A stretch of 64,000 nucleotides of DNA from assembly GCA_947184155.2 (NCBI GenBank), contig CAMXCT020005112.1:32501-96500 (forward strand), in the 5' to 3' direction. This DNA is from Cladocopium goreaui. Lineage: Eukaryota; Sar; Dinophyceae; Suessiales; Symbiodiniaceae. The translations under genes were made by a program, and so were the position numbers. The notes below the pieces were generated by a model. That model was not told the origin of the DNA. It saw nothing but the letters and a program-made list of their open reading frames with translations, and searched no databases. Below are positions 1 to 64,000 of the stretch, piece by piece; positions within the stretch are counted from its first letter, which is position 1; every line of letters starts with the position of its first letter.

Positions 1-180
1 GTCGTGGTGGTAGTGGTGGTGGAGGTGGTGGTGGTGGTAGTACTAGTAGTAGTAGCAGGGAAAGAGAAAGGAAAAGGAAAGGGCGAAGGCGAAAGCGAGA
101 GAAAGGAAAAGGGAAAGGCAAAGGCGAAGGGAAAGGCAAAGGCAAAGGGAGAGGGAAAGAAGAGGTTGAGAGTTTAGTGT
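1..180. repeat. Low-complexity GGT and purine-rich tract
   Basis: The first 60 bases are a GGT/GTA-rich microsatellite, followed by a GAAAGG/GGCAAA purine tract to about base 160. No coding sense was seen on either strand. Confidence 0.85.
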
Positions 181-575
181 ACTGCTCAACTTTTATGAGA
201 GCGAGCTGCTGGATCTCCGCTGAGCACTAGCTAGGTAAGTTTAAATTTATAGCCCAAAACATGAATGATAACCTTCCTTGTAAGACACAACGCTTCTCCT
301 ATGATGTTTTTTTTACCTTAGGGGGGGGCGGTACAAAAAATACGGCGCGGAAGGGAGGAAGCAGAAACGAGGAAAGACGAAAGAGGGAAGAGGGAAGAGA
401 GAAGAGGGAAAGAAGAGGTTGAGAGTTTAGTGTACTGCTCAACCTTTGTGAGAGCAAGCTGCTGGATCACTGATCAGCACTAGCCAGGTAAGTTTAATTT
501 TATAGCCCAACACATGAATGATAACGTGCCTTGTAACACAGAACTCCCCTGCTATGGTGATTTTTGTTTTTTTTA
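151..575. repeat. Tandem direct duplication, two copies of about 165 bp
   Basis: The segment 151-316 recurs at 404-575 with an offset of 253 bases. Both copies hold GAGGTTGAGAGTTTAGTG, then an AGGTAAGT motif (GT at 235 and 488), then a T-rich run. A purine-rich spacer separates the copies. The AGGTAAGT and T-rich/AG pairs look like plus-strand splice sites (235-321 and 488-594), opposite to the strand of the neighbouring exon. Confidence 0.8.
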
Positions 576-590
576 CATCCCTTGCGCCTT

Positions 591-767
591 CTAGGTGTCG
601 CCCAGCTCCCGGAGAAGTTCTTGGATGCAGCTTTCCAGGTAGCGCATTTCTTCGATGCACCGAAGGGCCTGCAGCTGCCGAAGGTTCTGCAGCTCTTTCT
701 CGATGCGGCGGTCCCGGTCCAGGCTTTGGTTTTGCCACCGTCTGCGCCACCCCTTCAGCTGGGTCTT
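591..767 (-). CDS. Terminal exon, charged coiled-coil-like tail
   Basis: This frame of 58 codons plus TAG stop (591-593) encodes a highly charged helical sequence (motifs RRIEKELQNL, CIEEMRYLESC, ELLRELGD) typical of a coiled coil. The proposed start follows a CAG at 768-770. It begins in phase 0, compatible with the phase-0 end of the PPR exon at 2884-2964, so it could be the last exon of that gene across an intron of about 2.1 kb; this link is inference. The antisense frame is also open and has an upstream pyrimidine tract, so strand is not certain. Function unknown. Confidence 0.5.
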   Translation of the reverse strand, partial: KTQLKGWRRRWQNQSLDRDRRIEKELQNLRQLQALRCIEEMRYLESCIQELLRELGDT

Positions 768-792
768 CTGCACCACCGGTATGACACACAGT

Positions 793-2883
793 CAGCGAAG
801 CGCTTGGGTCTCTTGAACTTGTCAATCATTTGTGAACCACCACGGCAGATTGACCTTTCCTTTTTTTGTTCCTCGGAACATTCTTTTTTGAAGGACTTTT
901 CCTTCTATGAAGAAGTATCCGATTTTTTTTGTGACAAGTACTACCCACAAAATTGTTAAAAGATCTTTTTGATGGGCTTATTCGCTTGGCCATTTGAAAT
1001 TTGCAAGCTTAAAGGTCAAGTTCTGCTCTTTTCTGTCTTGTTTAGGTCTCTTCCTTGAGCCTTTCGGATGCTTAAATTTATGTCCTTTGCCGTTTTTCCT
1101 GATCGCATTCTTAATTTAGGCACCTTTTGCAGCGGTTTTAAGTTACAATCTTTAAAGATTGCTTTTCTCTGTCTTGTTTAGGCCTCTTTCTCCAAGCCTT
1201 TAGGATGCTCAATTTCGTTTCTTTTGCTCTTTTCTTGCCTGCATATACATACATATAATGACATGCATGTAAAAAGTGCATAATAAAGAAAAAAGAATAA
1301 TAACAATAATAATAAATATAATCATAATAATTATGTATGTGTGTATGCATGTGTATGCCCGTACATACATACATACATATATATATATACATATACATAT
1401 ATATATATATACGAGTATATAGTGTATAAACGCACACTTGCACATGTACGTATGCATGCGCGCACTGCGCACACATGTATTTATGCATGTTGGCCTAAGA
1501 ATGCAGAAGGCAGCGCAATACGGATCTCGATAGAAAGAAAACAGGGTAGGGGTAGGTCCACCCCAGGACCAATTATAAACCAACCATAATTTATCAACTG
1601 TAGTCCCATATGTTTGAAGGTCAAAACGCATGTGAATGATGGTTAAATCCCCATTTTTGTGACCACAGCTAGGCTTGTTGTGCTCATTTAGACGACAAAT
1701 GACCCGCCGATGGGTGATCATTCCAAAACAAAAGGCCATTCCGTTGGTTGTATGTCCAATGAACATTTCCTGGGATTATATCACCGTTCTCCTAGTACTG
1801 CAAGTACTGTACATATGCACAATATATATATGTATATATATATATCACCTGTTTTATGGTCAGAATTGACTCATCATTAAATCCGGTCAAATTCAAGTAA
1901 TTTCCATTAAACCCCGATTGACATCCTTGTTAAATACAATTTTTGGATGGTAAATCTGTCATGAAATCCAAGTTAATGTCAATCCCACTAATTTCATAGG
2001 TATAACTTAGGTATATAGCACACACATATATATATATATATATATATGTAAATCTCTTTTTGATCACTTTTGATGCTTCAAAGACTTCAAAGTCACATGT
2101 TCGATGCTTACATTCCAGTCCCATGAAATCCAAGTACAATCACCAGTAGATCCAAGCACATTTCACCAAGATCTCAGCAACATCCGATCAAAATCCGAAC
2201 TCCGAATTTGGGTGTGGAATTTCATGATTCCACATCTTCGCCCCAGACAAATCGCCATTTGGGTTCTCAAAATCTGGTACCCCAAACTCTGGTTATAGTC
2301 AGAGTTTGCTATGACGGATGGATATGACAGATGGATATGACAGATGGATATTTCATAGTTACTCCAATGATTAGATGGATGTTTCATCGTATGTACCTCC
2401 ATGGATGTCCATCTAACCATTAGAGTAACCATACGAGATATCCATGATCTAACTATTAGATCTATCTATCCATCTAAAATTGGATCCAACAAATCCATAG
2501 ATGGCCATTCTGGGAAGATCCCCCCATGAAAATCACCCTCTGTCAATGGATTGGTTTTCTTGGGAAAATCTTAACCGGAAACCATCGATTTTCCCATGAA
2601 GATTATGGGCTTTTCCGCTTACACAAATTTCCCAAAATGGGGGTTCATGAATATCCAAAAATGGGGGTTCATTCATATTATATATTCATAAAATAAAGCC
2701 AAAAAAAAGACTCCCCCATTTTTGGATATTCATAGATCCCCTATCCCATTATATAATCCCATGATATTCCCATTGTATACTTATAGCATTATTTATTATC
2801 CCAATCATTATAAATGGCCCATAAAATGATGGGTTTTGATACCCCCCCCATGAAAAACCAGTCGAAACCCTCCCAGTCGACAC
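793..2883. other. Gene-free stretch with AT microsatellites
   Basis: No convincing exon was seen. It holds TA/TACA microsatellites at about 1250-1420 and 1820-1845, a TA run at 2028-2047, a short TGACAGATGGATA tandem near 2320-2350 and AT-rich unique sequence. It probably lies in an intron or the 3' region of the large PPR gene. Confidence 0.6.
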
Positions 2884-2964
2884 CTCCATCTGCCCGAAGA
2901 CGTTCAGCGCCTTGCGCCATTCCTTGGCCTTTTCGCAGGCGCTCACGACGGCGCCACAGGTGAC
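2884..2964 (-). CDS. PPR gene exon (repeat VTCGAVVSACEK..W)
   Basis: This 81-bp exon of 27 codons carries a PPR core (VVSACEKAKEW, then KALNVFGQME). The acceptor is CACTGAG before GTCACC and the donor is GAG|GTGTCG. It joins the exon at 4058-4153 in phase 0 to give PNV|VTCGAVV. The intron start and this exon start share the 8-base direct repeat GTCACCTG. PPR proteins bind organellar RNA; the target here is unknown. Confidence 0.8.
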
Positions 2965-3467
2965 CTCAGTGGATTACGGTTCTGCCTGGTGGCCTAGTGC
3001 TGGAAAACCATGGCAAAAATGGGGATTTAACCATTGGAAATATGGAAAAAGGTGGATTTCACCATTCGAAATGTGGATTTAACCATGATTTAAGCGTGAA
3101 GAATTTGGAGTTGACCATTGAAATATTGGGATATTTATGATATTTGACCATTAGAAGATATGGATTTAACAATCAAAGGGTGGTCTAATCGTCAAAAGTA
3201 GGTAAAACAAACAGGAATTTTTATCAACTTGATGAAGGATATCCACCTATAATTCACTAGTCATTGGGCACATTAATCATATTTTCGGGGGAATATGATG
3301 GAGACATGAACATGTAGAAAACTGAACAGCTACCATGAATTGATGAACGACCATGGTCATCCAATGGAGCTGTAACAAACATGGGCTTTACCAGCATTTC
3401 AGCCTCAACCATGGGGAAAACTGGGCAGGAAAACAGGAAAACTGGGATCTCATCTATCCTGGTTGGT

Positions 3468-3571
3468 CTGGTTGGTGGTTGACCTACCCCTCGGAAAAAT
3501 GATGGAGTTCGTCACTTGGGAGGATGAATTTCCCAACTGAATGGAAAAATAAACATGTTCCAAACCACCAG
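3468..3571 (+). mobile_element. Family-1 inverted-repeat element, copy 1
   Basis: The copy begins CTGGTTGGTGGTT and ends CCAAACCACCAG. Internal landmarks are CCTACCCCTC, GAGTTCGTCA and a GGAAAAATAA stretch. It lies inside an intron of the minus-strand PPR gene. Confidence 0.85.
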
Positions 3572-4057
3572 TATCATATTATGACATATTGTGACCCTGT
3601 TATATGTGGAACATACCCCATTTCTACATGGCTCAGGGTTCCATCTCGAGCCGGTGCAAACATCAAGAACCACCGCAATTCCACGGTGCTAAATCCACCA
3701 ATGTCCTGGGATATTCTTTTTGATGCTCCTCCTTTTGACGTGTTTTTTGGGATATCACCCGTTAGTAACCACAGGAAACAAACAAAGCATCATCATCCCT
3801 GCATGGCAACCCAATCTTTGGTCAAATCCTTGTCTTTCTTCCTGAAAAAACACCACTTTTGAGGCTAAAATCGCCAGAAATTCTCCAGTAATTCTCCAGA
3901 CTAAATCACCAGTTTTGCAGCTGAATCAGCAATTAAAACTATGATGATAGGCTTATCCCCGTTACATCCCAAATTGGTTGGTGTAATTACCCGGTAAGTC
4001 CCCATCTAATCCAGTCAAATCCCAAACCAGGTCCGTATAGCGAAAACGTCAGGTGAC

Positions 4058-4153
4058 CACATTCGGTCGCCCCATCTGTGCGAAGATCTGCAGGGCGTGG
4101 CGCCAGGCCGTGGCTTTTTCACAACAGCTGAGGGCTGCGCCGAAGGTCACGAC
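4058..4153 (-). CDS. PPR gene exon (VVTFGAALSCCEK..W)
   Basis: The exon encodes VVTFGAALSCCEKAT, AWRHALQIFAQM and RPNV, a near-complete PPR repeat with the usual W..AL..F helix. Its 3' border GTG|GTCACCTG is supported by the in-frame join to 2884-2964. The 5' border is unusual: phase and consensus want the exon to begin at GTC (4153), one base before the position the visible CACAG acceptor would give. Confidence 0.78.
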
Positions 4154-4533
4154 TGTGGGAGAAAGGTCCTGGATTTTTGTGCCATGACCCTGGGGAATTG
4201 ACCCAAAAGGGCGATTTTGCGATGTTGTCAACCAAAGTTGAGTGCTCAAAAAATCGTGTTAAAACAAGAGCCATGTTGGACTAGAAAAAACATTGGACTT
4301 CAGTAACTTATGTGCTCAATTTACACCAGAAAATGACGAACTGGGTGCTTTAAACAAGAAAAATGAAGAGTTATTCATTAACACAGATTGGAGACGTTGT
4401 GGTTTTCTCAGCTAAGACGGAAATTGTTGGTTGTCCTGGGTCATGGATGATCCTTCAAAAAAAAAAAATATTTCCAAGGATTGCCATCGGGTCAAATGCA
4501 TGCTGCATCAATGTGCAATGGGCCCCCTAAAAC

Positions 4534-4865
4534 GGTTGGGTCCTGCATGGGAAGATGGTGGAAGAAACTTAGAGCTGGTTGCCAACATGCACCCTTGCCA
4601 TGTGAGCTGATGACGGCGTTCAGGGTGATGATGTTGGGCACCACATGCAGCTGGTTCATGTCTTGGCAGATTTCGAAGGCATGCTTCCACTGCCCAGCTT
4701 TCTCGCAAGTAGTGATAGCAGCACTGAAAGTGTACACGTTCGGCTGAACTTTAGTTTTTGGCATTTGTGCCAACAGCTCGCATGCATTGTGCCACCAGTT
4801 ATGTTGCGCATAGAAGGAAATCAACTTGGTGTAGTCTCGAACGTCGTACCGGGTACCCAGGGTAC
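4534..4865 (-). CDS. PPR gene exon with about three repeats
   Basis: This is the longest exon of the split PPR gene: 110 codons after two bases completing a codon. It covers DYTKLISFYAQHNWW, then NVYTFSAAITTCEKAGQW, then NIITLNAVISSHGKGACW, each followed by an A-L/F helix. The acceptor is AATCAGAG before GTACCC and the donor ACC|GTTTTA. The long form suggests it has not been divided by intron gain as its neighbours have. The frame stays open to a stop at 4492, so a terminal-exon reading is possible but less likely given the good junction to the next repeat. Confidence 0.8.
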
Positions 4866-5447
4866 CTCTGATTTGCGGGCGATTTTCGCCCCCATCTAAA
4901 ACGCTCATGTAAAACATCCATCTTTCAAACAAAGTTGGAATGTATCCAAAAATATGAAACCCAAAATCAGCTTGCGCCTCACTGTTAAGTCTTTGCCAGA
5001 AGCACGCTTCGGTTTACGTGTTGGCATTTCTTCCGACATTTCTTCTATTGTATTCTGACATTTCTTCCCACATTTCTTCCGACATGGCATTTCTTCTGAC
5101 ACCATGGGATGCGGTCCCAGATACCGTTGCAAGACTGCACCATGGCCCATCTGATCCCACCGCGTCATGGTGAACTCGAGCCGAGAGGGTCCGGAGGTCT
5201 CAAAAGTGGATGGGAAAAGTTCGATTTTATGAAGCCCAAATGGGATCAATCTTATCCATCCGGGGTATATATCCACCCAAGATTTGTCGGATGCGCAGGG
5301 CGCAAAAATTGGGGCTTCGACCAATAGATTATATGGGGTTCCCAAGGTATCCCAAGGTCCCAGTGATTTGAGCGCCAACAGGTACCACAAGGGGGTTCTG
5401 GGTAGGAAAGATGTGCTGCAAGGCGGAAAGTATGCAAAATCAATTTC

Positions 5448-5665
5448 GAACAAGTCGAAAAACGACAAGTCGAAAAGTGGAAAGGTTTCGTTTTGAATTT
5501 CAAAAAGTCGAAAAGCCGAAAAGCGAAAAGGTGTCTTTGTGAATTTCGAAAAGTCGAAAACTACCGTAAGAACGGGTTATTTTTAGATTTATTTTTAATT
5601 TCGGAAAGTCAAAAAGTTGAAAAGTATATTTTTTATCTGTTTCACTTTTCACTGTTTGACTTTTT
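5448..5665. repeat. Degenerate GTCGAAAA repeat tract
   Basis: GTCGAAAA, GCCGAAAAG and AAAAAGTC units recur irregularly for about 210 bases. Open frames here are rich in Lys, Ser and Phe and are judged repeat artefacts. Confidence 0.75.
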
Positions 5666-6856
5666 GATTTTTTACGGGATGCCTTTCCAGCTGAACACGC
5701 GCAGCTCTTTTTTCCAGCTTGGGAATTCCCGGGCAGCATCTCTCTTACTTTTGGAGTTGCTGTCTGAGTTCTTTCTGTGATGAATATCCGTGTTAATCAG
5801 AAATCAAGAAGCCAGCCCTGACTTGAAGGGCAAGGGAATTTCGATTGCTTCTCAAACAAGTGCACTTCAAATGGATGAACCCTAAGCAAATACAGAGAAC
5901 AAACTAAGCGGATAAGTCTGGAGACTGCCAGTCTATTTGGCCCATTTTCCAGTCCACACGGATGGTATTTCTCAGTCTCACGGCCATCGACAAAACCTAC
6001 AGCTACTGAGCACAGGTTGCAACCCTCATTGCACTTGGAACTGAATCATCTACCATTGCACCCAAAGTCAGTTCTAACTTCAAACAGTTAAACTTCACCT
6101 AATACACATAAAGGATCTTTCACTCCTATCTGGGTATGGGTCAGAAACCTGGTACATCTTGGTACCTTTAGCCGATATTTATGGATGTTCGCCCAAAAAA
6201 TATCCAAAACCATGGTCCAAAATATCTTCAGTTCCACGAATTCCAGGCGATCACCCCCAGGTGAAGCTGAAACTGCTCTGCAGCATGGTCAAGACAGGTT
6301 TCCCAAGTCATGGGGGTACCCCAAGCTCGCTGGATGGTTTATTTCATGAGCAATGCCAATCTAAAATGGATGATTTAGGGGCACCTCTATTTTAGGAACC
6401 CTCCACATCTCTATCTTAAAATATACCAATCGCTAGCATATGCCATGTATCTCAACAGTTTCCATTAGTATACATAGTACATTATCTCTATGAAACAATA
6501 GCATCCCTATTGCATGGTGAACTTTAGATATAGTAGGATTCAATGGACATTTTTATAGGATCTAATGGGATATATTAATATCTGATAATAAATCCGTTCC
6601 CTATGATTCAATGGGATGTTAATGTACATTAATGGCATCTGGTATCCAATATATTTAACATATGATATTCATATCTGATCTAATGGGATATATTAATATC
6701 TGATATAAATATCCGATATAAAGATCTAATATCTCTGCCAATGGGATATTAATATCTGATAATAAATAGTATCTATATTAAGGGCTATTGTTATATCCCA
6801 GGCTATTAACATCCCATTAGCCATTAGATCAGATTTATTTATATTATAATTGAGGT

Positions 6857-6967
6857 TACCCTCTGGTAAACTAACATATCTATTGAACATGGACCATAGA
6901 AATAGTTGATTTACCTATTAAAGATTAGTTGATTTTCCATGGTTCTGTAAACGTTTACCAGAGGGTA
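6857..6967. mobile_element. Family-2 TA-flanked inverted-repeat element, copy 1
   Basis: The copy runs from TACCCTCTGGTAAACTAACA to GTTTACCAGAGGGTA, 111 bp. The terminal inverted repeats are at least 14 bases, and the outermost TA on each side could be a target-site duplication. Confidence 0.88.
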
Positions 6968-7199
6968 ATCCATCACCCAGTGGATTTCATCAACTAACCC
7001 CCAGATCAGATTTATATCCCATTAGATCAGATTTATTTATATTATCATTGAGGTTAATATCTATCTTATAAATATCCATCCAATAAATCTGGTCTAATAT
7101 AAATTAGATCTCTAATGATAAATATCCCATAGATCCCTAATGACTTTAATATCTATCTTTATCTCCATCCAATCGGGATTAAGGTCCCCATCTTCGTTG

Positions 7200-7244
7200 G
7201 ACGCGCCGCTCGCAGGAACTCACGGCCGCGTTGAAGGCGATGAC
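7200..7244 (-). CDS. PPR gene exon (VIAFNAAVSSCER)
   Basis: The exon encodes VIAFNAAVSSCER and then a poorly defined end. The acceptor ACCGAG before GTCATC joins the exon at 8493-8601 in phase 0 to give LRSD|VIAFNAAV, exactly the PPR spacing. The 3' border is uncertain (GC donors at 7203-7207 are possible). Confidence 0.72.
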
Positions 7245-7519
7245 CTCGGTCAAACTCTCCGCCGAAATCATGGGAATTTCATGGGAAACTCACGGGATAT
7301 TAAGGGGATATTGATTGGAATACATGTTGGAATATTTTTTGTTGGAATATTTTCTGGAATAGTCATGGAATATTAGCGAATACTCTGATTACTGGAGGGT
7401 AAACATTTGAACCCATGGTATAGCGGGTGGTATATCGAAAAAAATGAGAGAACTATCAACTTGATAGCCGACAAACATCAGGTTTTGAATTTAGGTATCT
7501 ATAGATTCTTCAACAAATA

Positions 7520-7622
7520 CTGGTTGGTGGTTTTAATCATGTGGAAAAAATGAGTTCGTCAATGGGAAGGATTATCCCATATGAAATGGAAAATAAAAGT
7601 CATGTTTAAAACCACCTACCAG
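7520..7622 (+). mobile_element. Family-1 element, copy 2
   Basis: The copy begins CTGGTTGGTGGTTTTAA and ends AAACCACCTACCAG. Internal GAGTTCGTCA is kept. Orientation is the same as copy 1. Confidence 0.82.
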
Positions 7623-7981
7623 AATAGATTCCAAGATGGTTGACGGGTGCATTTTCCCAGTGAAATTGAGGATCTTCAAGAATTCTAACATGGAAAATCC
7701 CGTCGGTTTTTTCCGCTGGAATTTCGCCCTAGATCTCCATCCATCGCATCTATCATGCTAATTCAGTGATCCAGAACTATCCAGAGTATCATCACCATTA
7801 TAAGCCCAATAAAATCATCACAGTGTCATATATATATATATTCCATCATATTCCATCAAAGTCCAGCTATTCCCATGATAATTCCATAAATGGCTGGAAT
7901 ATAATGGAATAACATGTTATATATATATATAGTATGGCTGGAGGTTATCCCATGGTAATATATGGTATTGGGATATATAAT

Positions 7982-8070
7982 CTGGTTGGTGGTTGAGCCC
8001 TACCCCTCTGAAAACTGATGGAGTTCGTCAGTGAATGGAAAAATAATCCAAATGTTCGAAACCACCAAGC
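7982..8070 (+). mobile_element. Family-1 element, copy 3
   Basis: The copy begins CTGGTTGGTGGTTGAGCC and ends GAAACCACCAAGC. It is shortened in the middle, lacking the second arm of the internal GTTGGGA..TTCCCAAC hairpin. Confidence 0.8.
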
Positions 8071-8247
8071 AAAAACTATGGAACCACCCATTTTTCATAG
8101 GCAAAACATCAATAAATCTGACATTACTATGGATATATAAATGATGGGATCCACTATTTTATTATGGTTATGGGGATCTATCAATAAATGTCAACTATCA
8201 AATGCTATGTTGATAACCAAATGTCAACTATCAATAAATGACCTCCA

Positions 8248-8332
8248 TACCCTCTGGTAATTTAACATAGCTATGGAAAATCACCATGCTATTAATTAAT
8301 GGGAAAAACAACTATTTCTATGGCCATTTTCA

Positions 8333-8361
<29 letters not shown>
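8248..8361. mobile_element. Family-2 element, copy 2
   Basis: The copy runs from TACCCTCTGGTAATTTAACA to AGTTTACCAGAGGGTA. Its interior is the reverse complement of copy 1, showing that this family inserts in both orientations. Confidence 0.88.
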
Positions 8362-8363
<2 letters not shown>

Positions 8364-8389
8364 CATAACCAAAACCATATCCAAATGGC

Positions 8390-8442
8390 ATCATTAAATC
8401 ACCATTAAATCACCATTAAATCATCATTAAATCACCATATAA
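8390..8442. repeat. ATTAAATCACC short tandem repeat
   Basis: About five units of ATTAAATCAYC occur directly after the family-2 copy. A similar tract occurs at 12126-12190 before a family-1 end. Confidence 0.8.
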
Positions 8443-8492
8443 ATGATCCCCATAACCATAAAAGCACCATATCCAAATGCCATCCACGTGAC

Positions 8493-8601
8493 ATCGCTTC
8501 GCAGCTTCGCTCCCTCCATGGCCGTCAGCACTTCGAAGGCCTGGCGCCAGGCGCCGAGGCGTTCGCAGGAGCTCAGGGCGGCGCAGTAGCTGACGACCGT
8601 C
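8493..8601 (-). CDS. PPR gene exon (TVVSYCAALSSCERLGAW)
   Basis: The exon of 109 bp holds one full PPR repeat: VVSYCAALSSCERLGAW, RQAFEVLTAM and KLRSD. It begins after CCTAG with the G that completes CC|G from the exon at 9604-9734, giving LEP|TVVSY. It ends in phase 0 at GAT|GTCACG. Both junctions restore the consensus. The upstream intron needs a GA donor. Confidence 0.85.
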
Positions 8602-9603
8602 CTAGGGGATTTTCTTGGGGACGTATCATATATAATTATAGGGACTAAGGACTTATCCATATTAGGGATTATCCATATTTCATTTGTCAGGGACTCATCA
8701 TTTGATGGGGATATGTTTTTTTACCTGACAGGGGAAAACATGCTGGATTTCATATGGTTTAATGATGTTGAATGGGAGGACTTATGAAATATAATGAATG
8801 GTTTAATTTCATAATCCCATTATAATCCCATTTCATTGAATGGGAGGACTTATCCATGGGATTACACTCACCTAAAATGGGGAAACGGAAAGGTTGTTCA
8901 ATGATATTGGATGGGATTATAATGGGATTATGCTTTCTAATTAAGTACCAGAAAATGGAACATGTAGGGATATGTCGCGGGATTTTGATCAGCAAAAACA
9001 TGGAACACAGGGTTTTTAATGGGATTTACCAATCATGCATGGATTCTTGTAGGATTTTGACCGTCAAAATTGGAAGAAATCGGATTTTACCATATTGGAC
9101 CACGCAGACTAGGATGTAACCATCGACAATAGTGACTCCGCCAGCAAAAAATGGGGATTTTAGTGGCAAAAAATGTGATTTACCCAGCAGCTGCGATGAT
9201 ATTCCAACTGATGGGGGTTCACCATGATGAAAGATCCGGGAGTGAACCCGAAGCTGCACCCAGCGAACATAGAGATAGAATGGGATAGACCTACTGCATG
9301 GCTCAAGCAACAAGAAACTGGCGACAAAAACACAACAGCATAGCAGAATAGGAACACTCTGGACATGAAATCTGAAGCTTCAAGAATAGGTTTCAACCAA
9401 CAAGTCAGGGAATTTCACCAATGATAATGGGGATTGGAATTGACACCATTTTTCATACTTAAATATGTTTACATGATGTTAAATGATACTTGTGCATGGT
9501 GAATCAGCAGGAAACACCAACATGTTATGAACGTGAACGAATTCAAATGGCCATTTGTGAACGAACTTTTCGCTTCCATCCCGTGTTTGCATGGCCAGGT
9601 GTC

Positions 9604-9734
9604 GGTTCCAACTTGGCATGACCCATGCTTCGAAGCACGCCAAAGGCTTTGCGCCGTTGGTGGCCCTTCTCACAAGCGCTGATGGCAGCGTTGAAACTGA
9701 TGACATCCAGCTGGAGGTCTGAGAAAGACAGCAC
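9604..9734 (-). CDS. PPR gene exon (DVISFNAAISACEKGHQ)
   Basis: The exon of 131 bp carries VLSFSDLQLDVISFN, AAISACEKGHQRRKAF and SMGHAKLEP. The acceptor CCTCAG joins 10256-10385 in phase 0 to give ALSFFE|VLSF. The 3' end CC|GACACC is a GA donor whose GAC recurs at the start of the next exon. Confidence 0.86.
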
Positions 9735-10255
9735 CTGAGGGAGGGATCCCAGTAACCAATCGTACAGTGGGTCACTTTACATGATGCCAGGGGGAATTAT
9801 GACCATTGTAATACCGTTATGATACCATCATTAAATTATCAGAAGTGACAAATAAATAAAAAATATGAAATGTTATGATACTTCATAAATCAATGATGGT
9901 ATCATTGTAATACCGTCATACAATACAACGGTATTAGCGTTATGATTATATTCCCAAACTTCAGAAGTGTTAATTTGGGATGGTTCAAAAGTTCAACGGT
10001 TGGTTTTTTGTTGGGTTCAGCAGTTTTGGAGGTGGCAACGGTGTGACCATGCATGTCGTGAGGGTTTCAATTACAAAGTACCAGCATACATACTAATCAA
10101 CAGAATTGAGGATCTCAGTATCAAAACCTGAATCAAACTGAGACTGATTAACCAACAAAACTGTTTGATGTGTTGCAACTAGGACAACTGGACAACTTGG
10201 GATTGATTTGATGAAGTTGATGAAGTGTGGATAAATTTCTGACGATTTGACCCAC

Positions 10256-10385
10256 CTCGAAGAAGCTCAAAGCTCGCTGCCATTCCCTGGCCTTTTCGCA
10301 AGAACTGATGGTGGAGTTGAAGGAAATGAGATTTGGCTGAACCGCTGCTTCTGGCATAGCTTCCAGTAATCTCAAGGTCTCTTTC
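10256..10385 (-). CDS. PPR gene exon (NLISFNSTISSCEKAREW)
   Basis: The exon of 130 bp encodes ETLRLLEAMPEAAVQPN, then LISFNSTISSCEKAREW and RALSFFE. The acceptor is ACCCAG before GAAAGAG and the donor GAG|GTGGGT. Its first base completes a Trp codon from 10813-10866, restoring EW|KETLRLLEAM. Confidence 0.86.
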
Positions 10386-10520
10386 CTGGGTTGACCCGAC
10401 CACTGCCCCAAAGTTGGCTCGGCACATCGAAGTTGTCGTCATTTCCCAATCAATTTCGTTGGGGGGTTCATAGCAGAAACATGACCAACATGTACCAACA
10501 ATCAGATACGCTAGCTTGTT

Positions 10521-10644
10521 CTGGTTGGTGGTTTTAACATGTTGTAACCATCTTGAAAAATGATGGAGTTCGTCAATCGGAAGGATGACATCCTCAATAT
10601 TTTTTCATGGAAAAATAATCCAAATGTTCCAAACCACCAGCCAG
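10521..10644 (+). mobile_element. Family-1 element, copy 4
   Basis: The copy begins CTGGTTGGTGGTTTTAAC and ends CCAAACCACCAGCCAG. It is slightly longer than the others through a T-rich insertion near 10600. Confidence 0.85.
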
Positions 10645-10659
10645 TTTTGGGATGGCTAA

Positions 10660-10757
10660 TTTTGTCAACTTTGGAAAATCACCATCTATTTATTGGGTAA
10701 ATCCACTATTTCTATGGCCATTTTCTATGTCGCAAACTCTTAGTTTACCAGAGGCTA
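10660..10757. mobile_element. Family-2 element, copy 3 (partial)
   Basis: The interior GAAAATCACCATC..GGGTAAATCCACTATTTC and one terminus (AGTTTACCAGAGG) are present, but the other terminus is missing. It adjoins family-1 copy 4, suggesting nested insertion or deletion. Confidence 0.75.
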
Positions 10758-10812
10758 ATTTGGAAAAAAACGACCAGGTCTGTGGTTCGATCTACAGATT
10801 TGACCAAGAGGC

Positions 10813-10866
10813 CACTCGCCACACTTCTCACAGGCACTGATAGCGGCATTGAAACTGATCACATTC
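10813..10866 (-). CDS. PPR gene micro-exon (NVISFNAAISACEK)
   Basis: This 54-bp exon encodes NVISFNAAISACEKCGE plus two bases of Trp. The acceptor TTCCCAG precedes GAATGTG. It joins 11228-11310 as CC|G (Pro) and 10256-10385 as TG|G (Trp). The first join needs a GA donor upstream and the second a GC donor (GAGTG|GCCTCT). Confidence 0.82.
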
Positions 10867-11227
10867 CTGGGAAGCCGAGCTGGAAGGTTTCAGTCGGTTC
10901 GATTGGATTATCTCCTGATCAGCCTGGTCCAATTCTGGGATGGTGGGGGATTGAACGTGGTGGATCAAGTTAGCACAAACGGAGCTTTAAACCATGACAT
11001 TACATGGAAGTATCTGGCAAGGGATCTGAGAAACGGAACTCGGGATACATCAAAAACCATGTTGTTGGTTGATAGATACATTACATAGATATTTATATTG
11101 AAAAACAACATAGATAGTCTTTATATACAAGATATTTTAACATTTTCTATATACTATAATATACATAGATATTTATAACTATACAGCCATCACATATTGA
11201 AAAAACACCTGTTGTTAGCCCAGCTTC

Positions 11228-11310
11228 GGCGGCACTTCGCTAGCCATGGACCAAAAGAGGCACAGAGCCAGCTGCCATTGCCCCGACTTCTCGCAGGCAC
11301 TGATAGCTGC
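11228..11310 (-). CDS. PPR gene exon (AAISACEKSGQW)
   Basis: The exon of 83 bp encodes AAISACEKSGQWQLAL, CLFWSM and EVP. The acceptor GCTGAG precedes GCAGCT, and the same six bases GCAGCT follow the upstream exon at 12332. It ends CC|GAAGCT, a GA donor whose GAA recurs at the start of the next exon. Confidence 0.84.
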
Positions 11311-11551
11311 CTCAGCTTGAAAGATATCCCTTGGGATATGGCCATTAAGTGCATGGTAAGGTAGGGATATTCTAAAGGGACAGCTATTAATGTCTATTAA
11401 AACATATAATATCTGATAAGATGGGGATATCCCGAAAGGATAACTATTTGAAATCAAACATCATCAACAACATGATAGTTATCCCTGGCTACAGTATCTT
11501 TGTCTTGTTTTTTGTTGTGAATACAGTGATTATCAACTATTAGGACGATTG

Positions 11552-11592
11552 ATGATGATGATGATGATGGTGATGATGATGGTGATGATGAG
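11552..11592. repeat. GATGAT trinucleotide repeat
   Basis: A run of about 13 GAT/GGT units in an intron. Confidence 0.85.
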
Positions 11593-11985
11593 ATATAATA
11601 AGATCATATACACTATGCGTGATTCACGATGCATGGTTCATTCTACATCTCTATGATGTTGGATATAATGACGATATTGATGCCGCCAGTGCTTTTCAAA
11701 CATGGACACGGATTTCTATGAAACTTTTTTGAGTTCCATGGATGAAGCATCAACAACTTCCATCATGTTACCACATCCCCATACATCTCCCACATATTTC
11801 CAAGATTTCTTGCCGAAAATTCCATTGATCCTGACCAATCTTTGATGTACCGCAAAAAACCAATGGTTGGTATATCTCCCCATCTCAATTGATCGTACCA
11901 TTTGCACCAAAGTACTGTACTAGTACCACTGCTTCTCGGATTCGGAAAATAAGTCCCAAAATTCAACGATTCACAGCACCATTAT

Positions 11986-12101
11986 CTGGTTGGTGGTTGA
12001 GCCCTACCCCTCTGAAAAATGATGGAGTTCGTCAGTTGGGATGACATTCCCAACTGGATGGAAAAATAATCCAAATGTTCCAAAACCACCAACTCAACCA
12101 G
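11986..12101 (+). mobile_element. Family-1 element, copy 5
   Basis: The copy begins CTGGTTGGTGGTTGAGCC and ends AAACCACCAACTCAACCAG. The internal GTTGGGA..TTCCCAAC hairpin is intact. A detached family-1 end (CCAAACCACCAACCAG) lies at 12191-12209 after an ATTAAATCATC tract. Confidence 0.87.
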
Positions 12102-12331
12102 TCATTAATATTCCATTCCCAGAGGCTTAATCACCATTAAGTCACCATCAATATCCCTATTAAATCATCATTAAATCATCATTAAATCATGTTCCAAACC
12201 ACCAACCAGTTATCTAATTCTACTTCTTTATGGTGAAATCCCATGATAATCCCATGAAACCATGATCTAATTCTTTGGGGGTGTTTCAGTATTTCACTAC
12301 CTTCTCCCCATCCAAAGCTCTACCGAGCTGC

Positions 12332-12397
12332 GCTGAAAGTCACCACATCTGGCACCAGCGAAGCCGCTTGCTTCAAGGCATCGAAGAGCTTCAACGC
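12332..12397 (-). CDS. PPR gene micro-exon (ALKLFDALKQ..VVTFSA)
   Basis: This 66-bp exon encodes ALKLFDALKQAA, then VPDVVTFS. It lacks any start codon and is found only through the PPR consensus. It joins WQQ| from 12918-13054 and |AAISACEK at 11228-11310, both phase 0 with GC donors. Confidence 0.82.
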
Positions 12398-12917
12398 CTG
12401 TGGCAGCGACCGGGAACATACGGTGGATGGTTGAGACATCCGAATCACCAGTTAATAGGTGGTAAACATCCCATTATTCATAGGCTTTTAACCATCCTTT
12501 TGGTGGTGCAGGATTTCGCAACCATCCACAGTATTTATAACCTTAATCATTAGATAGACATAACTTTTTGTCAGTGGTGAAACATCTAAAATAATCTAAA
12601 CATTTCATCATTAAAGATAGTTCTCTAATGTTTGATCTTCTACTGCCAGCCAGTTATATATGTTATATGGTCTGCCATACATCATAAGCCACTTCCCATC
12701 AACAGCAGTCCTAATTCCTGCTGTAGACAGCCACTGTGGAGATGAACAACCGCAGTTTCTGGCGATTCACAACCCCAGAATGAGCAACTCATACAGAAAT
12801 TGGACTATTTTACCACAATTTTCAGCACCATGAAACAACATTTTTTCTACGAAATCTCCTAAGAAAAAACATCGCCATTTCAACTCATGTTTTTTTCACT
12901 CACTGGAAAAAATCGGC

Positions 12918-13054
12918 CTGTTGCCATTCCTTGGCCTTTTCACAGGCGCTGATGGTGCCATTGAAACTGACCAGCGTCGGCTGCAGATCTGCTTGGTAGA
13001 TCTGGCTGAAGAGGCTGAGCGCCTGTTGCCATGCGCCCACCTTCTCGCAGGAAC
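12918..13054 (-). CDS. PPR gene exon (SCEKVGAW..TLVSFNGTISACEK)
   Basis: The exon of 137 bp encodes SSCEKVGAWQQALSLF, then LVSFNGTISACEKAKEWQQ. The acceptor is CCCCAG before GTTCCT. The upstream exon is followed by the same GTTCCT, giving NASIS|SCEK. The 3' end CAACAG|GCCGAT uses a GC donor; a GTGAGT 14 bases further is an alternative but breaks the join to the next exon. Confidence 0.86.
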
Positions 13055-13933
13055 CTGGGGATGCCATTTGAGAAAAACACATCTTTTTTTTTTGGGATTT
13101 CAATAGAAACATCTTCTATCAATGAAGACAATGTTTATTGGGATTTAGTGTGATTTCGATTTGGCACAATGGCAATATAATTGGAACTCATGGGGGTTCA
13201 AACATCAAATTTGTTTGGATTCAACTAAGGAAAATGTGGATTGTGTTACTCCAAAAAAAACACGGCTACTGTGTTTGTGTTTTAAACAAGTGTCTTTTCT
13301 AATGGGATACGAGTCGACAACATAACAGGATTTACTGAATCAAACATGGATATTTTCCAGCAGGAACACTGGTGATATCAAACATGGAGGAAACTAGCCT
13401 CTTCGACGGAAAATCAACCCGTTCAATTGCTAATAACTTCTTAATTTCGATATAGAATTTGGAGTTGTTCCATAAAATTCAAAAACGCCTGGTATTCCTG
13501 CTGACATTCTCAGAATGATGATTGTTATCATCATGATCATTATCACGGGAATATAATGATAAACATCAAAATCACTATGATCATTCTTGTATAACATCAA
13601 AACCAAAGATACATTGAACTATTGTCATTCAACGTATATATATATATCATTATCAAAAGTTCATTTTGGCATCTCCAAACCATGGTTTTCACCGGTTATG
13701 GTATCCCTCATTAAATGAAGATCATTGAAAATCACCAAGCTCCATCCAGATTTATCCCCAAACACCTTCCTTAGTTCACTAACATAGACGTGGAAAAAAC
13801 GTCTAACAAACATGCAGATCATTTTCTGACGGAAATATACTAAGGGATATACTAAATGGATTAACCAGCTAATAGTACTTGGTGATTCACCAACTATACT
13901 AATGGATCTCTCCCATTCATTAGTACATCCCAT

Positions 13934-14047
13934 TACCCTCTGGTAAACTCACAGTTCGCTATTGAACATGGCCCAGTCGAAATAGTGGATTTTCCCATTA
14001 AACATTAGGTGATTTTCCAGTTCGCTATGTTAAATTACCAGAGGATA
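13934..14047. mobile_element. Family-2 element, copy 4, with adjacent fragment
   Basis: The copy runs from TACCCTCTGGTAAACTCACA to AAATTACCAGAGGATA. A TA microsatellite and a detached terminus (ATTACCAGAGGGTA, ending near 14080) follow, so one copy seems to have been broken by expansion or insertion. Confidence 0.85.
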
Positions 14048-14078
14048 TACTATATATATAAATGGATTACCAGAGGGT

Positions 14079-14127
14079 ACATTCTATACAAATGCAACAT
14101 CAACTAGATTAGCATGTGTATTTACCA
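14079..14127. repeat. 49-bp dispersed repeat, also at 20583-20631
   Basis: The block beginning ACATTCTATACAAATGC and ending TGTGTATTTACCA is identical at 14079-14127 and 20583-20631. Here it abuts a family-2 terminus. No coding sense was seen. Confidence 0.85.
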
Positions 14128-14199
14128 ACTATACTAATGGATTAACCATTCATTAGTACATCCCTTTTTAGTATTTCCCACAGCAAATCACCAAGGAAC

Positions 14200-14332
14200 T
14201 GATGCTGGCGTTGAAGCTGATCACGTCTGGCTGCAGCCTCCAACTGGCCATGGCCTCCAGTAGAGCCACACCGCGCTGCCACTGGTGGCACTTCTCCAGG
14301 GAGCTCAACGTGGCGTTGAATGTGATGAGGTC
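14200..14332 (-). CDS. PPR gene exon (DLITFNATLSSLEK..DVISFNASIS)
   Basis: The exon of 133 bp encodes DLITFNATLSSLEKCHQW, VALLEAM and QPDVISFNASIS. The acceptor CTCCCAG precedes GACCTC. The end A|GTTCCT splits a Ser codon completed by the next exon, and GTTCCT forms a perfect 6-base direct repeat at the two intron borders. Confidence 0.87.
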
Positions 14333-14920
14333 CTGGGAGCCCCTTGGGAGCCCCTGAGAGTGGGACCTATGCCATGAAGCCATAGGTTTTTTTGTGTGGA
14401 TTATGTGTTATTATGGGATATCCAAGACATTTTCTATGGGATATCAAAGGGGATATTAGTGGATATATATATAACTGCAATAAAATGGGGATATGAATCG
14501 GGGTTGCTATGGAGAAAATAGGTCTGAGAATGGGATGCAAGAGTCAGAGATATGAGGATTTATCTAGGAAATATGGGGATTGAATGGAACGCAATAGGAG
14601 ATATCATCAGCAATATAGGATTTCACCATGAAAAGGGGATGTTTCATGAAACATTGTGAGGATATCATGGGAATATCATGAGATATTTTTGGGGATATTG
14701 ATGGGATATTGTCACGGGTATCATGGGGATATCATGAGATAAGCTGGTTGATTGGGTACAAACAATGGGCATTTAGCCAAAATTTATCACACAAAATGGT
14801 GGTCAGTCACCAAGCATAGGTCTTTCGCTTGACACGATGGGAATTCAAGCAACACAGATGGGGATTCACCATGTTCATTAGGATATATCACTGGCCACGA
14901 CTCAGGAACCGATTGATTGG

Positions 14921-15009
14921 AGGTACCTACCATATATAAGGCCTATTTTTTAGGCCTATGTAAGGGAATATTCACACAAAATATGGCCTTATATGGTACA
15001 GTACCTCCA
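14921..15009. repeat. Imperfect palindrome, possible third short element
   Basis: GGAGGTACCTACCATATATA..GGCC is followed about 50 bases later by GGCC..TATATGGTACAGTACCTCC, forming terminal inverted repeats of about 20 bases around a short loop. No sequence shared with families 1 or 2 was seen. Confidence 0.65.
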
Positions 15010-15476
15010 TTTTAGGATCCTGAAATTCCCATTGAATATAAGATGGTTTGGATTTACACCACTGGAAGTGCAAGACGAGCCTGACAAAACCTTACCTGGT
15101 GTAGCTTGGGACTATTTCTAGTATAACATGGTAAAACTAAACCATGATCATGGTGGTAATCATTGGTGATAACTTGGGATACGGGCTCCCCAATGAGTAC
15201 GAGAACAAGACGTATCCTGTGATCATCTTCCACATCCAATGAAATTTTTCATGCTTCATTGAGGTGGTTAAAATACCAACATGAAGCCGAACATCAGGGG
15301 CTGATTCAATGCCTATTTTTGAGGACTTGGAAATTCATCTCCCAACCAGTACGTGATTAATGACCAGAGTAAAAACACCTATTTATAGATGCGTCCCCAT
15401 GAATGGTGAACTTGCTAACCAGGGTTATTCACCAATTACAACTTGTGGCGTTCTGCATCATCCTTAGCCAAGCATC

Positions 15477-15553
15477 CAGTTGTATGCCAATCGCTGGGGC
15501 GGTGCTAAATATGCTCAGAGCTTGTTGCCATTCTGAGCCTTTCTCACAACTAC
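15477..15553 (-). CDS. PPR gene exon (SCEKGSEW)
   Basis: The exon of 77 bp encodes SSCEKGSEWQQALSIF and AIGIQL. The acceptor CCACCAG precedes GTAGTTGTG. The 3' end CTG|GATGCT is a GA donor, chosen because it gives IQL|DLITFN at consensus spacing with the next exon. Confidence 0.8.
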
Positions 15554-15930
15554 CTGGTGGTTGAGCATGTTGAGCTGCCCAGAAACAATCGTACCACTAC
15601 ATAAACAGCTTGAAATAGGGATACTAACATTAACAGGTTACCCCCCATAAAAATGGTGCTATCACTATTGGGGATATAGCCATTGAACATGGACATATCT
15701 GGTCAGCATCAATTAAAGAAACTCAACTGGCCACGAGTCAAAGCTGGATCATCATCGCATTTTCCATCCCCAAGATGGGATGAGGAGCTATGGAAAATCT
15801 ATGGAAAATCTTGGACATGTTATGGAACATCTATGGAATATATATATATGGAAAATCTATGGCAATTTTATGGACATTGTATGGAACATCTATGGAAAAT
15901 AAGAAATGCATGAAACCAAAGCCCAGCAAC

Positions 15931-16041
15931 TGATGGCCGCGTTCACAGAGATCACATCCAACGTGCCAGGACTCCGAGGACTCCGCTTCAGTGTGGTGTA
16001 AAATAAGAACAAGGCGTGCTGCCACTGCTTGTCCTTTTCAC
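15931..16041 (-). CDS. PPR gene exon (CEKDKQW..DVISVNAAIS)
   Basis: The exon of 111 bp encodes EKDKQWQHALFLF, then LDVISVNAAIS. The first two bases complete a Cys codon from 16462-16615 (T|GT), giving TAC|EKDKQW. The acceptor is ATCCTAG and the donor A|GTTGCT. Confidence 0.85.
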
Positions 16042-16461
16042 CTAGGATTGGGAACCAGTGGAACCAGTGGAACCTCTGGGGGATGATCTGAAGCAAGCTG
16101 AGTAAATTGCCACGTTCAAGCTTTAAACATGATAAAAACCATCAGCCCCAAACGGGATGAAGAATGCTAGAAAGAAAGCACCACTTCAAAACTTCACAAC
16201 AGTGAGTCAGTTGCGAGCAGAGATCGCTCAAGTCCCCAAAGTTTGCTTGTTGAAATCAGATATCAAACTCTTTTTTGGCGGCTGAAATCCCCAAATTCCA
16301 ACTTTTGTCCTTCCCATGAACAAATATCTCCATTAATTATAGCAAAAGATGACTCGAGGACGTTACCCATCAATGTCGTTGCTTAATTCCATCATTAAAA
16401 TCATTACCATCCCCATTTTTCTGGGGCTGTTCTGCTTTACCAACCATCTTTCTCCAGTGAC

Positions 16462-16615
16462 ACGCGGTGATGGCTGCATTCAACGCCACGTTCGACGCCT
16501 GGATCTCCGCCCCAAAGAGCTGCAGGGCCCAGCGCCAGCCGGAGACGGGCGAAGCGCCGCCCACGGGCGAAGCGCCGCCGACGGCGGCGATGGCGGAACT
16601 GAAGCTGAAGGCATC
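16462..16615 (-). CDS. PPR gene exon with GGASPV duplication
   Basis: The exon of 154 bp encodes DAFSFSSAIAAV, then two copies of GGASPV, then WRWALQLF and NVALNAAITA. The duplicated 18-base unit lengthens the loop between the two PPR helices. The acceptor is ATTGAG and the donor GCGT|GTCACT. Both joins restore the consensus. Confidence 0.85.
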
Positions 16616-16740
16616 CTCAATTCGCACCGTGAAATGACGGGAAAACATCAATGATGGTTTTCATGGTGTAATATAATGGAATAATTATACCATTGCCATT
16701 AATGGAATAATAATACACCCCTAAAGATCAGAAACATGAT

Positions 16741-16847
16741 CTGGTTGGTGGTTGAACCTACCCCTCTGAAAAATATGAGTTCGTCAGTTGGGATGATGAC
16801 ATTCCCAACTGGATGGAAAAAAAAACATGTTCCAAACCACCAACCAG
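16741..16847 (+). mobile_element. Family-1 element, copy 6 (best preserved)
   Basis: The copy begins CTGGTTGGTGGTTGAACC and ends CCAAACCACCAACCAG with 13-base terminal inverted repeats. The reverse strand contains CTGAC followed 17 bases later by ATTTTTCAG, resembling a branch point and 3' splice site. Confidence 0.92.
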
Positions 16848-18046
16848 TCAAACAATTGGTGATTTTTCACATTGTGAGCAGGCCGCAAGGATCGACCCTT
16901 TGAATGCCGGGAATGAACATATTTGAGTTTCACTGAAAGGGAATTCAAATGATAGAAACATTGTTTTTCATTTTTCAATAAATGGTGACAAATTGAACAA
17001 TTTTCTATTTTTTTGGGGATTGATGGAAAGGGAATACAATGCAAATATACTACCTAGGATATGGGAATACAGTGGGACAAATAATGGCTTTCCAGGGAGT
17101 CATGAAATTCGAGGTGGATTTGATCAACAAAGATGAGATCCAAAACCAGCAAGCAGCAGGGGATCTGAGAAAATAGGATGAAAATTCAAGCAGCTCTGAT
17201 CCAAAACCAGCAAAATATGGATCTAAGCCACAGAAAGATACGCCCAATTTATTGCATCCAGCCACATTGCTGGCACACCGTGCCAGCTGCGGGTCTCCAA
17301 TGAGATCCAACTCTTGAAATCTCATTACTGAGTGGTTTCACGACTGGTAGTCCGTTTTCCAATACCAAAAAGTAGCTTGCATGTGTCTGAAAATAGAGTA
17401 CACCCCAAATCCACTTGTTGGAAACCTCATTTTGGGCATTTTCAGACAAACACACATTCCATACTATTAGTTTAGTCTTGATGATTGATCCCTAAATTTC
17501 CCCCAAAAAATCATCAATTCTTCCTCCTTGAATTCCCAATTTACCACAGGTTTCGTGGGATTTTAGCTACATGGAGGTTTCCTAAAACAGGGGCTACTCC
17601 CAGTTCTCATCCATTGATAGATCGGATTTTCCATTACAATCCAACGGTTGGATAATGGAAAAAAACAATATATGAAGGGTAGTATATTCTACAATCATCA
17701 ACCATCATGTCTCATATATCCTCTTATATTCCAAGATTTTCAGGGTTAAGTTCCTCTTTTTTTCAGATATATTTTCAGGGTAGATAAGGCGAACTAATCA
17801 TCAACCAACAGTGGTTTAGCAGCCACTGCTCATATTCCATATCAATAATGCTAGTTGTTTATCCCCGAACTAATCATCATAACTTACAAAAAACCATCAT
17901 TAACCAAGATTTTCTTAGTATATAACTTATATAACCATATATAACCATCATTTCTCATATATCCATATATATCCCCGAACGATTATCAACATCCACCAAC
18001 GCAACAAGGGCTGAAATCCCATGGGACCCCCATGGGACCAGGTCAC

Positions 18047-18186
18047 TGGCGCCGTTCGTTGCTGCTGCATCCGTTCCACGCACCGCAGCGCCATTGGCCA
18101 CGGTGGCTTCAGGCTGTTGAGGCTGTTGAAGCTGACGGAGCTTGGCCTCGGGGAGAGCGAGCGATAGCGCTCGAACCGTAGCCCGC
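18047..18186 (-). CDS. PPR gene exon (SSVSFNSLNS..MALRCVERM)
   Basis: The exon of 140 bp encodes LRFERYRSL, SSVSFNSLNSL and WPMALRCVERM. All three frames are open in this GC-rich island; this one was chosen because it fits PPR spacing and joins TAP|DAFSF at 16615 in phase 0. The acceptor is CTTTTTTCAG and the donor CCA|GTGACC. Confidence 0.74.
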
Positions 18187-18189
18187 CTG

Positions 18190-19211
18190 AAAAAAGTGGC
18201 TGAATGAACTATGGTTTATGGTAGATATAACAATAGTATAACTATAGTTAGTGGGGGTTATTTCTTGGTTTAACAAGAATCTTTGGATGTTAATACTACA
18301 GATCATCCTTGGTGTTTTTTTCGTGAACAACGCTGGGTTTATCCTCTGTCTAAGATGATCCCTCGAGGTGTTTAGAATCATCCTAGGATCATCCCTGGGT
18401 GTTTATAGTAGTGAGCAAGCCAAGGGATTTGTCATCCTAGGCTGAATCGTAGGTGTTAAAGAATCATTGGTAGATAGCATATGATAGCATCCTAGGGTTT
18501 GGGAACCATGAGATATTTCCTATTTATATAATCGTGGGATTTTTTATTATGAGCAACAGATGGAATTATCGACTTAGCAACTGTACCCACATAAAATAAG
18601 TACAAACTGGGATATATATATATTATTGCTGTCAGTAGCTAACGTTATGATTCTATGATTAACATTACAATCCAGGATCTCACCCTTCTATATTGGATTT
18701 GCTCTGGAACCCCCGCAATATATGACAGATTCCTTGTAGATTCACATGTTTCAGCTGGTGGCCCAAATCCAAACCCATGCACCATCGATTCCCACGTATG
18801 AGAGACCCCACATCAGCGAAGTGTCGGGCAAAACACTCAGCAAAAATAGGAAGGTGGTTGAACTTATCGGTTAATTTTGGCGAAAATGGCTTGAAGGGAA
18901 AGAGGTATGTTATAGAGTTGGTGTCAAACGCTTTGCCCTGCGGTGACTGCCAAGATTTCTCAAATCACTTCAAACATGACTATGACAATGACGACTGTGA
19001 GAACAATGACCATGATGTCGAAGAAACATCGGTCATCCTTCACCAATCCCACAGATCCCTGTGGTAAACGTTTACATAACTATGGAAAATCACCATGCTA
19101 TTCATGGGTAAATCCACTATTTCTATGGTCATTTTCTATAGCAAACTGTTAGTTTACCAGAGGGTATCCCATCTTTTTTGGCCGTCTTCGTTTTGAGCCC
19201 ATCCAGGTGAC
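18190..19211. other. Intron stretch, one exon probably missing
   Basis: PPR spacing requires a segment between the exons at 19.2 and 18.2 kb. A minus-strand FEKSWQSPQG at about 18940-18985 is a weak candidate. The rest is AT-rich and contains a family-2 element. Confidence 0.35.
19056..19166. mobile_element. Family-2 element, copy 5
   Basis: The copy runs from TCCCTGTGGTAAACGTTTAC to AGTTTACCAGAGGGTA. The left terminus has a base change in CCCTCTGG. Confidence 0.82.
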
Positions 19212-19297
19212 TGGAGATGTGCTAGGAGCATGTCATCGAAGAAACTCATGGCCCGTGGCCAGTGACTGGCAGCCATGGCTACGTTGTAGTGGATGAC
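19212..19297 (-). CDS. PPR gene exon (VIHYNVAMAASHW)
   Basis: The exon encodes VIHYNVAMAASHWPRAM, SFFDDMLLAHL. The acceptor GCTGGAG precedes GTCATC and joins VQPK| of 20043-20132 in phase 0, with GTC repeated at both borders. The 3' border (CCA|GTCACC) is tentative because the next exon was not found. Confidence 0.76.
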
Positions 19298-19362
19298 CTC
19301 CAGCTCAACCAGCACGGTCAACTGGGGCCAGCAAAACTGGTAAAACAACAGCCAAATCCCAT

Positions 19363-19411
19363 CTGGTTGGTGGTTAATGGTGGTTAATGATGGTTAATGA
19401 TGGTTAATTAA
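19363..19411. repeat. TTAATGATGG minisatellite seed beside family-1 ends
   Basis: A family-1 start (CTGGTTGGTGGTTAA) runs straight into four 10-base TTAATGRTGG units and then into a second family-1 start at 19412. It is a short version of the array at 24525-25145. Confidence 0.8.
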
Positions 19412-19505
19412 CTGGTTGGTGGTATACCTATCCCTCAGTTCGTCAGTTGGGATGATGACATTCCCAATATATGGAAGAACAAATGTTCCAAACTACCAAT
19501 CAACC
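19412..19505 (+). mobile_element. Family-1 element, copy 7
   Basis: The copy begins CTGGTTGGTGGTATACC and ends AAACTACCAATCAACCA, a diverged terminus. The internal GTTGGGATGATG is kept. Confidence 0.82.
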
Positions 19506-20042
19506 ATGGTTTTTGGAAGGGTCGGACGTCTTTTTGATACGGAGATATGGACAGAAATCTTTGTTTGGAATAATGTTGGCATACAAGGTGACTGGGGCAT
19601 ATAGGGTGATGCTTCAAAGTTGGTCTGCCAAGGTTGGTGATGGTTGCAGCAGTTGTATCCCCGTGGTGTATGGCGGTATCCCTTATTTTTGTTGCTTAAC
19701 GCCCCCTCTATTTGTTGGTTGCCAAACTGAGCCCGCAACGATTCACCAAGTGGCGTCAACCAATGAGATCATCGAAAAAAAACTTCACCAAGTTTTTTTT
19801 TGTATCTTGACTGAGTCACACACCAAGATGATTTTGGGATGATTTTTGGGGGTTCTCAAGTTACAGACTTATAGATGTACGGTTTCATGTAAAACTCTAC
19901 TCTAACCTTACATCCGTGAAACCACACATGATTCAAATGATGGAGAACAAGTATGGTTGGAGTATCCCTGTGTTGGCGCTTCATTGCTGCATTTTTGAGG
20001 AAGCTGTGACCCCTCCAGATCCATCCGCAGAAGATCCGCGAC

Positions 20043-20132
20043 CTTCGGCTGCACGGTGGCGGGTGCCATGCTCCGAAAGATTCGCAGGGCAGATGGCCAC
20101 CGTAACGGACCCTTGCAGGAGGACATGGCAAC
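20043..20132 (-). CDS. PPR gene exon (VAMSSCKG..WPSALRIF)
   Basis: The exon of 90 bp encodes VAMSSCKGPLRWPSALRIF, RSMAPATVQPK. The acceptor GCGCCAG precedes GTTGCC and the donor AAG|GTCGCG. It is the most upstream exon that clearly belongs to the split PPR chain; the 5' end of the gene was not identified. Confidence 0.8.
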
Positions 20133-21086
20133 CTGGCGCAGCGAAGAACCACGGGGATAAACAACGAGAAATGGTGGAGGAATCAACAAAAATGGTGATG
20201 TTTGCCCAAAAAGAAGGGGGACTTCAACACCCTTGCAGTTTCTTAGCTTAAGCATCGATTATTGGGAGGATCAAGCCTTTGTAAAATTGCATCAATCTTC
20301 TTGGAGATTGACCAACTATCACTCAAACATGGAAATGGAGATTCACCGTTGATAGATGATTTTCCATTGACAGCCTATATCTATTTACACAGGGTTCTCA
20401 ATTGCCATCTTTGATTATTCCAGAGGATAATCACACCAGTTCAGATCTCTCTGCTGACCAGCAGCGGTATAATCTGATGCAGCCATGGACATCTTTTGAT
20501 CTCTTGCCATCTCGGTTTCAACGATCAGGCCTCGAGATGCAGGGCTGAAAAGCGGATGGCTTCAAACTCAAATAACCCAAATACATTCTATACAAATGCA
20601 ACATCAACTAGATTAGCATGTGTATTTACCATGATCTACCCATATTGTCTGGGGAAAGAACCAATGGTAATTATATTGGATGATGATGGATGATGGTGCT
20701 CCCTCAATCGGATTGACCATGGCCATACTGGTCCACCAAATCCTTGGCCTTGCTGCCAATATCCCCATCTCGAATCGTGCTTCATAACCCCAATCATGGT
20801 ACTTTGTGTATGGGTTGAAAACCCAACATGTTTTCCAACATAAATCCAACATTAACACAACTTTGACTGGTTGAAAATTGTGGGTCTATGGGTCTATTCA
20901 TATTTTCCTTCACATTTCTTGGGGTCCAGTTCTGCTGTGTCCTCCATGCTTTCACCACGGCCAAGTCACCATTCACCAGCACTGCCCCGGTCTCAAGCGT
21001 CGGAAGCCATGACGCCGAGCCCAATGGCTATAAGGCGCAAACAATTGGCATTTCATGAGCAACCATGAAAATTCAATCGCACCATT

Positions 21087-21193
21087 CATTGACTTGTTTT
21101 TTTCTATCATGTTACAACATATACCATTTTCAATGGGTAAATCCACTATAAATCACCATTTTCAATAGCTATGTTAGTCATTACCAGAGGGTA
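21087..21193. mobile_element. Family-2 element, copy 6 (left end lost)
   Basis: The interior GGGTAAATCCACTAT and the right terminus TTACCAGAGGGTA are present; the left terminus is not recognisable. Confidence 0.75.
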
Positions 21194-21359
21194 GATTGTA
21201 AGGAACCCTCGTTTTTACCATCAAAAACTGCCGTAAACCCTTCCCTTTCATGCCTGGGCCAGTCCTAACACTTCCTGAGTGCTCCGAGGATCTCCGAGGC
21301 TCCGAGCCGGCCGAAAGCAATGCCTCCGGCGTGGTGAGCAAGCAATACCTCCAGCACAG

Positions 21360-21467
21360 TACCCTCTGGTAATGACTAACAGTTTGCTATTGAAAATCAC
21401 CATTTATAGTGGATTTTCCCATTAAACATTGTGATTTTCCATAGTTATGTTAAATTACCGGAGGGTA
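21360..21467. mobile_element. Family-2 element, copy 7
   Basis: The copy runs from TACCCTCTGGTAATGACTAAC to AAATTACCGGAGGGTA, 108 bp. Confidence 0.88.
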
Positions 21468-21783
21468 ATCCCGGGGATGGTGGAGTCCCATGTTTGGAAT
21501 CGGAATTCACCCAATGTCAACGATCCCCAAGTCATCACCATAGAAGCATAGGTGGTAATTCTGTTTAACATCCCCAGATGGTAGGTTTATGGCATTGGGG
21601 TGCCTACACAAATGCTGGAGATTCTAGTGAAGAGATGCTTTGACCAAGGGCAGATGTTGAATGATCCAACCCATCCGTTTCCGGAAGGCAAGTGGTTGGC
21701 CGGATGTTTTCTTCATATAACGGTTACCCATCCGTTGCTTCATGCTACACCCCCGAAATTGAGCCGGGAAAAGCAAATTTGAT

Positions 21784-21882
21784 CTGGTTGGTGGTTTCAA
21801 CCCCTCTGAAAAATATCAGTCAGTTGGGATGATGACATTCCCAATATATGGCAAAATCAAAATGTTCCAAACCACCAACCAG
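21784..21882 (+). mobile_element. Family-1 element, copy 8
   Basis: The copy begins CTGGTTGGTGGTTTCAACC and ends CCAAACCACCAACCAG, 99 bp, with perfect terminal inverted repeats. Confidence 0.9.
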
Positions 21883-22581
21883 TGATGATCTTCCAGCAAC
21901 AAGACATCTTCCTAGCCGACTTTTCAAAGAGTCGGGGCGATTTCCATCGAACTGGGTTTTGTCACCTTGAGTTGCAACCCAAAATGTATATCATGTGGGC
22001 AACCCGATACCATAAACCTACCATTTGGGGATGGTACATATAGTGGCCATAGAAATGGTGATGACTTGGGGATGGTTTATGGCTGTTTACCACATCAGAG
22101 TGGCTAAACTACAATGGTATAATGCAGTATAACATATATGATAGACCAGTTATTAAATACACTTGTAAGCTCCATAGATATTCTAGTATTTGAATAATAA
22201 TAATACACGTATGGAGCTCTACAATGGTATTTGTAAGCTACATAAGTTGGATTTTTCATAGCTACAGCTATGGTTTTCAAGGTCATCCCTTTTGTGCGCC
22301 GTGGTTACAAGACATAGCGCCGCTCCGCACTGCTCAGGCCACAGGCTTTGGCGCCGCGGAGCAACATGGGCCTGGTGTTTTCATGGAAAAAATGGAGGAT
22401 TTCCATGGATTTTCATGGGATTTTGATGTTTGAAGAATTGAAAACTTGGGAATTCAACATGATTAAACGAAAGCTGTGGATTTCGTGATATTTCATGATC
22501 AACTTGAGGATTTGAGCAGCGATTTTGTTGGGGGTGAGCCGTCAAAAACTTGGCTTCAACCATCGAGTTTTTTGAAACTTG

Positions 22582-22686
22582 TACCCTCTGGTTATTTAAC
22601 ATAGAGCCTGAAAATCACCAATTTTTAATGGAAACTAGTCTTCCAACCCCTATCTGCCAGGGTCTATGCTAGTTTACCAGAGGGTA
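22582..22686. mobile_element. Family-2 element, copy 8 (diverged interior)
   Basis: The termini TACCCTCTGGTTATTTAAC and AGTTTACCAGAGGGTA are good, but the central 40 bases differ from the other copies. Confidence 0.82.
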
Positions 22687-23912
22687 TAACCAACCAAAGT
22701 CAAGATGCGTTTTGCTTCAGTAAGAAATACGGAGATTTTCACGATTTTCACCTGGCCAAATCCAAGTGGCAGCACAGCCGCGTTGGCATCATCGTGGATG
22801 CAATGAAGCCTCAAGATCAAAATTCAGAAGATGAAGACACGAAAGCACCTATACACATGTGATAAGTTGTGTATGGGAAATACCCCAATGATAAAAATAT
22901 AGATATCGATACTACTGTAAGCACTCTAAGCACTCTAAGCCTGTATATCATAAGATAATTACATGTATGGGTTTGCCTCTTGTCTAAAAGTGGAGGATAT
23001 GCTTCTAGCATAACCATTGAATAGTGCAGAACATGATCAACCATGGCATGGAATGTGGTTCCAAAAAATTGATGTTATCCCTTTTCACCACAGGTCACCC
23101 TTGCCAAAATGACCAATCAATTGCAGGATTTTGGGTTCCCGACATTTATAGAGAACCTCTATCAAAGACGGACAACAACACTTTCCCCTGTCTATCCCAA
23201 GTGCGGTTGCTAAATATCCCAAATTCTGGTGGCTTATCCTCCAATTGACCCTGAAGATAGAGCATTTTTAGTAGAAACAAATCTTCCAACCCAAAGTCAT
23301 GGCAGGGTTGTCACGTTCACTGTATACCCAATGGTCTCCCGCAGAAGTTGCCATGCAAAGGCACAGGCGGTTGCTGGCCCAAGCCTTCAGCTCGGGCAAA
23401 CCATACCTGAGCCACTTCGAATTGCGGAGAATGTGGTTATGGATCAATACCTATACATACCATTTTTAGTGGGATGAACATCCATTTACCAGCTATTTTG
23501 ATGTTCACCAGGGGTACACGGTTTTGACACACTGCCATGTTGGTCCACGGGTGAACTCAAATCCAATGGTTGATCATCGGGATTTCATCTAATGAAGGCC
23601 GAGAACAGAATGATCCTTTTCAATCTTTCACTTTTCAAAAGGATCCTTGACCATGAGTTTGAGTGGGCTCTTTGCTCCTTCCAGCCCTTGTCAGCATTAT
23701 TTCAAAACTTCAAAGCATCATCACTACCAATCCCCAAACTCAGACCAATTTCCACCATCAATTTGCACCCTGGACTGTCATATGGAATCCACCAAATTTC
23801 CATTTCCCACAGGACAATTTCTTTCCAAACCCACAGAATTGTCATCCAGTTTTCTGTTGATGACCCTTTCATTCAATTTTCAATGACACACCCCCAATTT
23901 TTCATGATACTG

Positions 23913-24021
23913 TACTGTCTGGTAATTTAACGTAGCTATTGAAAATTGCCATAGAAATAGTTGGCTTACCCATTAAAAATGATTGATTTTTCATGTTTTT
24001 TTGTATGTTTACCAGAGGGTA
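23913..24021. mobile_element. Family-2 element, copy 9
   Basis: The copy runs from TACTGTCTGGTAATTTAACG to ATGTTTACCAGAGGGTA. Confidence 0.85.
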
Positions 24022-24109
24022 AAACCTATCATCCTTATTTTTGTTGATGACTCTTTCACTCAATTTTCCATTGCACATCCGGTTTTTCATCATAAGGCCT
24101 TCCATTTTT

Positions 24110-24204
24110 TCCCCAGCTTCTGCGTTTCCAGGTGCTGAACGCAAAAACTCAGCAATTGCCACAGTTCCCGGCCATCCATCGACACGTCGCTGACTGAACC
24201 CGAC
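24110..24204 (-). CDS. Exon-like island, frame ambiguous
   Basis: The island follows a CCCAG acceptor. One frame reads SMDGRELWQLLSFC and resembles a PPR helix pair; a second reads VAIAEFLRSAPGNAEAG. The phase of the preceding exon does not settle which is used. Confidence 0.4.
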
Positions 24205-24408
24205 CTGGGAGGGACCAACAAAAGGTTTCGGGAAAGTTGGGAATAATAGATGGAATCTTTAATTTTCAATTATTATTGTGAATAAACAAATCAGACAACA
24301 ATCAATTTCGAGTTGAAAACAGTGTCCGATGTCATCCAGTTTTAAATCGGATTTTCCGTTATAAACCAACCATTTTGATCCATGTTTTGGGTCCTTCCTG
24401 GAAGACAC

Positions 24409-24483
24409 CCAGTTGTCTCCGAGCGACAGCAAGGCAAAGGCTTCCTGAAGCACCCGCGCACTGCGGCAGCAGTCGGGGGCCAC
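24409..24483 (-). CDS. Exon-like island (VLQEAFALLSLGDNW)
   Basis: Exactly 25 codons lie between a CTGATCAG acceptor and a GG|GTGTCT donor, reading APDCCRSARVLQEAFALLSL. The helical, Ala/Leu-rich character fits an alpha-solenoid N-terminal part of the PPR protein, but no PPR motif is visible. Confidence 0.5.
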
Positions 24484-24524
24484 CTGATCAGACAAATTGG
24501 AACATGAACCAACCAATGGTTTAG

Positions 24525-25145
24525 TGATGGTGGCTAAATAATGGTGGTTAATGATGATTAATGATGGTTAATGAGGGATAATGACGGTTAATGATCGTTC
24601 ATGATGGTTGATGATCGTTCATGATGGTTGATGATCGTTCATGATGGTCCATGATGGTTAATGATGGTTCATGATGGTTCATGATGGTTGAGGATGGTTA
24701 ATGATGGTTAATGGTGGTTACTGATGATTCATGATGGTTCATGATGGTTAATGGTGGTTAATGATTGTTGATGATGGGTAATGATGCTTAATGATGGTTA
24801 ATGATGGTTAATAATGGTTCATGATGGTTCATGATGGTTAATGGTGGTTAATGGTGGTTAATGATGGTTAATAACAGTTAATGATGGTTAATGGTGGTTA
24901 ATGATGCTTCATGATGGTTCATGGTGGTTAATGGTGGTTAATGATGGTTAATGATGATTAATGATGATTAATGATGGTTAATGAGGGATAATGACCGTTA
25001 ATGATGGCTGATGATCGTTCATGATGGTTCATGATGGTTAATGATGGTTCATGATGGTTCATGATGGTTGAGGATGGTTAATGATGGTTAATGATGGTTA
25101 ATGGTGGTTAATGATGATTCATGATGGTTAACGATGGTTAATGAC
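24525..25145. repeat. 10-bp minisatellite (TTAATGATGG / TTCATGATGG)
   Basis: About 60 imperfect units of TT[A/C]ATGATGG, with GTGG, GAGG and ATCG variants. The array stops 12 bases before family-1 copy 9 and its unit resembles the GGTGGTT element end, so it may have grown out of an element terminus. Confidence 0.95.
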
Positions 25146-25156
25146 CATATGCAAAA

Positions 25157-25265
25157 CTGGTTGGTGGTATACCTACCCCGCTGAAAAACATGAATTAGTC
25201 AGTTGGGATTATGAATTTCCCAACTGGATGGAAACATAATCCAACTGTTCCAAACCACTAACCAG
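25157..25265 (+). mobile_element. Family-1 element, copy 9
   Basis: The copy begins CTGGTTGGTGGTATACC and ends CCAAACCACTAACCAG. The hairpin GTTGGGA..TCCCAAC is intact. Confidence 0.88.
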
Positions 25266-25269
25266 ATAA

Positions 25270-26550
25270 TGATGGCAAATTATGGCAAATTACGGTTACT
25301 GATCTTAAACAATGGCAACAATGGTTTGTAGTGGTCGCTATTTATAAGTAACCATCATTAACCATCATCAATCATTAACCATCATAAACCTATGGTTACT
25401 TATGGTTACTCATGGTTAACCGCTATCATGTGCGGAAACCCTTTGTGGCTGCCGTGGCTGTTGGGAATGGTGGGATACCAATGGCTCCGTCCTAACAGAA
25501 GTAGATGTGGTAAACCACCAAAAAAAATCCCGCAATTTGCCAGAAATGGGTTGTATATGGCGCGAATACTTGAAGATTATGGGGATATACAGTACAGGTA
25601 CCGGGGATATGAAGCAATTTATGTCATATGAAAGCAACCATAAGAAGTGAGTACAGGAAGTGGCCCCGGAAACGTTACATTTATTGGAATTCAACCACCA
25701 AACATTTTGATTGAATCTGGAATTCAAGCACCAAACTTGTTGATTTAATCAACAACAATATATGATTTGCAGTTAATCTACGATTCGTAAGCGAATTGAA
25801 GCAAGAATATATGGATGGGTGGACGCAAACCATAACTTGGAGAACCCTTTCTGTATGGGTGCACGAAAGGATTTTTGTTGTTATTTGTGATAGCAGTTAT
25901 AACTTCCGTTTTGCTGTTGTTGGTTTGCTTGCTCCATTATATGGGTATAAGTCACAATTATGACCACCTCCTATTAGAAGGACTAACATGACCTGTCGGG
26001 TCATTTGGCCTTGACACAAATTTTGACAACTAATCACATCTGAATATGCATGTATCGGCGTGTTCCAAAAAGCAAAAGTTGAAACTTGAATGGCGAAACG
26101 ATGCTCAAACATTGTACGGAGAGCGACTGAACAGGCTTATTTGAGCCAATGATAACACCAGGAAGACATATGTCCAAAAGAAACAACATCAACACATCGC
26201 AATAATATCATGATATCATGGAGGTAAACCACCCAATTGTAAGCAAAAAATCATTGCAGCTATAAACGCTTCTTGCATATGTGTATAGAGACTAATATAT
26301 AATTCCACATGATATAAGTGGGGTATTTCCTATTTATAGAACTGGATTCTAGCCATGGCCAGTATTGGACATGTCGAATTCAGATTACCAACATCCTACA
26401 GTACCAGAGTAACCATCCAGTTGGTTTACCCAGCCTTCAAGGTTTGAGGCTGTCGATCTGGCTGCGCCCTGCCCGCTGACTTTGAAACAAACAACTGGGA
26501 GATATGGAAGTGTAGTGGTGAAACCCAGAATCAGAAAAATCAGCACACAT
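25270..26550. other. Gene-free AT-rich stretch
   Basis: No convincing exon. The open frames at 25392-25727 overlap on both strands, have no splice-bounded GC-rich core and are not supported. A minus-strand island near 26440-26480 (QRAGRSQIDSL) is too short to call. Confidence 0.5.
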
Positions 26551-26553
26551 TAT

Positions 26554-26651
26554 CCAATTGGTGGTTTCAACCCCCCTGAAACATATTAGTCGGATTGGAT
26601 CATCATCCCAACTATTGGGGAAAATAAAAAATGTTCCAGACCACCAACCAG
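26554..26651 (+). mobile_element. Family-1 element, copy 10
   Basis: The copy begins (C)AATTGGTGGTTTCAACC and ends CCAGACCACCAACCAG, so the left terminus is mutated. A TATATA run follows directly. Confidence 0.82.
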
Positions 26652-27117
26652 GTATGTATATATATATATATAATATATATATATATACTTGAGATGGTTG
26701 AATAAGGAACACTTGGGGATTGAACCAGCTAACGCGTGGGCTTTCCCCACAAGGTCTGTCTTAAAATGGATACACTGAATTTTCAATGTTTCGTCGTAAG
26801 TGGATAGTGGGAAAAGCACGATAAACCACGGGGGTTGGGGCGGCCTGGCACAATATTTTCAGACAAGCCATCCAACAAAGAGAAGGATACAACTTGGTAC
26901 AGCCATCATGAAGTGATAACAACCACCCTCCTAAAAAAGGTGAATCCCCCATATTGGCTGATTAACAAGCCTTAACTCCTGGCTGAAGCGCTGGGAAAGC
27001 TGCAGCAATGAGCTTCGACAGCTAAACCCTGGCGTCTGGAAAGAACATGGCATCCGGGCATCCGAGGATGGAAATTTGGGGATGCATCCAAACCTCTTGG
27101 GGGATAAACATCCGCAA

Positions 27118-27226
27118 CTGGTTGGTGCTTGAGCCCTACCCCTCTGAAAAATATGAGTTAGTCAGTTGGGATGATCAAATTCCCAATATAGGGAAAATAA
27201 AATTCATGTTCCAAACCACCAACCAG
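27118..27226 (+). mobile_element. Family-1 element, copy 11
   Basis: The copy begins CTGGTTGGTGCTTGAGCC and ends CCAAACCACCAACCAG. Confidence 0.88.
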
Positions 27227-27925
27227 ATAAACATCCATTTTGGGGAGAGCAGAAGGATACCAGGGTTTTGCCTCCCCATTTTTCAGTTGACACAAAAACT
27301 TGTAGTAAGCGTATGAACATTTCCATATTTGCTGATGAAATCATGGTCATTTTTGTTGCAAAAATTCACATCATGTCGCATCCCAAGCTTTTGGTACTTC
27401 AACCTTGGTATTTGCTGGTTGGCTCCCAATTTTGTTGCTTGACACATCTTATTTGTTGCTTCGATTCGCATTTACTTCACATCTACTTAGGTTTGTAAAA
27501 AAAAACATTGGGTTCATAGGTCATCTATACCGCAACCTTGCCTTTATGAGCAAGTTGTTGCGCCAATCACTAGGAAGGCCCCCTCCAGGTATGTTTGTCA
27601 GTTTATGTTACCTCATCTAACTACAATGATATTCATCACCGCCAGTCCATCCGCTACCCTGGTCATTGCAGCCAGCTTAGCTTATGGACAGCCATCTTGT
27701 AGCTGGATTGATAGCTATCACCATACTATCCTTACATCACGATTTTTGCTGCTAAATTACCCATAATGCTAGCTGCAGTAGGTTCATTTGATTCTATTCA
27801 ACCACATTAACCATGATTAAACCTCACCAAAACCATTGAAACCAATGAATCCCACATTTTTGACTGTGTTTCTTTCTTCTCCTCTCCCACTGTTTCCGAC
27901 TGAGACAATGAGGCCCCCGGCTCAC

Positions 27926-27967
27926 CACTTTGCCCTGCACTTCATCCTGCGGCCAGCACGCCACCAG
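27926..27967 (-). CDS. Micro-exon candidate (LVACWPQDEVQGKV)
   Basis: Fourteen codons lie between an AATGTAG acceptor and a strong GTG|GTGAGC donor. Composition is GC-rich against an AT-rich background. Too short for a family assignment. Confidence 0.35.
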
Positions 27968-28249
27968 CTACATTGGTGGAACAGTTCCAACTATATAGGA
28001 ACCCCAAGTCATAGCAGCAATAATTTAGATATTATATATAATCCTGGTTTCGCACTCTTCTTGGCAATTGTGCATTTTTTTTGCTGGGTTACTGTAAATG
28101 TATAGATAATTTTTGACCAACCAAGCAACCAACACGTGAGTATGGGGCAAGCTTGGGTCAGAATGTGTGGATGCAGCTAAAGACAACTACAAGTAATTAC
28201 AAGCAAGCAAATGGGGATTCAAACCACCAACTGTAGTACAAAGACTATT

Positions 28250-28362
28250 TACCCTCTAGTAATGACTAACAGTTTGCTATTGAAAATTGCCATAGAAATA
28301 GTGGATTTACCCATTGAAAACGGCGATTTTCCATAGTTATGTAAACGTTTAACCAGAGGGTA
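28250..28362. mobile_element. Family-2 element, copy 10
   Basis: The copy runs from TACCCTCTAGTAATGACTAAC to GTTTAACCAGAGGGTA. It sits only a few bases downstream of the putative transmembrane exon on the minus strand, so its TIR provides the first possible splice donor after that exon. Confidence 0.88.
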
Positions 28363-28365
28363 AGA

Positions 28366-28790
28366 CATGTTAAGAATAATACAGCTTGTGCAGCAACGCT
28401 GAGAAGCAGAACACAGGCACAAACCGTAATCCAAGCCAAAGCAAAGTTCGTCAGTGTCGCTTCCTTCGCTTCCGTTGGCTCCACAGCATCCGACACGTCG
28501 GAAAACAGTTCCCCATCATTTTGGGTTTGCACAACACCTTCAGGTGGAAGAAAATCAGGGAACCAAGACGTGGATTGACCTCCTTTCGGGAATCTTCAAT
28601 CGGGCAGGTTCCTTTCCTCCCAGGTGTCCCAAGTGGTGCCATACGTCTGTCCTGTCCAGCCCGGAGATACGAGCCAAAAAACCCGACAGTCGCATTTGCC
28701 GGGGATATCCCAATTGCTGAGCAACTTTTCGGAAACCATGGATTGCCTACGGTCTCTTCTGGCATCCAAGCATCTCATTTTTTCGGACAC
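28366..28790 (-). CDS. Candidate membrane-protein exon(s), interrupted by TGA
   Basis: One minus-strand frame is open from about 28790 to 28366 except for a TGA at 28596-28598. Upstream of the stop it reads CRVFWLVSPGWTGQTYG and WDTWEERNLPD. Downstream it reads an acidic stretch (QNDGELFSDVSDAVEPTEA) and then a hydrophobic helix (ALAWITVCACVLLLSVAAQA), a likely transmembrane segment. The TGA may lie in a small intron or mark a decayed gene. The overlapping 208-codon plus-strand frame is judged an antisense shadow. Confidence 0.45.
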
Positions 28791-29337
28791 TGTACAGCAT
28801 TTTGTGCAATACCAAAATTACTGACCGAACAAACAAATCATGGGGACAAGAAACAAACGAAGAAAGCACACACAGCAAAGTCCACTGTGATGTTTCAAAA
28901 AAACACCACAGATGCAAGCAACGAAGCTTGGGGGCTGCTGTACTCCTCAGAGTTTGGACTTCGAAAAAACGACCAGAAGGCCTGGAGTTGGTCATTGGGT
29001 TTCCACCAGTAGTTGATGAACTCTTCGGTTTTGCTGGTTTCAATTTCCTTTATTCTATATGTATACATGTATGTATACATGTATGTATATATATATATAT
29101 TCATTCATTTCTTTTCTGATGGGTGTTTCACCAAGTTGACACATCACCGCAGTTTCACCCACTTAGATGGGCCATGGAGTTAGTCACAGAAAGATCAACA
29201 AGGCATACGTTTCGGCATCTCTCTGGGTAGATTGCCATATCCCACTTAGTACATGGGCTATATCCCCAGTTATGTAAGTAATGTTATATATATGAGCAAT
29301 CGGCAAAACCTCAATTGAAAAATGCGATCTCGGGTCA

Positions 29338-29377
29338 AAGTTATCGTTTTTGGGACTTCACTATATCGTTTTACAGT
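29338..29377. repeat. Dispersed repeat, also at 30253-30291
   Basis: The block GTTTTTGGGACTTCACTATA plus TCGTTTTACA recurs at 30253-30291, about 0.9 kb away in the same orientation. It is not obviously part of families 1 or 2. Confidence 0.8.
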
Positions 29378-29599
29378 AAATCCTGATTGCATCATTTGCA
29401 TCCCCTGGCAAACTGCGTGCGGAAAGCCTTTTTACACCCCCACTTCAGCGTCTGAAGCATCTTTGGCTGCCCCGCGCTTTCTTTTGCAGCGCTCCAACTG
29501 TATGGTATGGTAGCATTCACTCCCCAGCGTCTGGGTAGCAAACCATCAACATGGTCCAATGCTTTTGCCTTGGCTATCTTCATCTAGGAGAAAGATCGC

Positions 29600-30405
29600 C
29601 AAACCGGACCTGCAGGTGCAGGTGTGCCGGTGTGCCCGAGATGAGCCAGGATTGACTAAAGCAACGGAGCGTCGCAAAAAAAAAGAATATGCATAGCAGC
29701 GAAAAGATCGCAATAAGCAAGTGATAATATTCAACGGCAAAGAATCATCTCAAGAATCTTTTCGCATCTGGGCCATCCATCAGCGAAGGACATTTTGTCA
29801 AGAAAAGGTTATCGTTTAGTTATTGTTTTCGTTATCGTTCAAAGAGGGAAACATTTTTGGAAAATGGCATGAACCAAGGAATGTTGGAAAGGAGGCCTGT
29901 TGTCATCGTCAATGCTTGCATGAAAGCGGGAAGATACAAAACGCTCATCCGGAAGGCTTGAACAATGGCGAGACAAAAAGAGCATCCAAATCCAGCTAAT
30001 TAGTTACCACATACTGTAGCAATACGTGCTTGGATACAAAACTGTTTGCAATAATCAGAAAAAAAGAAATTGGCCAGGATCAAGAGTGTCAGCATACTTG
30101 TGCACATCTTCCGTTGTGTGAGCTGGTCATGACGTATACCCCACAACTGAGAGCCTAGATGATCTAGATGCTTCTAGAACAGGTATCCACCATCATGTCA
30201 TGTACACCACCCCTTCACTTCCCACAATGCTTTTACATATGATATGATTCCCACGTTATAGTTTTTGGGACTTCACTATATCGTTTTACATATCAAGATG
30301 TATATTTTTACATGAAAGATCGCTCGAATACATACCTCCTACACGGAGAGTTTAGCCTCTTGCTCATATATATATATATATACACATATGGATAATATTG
30401 GATAA
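29600..30405. other. Gene-free stretch
   Basis: No convincing exon. A minus-strand frame at 29392-29583 ends in TGA and could be an exon tail, but no splice border or family supports it. The rest is AT-rich with one copy of the dispersed repeat. Confidence 0.45.
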
Positions 30406-30411
30406 TTATGG

Positions 30412-30514
30412 CTGGTTGGTGGTTTTAACCATCTTCAAACATATTAGTCAATGGGAAGGATGACATCCCATATATGAAATGGAAAATACAAATCATGTTC
30501 CAAACCACCAATCC
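30412..30514 (+). mobile_element. Family-1 element, copy 12 (rightmost)
   Basis: The copy begins CTGGTTGGTGGTTTTAACC and ends CCAAACCACCAATCC, a diverged right terminus. No further copies were seen to the right in the window. Confidence 0.84.
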
Positions 30515-30699
30515 GATGGATACATATGGGCTATTCATGGGTCATTAAATGTCCCCATTTTTCACATCACCCAACCATGAATGGTATTTCTGGTCTTTTT
30601 TATGGCTATTTTTTCAGGTGATGTCCAATATACCAAAATGGGACAGTTACCAACCCCTGCATATGGGCTATATATGGGCCATATCCCCAGTGATCCGTC

Positions 30700-30854
30700 G
30701 CAGCGGCGCCTCCACCTCCAGGGTGACCTCCTCGCCCGCGGTGTCGGGCGCCGGGACTTCGACCGCTGCGGGGCGCGACGGTTTGGGGCCGCGGGAGAGG
30801 AGGTGTTTGGCCTTGGTGACGGTGAGATATCGGGGGATATGAACAACTGGCACT
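30700..30854 (-). CDS. GC-rich exon, unknown protein
   Basis: After a TGCCAG acceptor the best frame reads YLTVTKAKHLLSRG, then a Pro/Ala linker, then AGEEVTLEVEAPLRRITG. The other two frames are Arg/Pro-rich and look like shadows. GC content is far above the flanks, as in the confirmed exons. The donor is unclear (GC donor near 30710 or later). Confidence 0.5.
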
Positions 30855-31795
30855 AGCGATTTGGGCCAAATATATCACAATAAACATGAAAAAATCTGTA
30901 GGCCCATTCACTGTCAAAATATATCACAATTGAATGGGGATATATACAAAATATCTGGGCCCGTATTCTGTAGGTATAGAAATGCCCAAATATATCACAA
31001 TATGTTGAAACAACTCTAGACTTGAATGCGAAAAAGATGGAGTTTCCCTTGAATCAGTCCAGTGAGGTAGAAAAATCTGGCTGTTGGCTCAAGCACTGTC
31101 GACATGGGTGGCCCTTCTTATCCTGGGCATCTAATGGGATGGGTCAAAATTATCACCCGACATGACCCATACCCATATCCCGTTTGAACATGATATTTTT
31201 TTACCATAACATTTGCAGTATGGATCTCTATCTTATCTTCTCTTCAACCACCATTAGCCACCAGTGACCATAAAACCTACAGTATGAAGTTTGATCCCTA
31301 CCCCATCCGAGCGGCCAGGATGGACATGGGCGTTTGGCCACTGCTGTCCTTCTGAGCCTCAGCGTACGAGGCTACTGGATGTGCAGAACCAGAAGATCCC
31401 GAGAAAAGCACATGTGGCTTCGTTATCGGTTATAAAGCCAGTTATGGGCTATTGCCCAACTGTGGATATTTGAATATATTGGAATATAATATTAATATTA
31501 ATATAATATATATATATATAATATGGGAATATGCAGTGAAAGTTAGATTCATGGGTCAGATGAATGGGTCATAGTCAAGTCGCTGGTTATTCCCACAAAA
31601 GGGGTGCGTATACCGCATTTGCCTGACAGAAATTCTACCCACACCCGTCTTCAACAATTAGACTGCAACATGTTATCCGTTGAACCTTAATAGAAAAAAT
31701 GCGTCCGTGAAAATCCCAACCAATTCCTTCTTCTTCATCTTCTTCTGGAGCTTTGATATAAGAGTCGGACAGTGCTCAACGCGAAACACATGAAT

Positions 31796-31985
31796 TCATG
31801 CCGCACTGCTCCAGAAAGAAGCGCTTGGCACGCCTTTTTCGTCCTCAATGGGCACTTGCGCAGCCAAGCCCTGCTGCAGCGCATCGTCCTGGTGCTGCTC
31901 TGGCAGCTGCGGGGGCCAGGGCGGCCACGGCGCAGGGCTGGGGGCGAAGTGCCAGGAGGGGCAGCCGCTGAGGCGACGTGCCAAC
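31796..31985 (-). CDS. Ran-like GTPase, last exon
   Basis: The exon of 190 bp ends in TGA (31796-31798). It reads LARRLSGCPSWHFAPSPAP, matching the Ran C-terminal pattern LARKL.GDPNL.FV..PALAPPE, and then a Pro/Gln-rich tail with LPEQHQDDALQQGLAAQ and a short acidic PIEDE in place of Ran's DEDDD end. The acceptor is CATCTCAG; the first base completes the Trp codon TG|G from 32803-32842, giving FEKPFWW|LARRL. Confidence 0.85.
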
Positions 31986-32549
31986 CTGAGATGATGGGAA
32001 TTTTCATGGGTTTCATAAGATCTTTATGGCACATTTGGGGAGTTTCATGGAAGTTCTAGGGGATTTTAGAGATTTTACTATTGGGGGAAGGATGTGATTA
32101 GGAAGCACGGGAGTAACATCCAATCACACCAGTCACATGAGAAGCGGTTGAAACTATGTGAGAACTTAATGGAATTGAATGAGAAACAATGGTGATGGAA
32201 CGATGAGGTAGAAATGGAGGGTTTGCCCTAGGGTTCTACAATCAAACTGAGATGGGACCAATGACCAAGGTGGCAGGTGCACTGAAAACTATCAGCCAGG
32301 TATATATCCTGTGCTGAGGGGAGCTTCTCAGGTACATAATTTGGAGGCACCGAATCTACAAAAGCTCCGCACAAGGCCAAATCTTCGGATATTTGATCAC
32401 AATAAATTTGGGATACAATATGCACCATTTTCTGCTACATCCATTTTTTTGGCGCAGTACCTGAATGGGCCATCGAAACCAAAGAAAACATTCCAAGCAA
32501 ATGCACCAAGTGCAACAAATCAATTCTATCATGGAATATCACCACACAC

Positions 32550-32614
32550 ACATACATACATACATTACATTACATTACATTACATTACATTACATTACAT
32601 TACATTACATACAT
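32550..32614. repeat. ACATT pentanucleotide repeat
   Basis: About ten units of ACATT, flanked by ACATAC units, in an intron of the GTPase gene. Confidence 0.95.
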
Positions 32615-32802
32615 ACATATATATATATATATAAATATGCACATGATTGTGTATTGATATATCTGGGTTACAGATGGGCTATTCACATATCCAACAATAA
32701 TAATAATGTGTATTATAATATATATGTTATTTTGATGGGTTATTACCCAGGTGAAGACCCACACATCGAAACATCGGTTTTCGCCAAAAACTTCGGAGGC
32801 AC

Positions 32803-32842
32803 CACCAGAAAGGCTTCTCGAAGTTTTGCCAGGTCTTGACGC
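32803..32842 (-). CDS. Ran-like GTPase, 40-bp micro-exon (NFEKPF)
   Basis: The exon reads VKTWQNFEKPFWW, matching the Ran segment SNYNFEKPFLWLA. The acceptor GTTGAG precedes GCGTC and the donor TG|GTGCCT. Forty bases are exactly what phases on both sides require. GCGTC also follows the upstream exon, a 5-base direct repeat at the intron borders with a GC donor. Confidence 0.88.
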
Positions 32843-32945
32843 CTCAACTGTGAGCTGGGCACCCCCAGTGATCAGTTGGGATATATCTAAAATATAAGTA
32901 GCTCAACTGTTGGGTTAATGGTGGATATATCTAAATATCTATAGT

Positions 32946-33125
32946 TGGATATGAAGATTTCCTAAAATGGTGGTAACCCCAGTTCTCTTCCATTTATAGA
33001 TCGGATTTTCCAATCATAAACCGTCTATAAATGATGACTGGTGGTACCCCCTAAAGGATGATAACTGGGTTTATAATGGAAAATCCGATCATAAACCAAT
33101 CTATTTTTGGGTATCCCAATTGAGG
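32946..33125. repeat. Inverted repeats with TAGATCGGATTTTCC
   Basis: GATCGGATTTTCCAATCATA is followed about 85 bases later by TGGAAAATCCGATCATAAACC. Related pieces (TTTCCTAAAA.GG, GGATTTTCC) occur at 17578-17640, 24345-24360 and 33740-33800, suggesting a third, older dispersed family. Confidence 0.55.
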
Positions 33126-33230
33126 AACCCCCATTAAATATATATGTATAGGCACGCTGTGTGCAATCTTATATATATATATGTATGTATATGAAAATGA
33201 CTTTATGTGACTTGATTAATCGTTAGTACA

Positions 33231-33480
33231 GGTTACATATGTAGTGACTGGTGTTGTGTATTTCTGCTTTTCTGTGTACCTCGCTGAATTATACGAATTC
33301 ACCAACATCAAGGAGTGCGGGTACTTCATATTCATTCAAGAGTATGACTTGAAATTGAATGAGGACGAGAAAACACATCCAGTCTTGTGGTATGAATTCC
33401 CAGCTTCTCCAAGTAATTGGAATGAGGATGTCTCCGACACTGAAGGTACTTCAGAAACGTCAGTACCTTCAGTAAATTAA
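33231..33480 (+). CDS. AT-rich plus-strand open frame inside a GTPase intron
   Basis: After a plausible acceptor (GTTAGTACAG) the frame stays open for 82 codons to TAA. It reads a hydrophobic start (VTGVVYFCFSVYLAEL), then IKECGYFIFIQEYDLKLNED and an acidic tail (NEDVSDTEGTSE). Composition is much more AT-rich than the confirmed exons and it lies on the opposite strand to the host gene. It may be an unrelated insertion or chance. No family recognised. Confidence 0.35.
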
Positions 33481-34208
33481 CAAAACAATACGTAAACCCA
33501 TGATTTCGGGAGGAACAAATCATCTATAAATGGTGGGCTTTCTATATCTAAGTCTACATCACGGGAGGGAATTTCCACGAATTTCAAGGAATTTACGGGC
33601 AAAAAAGAGACAGACCCTGAAATGGTACGTACTTGATTGGGATCGAATCGAACGATTCGTTCACGATTCGCACCACCTTTGTGGGCTACACTGCGCCAAA
33701 CTTTGGGAAACCACCAAATGGAATGGGGGTATCCAAAATAGTTGGTTTATTTCATGGAAAATCCGATGATTTGGGGGTACCCCTATTTTAGGAAACCCCC
33801 AGATCCTGAAAGAAATCATCCAAGCGTTGCTACCTTCTACCGTCGGCTGTTGGTCTGGGTTTGTGTTAAGCAGCGATATTCATAGAATTTCCATGACATT
33901 CCCAATGGAGGAGCAATTGCTGATTCACATCAGTTTTCACCATGCGCAGGGATCTCTCTAGAAATTCAATACCTAGCCCTGAGAGAACAGGTTGGTTACA
34001 TGCTTGGAGGTGAAATTCCAGTTATAGATATATTGTATAACCATAGTCACAGGTGATCCCAACTTAAAGTGGTTATTACCATGCTTATATCTATCAACCC
34101 CAAGTGCACCCCCAAGTATCATTTTTTTGGCATTTTCCGCTGTATCTAACCAGTTTTAGGCCGTTCAGCACCCTCCTTTGGGGTTGACCCAAGTAGTAGC
34201 TGAGACGC

Positions 34209-34270
34209 TGAGTTGATAGCTCTGAAGCTTCTCTTTCCTCTGGCACGCCTCTCCTAAGATGGCATGAAGC
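34209..34270 (-). CDS. Ran-like GTPase exon (RKEKLQSYQLS)
   Basis: The exon of 62 bp reads LHAILGEACQRKEKLQSYQLS, matching Ran HRKKNLQYY.IS just before the SAK box. The acceptor is AAAGCAG. The end A|GCGTCT splits a Ser codon completed by 32803-32842, giving LSVK, which corresponds to the G5 box S-A-K with Ala changed to Val. Confidence 0.85.
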
Positions 34271-34415
34271 CTGCTTTGGTGCGGTTTCAAGTGGTTTGTA
34301 AATGATTTGCAACTGGGCCAGAATCAAATATGGCTGGCTGAAAACTCAGATGCAACCGGGTTGTAACACTGAGGTTGTAACCCCATCTACTTCCCTTACC
34401 TATTCCCTATCTCAC

Positions 34416-34526
34416 ATCTCCAAGCGTCGTGCTTTCTTCGCTTGGGGCAATAAGGGCACGTCACATTTGTTGAAACCCAGCACGCAGGGGATGATGCCAC
34501 AGTGACTCTTCACATTCCGGATGCAA
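34416..34526 (-). CDS. Ran-like GTPase exon with NKxD box
   Basis: The exon of 111 bp reads CIRNVKSHCGIIPCVL, then GFNKCD and AKKARRLEM. This matches Ran W.RDL.RVCENIPIVLCGNKVD, so NKCD is the G4 guanine-specificity box. The acceptor CCCAG joins 35346-35422 as AG|T (Ser). The donor GAGAT|GTGAGA is canonical and joins 34209-34270 as AT|G (Met). The antisense frames on the plus strand are shadows. Confidence 0.88.
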
Positions 34527-35345
34527 CTGGGTCAATGGGTTGGCGGAAGGGAAAGTCGTCTACAGTAAACCGTGGTACGTTGCGGGTTCGTGAACATCAT
34601 CCCAAAAATCAGTTCTGGGTTGGTGTGCGTTTTCAACTGGTTGAATTTCATATGCCAGACAAAAAAAGGAACATCTATCGATATCTTAAAAATTATCAGT
34701 TAGACTCTTCGGAGATTTTGCTGTGCTAAACAGATGGTGCTATTTCCATTTTGCAGCATGTCTCTAACTAGTTTCTTGGTTGGCTCAAAGGTCCCAAACA
34801 CGAACATGTGGCTATTAGTCAAAACCCTCATACCCTAGGTACCCTAAAATAGCCTGTAGAGCTGGATGGTTCTTCCCCCAGTATGGTAATTTCATAGGTA
34901 ACTTGACCCATCCCAATATTTTCCCAGGCAACTCATTGGTCGCTTTCGGCGCCTGGTGGAGCGGTTCTGTGATTTCTATGTGTTGCCAATTGGGTCATGG
35001 GAGAATTGACTCCCAGTCATGGTTGGTGCCAAATGCGGCCAAATCCCCATGTTGGTTGGTTCAATTTCTTGTACCTTCCATATTTCCCCTGCTTCGTACA
35101 TATTCCTCTTTGTAGCAAAACTCAAAGGGTCAGACTACCCATCCAACCTCGACCCAAATTATCAAGGGTTAAATCCCAATGAATTATTTGGTTGCATCCT
35201 ATGGGCAGTAATGATAGAAAAACAACTGGTTTTTCATGTTTGAATCGCCATTTTTCCAAGTTTCATAGATTTTCTGTGTTCAAATCCCCATTTTGTTCCT
35301 TGATCTCCACAGGTTGTCGCGGGAGACTTTACCGCTTTGTCCCGC

Positions 35346-35422
35346 CTGGGAAGTGCGCGTTGCGAGGCGCGCGAGCCATCGCAGAGGAGGATGGCACCAG
35401 AGGCTTGGCGGAAAGAGGAATC
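35346..35422 (-). CDS. Ran-like GTPase exon (ASGAILLCDGS)
   Basis: The exon of 77 bp reads SSFRQASGAILLCDGS and SQRALP, matching the Ran segment YYI..QCAIIMFDVT...TYKNVP. The acceptor is ACCGAG before GATTCC and the end is CCCAG|GCGGGA, a GC donor. Three frames are open here; this one is chosen by homology and phase. Confidence 0.8.
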
Positions 35423-35659
35423 CTCGGTGAAGTGGAGGACTATACAATCACCACTATACATCTACTATACAAGTAGTGGTGAATAGATTAATGACTATTC
35501 ATGTTAGTGTTCATGATTAATCTATTGTAGAATTAGAATAGAAGATCAACACACGTAGATTAACTTTTGAAAATATTTTTGTTCAAAATAAACCGCATAA
35601 TCGTGAGTATTCATTATAACAACCCCCTCAAAATAGAGGATGCAAATCATTAATACACT

Positions 35660-35815
35660 CATGTAACATCAAGTACCATCATGTACCATCACGTACCTTC
35701 ATGTATCATCATGTGCCATCGTGTACAATCATGTACCGCCATGCACCATCATTGCCATTATGCACCATCATGTGCCATCACGTACCATCGTGTACTATCA
35801 TGAACCATCATGATA
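35660..35815. repeat. CATCATGTAC minisatellite
   Basis: About fifteen imperfect 10-base units of CATCATGTAC / CATCACGTAC, leading into the ATC trinucleotide tract. Confidence 0.9.
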
Positions 35816-36374
35816 ATCACGGTCACCACCACCACCATCATCATAATCAGAATCACCGAAGCAACAAAAACATCAAAACCATCATTAACATCACTCACAT
35901 CAGTTATCAAAAAGAAATGAACATCATCATCACCTTCATCATCATCATCATCATCACCATCATCATCATCACCTTCATCATCATCATCATCATCATCATC
36001 ATAATCATCATCATCGCCACCATCATCAGTGCACAATCGTCATCGTCATCGTTATTTTCATCATCATCATCATCATCATCTTCACAATTATTGTCAATAT
36101 CATCAATATCATCATCATCATCATCATCGTCGTCGCCATCGTCATCGTCACCATCATCACCATCATCACCATCATCATCATCATCATCGCCATCATCATC
36201 ATCATCGCCATCACGATTGTCACCGTCGTCACAATCGTCACCATCGTCACCATGGTCATCATCACTGTCATCATCACCATCATCATCATCACCATCATCA
36301 CCATCACCATCACCATCATTATCATCATCATCATCATCACCATCACCATCATCATCACCATCATCATCATTCTT
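35816..36374. repeat. ATC trinucleotide tract, about 560 bp
   Basis: A nearly pure CAT/ATC/TCA tract with CAC and CGT variants. Its long frames encode poly-His, poly-Ser, poly-Ile or poly-Met depending on phase and are artefacts. It sits inside an intron of the GTPase gene. Confidence 0.97.
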
Positions 36375-36639
36375 CGCCCAGGGTCATGGCTTGAAGCTCT
36401 CAAACTGGTTGTTGTTGGGAAAGACCATCATACAACCACATGTCATTAAATTCATGTATCTTGCAAAAGATTGTAAAATTTCACCGTGCAACTGTGCAAC
36501 TCAAACGCTGTGACATGAGGCAACCTCGACTCAGATTCCCAACACAAAGTGCATGCTCTGTTGAAAAACAGCTAGCCATCAACCCACTGACCGACCATTC
36601 ATCAGGGCCCCACCATTCATCAGTCCGTTTACCCTGGTG

Positions 36640-36760
36640 AAAGCTTCTCTGGAAGCAAATAAGGCCAAGTTTCCGGGGAATCAGGAGTCAACTCCCAAAC
36701 CTTGTGCTGTTGCCAAAAGAAGGCGGCCAGCTTCATCCAAAATTGGAGGCGATTAGCCAA
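36640..36760 (-). other. Exon-like island, possible switch II exon (unresolved)
   Basis: The island should contain the DTAGQE segment if the GTPase is complete. One frame reads LDEAGRLLLATAQG, reminiscent of WDTAG, but no AG acceptor precedes it and the phase does not fit the previous exon. Another frame reads AAFFWQQHKVWELTPDSPE with a GG|GTAAAC donor. Neither is convincing. Confidence 0.3.
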
Positions 36761-36918
36761 TTGTCATGAAAGAAGTGTGGAGGTTGCCAGTTTTCAATTT
36801 CAATGGCAGTAAATCTATATCTATATCTATGTCTATATCCTTTTATTTATCTGTACACACACACATATATATATATATACACATTTAAACCATTAGCGAT
36901 CCATCTCGGTCTTTAAAC

Positions 36919-36985
36919 CTGGAGGCATTGAAACGTATATCTCCGCAGTTAGAGCTGAACTGCAGCGACACGACGTCATCCTCAG
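36919..36985 (-). CDS. Ran-like GTPase exon (NCGDIRFN)
   Basis: The exon of 67 bp reads AEDDVVSLQFSSNCGDIRFNAS, matching Ran VHPLDFFTNCGKIRF.. of beta strands 2-3. The acceptor is CATGCAG and the donor CCAG|GTTTAA. The preceding effector-loop residues (EKKY..TIGVE in Ran) are absent, so either an exon was missed or the protein lacks a normal switch I. Confidence 0.72.
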
Positions 36986-37487
36986 CTGCATGAGTAGGGC
37001 CAGGGTACTCAAGCTGGGGTCCCCAAACCTGCCAGTTGAGGTCAAAGTTCACAGGTTTCTAATTCCGACCTATAGAAATCCACCAAACAGATGCAGAAAA
37101 GCTGAAACTTACTATGTATTGGTCCAAGACCCATCTCCAGGATACGGTCTCATTATCGACCCTGGTCTTTACCCTTAGCTACTGGATAGCGTCTTGAAGG
37201 TGATTGGATACATCCCTGCGTGACCACTCTTTGTGAGCTAAACATCCTAGAAGAACGAACTCTCATGTGTAAAATATCTGGATAAGCATATCATCCCAGA
37301 TCCGAAATCAAAATCTCTAGTGTACACCACTGTGATCACATACACGAATATGTATCTGATTTCATCGCGAACAAAAAATAACCAACAATGTTTGATCACC
37401 AAAGGGTACCCCCACCTTTCTTAAGGCACCGCGTCCCAACAGCTTGGTTCCCAGCATCCCAGCGCTTCGTTTGCGTCAAGAATTCAC

Positions 37488-37565
37488 CTGTCAGATGCCG
37501 CTGCAGCAGCGAGGTCTTCCCTACACCGCGAGGGCCCACGAGGAGCACCTTGAACTCGGGACATC
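37488..37565 (-). CDS. Ran-like GTPase, P-loop exon
   Basis: The exon reads EFKVLLVGPRGVGKTSLLQR and HLTG, the G1 P-loop GxxxxGKS/T of small GTPases followed by the Ran hallmark RHLTGEF. The GEF part lies just past the GTGAAT donor and could be coding if the exon is longer. The acceptor is ATCTCAG. No initiator Met is in frame, so a further 5' exon is expected. Confidence 0.82.
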
Positions 37566-38799
37566 CTGAGATGTGCCAAGTTTCAGATGGGTGGTGTAGA
37601 TTTTAGTTGGATACTTACAATAAAGTTCTAGGCTCACCCAGATAATTTACAGTTGTGCTATGATGTGCTTGTTACCAACCAAATGGTGAAAACATGTAGC
37701 GTCATAGGTATACTCGTGATGGGGTTGTCGAAGGGGCAGCCTGCAGCCATGTTCATACATCTTCTGATCATCCTGGTGTTCGGATCCTACTATATAAACT
37801 GTTGGGTGTTAAGCTGCAAAAATAGTGAGCTACAAGACCAGCGATAGGCTTGAGATTGGCAAGACCAGGAAAATGTCTCATGGAAATACTGTGAGATGAA
37901 CTTGTCTGATTGGGTAGGTGGCACAAGAATTGTACATTGTACATAAATGTAGGAGTGTGCGGAGTGTGGGATGAAGAGATTCATTCGGTCACAAGACATA
38001 TCTTACACTTTATAGACATGTTCCTCGCAGATTGTCCCACTAGCTGCGAAACCATCAGGCCAACCCATCTTGCTGGCTAGATCCACGTGGCTACATTCCG
38101 AATTTGAATGGCTGCATCTCCGTTTGTGCTGGCTACATCCGAAAATATGAAAGCTTTTGCTATCTAACATAGGAAAATTTGATAGCTATGACTATTGTTG
38201 GTTGCTTCCCCCAAAATGGGGTTCCACTACCGAGATTTAGCATGTTCGCATACGAAGCCATCCATGTTGATATACTGTTCAGCCATGGCCAGTTGGTTCC
38301 AACATGCCAAAGTGTTGCTACTTGCAAACAACGTCTCTTCTTTGGTTGGTGAATGTCTGTTTTTCCATCATTTATGTACTGGCTAATGGCACACGAATCG
38401 CCAATTCATTTACCATTCACCAAACTTACTCGATGTTTTACGATCTAATCTGTTCGCTGCAAAATAAACAAACTTTTGTTGCTTCATCCCCTATCAGCCC
38501 ATAGGACCCCCATGTGGCAACCCAATAATGTACACACTATTTTGGGGATTTGTTTTATGTAACCGCAAATCGTACATTGGGCATGGTTTACGGACTTGGG
38601 TATCCTAACAATATCCAAAATCAAAAATTGGTACTATATAGTGATTGTTAAATTGTCTAAAACACCCATGCTGTAATGCTTACAAATAACCAATCCTTCT
38701 ATTCCAGCAGTTGGTACAATTGCCACCTAAATTCATGTTTTGGCTATACCGACTTGTACAATACCACATCATTTCTTGACTTCGCCACGTCATACAATT

Positions 38800-38919
38800 C
38801 CCCTGCTGAGACTCTGCCAAGTGTCCTGCCGGCACCTGCTTCGGCAGCTGCGGGACATGGGGGCTTTTTTCGGCAAGGAGTTCGACGAAGGTGTCATTGT
38901 CGAAACGGTCCCACTTGGC
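38800..38919 (-). CDS. Third exon of GYYHNRP gene
   Basis: Starting after CCAGAG, the frame reads AKWDRFDNDTFVELLAEKSP, then PQLPKQVPAGHLAESQ. It joins FDDFQ| of 39576-39709 in phase 0, with GCC at both intron borders and a GC donor. The 3' border or stop is not certain; the frame stays open toward 38680. Alternative frames, including a plus-strand one, are open but fit less well. Confidence 0.65.
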
Positions 38920-39575
38920 CTCTGGGGGGATGATTTCTTACCATCCGTAATCTAATGTAGACCCGGAGAATTCTTGGGATTTAGAGCACAGTAGTCTTCC
39001 AAACTCATTGCGTGGCAGGGTCTATTTATTTGGTGGTAAAGTTGAGATAACCAGCAGAAGAAGAAATACTTCAATGGATTCAAATATAGATACTTGTTCT
39101 CTAATTAACAGAAATTGACGATCTCAAATCTTGGATTACACCAGAAGGAAGTGAGGGAATTATTTGTATCAGAAGATTGGCGGGAAACCATGCAGGCTTT
39201 TACCAGCTGCCACTTCTAGGATAGCCGTAACTTCCGTTCGATCATCCAAGCAAAGAATGAGGGGTGCAGTAGAACCTTCCACATGGATCTACATGGCATA
39301 GAAAAAACCAAAAACCAGTGGAGATGTCCCTGTGGAGAGCCATGCGATACCATGCCACAACCCTTTCGTTTTTCAGTGAATTATATGGGTGGCAAACAAC
39401 TCGCCATTCCCAAATACACAGGCACAAGGGGTGGACATGTTAGATAGATGTTAGATAGTAGAAAAAAATTACCAATGCCCCCTTCTTGTGGCTAGAACCT
39501 ACCTACATCTACCTATAACCTTTTGGAGCAACCCTGTCCGTGTCTCCAGCCACACGTGCTTAAGGTCACCCCGGC

Positions 39576-39709
39576 CTGAAAATCATCAAATGCAGCCCGG
39601 CCCTTGACACCGACGTTCCCACTGGTCCCGTTGGTCGCCGTCACGTCCAGCTTGGTGGGGCCCAGCACGGCGCTGCCCACAGCGCTCTTGGGGCGATTGT
39701 GGTAGTAGC
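39576..39709 (-). CDS. Second exon of GYYHNRP gene
   Basis: The exon of 134 bp reads GYYHNRPKSAVGSAVLG, PTKLDVTATNG and GRAAFDDFQ. The acceptor is CACCAAG before GCTACT; its first two bases complete Gly from G|GC. The end is CAG|GCCGGG. The family was not recognised. Confidence 0.74.
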
Positions 39710-40759
39710 CTTGGTGCGGCGTGGGCGGCCGCGATGAAGATATGAAGTGTTGATATACCAACCACATGGCGTTTCTTGTTTTGACGGGGTTGATTTGCAC
39801 CAAAACATTTATTTTTTCATCTTGAAATTTGTTGAACAAGGCTCCAAATATCGAAATTGTCAGTTGCATGGGTAGTTGTTTATGCATCAATGATATTGTC
39901 ACTGACATGCTGAACCTGCTTCATGGATTGCAATCTTTACACTGAAACCAACTGCTTCGGTGCCCAAGCACTTTGCATCATCGCTTGGAACAGTGGGGTG
40001 AGAAACTTTGGTGCCCCCACAACCACAAGCATCACCAATGCATAGAATGGCCGATATGGCCTACTTTTGTATCTGAGCAACGCAATGATTGAAATTCTTT
40101 GAATTTTTGCCAGAAACAACATCGCATCTTTGCTATCCCCGCAAGAATGGCAAAGTTCCCCAGCCCAACCTGCTGAGACAGTTGCGGGCTACTCTGATTT
40201 CAAGTTGGCTCTGCAAATGCAGTAAATCCCTTCGTGCGCGTTTGCAAGCGTCTACTAGTCACTAGTCTAGTGCATAGATATGCCGCAACAAGAAGAGGTG
40301 AAAAACAATCCCCAACTCGTTTAGGATGTCTTAGAGTTTGATACCATGAGTGAATGCTTTGAAATGGCCGGGTAGAACCACCTCTGCCATCATAGACATA
40401 GATCAGTCTTCTTACTGATCTAATGCTAGCCATATCATGGCACAACTGCCCGCATTTCCCAAGACCTTCCAATTCCGGCCTTCCAGGTTCGACTGGGTCA
40501 AAACCATCCCCACATATATCTGGGATACGCTCCATGGCATGGGTTGTATGAATAGGTTCGAAATCCAGAAAAATGTGGGTATGACAGCAAAGAATATGTA
40601 CAACTGGGGTATACTATGGGTTTGAACCATTCACTTGAATATGGCTTATATATGGGTTCTAAACCCACATTACAAAAAATATTAGAACCAAGAATGTGTA
40701 ATATTTCAACCATTCGTGGGATGCACCCCCGGTTCCCGCCACTTTCGATGCCCCACCAC

Positions 40760-40835
40760 CTTTGGAGGCCACTTCACGGAGAATCGCCAGGTCTTCTTCG
40801 TCCAGATCCTCCTCATCCAAGCGCACCACGCTCAT
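40760..40835 (-). CDS. First exon of GYYHNRP gene, with start ATG
   Basis: From ATG (40833-40835) it reads MSVVRLDEEDLDEEDLAILR and EVASK, a short acidic helix. It ends AAAG|GTGGTG. The spliced protein continues GYYHNRPKS. The start is chosen because an in-frame stop lies upstream without an intervening AG acceptor. The product is a small acidic protein of unknown function. Confidence 0.74.
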
Positions 40836-41585
40836 CGGGCCGGTGCCACGCGCGTTGTGGGATTGCAGCGCCAAATTGCGCAATTTATGGTGTCAATGTG
40901 GGACTTTTAGGGGCTAAAATGCAGATTTGTAACATAAATGCTGGAAACGTGGAGACTTGAGGAAATATAAAAAATACATAACGCGCACACACACACATAT
41001 ATATAATATTTATGTATATGACGCACCAAGAAATGCTGACTTCTAACGTCAGCACTGCAATGCAGTAACACTCACACTGCTAAATTGGCTTTTTGTATTG
41101 GAGTTGTTTTTTGTGTTTGAACATTGGGTATGCCCCCTTTTTGTTTGCAACGGAAGCTCATGGTGATCGTTTAGGTTTAGGGGATATCCACGTTTCAGAC
41201 GAACCCAGCAACTACTTAAGTGGACAGCTTCAAGCAACGGACTAGCAAAATATGTGCATGCTTGTTTCGTGGAACCTGTAGGTCTTCATTTTGTCCATGG
41301 GTTCTTGAAACGTGATAGCTTGTCGGGTCCTCCGGTGATGTACCCGCTTCAGGGTTTACTCAATCCATTGAGCCGTTAACAGCGTGGGGTAGGTTTCACG
41401 ACGCTAATTCTGTTTGTTGGGCTTGACGTTGATGCTGCGATACAAATGTTTATCTACCAGAGTGGATCCATGGCAAATTGAATTTCAACCCTTCATTCAT
41501 TCCGAGTTAAACTCATACAGGCAATTTTCTCTTTAAAAATGCATGCCACGGCTATTTTGGAAACCAAGAGCCAGATGGCTGCAGA

Positions 41586-41903
41586 TTGTGCGCCACAGTT
41601 GGGTTAGCCTTAGGATCCAAACAGTGTTTTGGAGGAGAGCTAGCTATTTATACTGGTCCCTTGTCAACATACAAGCAAACGATCAGAATGGTCCACCTTC
41701 AAATGTTGACCCGCTTGCGTGCACAATTGGTGGGTTTGGTTCCACACCTATTTGAACATGCATCACAGGAATTCCATGCATCCCAGGTATTTGACGTTAC
41801 AAATATTTCTATTTGGGGAAAGAATCGCTTGGAACTAGACAAGCTACACAACATGATTGACCGATGGTTGCAAGTACATGGAGCCGAAGTCAATAGAAAT
41901 TAG
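41586..41903 (+). CDS. Weak plus-strand coding candidate
   Basis: An open frame of about 105 codons contains MVHLQMLTRLRAQLVGLVPHL, KNRLELDKLHNMIDRWLQ and ends in TAG. Composition looks protein-like but no splice border, family or neighbouring exon supports it. Confidence 0.22.
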   Translation: MCATVGLALGSKQCFGGELAIYTGPLSTYKQTIRMVHLQMLTRLRAQLVGLVPHLFEHASQEFHASQVFDVTNISIWGKNRLELDKLHNMIDRWLQVHGAEVNRN

Positions 41904-42267
41904 CCAATCCACTCATGAAACTGTTTCTTTCATTCATTGCGAGCTTCTGCTAGTGAATTTCTTTTCAGCACTGGCTAGATTGTTTCAGTCACCACTGGGC
42001 CAACCGAAAGATAAGAACCATCAATAGTTAACCATTGTGAACCAATAGATATTCATCTAACCTTCCAACCTAGTGTTACTCCTCCCATTCATCACCGCGT
42101 GAGCAAATCACATTTTGACCGATCACCCACGACGACCAAGGCACAAAGAGCGGAGCCAGCTGTGGGCATTCTGAGACAGCCTGCGCCTAGGGACGCTGGA
42201 TGGTTTATACGGTGTTTCTAATGGTTTGTAATTTCGATAAATACAAATTTTGGAAGGTTTATTCGGT

Positions 42268-42549
42268 TTATTCTTTAAAACGGTGCATAATGGTGTAAGG
42301 ATCTCTATGGTCGTACCAACCGGGTACCTCCCCAAGCTCGGCACCTTCATACCTTCGTGCCCATCCCATCGTCCTCATCAGTTCCCACTCTGGTCTCTCA
42401 TGGAGGCATGCCGTCACATATGGTTCTGAATCCAGAACCCAATCTACGACCTCTTTCCATTTGTCGAGAGGGCAATCCATTATCAGACCACCGCACAGCC
42501 AACTACCCACCAAAAGCCGGACATACTTCTTCGTCCAGCATACGTACAC
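42268..42549 (-). CDS. Unknown protein, last-exon-like frame
   Basis: After GTTTCTGAGGCAG the frame runs 93 codons to TAA. It is Trp-rich and natural in composition: CPLDKWKEVVDWVLDSEPYV, ERPEWELMRTMGWARRYEG, YDHRDPYTIMHRFKE. The plus-strand frame over the same region is Ser/Pro-rich and is judged its shadow. No upstream exon was found. Confidence 0.5.
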   Translation of the reverse strand: MYVCWTKKYVRLLVGSWLCGGLIMDCPLDKWKEVVDWVLDSEPYVTACLHERPEWELMRTMGWARRYEGAELGEVPGWYDHRDPYTIMHRFKE

Positions 42550-42849
42550 CTGCCTCAGAAACCTTCCCTCATTCCATTACTCGTTACCCTGATGGTGATA
42601 CTACACATCCAAACTGTGAGGGCTATTGCGTTAACTGGGATGGCCCCCGGAATCGTGAGGGATATCCAACAAAAAAAACATTTTTTCAGGTCAAATACGA
42701 ATACAAGCAGCATGTGTTTCATCTACGTAACAGAGATGGCACAATTAATCCTTCATCACTCACCACAAATTTGGATAACGCTGCCAAAAGTTGATGTAAC
42801 CAACAAGGATTTGACTCTCAGAACCTAGTTTTGTAGGACTGTGGCCAAC

Positions 42850-44280
42850 AGTTCTGAGGATGAGACCTCTCAACAATTGATATTGACTACATCCTGATGC
42901 AACCCACCTCAATGATCCAAACCAGGGCCCCTAGGAAGTCATGTAGGTCCCTTACAATCATCCTCCCATGTTGTATGGAAAATAGACATGATTGAACCAC
43001 AACCAGGTTATGTATATGACGATACAGTGTTGTGGTTGTGATATATCCCGTTTTTTACAAGCTGATCCTCCAGGTTCTAGAGGTGAATTTTCAATTTCAA
43101 CATGTCAATCCATCAGACAATTTCACAGCTGGACTTGGTCCGGCTTGGGGGTCCACACCAGGATTCGGCAGTTTAATCTGCCAGCTGCGCAATGCAAGAA
43201 ACTTTGACCTCCGGTCTTGGTGGTTTTTACAGGACCCAAGAGTTGAACAGATAATCTATATCTATTTTGCGACACCATCACTGGCCCCACACATCGCACT
43301 ATTTTCGTGGTCATACTCTCATGTCTCCTGGTGTCTGGGTCTATGTCCAGCCCCAAAGTTGGCATTTTTTCGAATTTTCTAGTCTATTCACTTTAGGCCA
43401 CATGGCGAACCCAAAGCCAAACCCTTTTTGGTATTCAATACATTACAATACCTCAAATGGTAAAATTGTTTGAAGGGGGTTGGTTTGTTCATCTTAATTC
43501 ATTTCCCAATTTTACCCATCCCGGTGAAACCGAGCTTCGTAGCCCGTTTCCTAAACTTTGCATCAATTCCCCACCTTAGGTCATTGAAAGTTTTTCCCTT
43601 TTTTGCCCATTTGCTGATCTTTCCGGAATGCTTTTGAGCATCTCCCATTCCCAAAGCATGAAATCTAAGAATGGTTGTTCACACAAATCTTAGGTTTTCA
43701 GCCTGCATTATTTCTGAAAGAATGGCGCTCCCAAACCTGAAGGGATGTTCAATGTTAGTGATGTTCAATGTTCATTTTTCCTACCAAATTGCAAATGGAT
43801 GTCGCGCTCCCATTTTCAGACAAACCGACATCCCTTACTATATCCCTTTGTATCACCATTGACCCTAGGTAAACCCCATCTTTGATGGTCGACAGACACT
43901 ATTCATCTTAGGCCACTTCCCCGTTCTTCCCCATTGCATTGGTCAGCTCATGCCCACGAATCATCGTCCCCTAAACCCGCAGGCGTCCCGGCCTGCATCG
44001 TTGCAATGGCCTTGCCGGCCCATGTAGAGTGACATCGGGTATCAATTGTAATTCTTTTCTAAAGGTTTACCGCAGGAACCACCTTTTCAATTGACAATAT
44101 TGGAAAGTCACAATTTGATGTTTTCTGGGCTGAAATTTGGATGCACCCATTAAATATGAACATTGACTGTGAGTCAAAATTGCGTATGGAACGTTTCGCG
44201 GTGTTCCGGACGTATGGAACGAAGGGGCTTCGTAAGTGGTCTTGTTCCGGACCTTTTGACTGTGATGAAATATAGGCTAT
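42850..44280. other. No supported gene
   Basis: Overlapping frames at 43032-43382 are open on both strands without a clear winner. The remainder is unique sequence without recognised features apart from GTATGGAACG-type motifs near 44190-44250. Confidence 0.4.
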
Positions 44281-44282
44281 AC

Positions 44283-44515
44283 ATCAATAAGAAACAAACA
44301 AACAAATAAATAATCAAAACTACATGAACGAATAAACAAATAAAAAAATAAAAACATAAATAAAAAAATAATAATCAAAACTACATGAACGAATAAGCAA
44401 ATAAATAAATATGAATTTAAATGTAAATATAAATATAAAAATAAATATAAATAAATAAATATAAATAAAAAAATATAAATAAATAAAATAAATATATATA
44501 ATGTACGCTGTATAT
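44283..44515. repeat. AAATAAATA low-complexity tract
   Basis: AAATAAATA and AACGAATAAACAAATAA units, about 85% A/T. Frames here are Ile/Phe/Tyr-rich artefacts. Confidence 0.92.
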
Positions 44516-44816
44516 ATGTGAATAAAAAACATCTCAAGGATATGCATGTTGAAGCTGCTCACACTGGCCGCCGCTCATTTTCATGTCATCTGCACGACAT
44601 CCTTGTTGTACACCTGTTCAACGCAGGTTTGCCTTGTGACACAACTGGTAGCCAGCGTCACCCACTGGATACCATGTGAAGCTATCCGCTCAGCTTCAGA
44701 CTTGTCACGCAGGTCCCACCTCCTACTCTTAAAACTCATTAGGAGCAGTCTATGTGAGAACCTGCCGTTTGTTCACCCGGGGGTGGGTCAGGGGTGGTAG
44801 ATGGGTGGCCCGGGTC

Positions 44817-45395
44817 TGGAACGGGTATGGAACGGTATGGAACGGGGTCTGGAACGAAACGGCCCACTCCACCACAGCACTGCCACCAGGCAGCACATCT
44901 TTGTCAAAATTGGCAGTTTGGAGCGGGAGTAGCGCAGCAAGCAATTCTTAGACTGCCAGCTGACAGCAGCCAAGCGCATCCCTACCATCAAACATCACAG
45001 CTGTGCCACAGCGTGCAGCAACTGTAAGTGGTGCAGGCGCAAACCTGCCACAGGTTGAGAGGGAGGGAGGGTTGCAAGCGATCCATTCTGAGACTGCCAG
45101 CTGGCAGCAGCCAAGCACATTCCTACCATCACACAACAAAGTAGGTAGCAGCTGTAAGTGCTGCAGGCACAGACTTGCCAACACAATCACAGGTCTTGAG
45201 CATAGTAAACGTATTCTTCCATGTATGCACTCATGTATGTGCAGACACATGTAAAATCAGATTGCACATGTTCAATATATATCACAACGTATGGATGAGA
45301 GGTATGGAACGGATCCTTCCAACAGGTATGGAACGGGGGTATGGAACGGGGGTATGGAACGGGGGTATGGAACGGGGGTATGGAACTAGTGTGGT
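44817..45395. repeat. GTATGGAACGG minisatellites
   Basis: Units of GTATGGAACGG occur at 44817-44862 and, as 15-base GGGGGTATGGAACG units, at 45300-45388. GTTCCGGAC motifs near 44200 and 45405 are related in reverse. The two clusters flank the tandem duplication at 44938-45180. Confidence 0.88.
44938..45180. repeat. Tandem duplication of about 135 bp
   Basis: The segment from ACTGCCAGCTGACAGCAGCC to GTGCAGGCGCAAACCTGCCA (44950-45052) recurs diverged at 45090-45180 (ACTGCCAGCTGGCAGCAGCC to CTGCAGGCACAGACTTGCCA). No supported coding frame. Confidence 0.8.
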
Positions 45396-45765
45396 CCCGG
45401 ACCTTGTTCCGGAGCTTATAATTTGACTTGCAACTTAATATGGTAGAAAACATCCAATTCCAAAAATGAAATCATAGGGATGTTGGGAATGATGTTGGGT
45501 GGCGAAACTGTTTGGAACGACATGACCCATTAATCGCTGAGGATATCGAACTCAAACATCGTTGCAAGGTGCTGCCCCCTAGTTAGCTGTGTAAGTTACG
45601 CAGGTTCGCCATGGTTTAATGGTGTTAAGTACCACCTCATTGATCCAGTTATAAATACTAACGTTTTGTCGATTTCTTGAACAATATCTTTTCAACGAAA
45701 ACATTAAAAAGCAGTATGGCTGATTTATTCCCAACATGATCCCATTATAAGTCCTGGGAAAAGGA

Positions 45766-45962
45766 TCACGATCCCATCATCTCAGCATTTATCCATTGAT
45801 ATCCCACTTTTGCAAATCGAATCGCCATTATGGATTGCACATTCCCGACTTTTCCTTCAACCAATCCGAGGAAATCGAACTCGGCTCCCCAGCTGAGGAT
45901 CTCTGATGCGGCTGCCAGCACTTTGGCGAAGAGCCTCGGCAACACATCCACAAAATCAGTAT
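45766..45962 (-). CDS. Unknown protein exon (DFVDVLPRLFAKVL)
   Basis: The frame reads DFVDVLPRLFAKVLAAASEIL, SWGAEFDFLGLVEGKVG, QSIMAIRFAKVGYQ and ends in TGA at 45766. The N-terminal part is GC-richer than its flanks, as in real exons here. An upstream acceptor is not clear. Family unknown. Confidence 0.45.
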
Positions 45963-46600
45963 AGATGTAACCATGGGACCAGAAGGAGAATGGGTAATTA
46001 TGATGCAAAACCTATGTGTTGAAAAACAAATAAACATATACAAGTTACCATCCGATAGTCAAACATGGCAAGGTAGCCATTGATAGATGTTTTCCCTTTG
46101 ACATATGAATTTATTGTGAAGATTTTTATTGTGATGACCATCTGAAAAATCATACATGGCATTTGTACCACCCTACAACGGGGCATTTCAACGCGAAAAT
46201 CGCTGAATTAAATGAGTGACCTTCCAGCAAACAATGTGTGATTGCCAAAAAGTAGAAAAAATAAACAAGAAAAAAAACAATCCGAATATCACCAGGAATA
46301 GGTAATTTTTCACGTACCCAAAAGTGGAAAGTTATGGCATTGGGTCTACTACATTCGAAGTAGCCGTAGGACCAGTAGGAGTATTCGCTTGCAAAACTTA
46401 TGCCAACCAAATATATTCATAGGTTGTATTAAGTGCATTCACAGTGGTATGGGTCAGTTCACCCGGTAGCCTTGGCTTCAAGTTTTTCAGTTTAAACCAG
46501 ACAGGAAATGGCTCCGCGGGAAAAACAAAACACACGACAAGAAGATTTGAGTCAGTAAGTGAGCTTGTTTGAGGGTCCTAAACGAAAATATAAAATCTCC

Positions 46601-46704
46601 CAATCATCATTATGATTATCATCAACACCATCATCACCATGATGATGATGATCATCATCATCATCACCATGATGATGATGATGATGATGATCAACATCAT
46701 CAAC

Positions 46705-46735
<31 letters not shown>

Positions 46736-46803
46736 CTGTCATCACCATCATCACCATCATCATCATCATCATCAGCATCATCATCATCATCATCATCATC
46801 AAG
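46601..46803. repeat. ATC trinucleotide tract
   Basis: About 200 bases of ATC/GAT units, switching phase and strand sense twice (ATCATC, then GATGATG, then ATCATC). Confidence 0.97.
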
Positions 46804-46809
46804 GAGTTT

Positions 46810-49800
46810 TGCAGTCTTTCAATCCGCATCCTGACCTCAGTTGAGCTCCCGTTGGGAAAGTTTCACCATTGTATACCACCGCGTATTTATCTCTCAAAGG
46901 TGATTCTTTTACGCCCTTCAACAAGGTGCTTCTGGAAATCCAGATGCCCCAAAGCCATGGCTTTCTCATTGACGATGTCAAGCCTTGATAATTTGAAGGT
47001 CCACCATTTAAGGAAATTATTCTAAAATGGGGGAAGTATCTGGGGATCCCAACCATCAACCAACCATCCAAATGAGGGCCTGGGCCGCCGACGCCGCACA
47101 CGTGTCGTCATACTTTTTGCTGCGCGCAAGGAGATGCAAGGACCTTGGATGAAGACGTCTGGGCAATGGAAGCCGGTCATCTTAGATGTTGGGGGAAGCA
47201 AAACATTCACAGGTGCATAACGACATAAATGGTATGTTTTTTACAGCTGCAGCCAACATATGTATATATGATATGGTATGTGGGCACTATTCTGAGGGCA
47301 AAATCCCACACCAGCTGGTAAATGGTTTATCCTATTGAAATCGCATTGTTTACATAGTCATGCCTCAAAGTTGCCAACGAATGCATTTGGCCATCTGAAA
47401 CCTGACAAGGTGCGACTCTCCTTTGGCATCCACCTCTGCCAAGTCGACACCTGTGGCGGGACGCATTTTTTCCACAAAAGTAAGGCTGGTTGACCGTGAG
47501 GGATCTGGGTCATTGGGGATCATCCTCAGAAATGTGGCTGACAAGGAGATAGTAATGATTGAACAATTAACAGGCAGAGAATGGTTGGTTGCTGGCACCA
47601 AGTCCATGAACTTGCCTACACGAATATGCAAATAGTATCCTATAATTACCATCATGGTGGCTTCATGCCCACAAATTTGAATTGCTGGCCTAAAATCGGG
47701 ATTTCACAGCCAAGATTGCAGATGCCACTCCCAAACTTTGGGGTTTTCAGTGCTGGGCCTAATCGATTGGGGAGTTTATGATTGGAAACTGCTGGATCTT
47801 CACATAGTATAGGAAAATACTATGAAATAAATTCATTGTTTTCACCCGAAAAGTTTTAACCAGTGGGTCAAACAACTCCAAATGCAGTATTGCTCTTCCT
47901 ATGGGAGTGTAAATGTTTAACAAGAGAACCACTAACTCAGGTCATCTTTTTAAAGACAGGACCGCGGGCAAATCACCACCTCCCTCCTAGCCCTAGCCAA
48001 TGAGCCTTCGCCGGAAGTTCCCCTCAGTTCCAGTTGGGCTGCTTGAAGTGTCGTCATGTGAGCACCAGTGGCTACTTCCAGGAAACCTTATTGACGTGCA
48101 CCTTGAACACATTGAATCAAGAAAACGGAAAACACAATCTTTGTGTTTGTGGGGGTCTTGAACGTTGATTCCTTCGCTGCCTTCTCCTTTCCATGTTTGT
48201 TTGTTTTATGGTTCCTTGCAAGAAAAGCGCTTTCAATCAAAAACAGCAAGCAGCCAAGTTGTGTGTGGCTACAAGTTATCCAGCTCAAAGAGCTCACATC
48301 TAAATTTCTCTATTTCGCGGCGTCACAACCATTGGGGTTTATGATTATGCATTGTTTGGTTTCTTGCCCCGTTTTTGTTGGTTGTCATCGCCGGGTGTTT
48401 TCTCCCCCGAGCCCCAGCCAGTGCAGGCCAGTGGCCAACTTTTCAGGGCGCCCTCAAAGTCGCGAGACCTCATGCCAAGAGAAGTCAGAACCTGCGATAT
48501 AATTGGGATATTTCTGAGATTTCATTGGGATCGTTGGGATATAACTGGTATGGGAGGTAAGAATCAAAAATGGCATCCGGCATAAAATATACCCATCATA
48601 TTCCTTTTAGATATTCCATGGTCACCGTCCATCTTCCAGGAGGAACTGTGCTGAATTATGTTGCATTGCACAGGTTTGTTCGACATTGGGCTAGAAACTA
48701 GTGGGCTGCCCGCGGATGTCCTCCAAGTCATGGGCAGGGCTGCCAGGAAACAATTCAGACTCATGCTGATTTGGGGCCATCATACAATTTATGTCCCCAA
48801 CTGTATTCACAACAACTTCTTTGCTCATGTGAAGTTTTGTTCAGTTTGTTGTTTGAGACTGTATACTGCCTTGTCCCAAGTTTACAATCTTTGATCCTGC
48901 TATGTTGCAGAATTATGTCAATAATGTTGTTGAACCAAAAAACATGCAACATACCATTTCGCCTTTTTTGTACCCAATTGAGGTCTGTTATGTGGTTTGC
49001 CGCCTTATTTATATATCGGCGTTTTTTGTGCGCACGTATTTGTGCGTAGAATATACATACATATATATGTATATATACACACAGTAAACGAAATCAACTG
49101 AACTAACACCATGGCAAACAATCGAATGTTTGAATGCCAAAATCAGGTTTTGTCACGCCCACAAACCAGTTTGAAGCTGCCAGCTGAGACAAGGGGTTGG
49201 CACGTCAAACACTCATTTGAACCTTCTAGATGTGCCCATGTCGAAACTTTATCATTGGGTGCACCTTCAAGGGCACTAGTTGAATCCCCATGACCATTCT
49301 CTTGCCTTGTGCTAAGGTTCCCCACTGCACAGCAGCGAAGAATGAGCTGGGTGCAGTCTCACGCCTGCCCCGAAAACAGTTGCACAAGTCTCCAAACAAT
49401 GACCAACCCATTTGTGGCCTGCTGATTCTTAAAGCCGGTGAACTTCGAGCTTCCCATGTGCGCGAATAGAAAGAAGAGAAACACATATCAACCTACAAAC
49501 AAGTAAGTTTTACACACGGCCAAAAAAAAAGCAAACCAGGCAATGAAAGAACCAAATAGAAAGATGACTTGATTTAGGCAAGAATGAGCGATTGCCTGGC
49601 TGGTGGCTCAACCCATCCTAAAATTATGAATAAGCACCATTGTGATGTGATTCTAACTGGTGATGGCCCTTTTTCCACCAGTGCCATGAGCACATTTGTT
49701 GATCAAGTCAAATCCCAATTGTGCATTGCTGCAGAGGAAAAAAATAACAATCATATTGATTCGATAATATTGGCTCCCATTTTATTTTGAAATCGCCAGG

Positions 49801-51530
49801 ACCATGTCTGATGGTTGAATTCAGGTGTTACTCATCGGGTTGGCGCACGCACACAATCAAGGTCTCAGCGTCAAGGAAGATCACTGGTATCTACATGTAG
49901 GATGGTAAAGTCTGCTTTCTTTTCATCTTCCACGTAGCTAAAAACTAATGCACGTGTCGACACCATGTGCAGCTTTCCAACCTATTTGGATAGGTAATTC
50001 GACAGTTTTGTTTTTTTTTGGCGCGGCGTTGTGGGGTGAAAAGACATTTCCCAAAACTTGGAGTACCTCACAAACATTGATTTCCCTACTAAATACTAGC
50101 TTGGATGAGAACTTGGGACTCACCATGACTCTTAAAAACCCAGCTGATGACCTTACTAATGAAAAAAATGAACTTTATGGTAGCTAGTGAAAGTTTGGAA
50201 ACGCATTGGTGTCTCACACCATCTGTAATCTGATACCAGCTGTCAAGATACTTGTCCACATCCATGCTCAGCTTCATTCATGGCAATGTCACTCAACACG
50301 CCAGAACCTCTAGCAGCCCTAAATGGCGTTGAATGTTGAACAAAGCAAACCCATGGAAAACGTATTGACAGGTGAAAGAAAATTTCCCTTTGTTGTATCA
50401 CATTTTCCTTAGCAACCCATTGCTAAAAATGACTCACCTGGGCAAATGATCACAAATCCTAGCCTGAAAAAACAATATCTTTTTGTTTTCTGTGGCCCCC
50501 CCATATGTAAACCGTTATTGATTGGTCTTGGTCGAATAAGGAGGTCCTTATAATTTGCCCAGAATCACCATGTGGATGATTCGTCAATCAAAATCCGATT
50601 TTTCTCACTGTTGATCGGGTGGTTAAACCATCAAGCTCGTCTTGATCACGTGGTTGGGTCTTAGTAGTAGTTCCTTGGCACCCCCTTTTGCGAAGGAATA
50701 TGGATACAACCATGGCTCCTAGCTGTTTCCTCCGAACTTAACCCTTAAACAATTTTTGATGGTTAAGCCAGCCATCATCAACTGCGGAGGTACCTCACCG
50801 GAGACTCTGCATGACCATGATTTGCGCAGCTCTCCTGACGGCACTGGAGTAACCGGATCCGATGGTATAAGGAGGTGCAAAACCTACGTAGAGGAGCTTC
50901 CTAAAATGGAGGGCCTTAAAAATGATCCAGATATAGGCGTTTTAAGAATAGAAAATTGGTCTTGGTGTCACCCATCTTAAAAAGAATCCATGTGAATATG
51001 TAACGGATGAAAGTAAATATTCACCGACCTGAAATCAAACAATTTGGGGATGATTCTTCTTTCTAGCCAGCATCAGCCATGTCCTAGTGAGGGTCTTATG
51101 TTCAGCCAGATACAGCATAATATGTAAATACGATTTTGTGCATGAACGAGAAACATAATATACATGAAACCAAATTGAACTTTGTTTCGGATTGTACGCG
51201 CTTCTATTTCTAGCCTAGTTCACAGGTAGGCTGACGATTCTATTTGAGCACAAAGATTCGAGGATAGGCTGTGTTACTGGACCCCGTCACCTATACATTT
51301 TGAGCCTTGGGATCTGCCTATCCAACTTTACTTTAACTCATCTTGTGATGGCTCCTCCTGAAAACAGTGCTCAATCCCCGTCCCCAAGCCTACTGGTTGG
51401 TTGATACGGATTCCCATGCCGGACTTTCATTCTGAGATCATCTGGGCAAAGTACAAGTGTACGCAAACTAGAAACAACAATTCTTCGGATCAGTCCTCCA
51501 ATCTTGACAATCAATGACAATGAGGCTGGC
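46810..51530. other. Mostly gene-free, ambiguous frames
   Basis: At 47050-47215 (plus VVILFAARKEMQGPWMK), 47365-47655 (both strands open, minus FVEKMRPATGVDLAEVDAKG) and 48395-48500 there are protein-like frames, but strand and borders could not be settled. No repeats of families 1 or 2. The region 49500-51500 shows nothing supportable. Confidence 0.35.
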
Positions 51531-51538
51531 CAGTGAGG

Positions 51539-51790
51539 TTACCATAAGATAATTTTGCGAGACAAACCCTTTTGATTTCCATATGTTTCCGTTATAAGCC
51601 CATCAAATCTTAGTTTCATGGTAAAATCCAAGTTGTTCATGTTTAGACCACCGCACCACGGATGAGCTAGCGTGCAACGCTCACATTTTTCTCCGAAGAT
51701 CCTACCGGCATTGTGGAGCTTGGGAAGGTCCTCCTTGGTTAGAGTCAATCCAATCCGCCCTTTGTTCCTGAGCAAATAGGAGGCGCAGGA
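51539..51790 (-). CDS. Unknown protein exon (GRIGLTLTKEDLPKLHNAG)
   Basis: The frame ends in TAA/TAG-type stop at 51539 and reads RIGLTLTKEDLPKLHNAGRI, CERCTLAHPWCGGLN, TMKLRFDGLITETYGNQKG. Two Cys pairs (CERC and a WC) are suggestive but too few for a zinc-finger call. No neighbouring exon was found. Confidence 0.4.
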   Translation of the reverse strand, partial: SCASYLLRNKGRIGLTLTKEDLPKLHNAGRIFGEKCERCTLAHPWCGGLNMNNLDFTMKLRFDGLITETYGNQKGLSRKIILW

Positions 51791-51849
51791 CTGAAGTGTT
51801 TGTTTTATTCCACAAGCAGTGTGTCCACACTGATCTTACGGTGGGTGTA

Positions 51850-52330
51850 AAGCCAGGGGGTTCGATCAGGGTGCTCCTTGTGGCCTCCGGCTTTTGGACA
51901 GCGCAGGTTCGCACAAAGTCTTCGCGGGCTTTGCTCGTTTCGGAAGGTCCGCTTTTACCGGCGCGCCGTGCTCATTTTTCAAGCTATGTACGTTTTGAGC
52001 CAAGACATTTTGACGTCTGGAACGTCGTTTTGCGTGATGCAGGACATTGTAATTACACTTTTCCATCCGCGTGGCGGGCGCGGTGTTTTGTCACGTTGCT
52101 AAAACGTTGGCAGGCGTGGGAAATACGAGGTGGTTCGGAGGTCATTTTTTGTGGCAGGCGCATTATTGAGTGAACTCGGACGAAGGTTTGAAAGGCTCTC
52201 GTTTCGTGGAACCGTCATACTCGTAATTTGGGACAGATGATGATTTCGCGTGGCAGGTGCAATACTTCGGGTGCATCAGGCTCATGTGTCGTGGCAAGCA
52301 CAGTACTTCGTAGACCTCATTACAAAAACA
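51850..52330. repeat. Dispersed CGTGGCAGGCGCA repeats, first cluster
   Basis: The motif [G/C]GTGGC[A/G][G/A]GCGCA with a TCACGTTG/TTTTGTCAC context recurs about five times. The same motif in the opposite orientation (GCGCCTGCCACGCGAAA) recurs at 60140-60930. The 125-codon plus-strand frame over this cluster is probably a repeat artefact. Confidence 0.75.
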
Positions 52331-52489
52331 CCCAAAACTGCGTACAACAATGTAAAACATCGCTTTTCAGTTTTTAGATTTAAGATTCTGGTTTTCAGTG
52401 AAGCGCGCAATACTTGGTGAAATTCCAACATGTCCTTGCGCGCAAGCCTCTCGCCAATTTAGCTGCTTCTCAGAGATACTGGCAAAGAT

Positions 52490-53620
52490 ATTTTATGAGT
52501 CGTCTGGAAAGTCCTCTATGACGATTTTGCAAGAATTTCATGGTGCAGTCTTATAGGTCTCCAATTTATGAATATGTCGACCAAGGTTTTGTCGAGGTCC
52601 TTGTGAGAAGATATTGTGAAGACAGTGCATAATCTTGTACAGGTCTTGGCGAGACGATCTTATGAAGATCCTGGTTGGTGAAATCCTCTACGATGTCCTT
52701 GCATGATTTGCACAGGTCCTGATGAGAAGAACTTGTGAAGATCCTGGCGCATTCCTCTACGAAGTCATTGCCGATGACCTGTGTTAGAGGTGCTTGTATG
52801 AAAGCTCTTGTGAGATGCTTTGAAGAGGTTCTTTTGCAAAGGTCTGGTAGGATCCTCTCTATAGCAGGTCCCTCTATGATGATCCTGCGAGATTCTCTTA
52901 GATGTCTTCGTATGAAGCTCTTGTGATCAAGATCTTGCAGAAGTCCTTGTGAGAAAATCTGTTGGAGATCCTGGTGACATCTTTGAAATAGGTCCTTGCA
53001 TGAAGATCTTGCAAATGCCATGTACCATAGTCCTCCTTGCAATGAAGGATCCCTGGTCTTGGGGGTGCTCCTGTCGAAAGCTCTTCTGGGGTGCTCTTGG
53101 GAAATTCTTGTATGAAGACCTGCTCTTTTTATGACGATCTTGTGAGGTTCTGTTAAAGGTCCTGGCATGAAGTTCTTGGTCAAGGTCTTCTAGAGTTGCT
53201 TGTGAGAAGATCTTGTAGAGGTCCTGGTGAAATCTTCTACGAGGTCCTTGTCTGATCTTGTACAGGTCCTTGTGAGAAGATCTTCTAAAGATCCTAGTGA
53301 AATGTTGTCAGAGGTCATTGCATGATCTTGTACAGGTCCTTGCAAGAAGATCTTGTAGAGATCCTGGTGACATCCTCTTCCAGGTCCTTGCATAATTTTG
53401 TGCAGGTCCTTAAATGATCTTGTACAGGTCCTTAGGAGGAGGGGACCTTGTGGAGATCTTGGTGAAATCCTCTCTTAGAGGTTTCTTGCATGAAGATCTT
53501 GAAGATGACCTGTATTAGAAACGCTTCTATGAAGGCACTTGTAGGATTTTGTAGAAGGTCCTTCTTTGACGACACCGTGAAATTCTCTTAGATGTCCTCT
53601 TGTCAAAAGAATATGAGGTC
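52490..53620. repeat. Composite satellite of about 23-bp units
   Basis: Units such as AGGTCCTTGTGAGAAGATCT, AGATCCTGGTGAAATCCTC and AGGTCCTTGCATGATCTTG alternate in a higher-order period of about 68-72 bases. The minus-strand 205-codon frame (rich in KDL, QDL, FTR) reads through the satellite and is not called as a gene. Confidence 0.9.
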
Positions 53621-54749
53621 CTGGTCAGAAAACATAGCGTTGCCTCTTGCGACAAAACAAGCCCCTGTTGCTGCAGTTCCGATAATGACCCGTTACTGTT
53701 CCGTAGCCGATGTTGCTTGAATCTCCGACATTGTCTTCTTAACCCCCGCAAGGTTTAGGGTGCCATGGGTTTATCCATCGTTCGAGCAAGTAAAAGTTGG
53801 GATATGTAAAATCTAATAGGGGAAAGCAGCCTATCTCCCATGAAAACGGTGATGCCATGGGATATCATACAGGAGCGCAGGCCTGAAGCTTTCTGTCGAT
53901 AAAAACAAATGGCGACTTCGAATCACTCCCATGAGTTGAGATATAATCATTTGCGAATTGGCAATTGGGCTGGAATTTTGTTGGGGGCGCAAGTGGGGTT
54001 GTTATCGTTAATCCATCAAACAGTTGTTGGTGAAATAAATGGGTATAACATAAGGGTTGACCAGCAAAAAAGGTGTAACATGGCCGAGCCAACGCTACAT
54101 GGGGGGGAATCTAGCCAGCATTATTTAATACTACTCCGCGGGACCTCGAAGGCATGAGTAAATCCAATACTATACCAAGGGGTCGATTGGGTGGTGTCTA
54201 CTGTTTGGTGGGTGGGGTGAATGTGTTTACCTGCGGAACAACAACGCCACCAGAAGACATCGCCAAAACAAAGCACATGGAACATGCCACGATGGGTGCC
54301 GTATGAACCAGCCACTGGGATAATACGATTTAAAACCAGCACACGCTCCGATTTGCCAAAATCTAACTATACTGTATGTTCTATATTTCGAAAACAATAC
54401 TTCAAGAGCCATGGTGTACATGCGTGGTTCATTGGGTGTGCATTACATTGTAATGAAAGCCCGTACATGACTACAAACCATACTATATGATACTCGCCAA
54501 AACTGGTTCAATATATATCAATATATCTAAAATATCTGACCAATTTGGTGTTGGTTTTACCTTTTAGGAGACCGCTGTATGTCATCATGTGCCTTCTGGT
54601 GTGGGCTGGCAATCTTTGAAGAACAACTAGTCGCACCTGCTAGCTCATGCTAACATACGCTTACTTTCGAACCTGCTTAGCAATCAAACATGAACCCCAC
54701 CCGAAAAACTACCTGAAAATACAATTCCCCCAATCTCCATGGATGATCA

Positions 54750-55000
54750 TCATTTTCCAAACTTCCTACTGAAATTGCAATATATTGCGATAAATTGTGG
54801 CATTCCCCACTTCTGGACAAACCATGACAAACTCAGAAATTCTTCTGGCGCAAGGCCACTGAAGGTAAGGCTCTTGGGAAGAATTCGAGCATCCAGTTTC
54901 AAGCTCCTCAGCAGCTCCAAAGCTGCTGCTTGAACATCCGAGGTGTGCCAGGCCTGTCGCGACTTCCCATAGCCTGTCACCACACTGCACTTCAAGTTGC
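54750..55000 (-). CDS. PPR-Smr protein, exon 2 (Smr-like C-terminus)
   Basis: The exon reads NLKCSVVTGYGKSRQAWH, TSDVQAAALELLRSLKLDAR and ends TGA at 54750. TGYGKS matches the TGxGxHS-type loop of Smr domains (established family knowledge), with the His lost. It begins after ACTAAG with GCAACT; exon 1 is followed by the same GCAACT, a 6-base direct repeat at the borders of a 204-bp GC-AG intron. The last about 30 residues after LDARILP differ from a normal Smr end and may be intron read-through. Confidence 0.85.
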
Positions 55001-55204
55001 CTTAGTGGTTTGTGGAAAACCGACTGCGTAAGTGGAACAAGCCAGTGATTGGAATGAAAACCTACTGTTCCTTATTGCATCCCACCAAAGAATAAATCCT
55101 AGGCATTTGTTTCGGACAAGTGCTTGCCCAAACAAAACACACACACATACGTGTGTATATATATATACAAATGTTATTTATTGAAATGCTATCCGTCCAG
55201 TTGC

Positions 55205-56828
55205 CACTGCCTTTCAGATGCTGGGCGACCATGGTGGACAACCACCATTGTAGTGTGAGCCGTGCTGCTCCCTCTGAATGCTGGTGGAGGTCCACCTCCA
55301 GATCTTGAAACACCGATGAGATGTTCAAAATTGGCAGCAAACCATCTTGAAAAAAACGTCCCCCAAGGTTTTCGCTGCTGTAAATCTCCGCGCAATCGAA
55401 TAATGCATTGTATGTGACGCTGTTCGGCACAAGTTTTGACGGGAGCATTTCGGTGAACAAATTCAATGCCTGCTGCCATTGAGTGCCCTTCTCACAGGCA
55501 CAAATGGCAGCACTGTAGCTAATGACATTTGGGTTCACTTGAACTTTCGGCATGGCCTCGAACAAACTTAACGCCCGCTGCCATTCACCACCTTTCTCAA
55601 AAGCACTGATGGTTGCATTGTAGCTGATTACATTTGGGGTTACTTTCGCTTCAGACATGGCCTCGAACAAGTTTAATGCCTGTTGCCATCGGCCTCCCTT
55701 CTCGCAAGCACTGATGGCAGCACTGTAGATGATTACATCTGGGGCCATGTTGGATTTTTGGACTGCCCAAAACAAGGCCAATGCCCTTTGCCATTGACCT
55801 CCCTTCTCACAAGCACTGATTGCAGAGTTGTGAGTGATGGCGTCTGGGCTCAATTTAGCTCCTGGCATAGCCTGCAACAAGTTCAAGGCCTTCTCCCATT
55901 GACCTCCCTTCTCACAAGCACTAATGGCAGCACTGTAACTGATGGCGTCTGGGGTCACTTTTGCTTTCGGCATTGCGCTAAACAAAGCCAAGGCCTTCTG
56001 CCATTGACCCGCCTTCTCACAAGCACTCATGGTCGCACTGTAGCTAATTACGCTTGGGTTGACTTTGGCTTTTGGCATGGCCTCAAACAAGTTCAATGCC
56101 TGTTTGCATTGACCTCCCTTCTCACAAGCACTGATGGTTGCATTGTAGCTGATGACATTGGGGCTTACTTTTGCTTTTGGCATTGCCTCGAACAAGTCCA
56201 ATGCCTCCTGCACTTGACTGCCCTTCTCAAAAGCACTGATGGTTGCATTGTAGCTGATTACATTCGGGCTCAAGCTGGCTTTAGGCATAGCCTCGAACAA
56301 GCCGAGCGCCCTTTGCCATTGACCGCTTTTGCCACAAGCACTGATGATTGCATTGTAGCTGACGACATTTGGGTTCATTTTCATTTTGCCGATGGCCTGG
56401 AACAAGTTCAATGCTTGTTGCCATTGGCCTCCCTTCTCGCAAGCACTGATGGTTGCGTTGTGGGCAAATATGTTGACGTTGACCTTGGCCTCAGGCATGG
56501 TGTGTAAAAGCCAGCAGGCCTGCTGCCATTGCTTTGAACTTCCACAAGCCGAAATTCCAACAGTGAAATCCCGGTCTTTCAATGCAAGCTTCCGGCTTCG
56601 TAGTGCAAAGGCAAATGCGTCAGCAATCAGTCGGGGACGTTTCTTCTCTGCCAGAATATTGAGAATAGCTGAAAAATTAGCTGGTGTCACTTCCATCCCA
56701 GTCAGCTGCTGCAAACTCTTCTCATCTGGCAACCGTTGACCTATGCAAGACTTCCACCTTCGAGGCAAGCGAATGCCAGGCAGCATTGGGAGCGAAGCGG
56801 TGCTCGGCATTCTGTGGGTGCAACTCAT
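55205..56828 (-). CDS. PPR-Smr protein, exon 1 (about 11 PPR repeats)
   Basis: The long exon encodes about 540 residues. The first in-frame ATG is at 56826-56828; the frame is open upstream to 56897 without an ATG. Eleven 35-residue PPR repeats of the form NVISYNATISACEKGGQW..ALNLFEAMPKAK run from about residue 70 to 460. They are followed by NSVTYNALFDC and an Smr-like start (EVDLHQHSEGAARL..WWLSTMV). PPR proteins bind single-stranded RNA, usually in plastids or mitochondria; no clear targeting peptide was seen. With exon 2 the product is 624 residues. The contrast with the shredded PPR gene at 2.9-20 kb is striking. The 274-codon plus-strand frame here is its antisense shadow. Confidence 0.95.
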
Positions 56829-56899
56829 GCTTTGAAAGTCAAGCTGCAGCGATGGTTGCAAGCATGGTTCATGCCATACTTCCGCGACAAATATCACGT

Positions 56900-57655
56900 G
56901 GGTTCCCCACTAGGAAAATACTCTCTCAAGTGATGGTTACACCCTGGAGAAGGCCAATTTTAGGAAGCTCTGCCAACAAGATGACCAATTTGCTCTTCAC
57001 CAATGGTGTCCTTTTGGCCGGTTCGGCGCGATTTTGAAAATCATGTATCTATTTGTTGTGATGTCTATCGGGGTTGCTCCCTTTTAAATCAACCAGCTTA
57101 TTGCAAGAAGGCAGCAAAGGGATTGTTTGAAAGGAGAGCCACTCAAGAATTCCAATTGCTAACCACTGTTTTCCCCATTAAACTTGTCGCAAAGTGGTAA
57201 AGTGCTAGATCTGATTGGCAGATGAATGAAACCAGGTGTGGGGTTTATGTGGGATGTTGGTGGATTTGCGAGGTACTTTAAATTTAAATCTCCTTGCAAA
57301 TCTTGGTTTATGCTCAGGGTTTTCTGGTCATATGGCCCCTAAAACAAGAACAGCAAATATGTTTGCCAGGTAGAGTTCATCTGGTCACTTGACGCGACTT
57401 GTGGTGACAGAATTGATGCCACTGAGCTAGGCGGAAATGAAGCAGTTTCAATTTTCTTGCGGGCAAACGTCATGGTTGTTGCTTCGAGATCTATCTCTCA
57501 AAGGCTGTACTCCCCGAATTTGTTTGGTCATCTTTCTAGCTATCTTTTTGCAATCTAGGCCATTTCCTCTGATTTCTAATTTTGGTGGATGATATGCGTT
57601 GTGTGGCTATATGGGAAAAAGCCCGAGCAGCCTAGTGTTCAGAAATTACTTTCTT
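56900..57655. other. Upstream region of the PPR-Smr gene
   Basis: No exon supported. This is the expected 5' flank and promoter of the PPR-Smr gene, but no TATA-like or other known dinoflagellate motif was identified. Confidence 0.4.
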
Positions 57656-57659
57656 CGAA

Positions 57660-58055
57660 TGATCCCCCGCTGCCTTTCTATCTGACAGTCTCTCTGGGAT
57701 TTTATCAGACGCTCCATCTGGCAATCTATCTGATATTTTATCTGGCATCCTGTCTGACTTTTTTTCTGACCTTCTTCCTGGCACTTGAGCTGGCATTCTA
57801 GCTGACAAATCTGACATTCCATCTGGCATCCTTTCTGGCATTAGTCCGGCAGCCTATCTGACATTCTATCTAGCGTTCTATCTGACATATAATCCGAGAA
57901 TTCTACCTGGCATCCTTTCTGGCATTCTATTTGAAATCTATTCTGACATTCTACTTGACATAATTTTTAGCATTCTACCTGGAATTCTTTCTGACATTCC
58001 ATTCGGCAACTTTTCTGGCATCTATTCTGACGTCCTATCTGAAAGTCTATCTGGC
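57660..58055. repeat. Degenerate TCTGACATTC minisatellite
   Basis: Imperfect units of about 11 bases, TCTGACATTC / TCTGGCATCC, with TATC and TTTC linkers, about 35 copies. A minus-strand frame of RMPDxxSD repeats is an artefact. Confidence 0.9.
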
Positions 58056-58399
58056 ATGTGTTCAGGTGGGTGTGCGCCCAGACTGATCTGAGCTCGCGAT
58101 AGGGTTCGGGTCCGTGCGTGCTCACTTAGGAGGACAGCAGAGGAAGAAGGACAGATGGAGAACCGAGTTGCACCTTTGCAAAAATCTAGAGACCCTCACC
58201 TGGCAGGTGGCGGAAAATGTGTACAACCATTTGCTGAGATTCTTAACCCAGCAAACGGATGTATCCTGGGCGTTGACCCGTCCAATTTCTGATTCAAGAG
58301 AATCTTCGAATTCAAAGCCGGATCGGCCCCTTAAACCGAAGCCAAATTGCTATCCATGTGACTGAAGGAAAAAAAAACACGGGACTTAGAGGTGCCCAA

Positions 58400-58603
58400 C
58401 TTGGAGACAAAACCATGCCAAACCGCATCTGCTTGTTTTGTAAATCCAAAACCAACCCCCGACCCATCCCCACACTGTAGGAAGGAATAGTTTTGGTTAT
58501 TTGGATCCAACCAGCCCGGACCCCCGATGTCAAGCTCCTTGCACATGGCAACGAAAGAAGCTGCGCCTGTCAGCCGCGCAGCAGGGTCAAGCGAGGAGGG
58601 TGA
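58400..58603 (-). CDS. Unknown protein exon (SFVAMCKELDIGGPGW)
   Basis: After a TCCCACTTACAG acceptor the frame reads SSLDPAARLTGAASFVAMCK, ELDIGGPGWLDPN, GDGSGVGFGFTKQADAVWHG. It stays open to 58331, with a GC donor possible near 58400. The sequence is natural and Gly-rich. No family recognised. Confidence 0.55.
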
Positions 58604-59274
58604 CTGTAAGTGGGATACGGGTGGTGCATTGAACTGTTGGTTTCCTAGGACATGGACCCAAACCACCAAACATTATTCTTCTGAGCAACATCTGCTTTAT
58701 AAAAGGGTAAATTAGGCAATTTCTCGCTATGAGTCAACATTCTTGTATACAAACCTGAATGATTTATAGTACTTTGCCATCCTGAAAGAAGAAGATCCTG
58801 GACAGATTTCGCCCAATAAGCATCATCTAATGAGTCAATGTGATGTCGTTGTTCGAAGTTCAGCCAGATCTTTCTGGATGGTCACTGCTTTGTTGGGCAT
58901 TTTAATCCTGAGCCACAGCACATCATCCATTCACGCAAAGCAGAAGCCAACGTTTACAATATCATTTATCTAGCTTACGGTGTGATAACAACCAATGTGG
59001 CCGAGCTAGTGATAAGAGAAGTCGTTTTAGGACGGTTGTGTCTGATTGGAGGTTCAAGCAATTCTTTACCCTATAATAAACAAACTCTTGGGGCAATTAG
59101 TGCTTAGGCTTGATTTGACGGAATTGATCGCTTCATGTGGGCCCATGTGAAAAAATGTACAACCAGAACAAGCCGCTAGTGTTTGAATGGAACAAGATGC
59201 AGCCCACGAACCCGAATGCAGTCATGTAAAGCACTCTTGTGAAACAAGTTATTCGAACAGTCTTGTAGAAACTG

Positions 59275-60120
59275 TGGAATGTGGAAGGGGGTGGAGTGCA
59301 AAGTGTGGAGCATGAAGAAAGTGGAGTGTTGAGCGGCGAATTTTGTATAGAGTGTGAAGTGGGGATGGTGGGGTGTAAAGTGTAAAGGGTGGGGTGGAAA
59401 AAGTAAAGTGTAGAGTCAGAAGCATAAAATGAGGAAAACGTAATATGTAGTGTGTGGAGTGTAAAGTGGAAAGTGTGGAGTGTACAGTGTAAGTGTAGAG
59501 TGTCGAGTGTGGAGTGTAGAATGTGGATTGTAAAGTGTGGAGTGTAAAGTGTAAAGTGTGGAGTGAAAAAATTAGTGTGTGGGAATCTAAAGTGTAAAGT
59601 GTGAAGTGTGGAGTGTAGAGTGCAGTGTGTAGAGTGGAGAATGTGAAGGTAGAGTGTAAGGTGTGAAGTGTGAAGTGTGGAGTGTAAAGTGTAGAGTGTG
59701 GAGTGTGGAGTGTAAAGTGTGGAGTGTAGAGTGTAGTGATTAGAGTGGAGAATGTGAAGGTAGAGTGTAAAATGTATAAAATGTAAAGTGTGCAGTGCGC
59801 AGTGCAAAGTGTACAGTGTGGAGTGTGGAGTGTAGAGTGTAAGGTGTACAGTGTAGAGTGTGGAGTGTAAAGTGTAAGGTTTTCAGTGTGAAGTGTGGAG
59901 TGGGGAGTGTAGAATGTGGAGTGTAAAGTGTAAAGTGCAGAGTGGGGAGTGTAAAGCGCAGAGTGTGCAGTCTAAAGTGTAGTGTGGAGTGTAAAGTGTA
60001 AAGTGTGAAGTGTGGAGTGCGGAGTGTAAAGTGTGAAGTGTAGAGTGTGGTGTGTCAAGAGTAGAATGTAGAGTCAATGTAGAGTGTAGAGTGTGGAGGG
60101 TAAAGTGTAGAGTGTATATA
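59275..60120. repeat. AGTGTGGAGTGTAAAGTG minisatellite
   Basis: About 850 bases of AGTGTGGAGTGTAAAGTGTAG-like units with 7-base (AGTGT[A/G][G/A]) sub-periodicity. Minus-strand frames read (LHSTLHTLHS)n and are artefacts. Confidence 0.95.
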
Positions 60121-60139
60121 AAAAGTGTCCGAAATCAGT

Positions 60140-60930
60140 ATTGCGCCTGCCATGCAAAATGACATCTCACGATGTCCTAGGCTTGTCACGCGATTTCCAC
60201 GTTGTCACTGCTTCACGCAGCCCTGACAATGAGATTCGCTAAAGTGCTGCACTACATATTTTGTAGCTCCAAAATCAACGTTTTCCTACGAGTCTTCCTA
60301 CGGGTTTTCCTGATGAACTCCAGATCTATGAAATTTCGTGCGGGGCTTCCGTCAGTTTTCATCACATCTCACAAAATACCACACCTGCCTCGCAATTTGC
60401 ACGTTGTCACCACTTGATGCAGCCCTGGCATTGCCATTCACAAAAAATACGCAAGACGACACGTCTAAAGTGCTGCGCCTGCCACGCGAAATCACCATGG
60501 TGATCGCCAAAGTCTGCGCTTGCCACGAAAAATGCAACTCATCTTTTTCAAACTTGCCAAAGCATTATAAGCCTGTCGCACAAACGCCTTTCGACACGTT
60601 GTGAAACATGTCGGAATGTCACAGCGTTCTATGCCTGCCACGCGAAACGGCGCTACGCGACGTTTGAAGCCTCACACACTTTCGAACGGCTGCGCAATGT
60701 CTAGCGAACACACCCTCAACCCCCAAACCCCCAGATTGAAACGGGAACCCTTGCTACGCATTCGGGAAAAACGTTGGCTGCGACCAGCAGTTCTCAAAGG
60801 CGTGTGGCACCAAACAAGCAGGATGCAATCAAAAAAGATCGGCAAACCCAGTTTGATCCACAAGAATTCGACTTTCAGCAATACAGATTGTCACATAGAA
60901 CTGCTAAAATGCGCCTGCCACCTGCGACTT
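60140..60930. repeat. Dispersed GCGCCTGCCACGCGAAA repeats, second cluster
   Basis: GCGCCTGCCACGCGAAA, GTCACGCGATTTCCACGTTG and CTGCCTCGCAATTTGCACGT recur at intervals of roughly 50-150 bases, including an AAAGTGCTGCGCC context. They are inverted relative to the cluster at 51850-52330. Confidence 0.78.
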
Positions 60931-61522
60931 TTCCAAATCAGGGGCCCACAGATTGGCCATTGTGAAGGGCCAATTTTGATCGGACCTATTCAACCGAATG
61001 GAAAAGACATACCAGATTGCACCTGAAACAGGGAACTGAGGCTAACTGCATGAATCTTTTGATACGCGGTGATCGCATCGAGTGGTTTGTGGTGCCAACT
61101 TTGGTGAAAGCACGAAGGCCCGTTGTGTGAACATTTTCCAGCCCTAAGAAAGAAAACAACCGGTCGAAACCGCCAGCCCCGCAATTCCAACTTAAATTGC
61201 TTTGCGCCTTTGCATCTCGCGATCCAGCTTGTGATTTTTCATCTTTCTATACTTTAGCATTACTACCTTTTTTGGATTAGCCTTCAACTTCTTGACTGGT
61301 TTCCACGTCCTCTATAGCTTGGACATCCCGCATTGTGGGAATCCACCTGCCAAAAGCTGACAAATTTAAGTGGGATACGTTTCTTAAAATACAATCTAAT
61401 CACTAAAAAACTACAAAACTTGAGTGTGCAGCAATCAAGTCGATCATTTTCCACTGCTTAAGTTCCATCTCCGATGACCGATGATTATACCAAAAATTCG
61501 TTGGTTTTTGTTGGTACAACTC

Positions 61523-61609
61523 AAGTCGTCCAGCATTCCCGCCCCACGCCTTCGGGCTTGCCCTCTACTGGCGGCAGCGGCACGTTGAGATCTTTGCTCA
61601 ACGTCGTGC
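61523..61609 (-). CDS. GC-rich exon candidate (LSKDLNVPLPPVEGKPEG)
   Basis: After a ATGTTTAG acceptor the frame reads TTLSKDLNVPLPPVEGKPEG and VGRECWTT. It is a sharp GC-rich island of exon size. A plus-strand frame is also open, so strand is not certain. Confidence 0.4.
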
Positions 61610-61999
61610 CTAAACATGGGCGATGTGACACGATAGGGAGGGTTTGTTATTGCATGGATTGGGTTGAGGCAAATTTCGCACGAAACCACGGCTTGAATCA
61701 AGCACAAGTAAGCCGAAGGGTTTACTAGGGTGGATTCCCTTAACCCAATTTGCCGTAATGTGCATTTTCAACACAATCGTGCCAGGGAAACTGGTCATGT
61801 GCCAGACTTTTCTCGCTACCTGTGTAATGTTAGTGCTTGTTCCGTTCCAATGTTGCTTGGTTTCAAGCTTGTTTTCCCCCGCTCTTGGTGGCACACCCAA
61901 TTTGCGTGGTGGTGTCTCATGACTCATGACTGTTTTAAACATTATGCATTCGTGGCGTGGCACAACATGCAATCCTTTTGCAGAAACCATTTGCAACGC

Positions 62000-63870
62000 C
62001 CGTTGAGGCCGGATCCCAGTTCATCTGATGACCAACGGTGAGAACAAGCTATCGAACTTTGGCTAGTCAATCTTACATGTTCATATACAGGAACGGTCAA
62101 CCCCCCCGACAGCGACGGTTTTCTGGTTGCATTGTAGTCCCCATCGTGCTCAAACTCCGCATCATTGAAAGTGCAATGGCTGTTTTTGGCGGTTTCTGTA
62201 TCTCCAGCACACATTCATCATGTGGGTCTTCCTTACTTTTGAAAAGTCCAATTGGTTGTGGTCACTGTTTTGGTTGGATCAAAACCCATTTTCTAGGTCC
62301 TGCCCCCATGTGCTTATTTTTGAAGACTAACCTACCGAGCCATAGAGACGGAACCAAAACTTGAGGCTGCAGCTCGGCTTAACTGATGGGGTGCAATCAT
62401 AATGATTGTACCTCTACAGAATAAACCGCAGCCATGTTTAATTTAAATTTCTAATATCAATCCATCAAGCTCCCATTATGGCTTCATGAATCTCACGAAA
62501 TCTCACAAGTTGATGATCAAATCACCATATTTTCACATTAGCAACGGCAGCTGCATCTCCAAGAAATGCCCTCATCAGCCCTGGGGGGTCCCTGCTCCAC
62601 CCTGCGGCCGTGGGGCGAATCTTTGGATCCTTCAGAACGGCATCCAAGCCTCACACGGCTGCGACGAATCTTCGATGCCCGTTACGGCCAAAACGGGTCA
62701 GCTGGGCAATAAATTTGAATCACGCAAAAAAAAGGTGCATATTGTATGGAGAACATGGCGGCTTTTGTGAGCTGAGACTATCCGCATCAAAACGGTCGAA
62801 GATCACGTGTAACGCTTCCCGACCAGTGCTGGAAGGGAAGCAGAGGGAAGAGATCCTATAGAATCTAAGGCCAAAATGTCGGATCTAGTCGTACCAGATG
62901 ATGTTTACAGTCTCTTGGGATGACCATTTTCAAGCCAACCAACGATGCCTCCTTCAATTGGATGGACATTCGTATTGCCTAGTGTTTATGTGAGCCATTT
63001 CAGCAATGTGTTGTTGGTTCCAGCACCCGTACCGGCATTGGGTTTATCACACCAAGCAACAAATATCGAGATATGGCAAGCAAATTGTGGGATGTGAAAC
63101 CGCAATACGTGCCCATTGTTGGTGGCTTCAATCTGAAATGCGATGTTCAGAAAATGTAGGCCAGCAAGCGCGCGGGTTTCATATTGCCAGGGTTTGGGAG
63201 AACCGGTTGGTGCTAAGTAATCAGGAAAACCAGTAGTAACTGGTAGAAACCACTAACAACCGAAACAGGAACATGGGGATATCAAGCAACAGAACCAAAA
63301 GCAGGAACACAACTAACGAAGATGGAGATACGGCAAGCAAAATGGTCGCACCATTTTTTGTTGGCGGTTGTTTGTCAGTTTGTGGCGCAACCCACTTCTT
63401 GCGAAATGACACGGACACGCCCAGTGTTGATCCCACATCTAAACTCCGAACCAAGCCGAGCAGCTTCGACGCAATCCTCACGTTGCAGTCTTCCAGGGCC
63501 ACAGGCAAAATAAATTATCACACTCACACCTTCGGATTTTTTCTTCACATGTGGCATAAAAGATGTTCTGAAAAACTGCAAGCCGAGAGCCTTCCCGGGG
63601 AAACTAGGAACACTCAAAGAAAGATATTGTTTTTCTTGAGCCTGGGGGTGTACGTGAACCCAGCCATGATGGCAAATCATGAAAAAAAAGTGGGTTGTAC
63701 CAATGACAGTCTCTTGATATTTTTTAAAAAGGGTCTGTCTCATTCTTGTCAATTTTTGCAATTTGTTTGGCTCATTTTTCGCCAAATAAATGCTGTCCAC
63801 TGTTTCTATCGCGGTGTGTTTCAAACACAAATACAAGCCCAAATAGATACAAGTCCAGCGATGTTCCCTT
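62000..63870. other. No supported gene
   Basis: A GC-rich island at 62570-62700 is open on both strands. At 63273-63887 a 204-codon plus-strand frame and at 63221-63508 a minus-strand frame (VALEDCNVRIASKLLGLVRS) overlap; neither has decisive splice borders. Confidence 0.35.
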
Positions 63871-63874
63871 CCAG

Positions 63875-64000
63875 CGACGTGTGCTAGCCGCGCCCGGCCG
63901 TGCCCCGGAGATATTTTTTGAACGAGCAGTGGCTATAGAGCCTCAAGGGCCTCTTGGACAGTTTTGGAACGCAAGAGCTATTGAATCAATCGACGGGGTG
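63875..64000 (+). CDS. Partial plus-strand exon at right edge
   Basis: After a pyrimidine-rich acceptor (GTTCCCTTCCAG) the frame reads RRVLAAPGRAPEIFFERAVA, IEPQGPLGQFWNARAIESID and runs off the window. The FFERAVAIEP..A pattern recalls a tetratricopeptide helix pair, but one unit is too little to call. It is the only well-bounded plus-strand exon here. Confidence 0.5.

Follow-up and report, generated by a model that had tools for sequence, protein, structure and literature searches.

A strand-locked MITE family with a splice-like module in the dinoflagellate Cladocopium goreaui

Family 1 elements in a PPR gene

The window, a 64,000-nucleotide stretch of the Cladocopium goreaui genome, contains exon cores of a PPR gene on its minus strand together with copies of a short repeat that we refer to as family 1 (Table 1). 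A profile built from these elements returned exactly 12 strong matches in the window, all on the minus strand (E = 2.4e-32 to 3.3e-18), while the next match (E = 0.005), with opposite-strand echoes set aside, fell at the distal end of the expanded element (11986-12209). The 12 elements in a single orientation described by the first-pass annotation are thus real, and the chance that it assigned to this arrangement also holds, at 1/2048 (two-sided), provided that the insertions were independent. Independence is supported by the differing flanks of the copies and by the exact 4-bp target duplications (TSDs, read on the plus strand) that bound four of the 12. The same differences led us to reject segmental duplication of PPR-gene exon-intron units as the source of the one-way copies; although the host gene encodes a repeat protein and tandem repeats occur in the window, copies of a second family are mixed in orientation in the same introns and the bias is present on many contigs, making this origin extremely improbable.

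Of the begin and end sequences originally given for the elements, both are exact, at a spacing of 60-90 bases, in only two of the 12 copies (16741 and 21784). Both ends were found with at most 2 mismatches in nine copies, one of these only as the 224-bp expanded copy, and a single end has decayed in the copies at 3468, 19412, and 26554. A start of CTG|GT and an end of CAG had also been offered as a mark of orientation; because the ends are inverted repeats this is true on both strands and is uninformative, the asymmetric part of family 1 being internal. The splice-like motifs are present in many but not all copies, with YTGAC in 10 of the 12 and TTTTCA(A)G in seven, and are absent from the rest.

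The copy at 10521-10644 could be placed relative to exons. Removing 10385-10811 leaves PPR repeat positions 3-20 and 21-35 intact across the flanking exon cores and, as no repeat position is lost, the element is an inner part of a longer intron, and is thus a passenger inside a PPR-gene intron and not the intron itself. The remaining window copies are likely also passengers in introns of this gene and not introns; the copy at 3468 is ~500 bp from exon cores on either side, and no recognised exon core lies within 1.5 kb of the window copies above 21 kb. The suggestion that splicing removes the copies as introns in their own right is therefore unsupported, given the placement of the 10521 copy and the loss of one or both splice-like motifs from five of the 12.

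Table 1. Positions of family 1 elements and PPR exon cores in the window
Feature	Position	Strand	Remarks
PPR exon core, host gene	2884..2952	-	lowest exon core found
Family 1 element	3468..3574	-	gene-strand 5' TIR decayed; YTGAC and TTTTCAG lost
PPR exon core, host gene	4549..4794	-	adjoining repeats
Family 1 element	7520..7622	-	TSD AATA (plus strand); 3' splice-like AG lost
Family 1 element	7982..8072	-	both splice-like motifs present
PPR exon core	10340..10384	-	joins 10812-10865 over intron containing 10521 element
Family 1 element	10521..10644	-	within ~427-bp PPR-gene intron, exon cores 10812-10865 and 10340-10384
PPR exon core	10812..10865	-	upstream of intron with 10521 element
Family 1 element, internally expanded	11986..12209	-	core 11986-12100; TSD TTAT at 11986/12209
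Family 1 element	16741..16847	-	both TIRs exact; both splice-like motifs present
Weak PPR-like exon core, host gene	19220..19300	-	8.5 bits
Family 1 element	19412..19505	-	TTTTTCAG lost; expanded decamer repeats and an additional copy of the TIR at 19363-19411
Family 1 element	21784..21882	-	both TIRs exact; TSD TGAT; both motifs
Family 1 element	25157..25265	-	both motifs; adjoins 10-bp tandem array
Family 1 element	26554..26651	-	one TIR decayed; motifs altered
Family 1 element	27118..27226	-	both motifs
Family 1 element	30412..30515	-	TSD ATGG; AG lost

Ends, copy number and orientation of family 1

MITEs are short, non-coding elements with terminal inverted repeats (TIRs), TSDs of fixed length, and very high copy numbers. 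Family 1 shares each of these features and is a non-autonomous DNA transposon of this type, of ~105 bp. Its TIR is CTGGTTGGTGG, and typical copies span ~90-124 bp and are non-coding. Exact 4-bp TSDs were found in 14 of 59 copies versus 1.42 expected, with a maximum of 7 in 2000 shuffles, and the match fraction was 0.53 at length 4 versus 0.28-0.35 for the other lengths tried. The 5' end occurs with at most 2 mismatches at 42,740 places in the 1.17-Gb genome, and 17,127 copies have both ends exact at a spacing of 60-90 bases; within the window, TIR-like sites (at most 2 mismatches) number 62 versus 20.1 ± 4.7 in shuffles. A search of the window against Rfam returned no matches at the gathering score, and consensus RNA folding of family 1 yielded a TIR stem in which compensatory change is almost absent (any in 4 of 19 predicted pairs), the clearest inner compensatory pair tracking the split into two subfamilies. 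An IMG/VR match was rejected, as it was confined to a 20-mer of an AT-rich contig and no complete element surrounded it. Where family 1 departs from MITEs in general is in being locked to the transcribed strand, and we know of no MITE for which this is the case.

Among 300 listed copies, all 39 neighbouring pairs separated by no more than 50 kb share an orientation, as do 67 of 69 within 100 kb, while across 264 kb of sequence 42 of 45 family 1 neighbours within 20 kb agreed. One hundred exact 5' ends listed on five contigs include one within-contig strand change, across 219 kb (C2, two plus then 33 minus; C3, 33 minus; C4, eight minus; C5, 14 minus; C6, 10 plus), isolated flips are absent from these consensus-like ends, and single-strand runs in the listed samples reach ~1 megabase. 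Two of the 62 copies in the fetched and window sample are opposed, and these exceptions do not fit a strand lock. The orientation counts derive from the first ~100 matches listed per pattern (134 and 89 for two patterns) and are thus not a random genome sample, the 200 kb sample consists of stretches chosen around listed copies, and orientation of the listed copies with both ends exact was read by eye, with a profile check where they were fetched. The bias exceeds chance and is present in every genome part listed, instead of the equal orientation genome-wide that had been named as the contrary outcome. An exact 21-mer dates copies poorly, so that an equally strong bias in young copies is only a weak claim.

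Element strand also matched gene strand, in 26 of the 29 listed gene clusters lying no more than 100 kb away and in all 13 listed clusters with at least two matches or with kinase or dynein motifs. The three discordant clusters are single PPR-motif matches, the one on C87 having an in-frame stop. Left out of this count were the matches on C1 (two PPR and 10 kinase; the contig is bacterial-looking), 38 kinase matches lying past contig C2223, and 19 of 32 dynein matches, most of them beyond the contigs of the element lists, while C298 was thinned from 23 matches to two and C319 and C358 from seven to two each. Dynein genes read in sequence agreed with the element strand on C5921 (2/2), which is reported apart, and on C224 (1/1, a partial copy). 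We also left out 134 ubiquitin-hydrolase matches because many resemble transposon or array frames; on contigs up to C2224 such matches agreed in three of four cases within 100 kb and four of six at any distance, a discordant frame at C2:355971 lying 45 kb from a plus copy. Exon calling with a codon score was tried twice on 20 fetched 10-kb stretches of C2 and C3, and in the second attempt this crude, unvalidated score was higher on the element strand in 11 of the 20 stretches, which is no support; its highest values come from transposon-like or low-complexity frames.

A second MITE, family 2 (TACCCTCTGGTAA ... TTACCAGAGGGTA), occupies the same stretches and resembles family 1 in size, inverted repeats, and high copy number, with one exact 42-mer alone occurring 1,316 times. 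Its ends differ from those of family 1 and, in contrast to family 1, its orientation is random, with neighbours agreeing in 46 of 97 cases in the 264 kb, or in 32 of 72 where the strand is called more clearly. A screen of 12-mers found in at least 6 stretches with at least 8 occurrences revealed no other interspersed word that was strongly strand-skewed, except one at 43:0 in only 6 stretches.

A splice-like module and the relation to Introners

On the gene strand, family 1 carries YTGAC and TTTTTCA(A)G, which are among its best conserved interior blocks and resemble an intron 3' end. Across 47 copies, the interior runs of at least 4 positions at 90% conservation or more are AACAT, TGAC, and ATTTTTCA, with isolated conserved stretches shorter than 4 positions also occurring. 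In support of the earlier interpretation, the gene-sense strand thus carries a putative module with branch-point-, pyrimidine-, and AG-like parts, and the module is kept across subfamilies.

Introners are regarded as a source of introns, since splicing can remove a copy that has inserted into an exon. Judged by sequence, family 1 appears Introner-like in anatomy, with multiple similar copies dispersed in genes (the PPR gene of the window and dynein genes on two contigs, with many contigs listed) and the TIRs and TSDs of a DNA transposon. The latter feature is not required of Introners; in the portions of Gozashti et al. (2022; PMC9860276) drawn on here, TSDs are given for 49 of 130 families and TIRs for 72 of 177. 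The same portions describe Introner family 1 of Symbiodinium microadriaticum, likewise from a dinoflagellate, as having TIRs, a 4-bp TSD, a sense-strand 3' splice site, and a comparable length (115 bp from the example coordinates). This likeness is one of anatomy, and the S. microadriaticum copies are described there as introns between exons with the 5' splice site lying in the TSD, whereas the copy placed here lies inside a longer intron. The Introners that Roy et al. (2023, as summarized in part of a review, PMC11453091) describe from Polarella glacialis and further dinoflagellates are similarly high-copy, intron-linked transposable elements of related genomes, but are reported there as intron-creating insertions. 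The introner elements of Amoebophrya, as far as described in the sections of Farhat et al. (2021; PMC7789003) used here, are also tied to introns and have inverted repeats of 8-20 nt and direct repeats of 3-5 nt, but are defined at the boundaries of non-canonical introns, and family-specific inverted-repeat motifs were not found among them.

If the copies were Introners proper, they would have landed in exons, using a TSD starting with G as 5' splice site and ...CCAG as 3' splice site, and only sense copies would survive. The anatomy shared with the S. microadriaticum Introner and the orientation rule agree with this, but the 10521 copy lies within a longer intron, none of the 14 exact TSDs begins with G on the sense strand, and in copies with TTTTTCA(A)G an AG falls well short of the element end. 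Moreover, the 60-bp flanks of family 1 copies have a mean GC of 0.36 versus 0.49-0.70 in PPR exons, and none of 61 copies checked was clearly exonic, with one ambiguous (L016:4635-4739, which has GC-rich flanks that remain open when joined, TSD AATA, and no recognisable protein). The other contrary outcome named by the first-pass annotation, that no copy coincides exactly with an intron, was put to these 61 copies. We consider it improbable that family 1 consists of Introners proper. Of 20 fragments compared with Pfam, starting with 10 short exon candidates and followed by 10 others among which were long frames, few could be assigned to genes, and a 49-residue exon in L009 may resemble USP7.

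Possible causes of the strand lock

The sense rule is unexpected for a DNA transposon, as it holds even for copies merely inside introns: it covers long runs of copies in non-coding DNA that need no splicing, where the second MITE ignores it. Either insertion may be coupled to the polarity of transcription or of the replication fork, or antisense copies may be purged by an intronic selection far stronger than expected, and either cause would change the explanation of dinoflagellate intron gain.

The reading to which we incline, at slightly below an even chance, is that target polarity dictates the orientation of family 1 during or shortly after insertion. The source of this polarity would most likely be transcription, through a transcription bubble, an R-loop, or elongation-coupled recruitment of an asymmetric transposase-end complex, or a co-directional replication fork, both of which fit the present data. 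Fixing at insertion is favoured because no isolated flips were listed, only two of the 62 fetched and window copies are opposed, the lock extends over whole runs, and family 2 is unlocked in the same stretches. With strand-locked insertion, a splice module on one strand would suffice for a copy in an exon to be removed, and this would account for conservation of the module in different subfamilies despite its uselessness inside introns. Against this reading, no DNA transposon with conventional TIRs and TSDs is, to our knowledge, one that inserts with such a strand preference. Unselected insertions of Sleeping Beauty and piggyBac are described, in the part of PMC3983033 used here, as having a relatively weak orientation bias.

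That part of the same study attributes the strong orientation bias of tumour insertions mainly to selection. Selection would also account for family 1 if its insertion were unbiased and antisense copies were purged afterwards, an alternative that we regard as a real possibility, though short of probable. An antisense copy in an exon would lack coherent splice signals in the pre-mRNA, one in an intron could introduce cryptic signals or base-pair with the many sense copies that the transcript also contains, and in a large population even a slight cost would eliminate it. Consistent with purging, the conserved module is on the sense strand only, family 2 has no bias, and 21 of 59 family 1 copies have AATAAA in antisense whereas none has it in sense. 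However, the sense strand of the surrounding DNA does not avoid AATAAA (89 vs 101), on which ground a poly(A) signal was rejected as the cause of the bias. Also at odds with purging, copies lie in non-coding surroundings where splicing is unneeded in either orientation, five of the 12 window copies persist despite lost module motifs, and such long runs on one strand can accommodate few unselected intergenic copies, whichever way these point.

Extending the reading in which target polarity sets orientation, we more tentatively propose that integration of a DNA transposon reads target polarity, that its copies, in their tens of thousands, mark which way transcription or the fork moves along megabase gene arrays, and that the strand lock preceded the splice module. 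Were this so, the lock would be the precondition for a one-strand splice module, and thus for the passage from MITE to intron-making element. Family 1 could be used as a strand marker of unidirectional gene blocks in draft genomes.

Anatomy and abundance of family 1

The first-pass annotation had described 12 copies of family 1, a terminal inverted repeat (TIR) element of about 105 bp, all in one orientation; in a profile search of the window, the strong matches likewise numbered 12, each of them on the minus strand. The copies were less uniform than proposed: lengths, ends, and inner motifs vary, both TIRs are exact in just two of the 12, and the reported CTGAC-like motif occurs as YTGAC in ten and is absent from the others, while TTTTCA(A)G is found in seven. 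The CTG/GT ... CAG ends are present but, because the TIRs are symmetric, are true of both strands, and orientation is readable from the interior alone. In an alignment of 47 copies, conservation at 90% or above over at least four consecutive interior positions is seen in AACAT, TGAC, and ATTTTTCA. The order TGAC, T-run, AG has the look of a branch point with its 3' splice site, and the strand bearing this module is termed sense. Acceptor sites in C. goreaui are AGG in 96% of cases (PMC9412976, Table 1, in the part of that paper available).

The window and twenty 10-kb stretches of contigs C2 and C3 (L002-L021, 200 kb in all) together provided 59 near-full-length copies. Flanking 4-mers were identical in 14 of these versus 1.42 expected from re-paired flanks (2000 shuffles, maximum 7), with no excess at lengths of 2, 3, or 5 to 9; family 1 insertion therefore involves a staggered cut that duplicates 4 bp of the target. 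Mean pairwise identity among copies is 78%, and median nearest-neighbour identity 91%. In the assembly (1,165,616,438 bases, 6,202 contigs), in which the window corresponds to G000:C5108:32501-96500, 42,740 places match the 21-base 5' end with at most two mismatches, against three for the reversed control. As 7/12 window copies and 44/59 of all copies pass the same test, the genome holds, very roughly, 57,000 to 73,000 copies. Dinoflagellate Introners with TIRs and 4-bp duplications have been published (PMC9860276, in excerpt), and dinoflagellate Introners were also treated by Roy et al. 2023 (via excerpts of PMC11453091).

Position of family 1 copies relative to introns

The suggestion that the copies are themselves introns was not borne out by the sole placeable window copy (10521-10644), which is inside a longer intron. 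Exon cores of a pentatricopeptide-repeat (PPR) gene at 10812-10865 and 10340-10384 span PPR model positions 3-20 and 21-35, respectively, and the frame thus closes without loss on splicing of the ~427 bp between them. This intron, which would presumably use a GC donor, holds both the family 1 copy and a copy of family 2, a second MITE (10667-10757). The family 1 copy at 3468 lies ~500 bp from exon cores on both sides, and the 60-bp flanks of 61 copies have a mean GC of 0.36 versus 0.49-0.70 in PPR exons. The copy at L016:4635-4739 differs in being flanked by GC-rich sequence, which when joined is open in one frame; its duplication is AATA, and no recognisable protein was found in these joined flanks. 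An intron made by family 1 ends would need a 5' splice site from the target duplication, as is the case for the S. microadriaticum Introner (PMC9860276, same excerpt), and on the sense strand all 14 exact duplications begin with a base other than G.

Orientation among copies and relative to genes

The one-way orientation extends well beyond the window. Within 264 kb (the window plus L002-L021), family 1 neighbours up to 20 kb apart agree in strand in 42 of 45 pairs, whereas for family 2, measured alike as a control, 46 of 97 agree (32/72 with only clear strand calls). Three exact inner k-mers of family 1 have 708, 790, and 197 genome copies; in the first 100 places listed for each, neighbours agree in 39/39 pairs within 50 kb, 67/69 within 100 kb, and 102/108 overall. 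The corresponding values for the first 100 listed of 1,316 copies of a family 2 42-mer are 9/13, 10/21, and 17/35. One hundred listed exact 5' ends form single-strand runs on C2 to C6, the sole within-contig change falling across a 219-kb gap on C2; in the C2 run at 641-1,656 kb, two copies (1472567, 1484033) are opposed to 33. The pattern of runs is reminiscent of the unidirectional gene blocks of this group described in the available part of PMC9412976.

Gene strands were taken from PPR, ankyrin, and kinase codon motifs and dynein exons on many contigs (reversed-pattern controls: 30 vs 933, 49 vs 957, and 1 vs 89). A listed element lies within 100 kb of 29 of 146 gene clusters, and strands agree in 26; the three discordant clusters are single PPR-motif matches, while those with at least two matches, or with kinase or dynein motifs, agree in 13/13. 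Ubiquitin-hydrolase matches, kept out of the 146, agree in 3/4 cases within 100 kb and 4/6 at any distance. For genes read in sequence, agreement was 12/12 in the window PPR gene, 2/2 in a dynein gene on C5921, and 1/1, a partial copy, in another on C224. A weak EF-hand exon in L002 (E = 0.005, below the Pfam cut-off) shares the plus strand with both L002 elements. By contrast, a crude, unvalidated codon score, in which transposon-like and low-complexity frames dominate, picked out the element strand in only 11/20 stretches.

Such a sense rule is expected of introns, not of passengers in introns. Insertion of family 1 could be coupled to the polarity of its target, a reading we put just short of an even chance and which is favoured by the length of the single-strand runs, by listed consensus-like ends without isolated flips, and by family 2 being unlocked in the same places. 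Purging of antisense copies, for which there is precedent and which would suit a splice module on one strand only, is plausible but somewhat less probable, and we infer that polarity-coupled insertion is slightly ahead. According to the part of PMC9412976 available, transposon genes opposing their block lack expression evidence while co-oriented ones are expressed, a pattern in keeping with block polarity having a strong influence. In the literature covered, with subscription journals mostly outside it, we found no report of strand-locked intron-resident MITEs, nor anything on sense or antisense orientation of introners.

Surroundings of the elements

PPR exon cores occupy the window minus strand from 2.9 to ~20 kb, the upper ones being weak. 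An uninterrupted PPR frame, possibly a retrogene, adjoins this intron-rich gene; among 120 matches listed, named relatives of its protein are mostly dinoflagellates (Symbiodinium, Polarella, Cladocopium, Durusdinium, and Effrenium, among others). Window GC per 2 kb is 36-47%, which would be compatible with the lower-GC Symbiodiniaceae group in excerpts of PMC11114475. Both MITE families are dense at 3-31 kb, unlike in the 31-64 kb half, where no profile match to either was found at 31000-64000 (E 1e-4). Family 2, with ends TACCCTCTGGTAA ... TTACCAGAGGGTA, has ten window matches, five per orientation, and possibly makes TA duplications.

Family 2 matches and the uninterrupted PPR frame in the window
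Feature	Position	Strand	Description
Family 2	6857-6967
Family 2	8248-8361
Family 2	10667-10757
Family 2	13934-14047
Family 2	19057-19166
Family 2	21124-21193
Family 2	21360-21467
Family 2	22582-22686
Family 2	23917-24021
Family 2	28250-28362
PPR frame	55062-56909	-	615 codons, ten full 35-residue repeats

Elsewhere, G000:C1 (at least 6.9 Mb) is absent from the contig-ordered family 1 matches listed, carries ten kinase-motif matches, and is probably a bacterial contig within the assembly. Contigs C3806, C3549, C1226, and C2877 each carry several similar ubiquitin-hydrolase frames of ~600 codons, with no family 1 copy at these frames in the 20 loci examined. Short tandem arrays abut family 1 ends in the window (from 24429 towards 25157, and 19363-19411) and in L007 near 3791, as if TIR-adjacent sequence seeds minisatellites; a window array has the 10-bp unit TGATGGTTAA. 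At G000:C3:581582-581764, a tandem array of partial elements comprises four same-strand family 1 5' ends spaced by 53-56 bp. The 12-mer ATCCCACTAAAA, found 43 times in sense and never in the opposite orientation, in only six stretches of L002-L021 and window 2801-31000, is probably a local tandem repeat.
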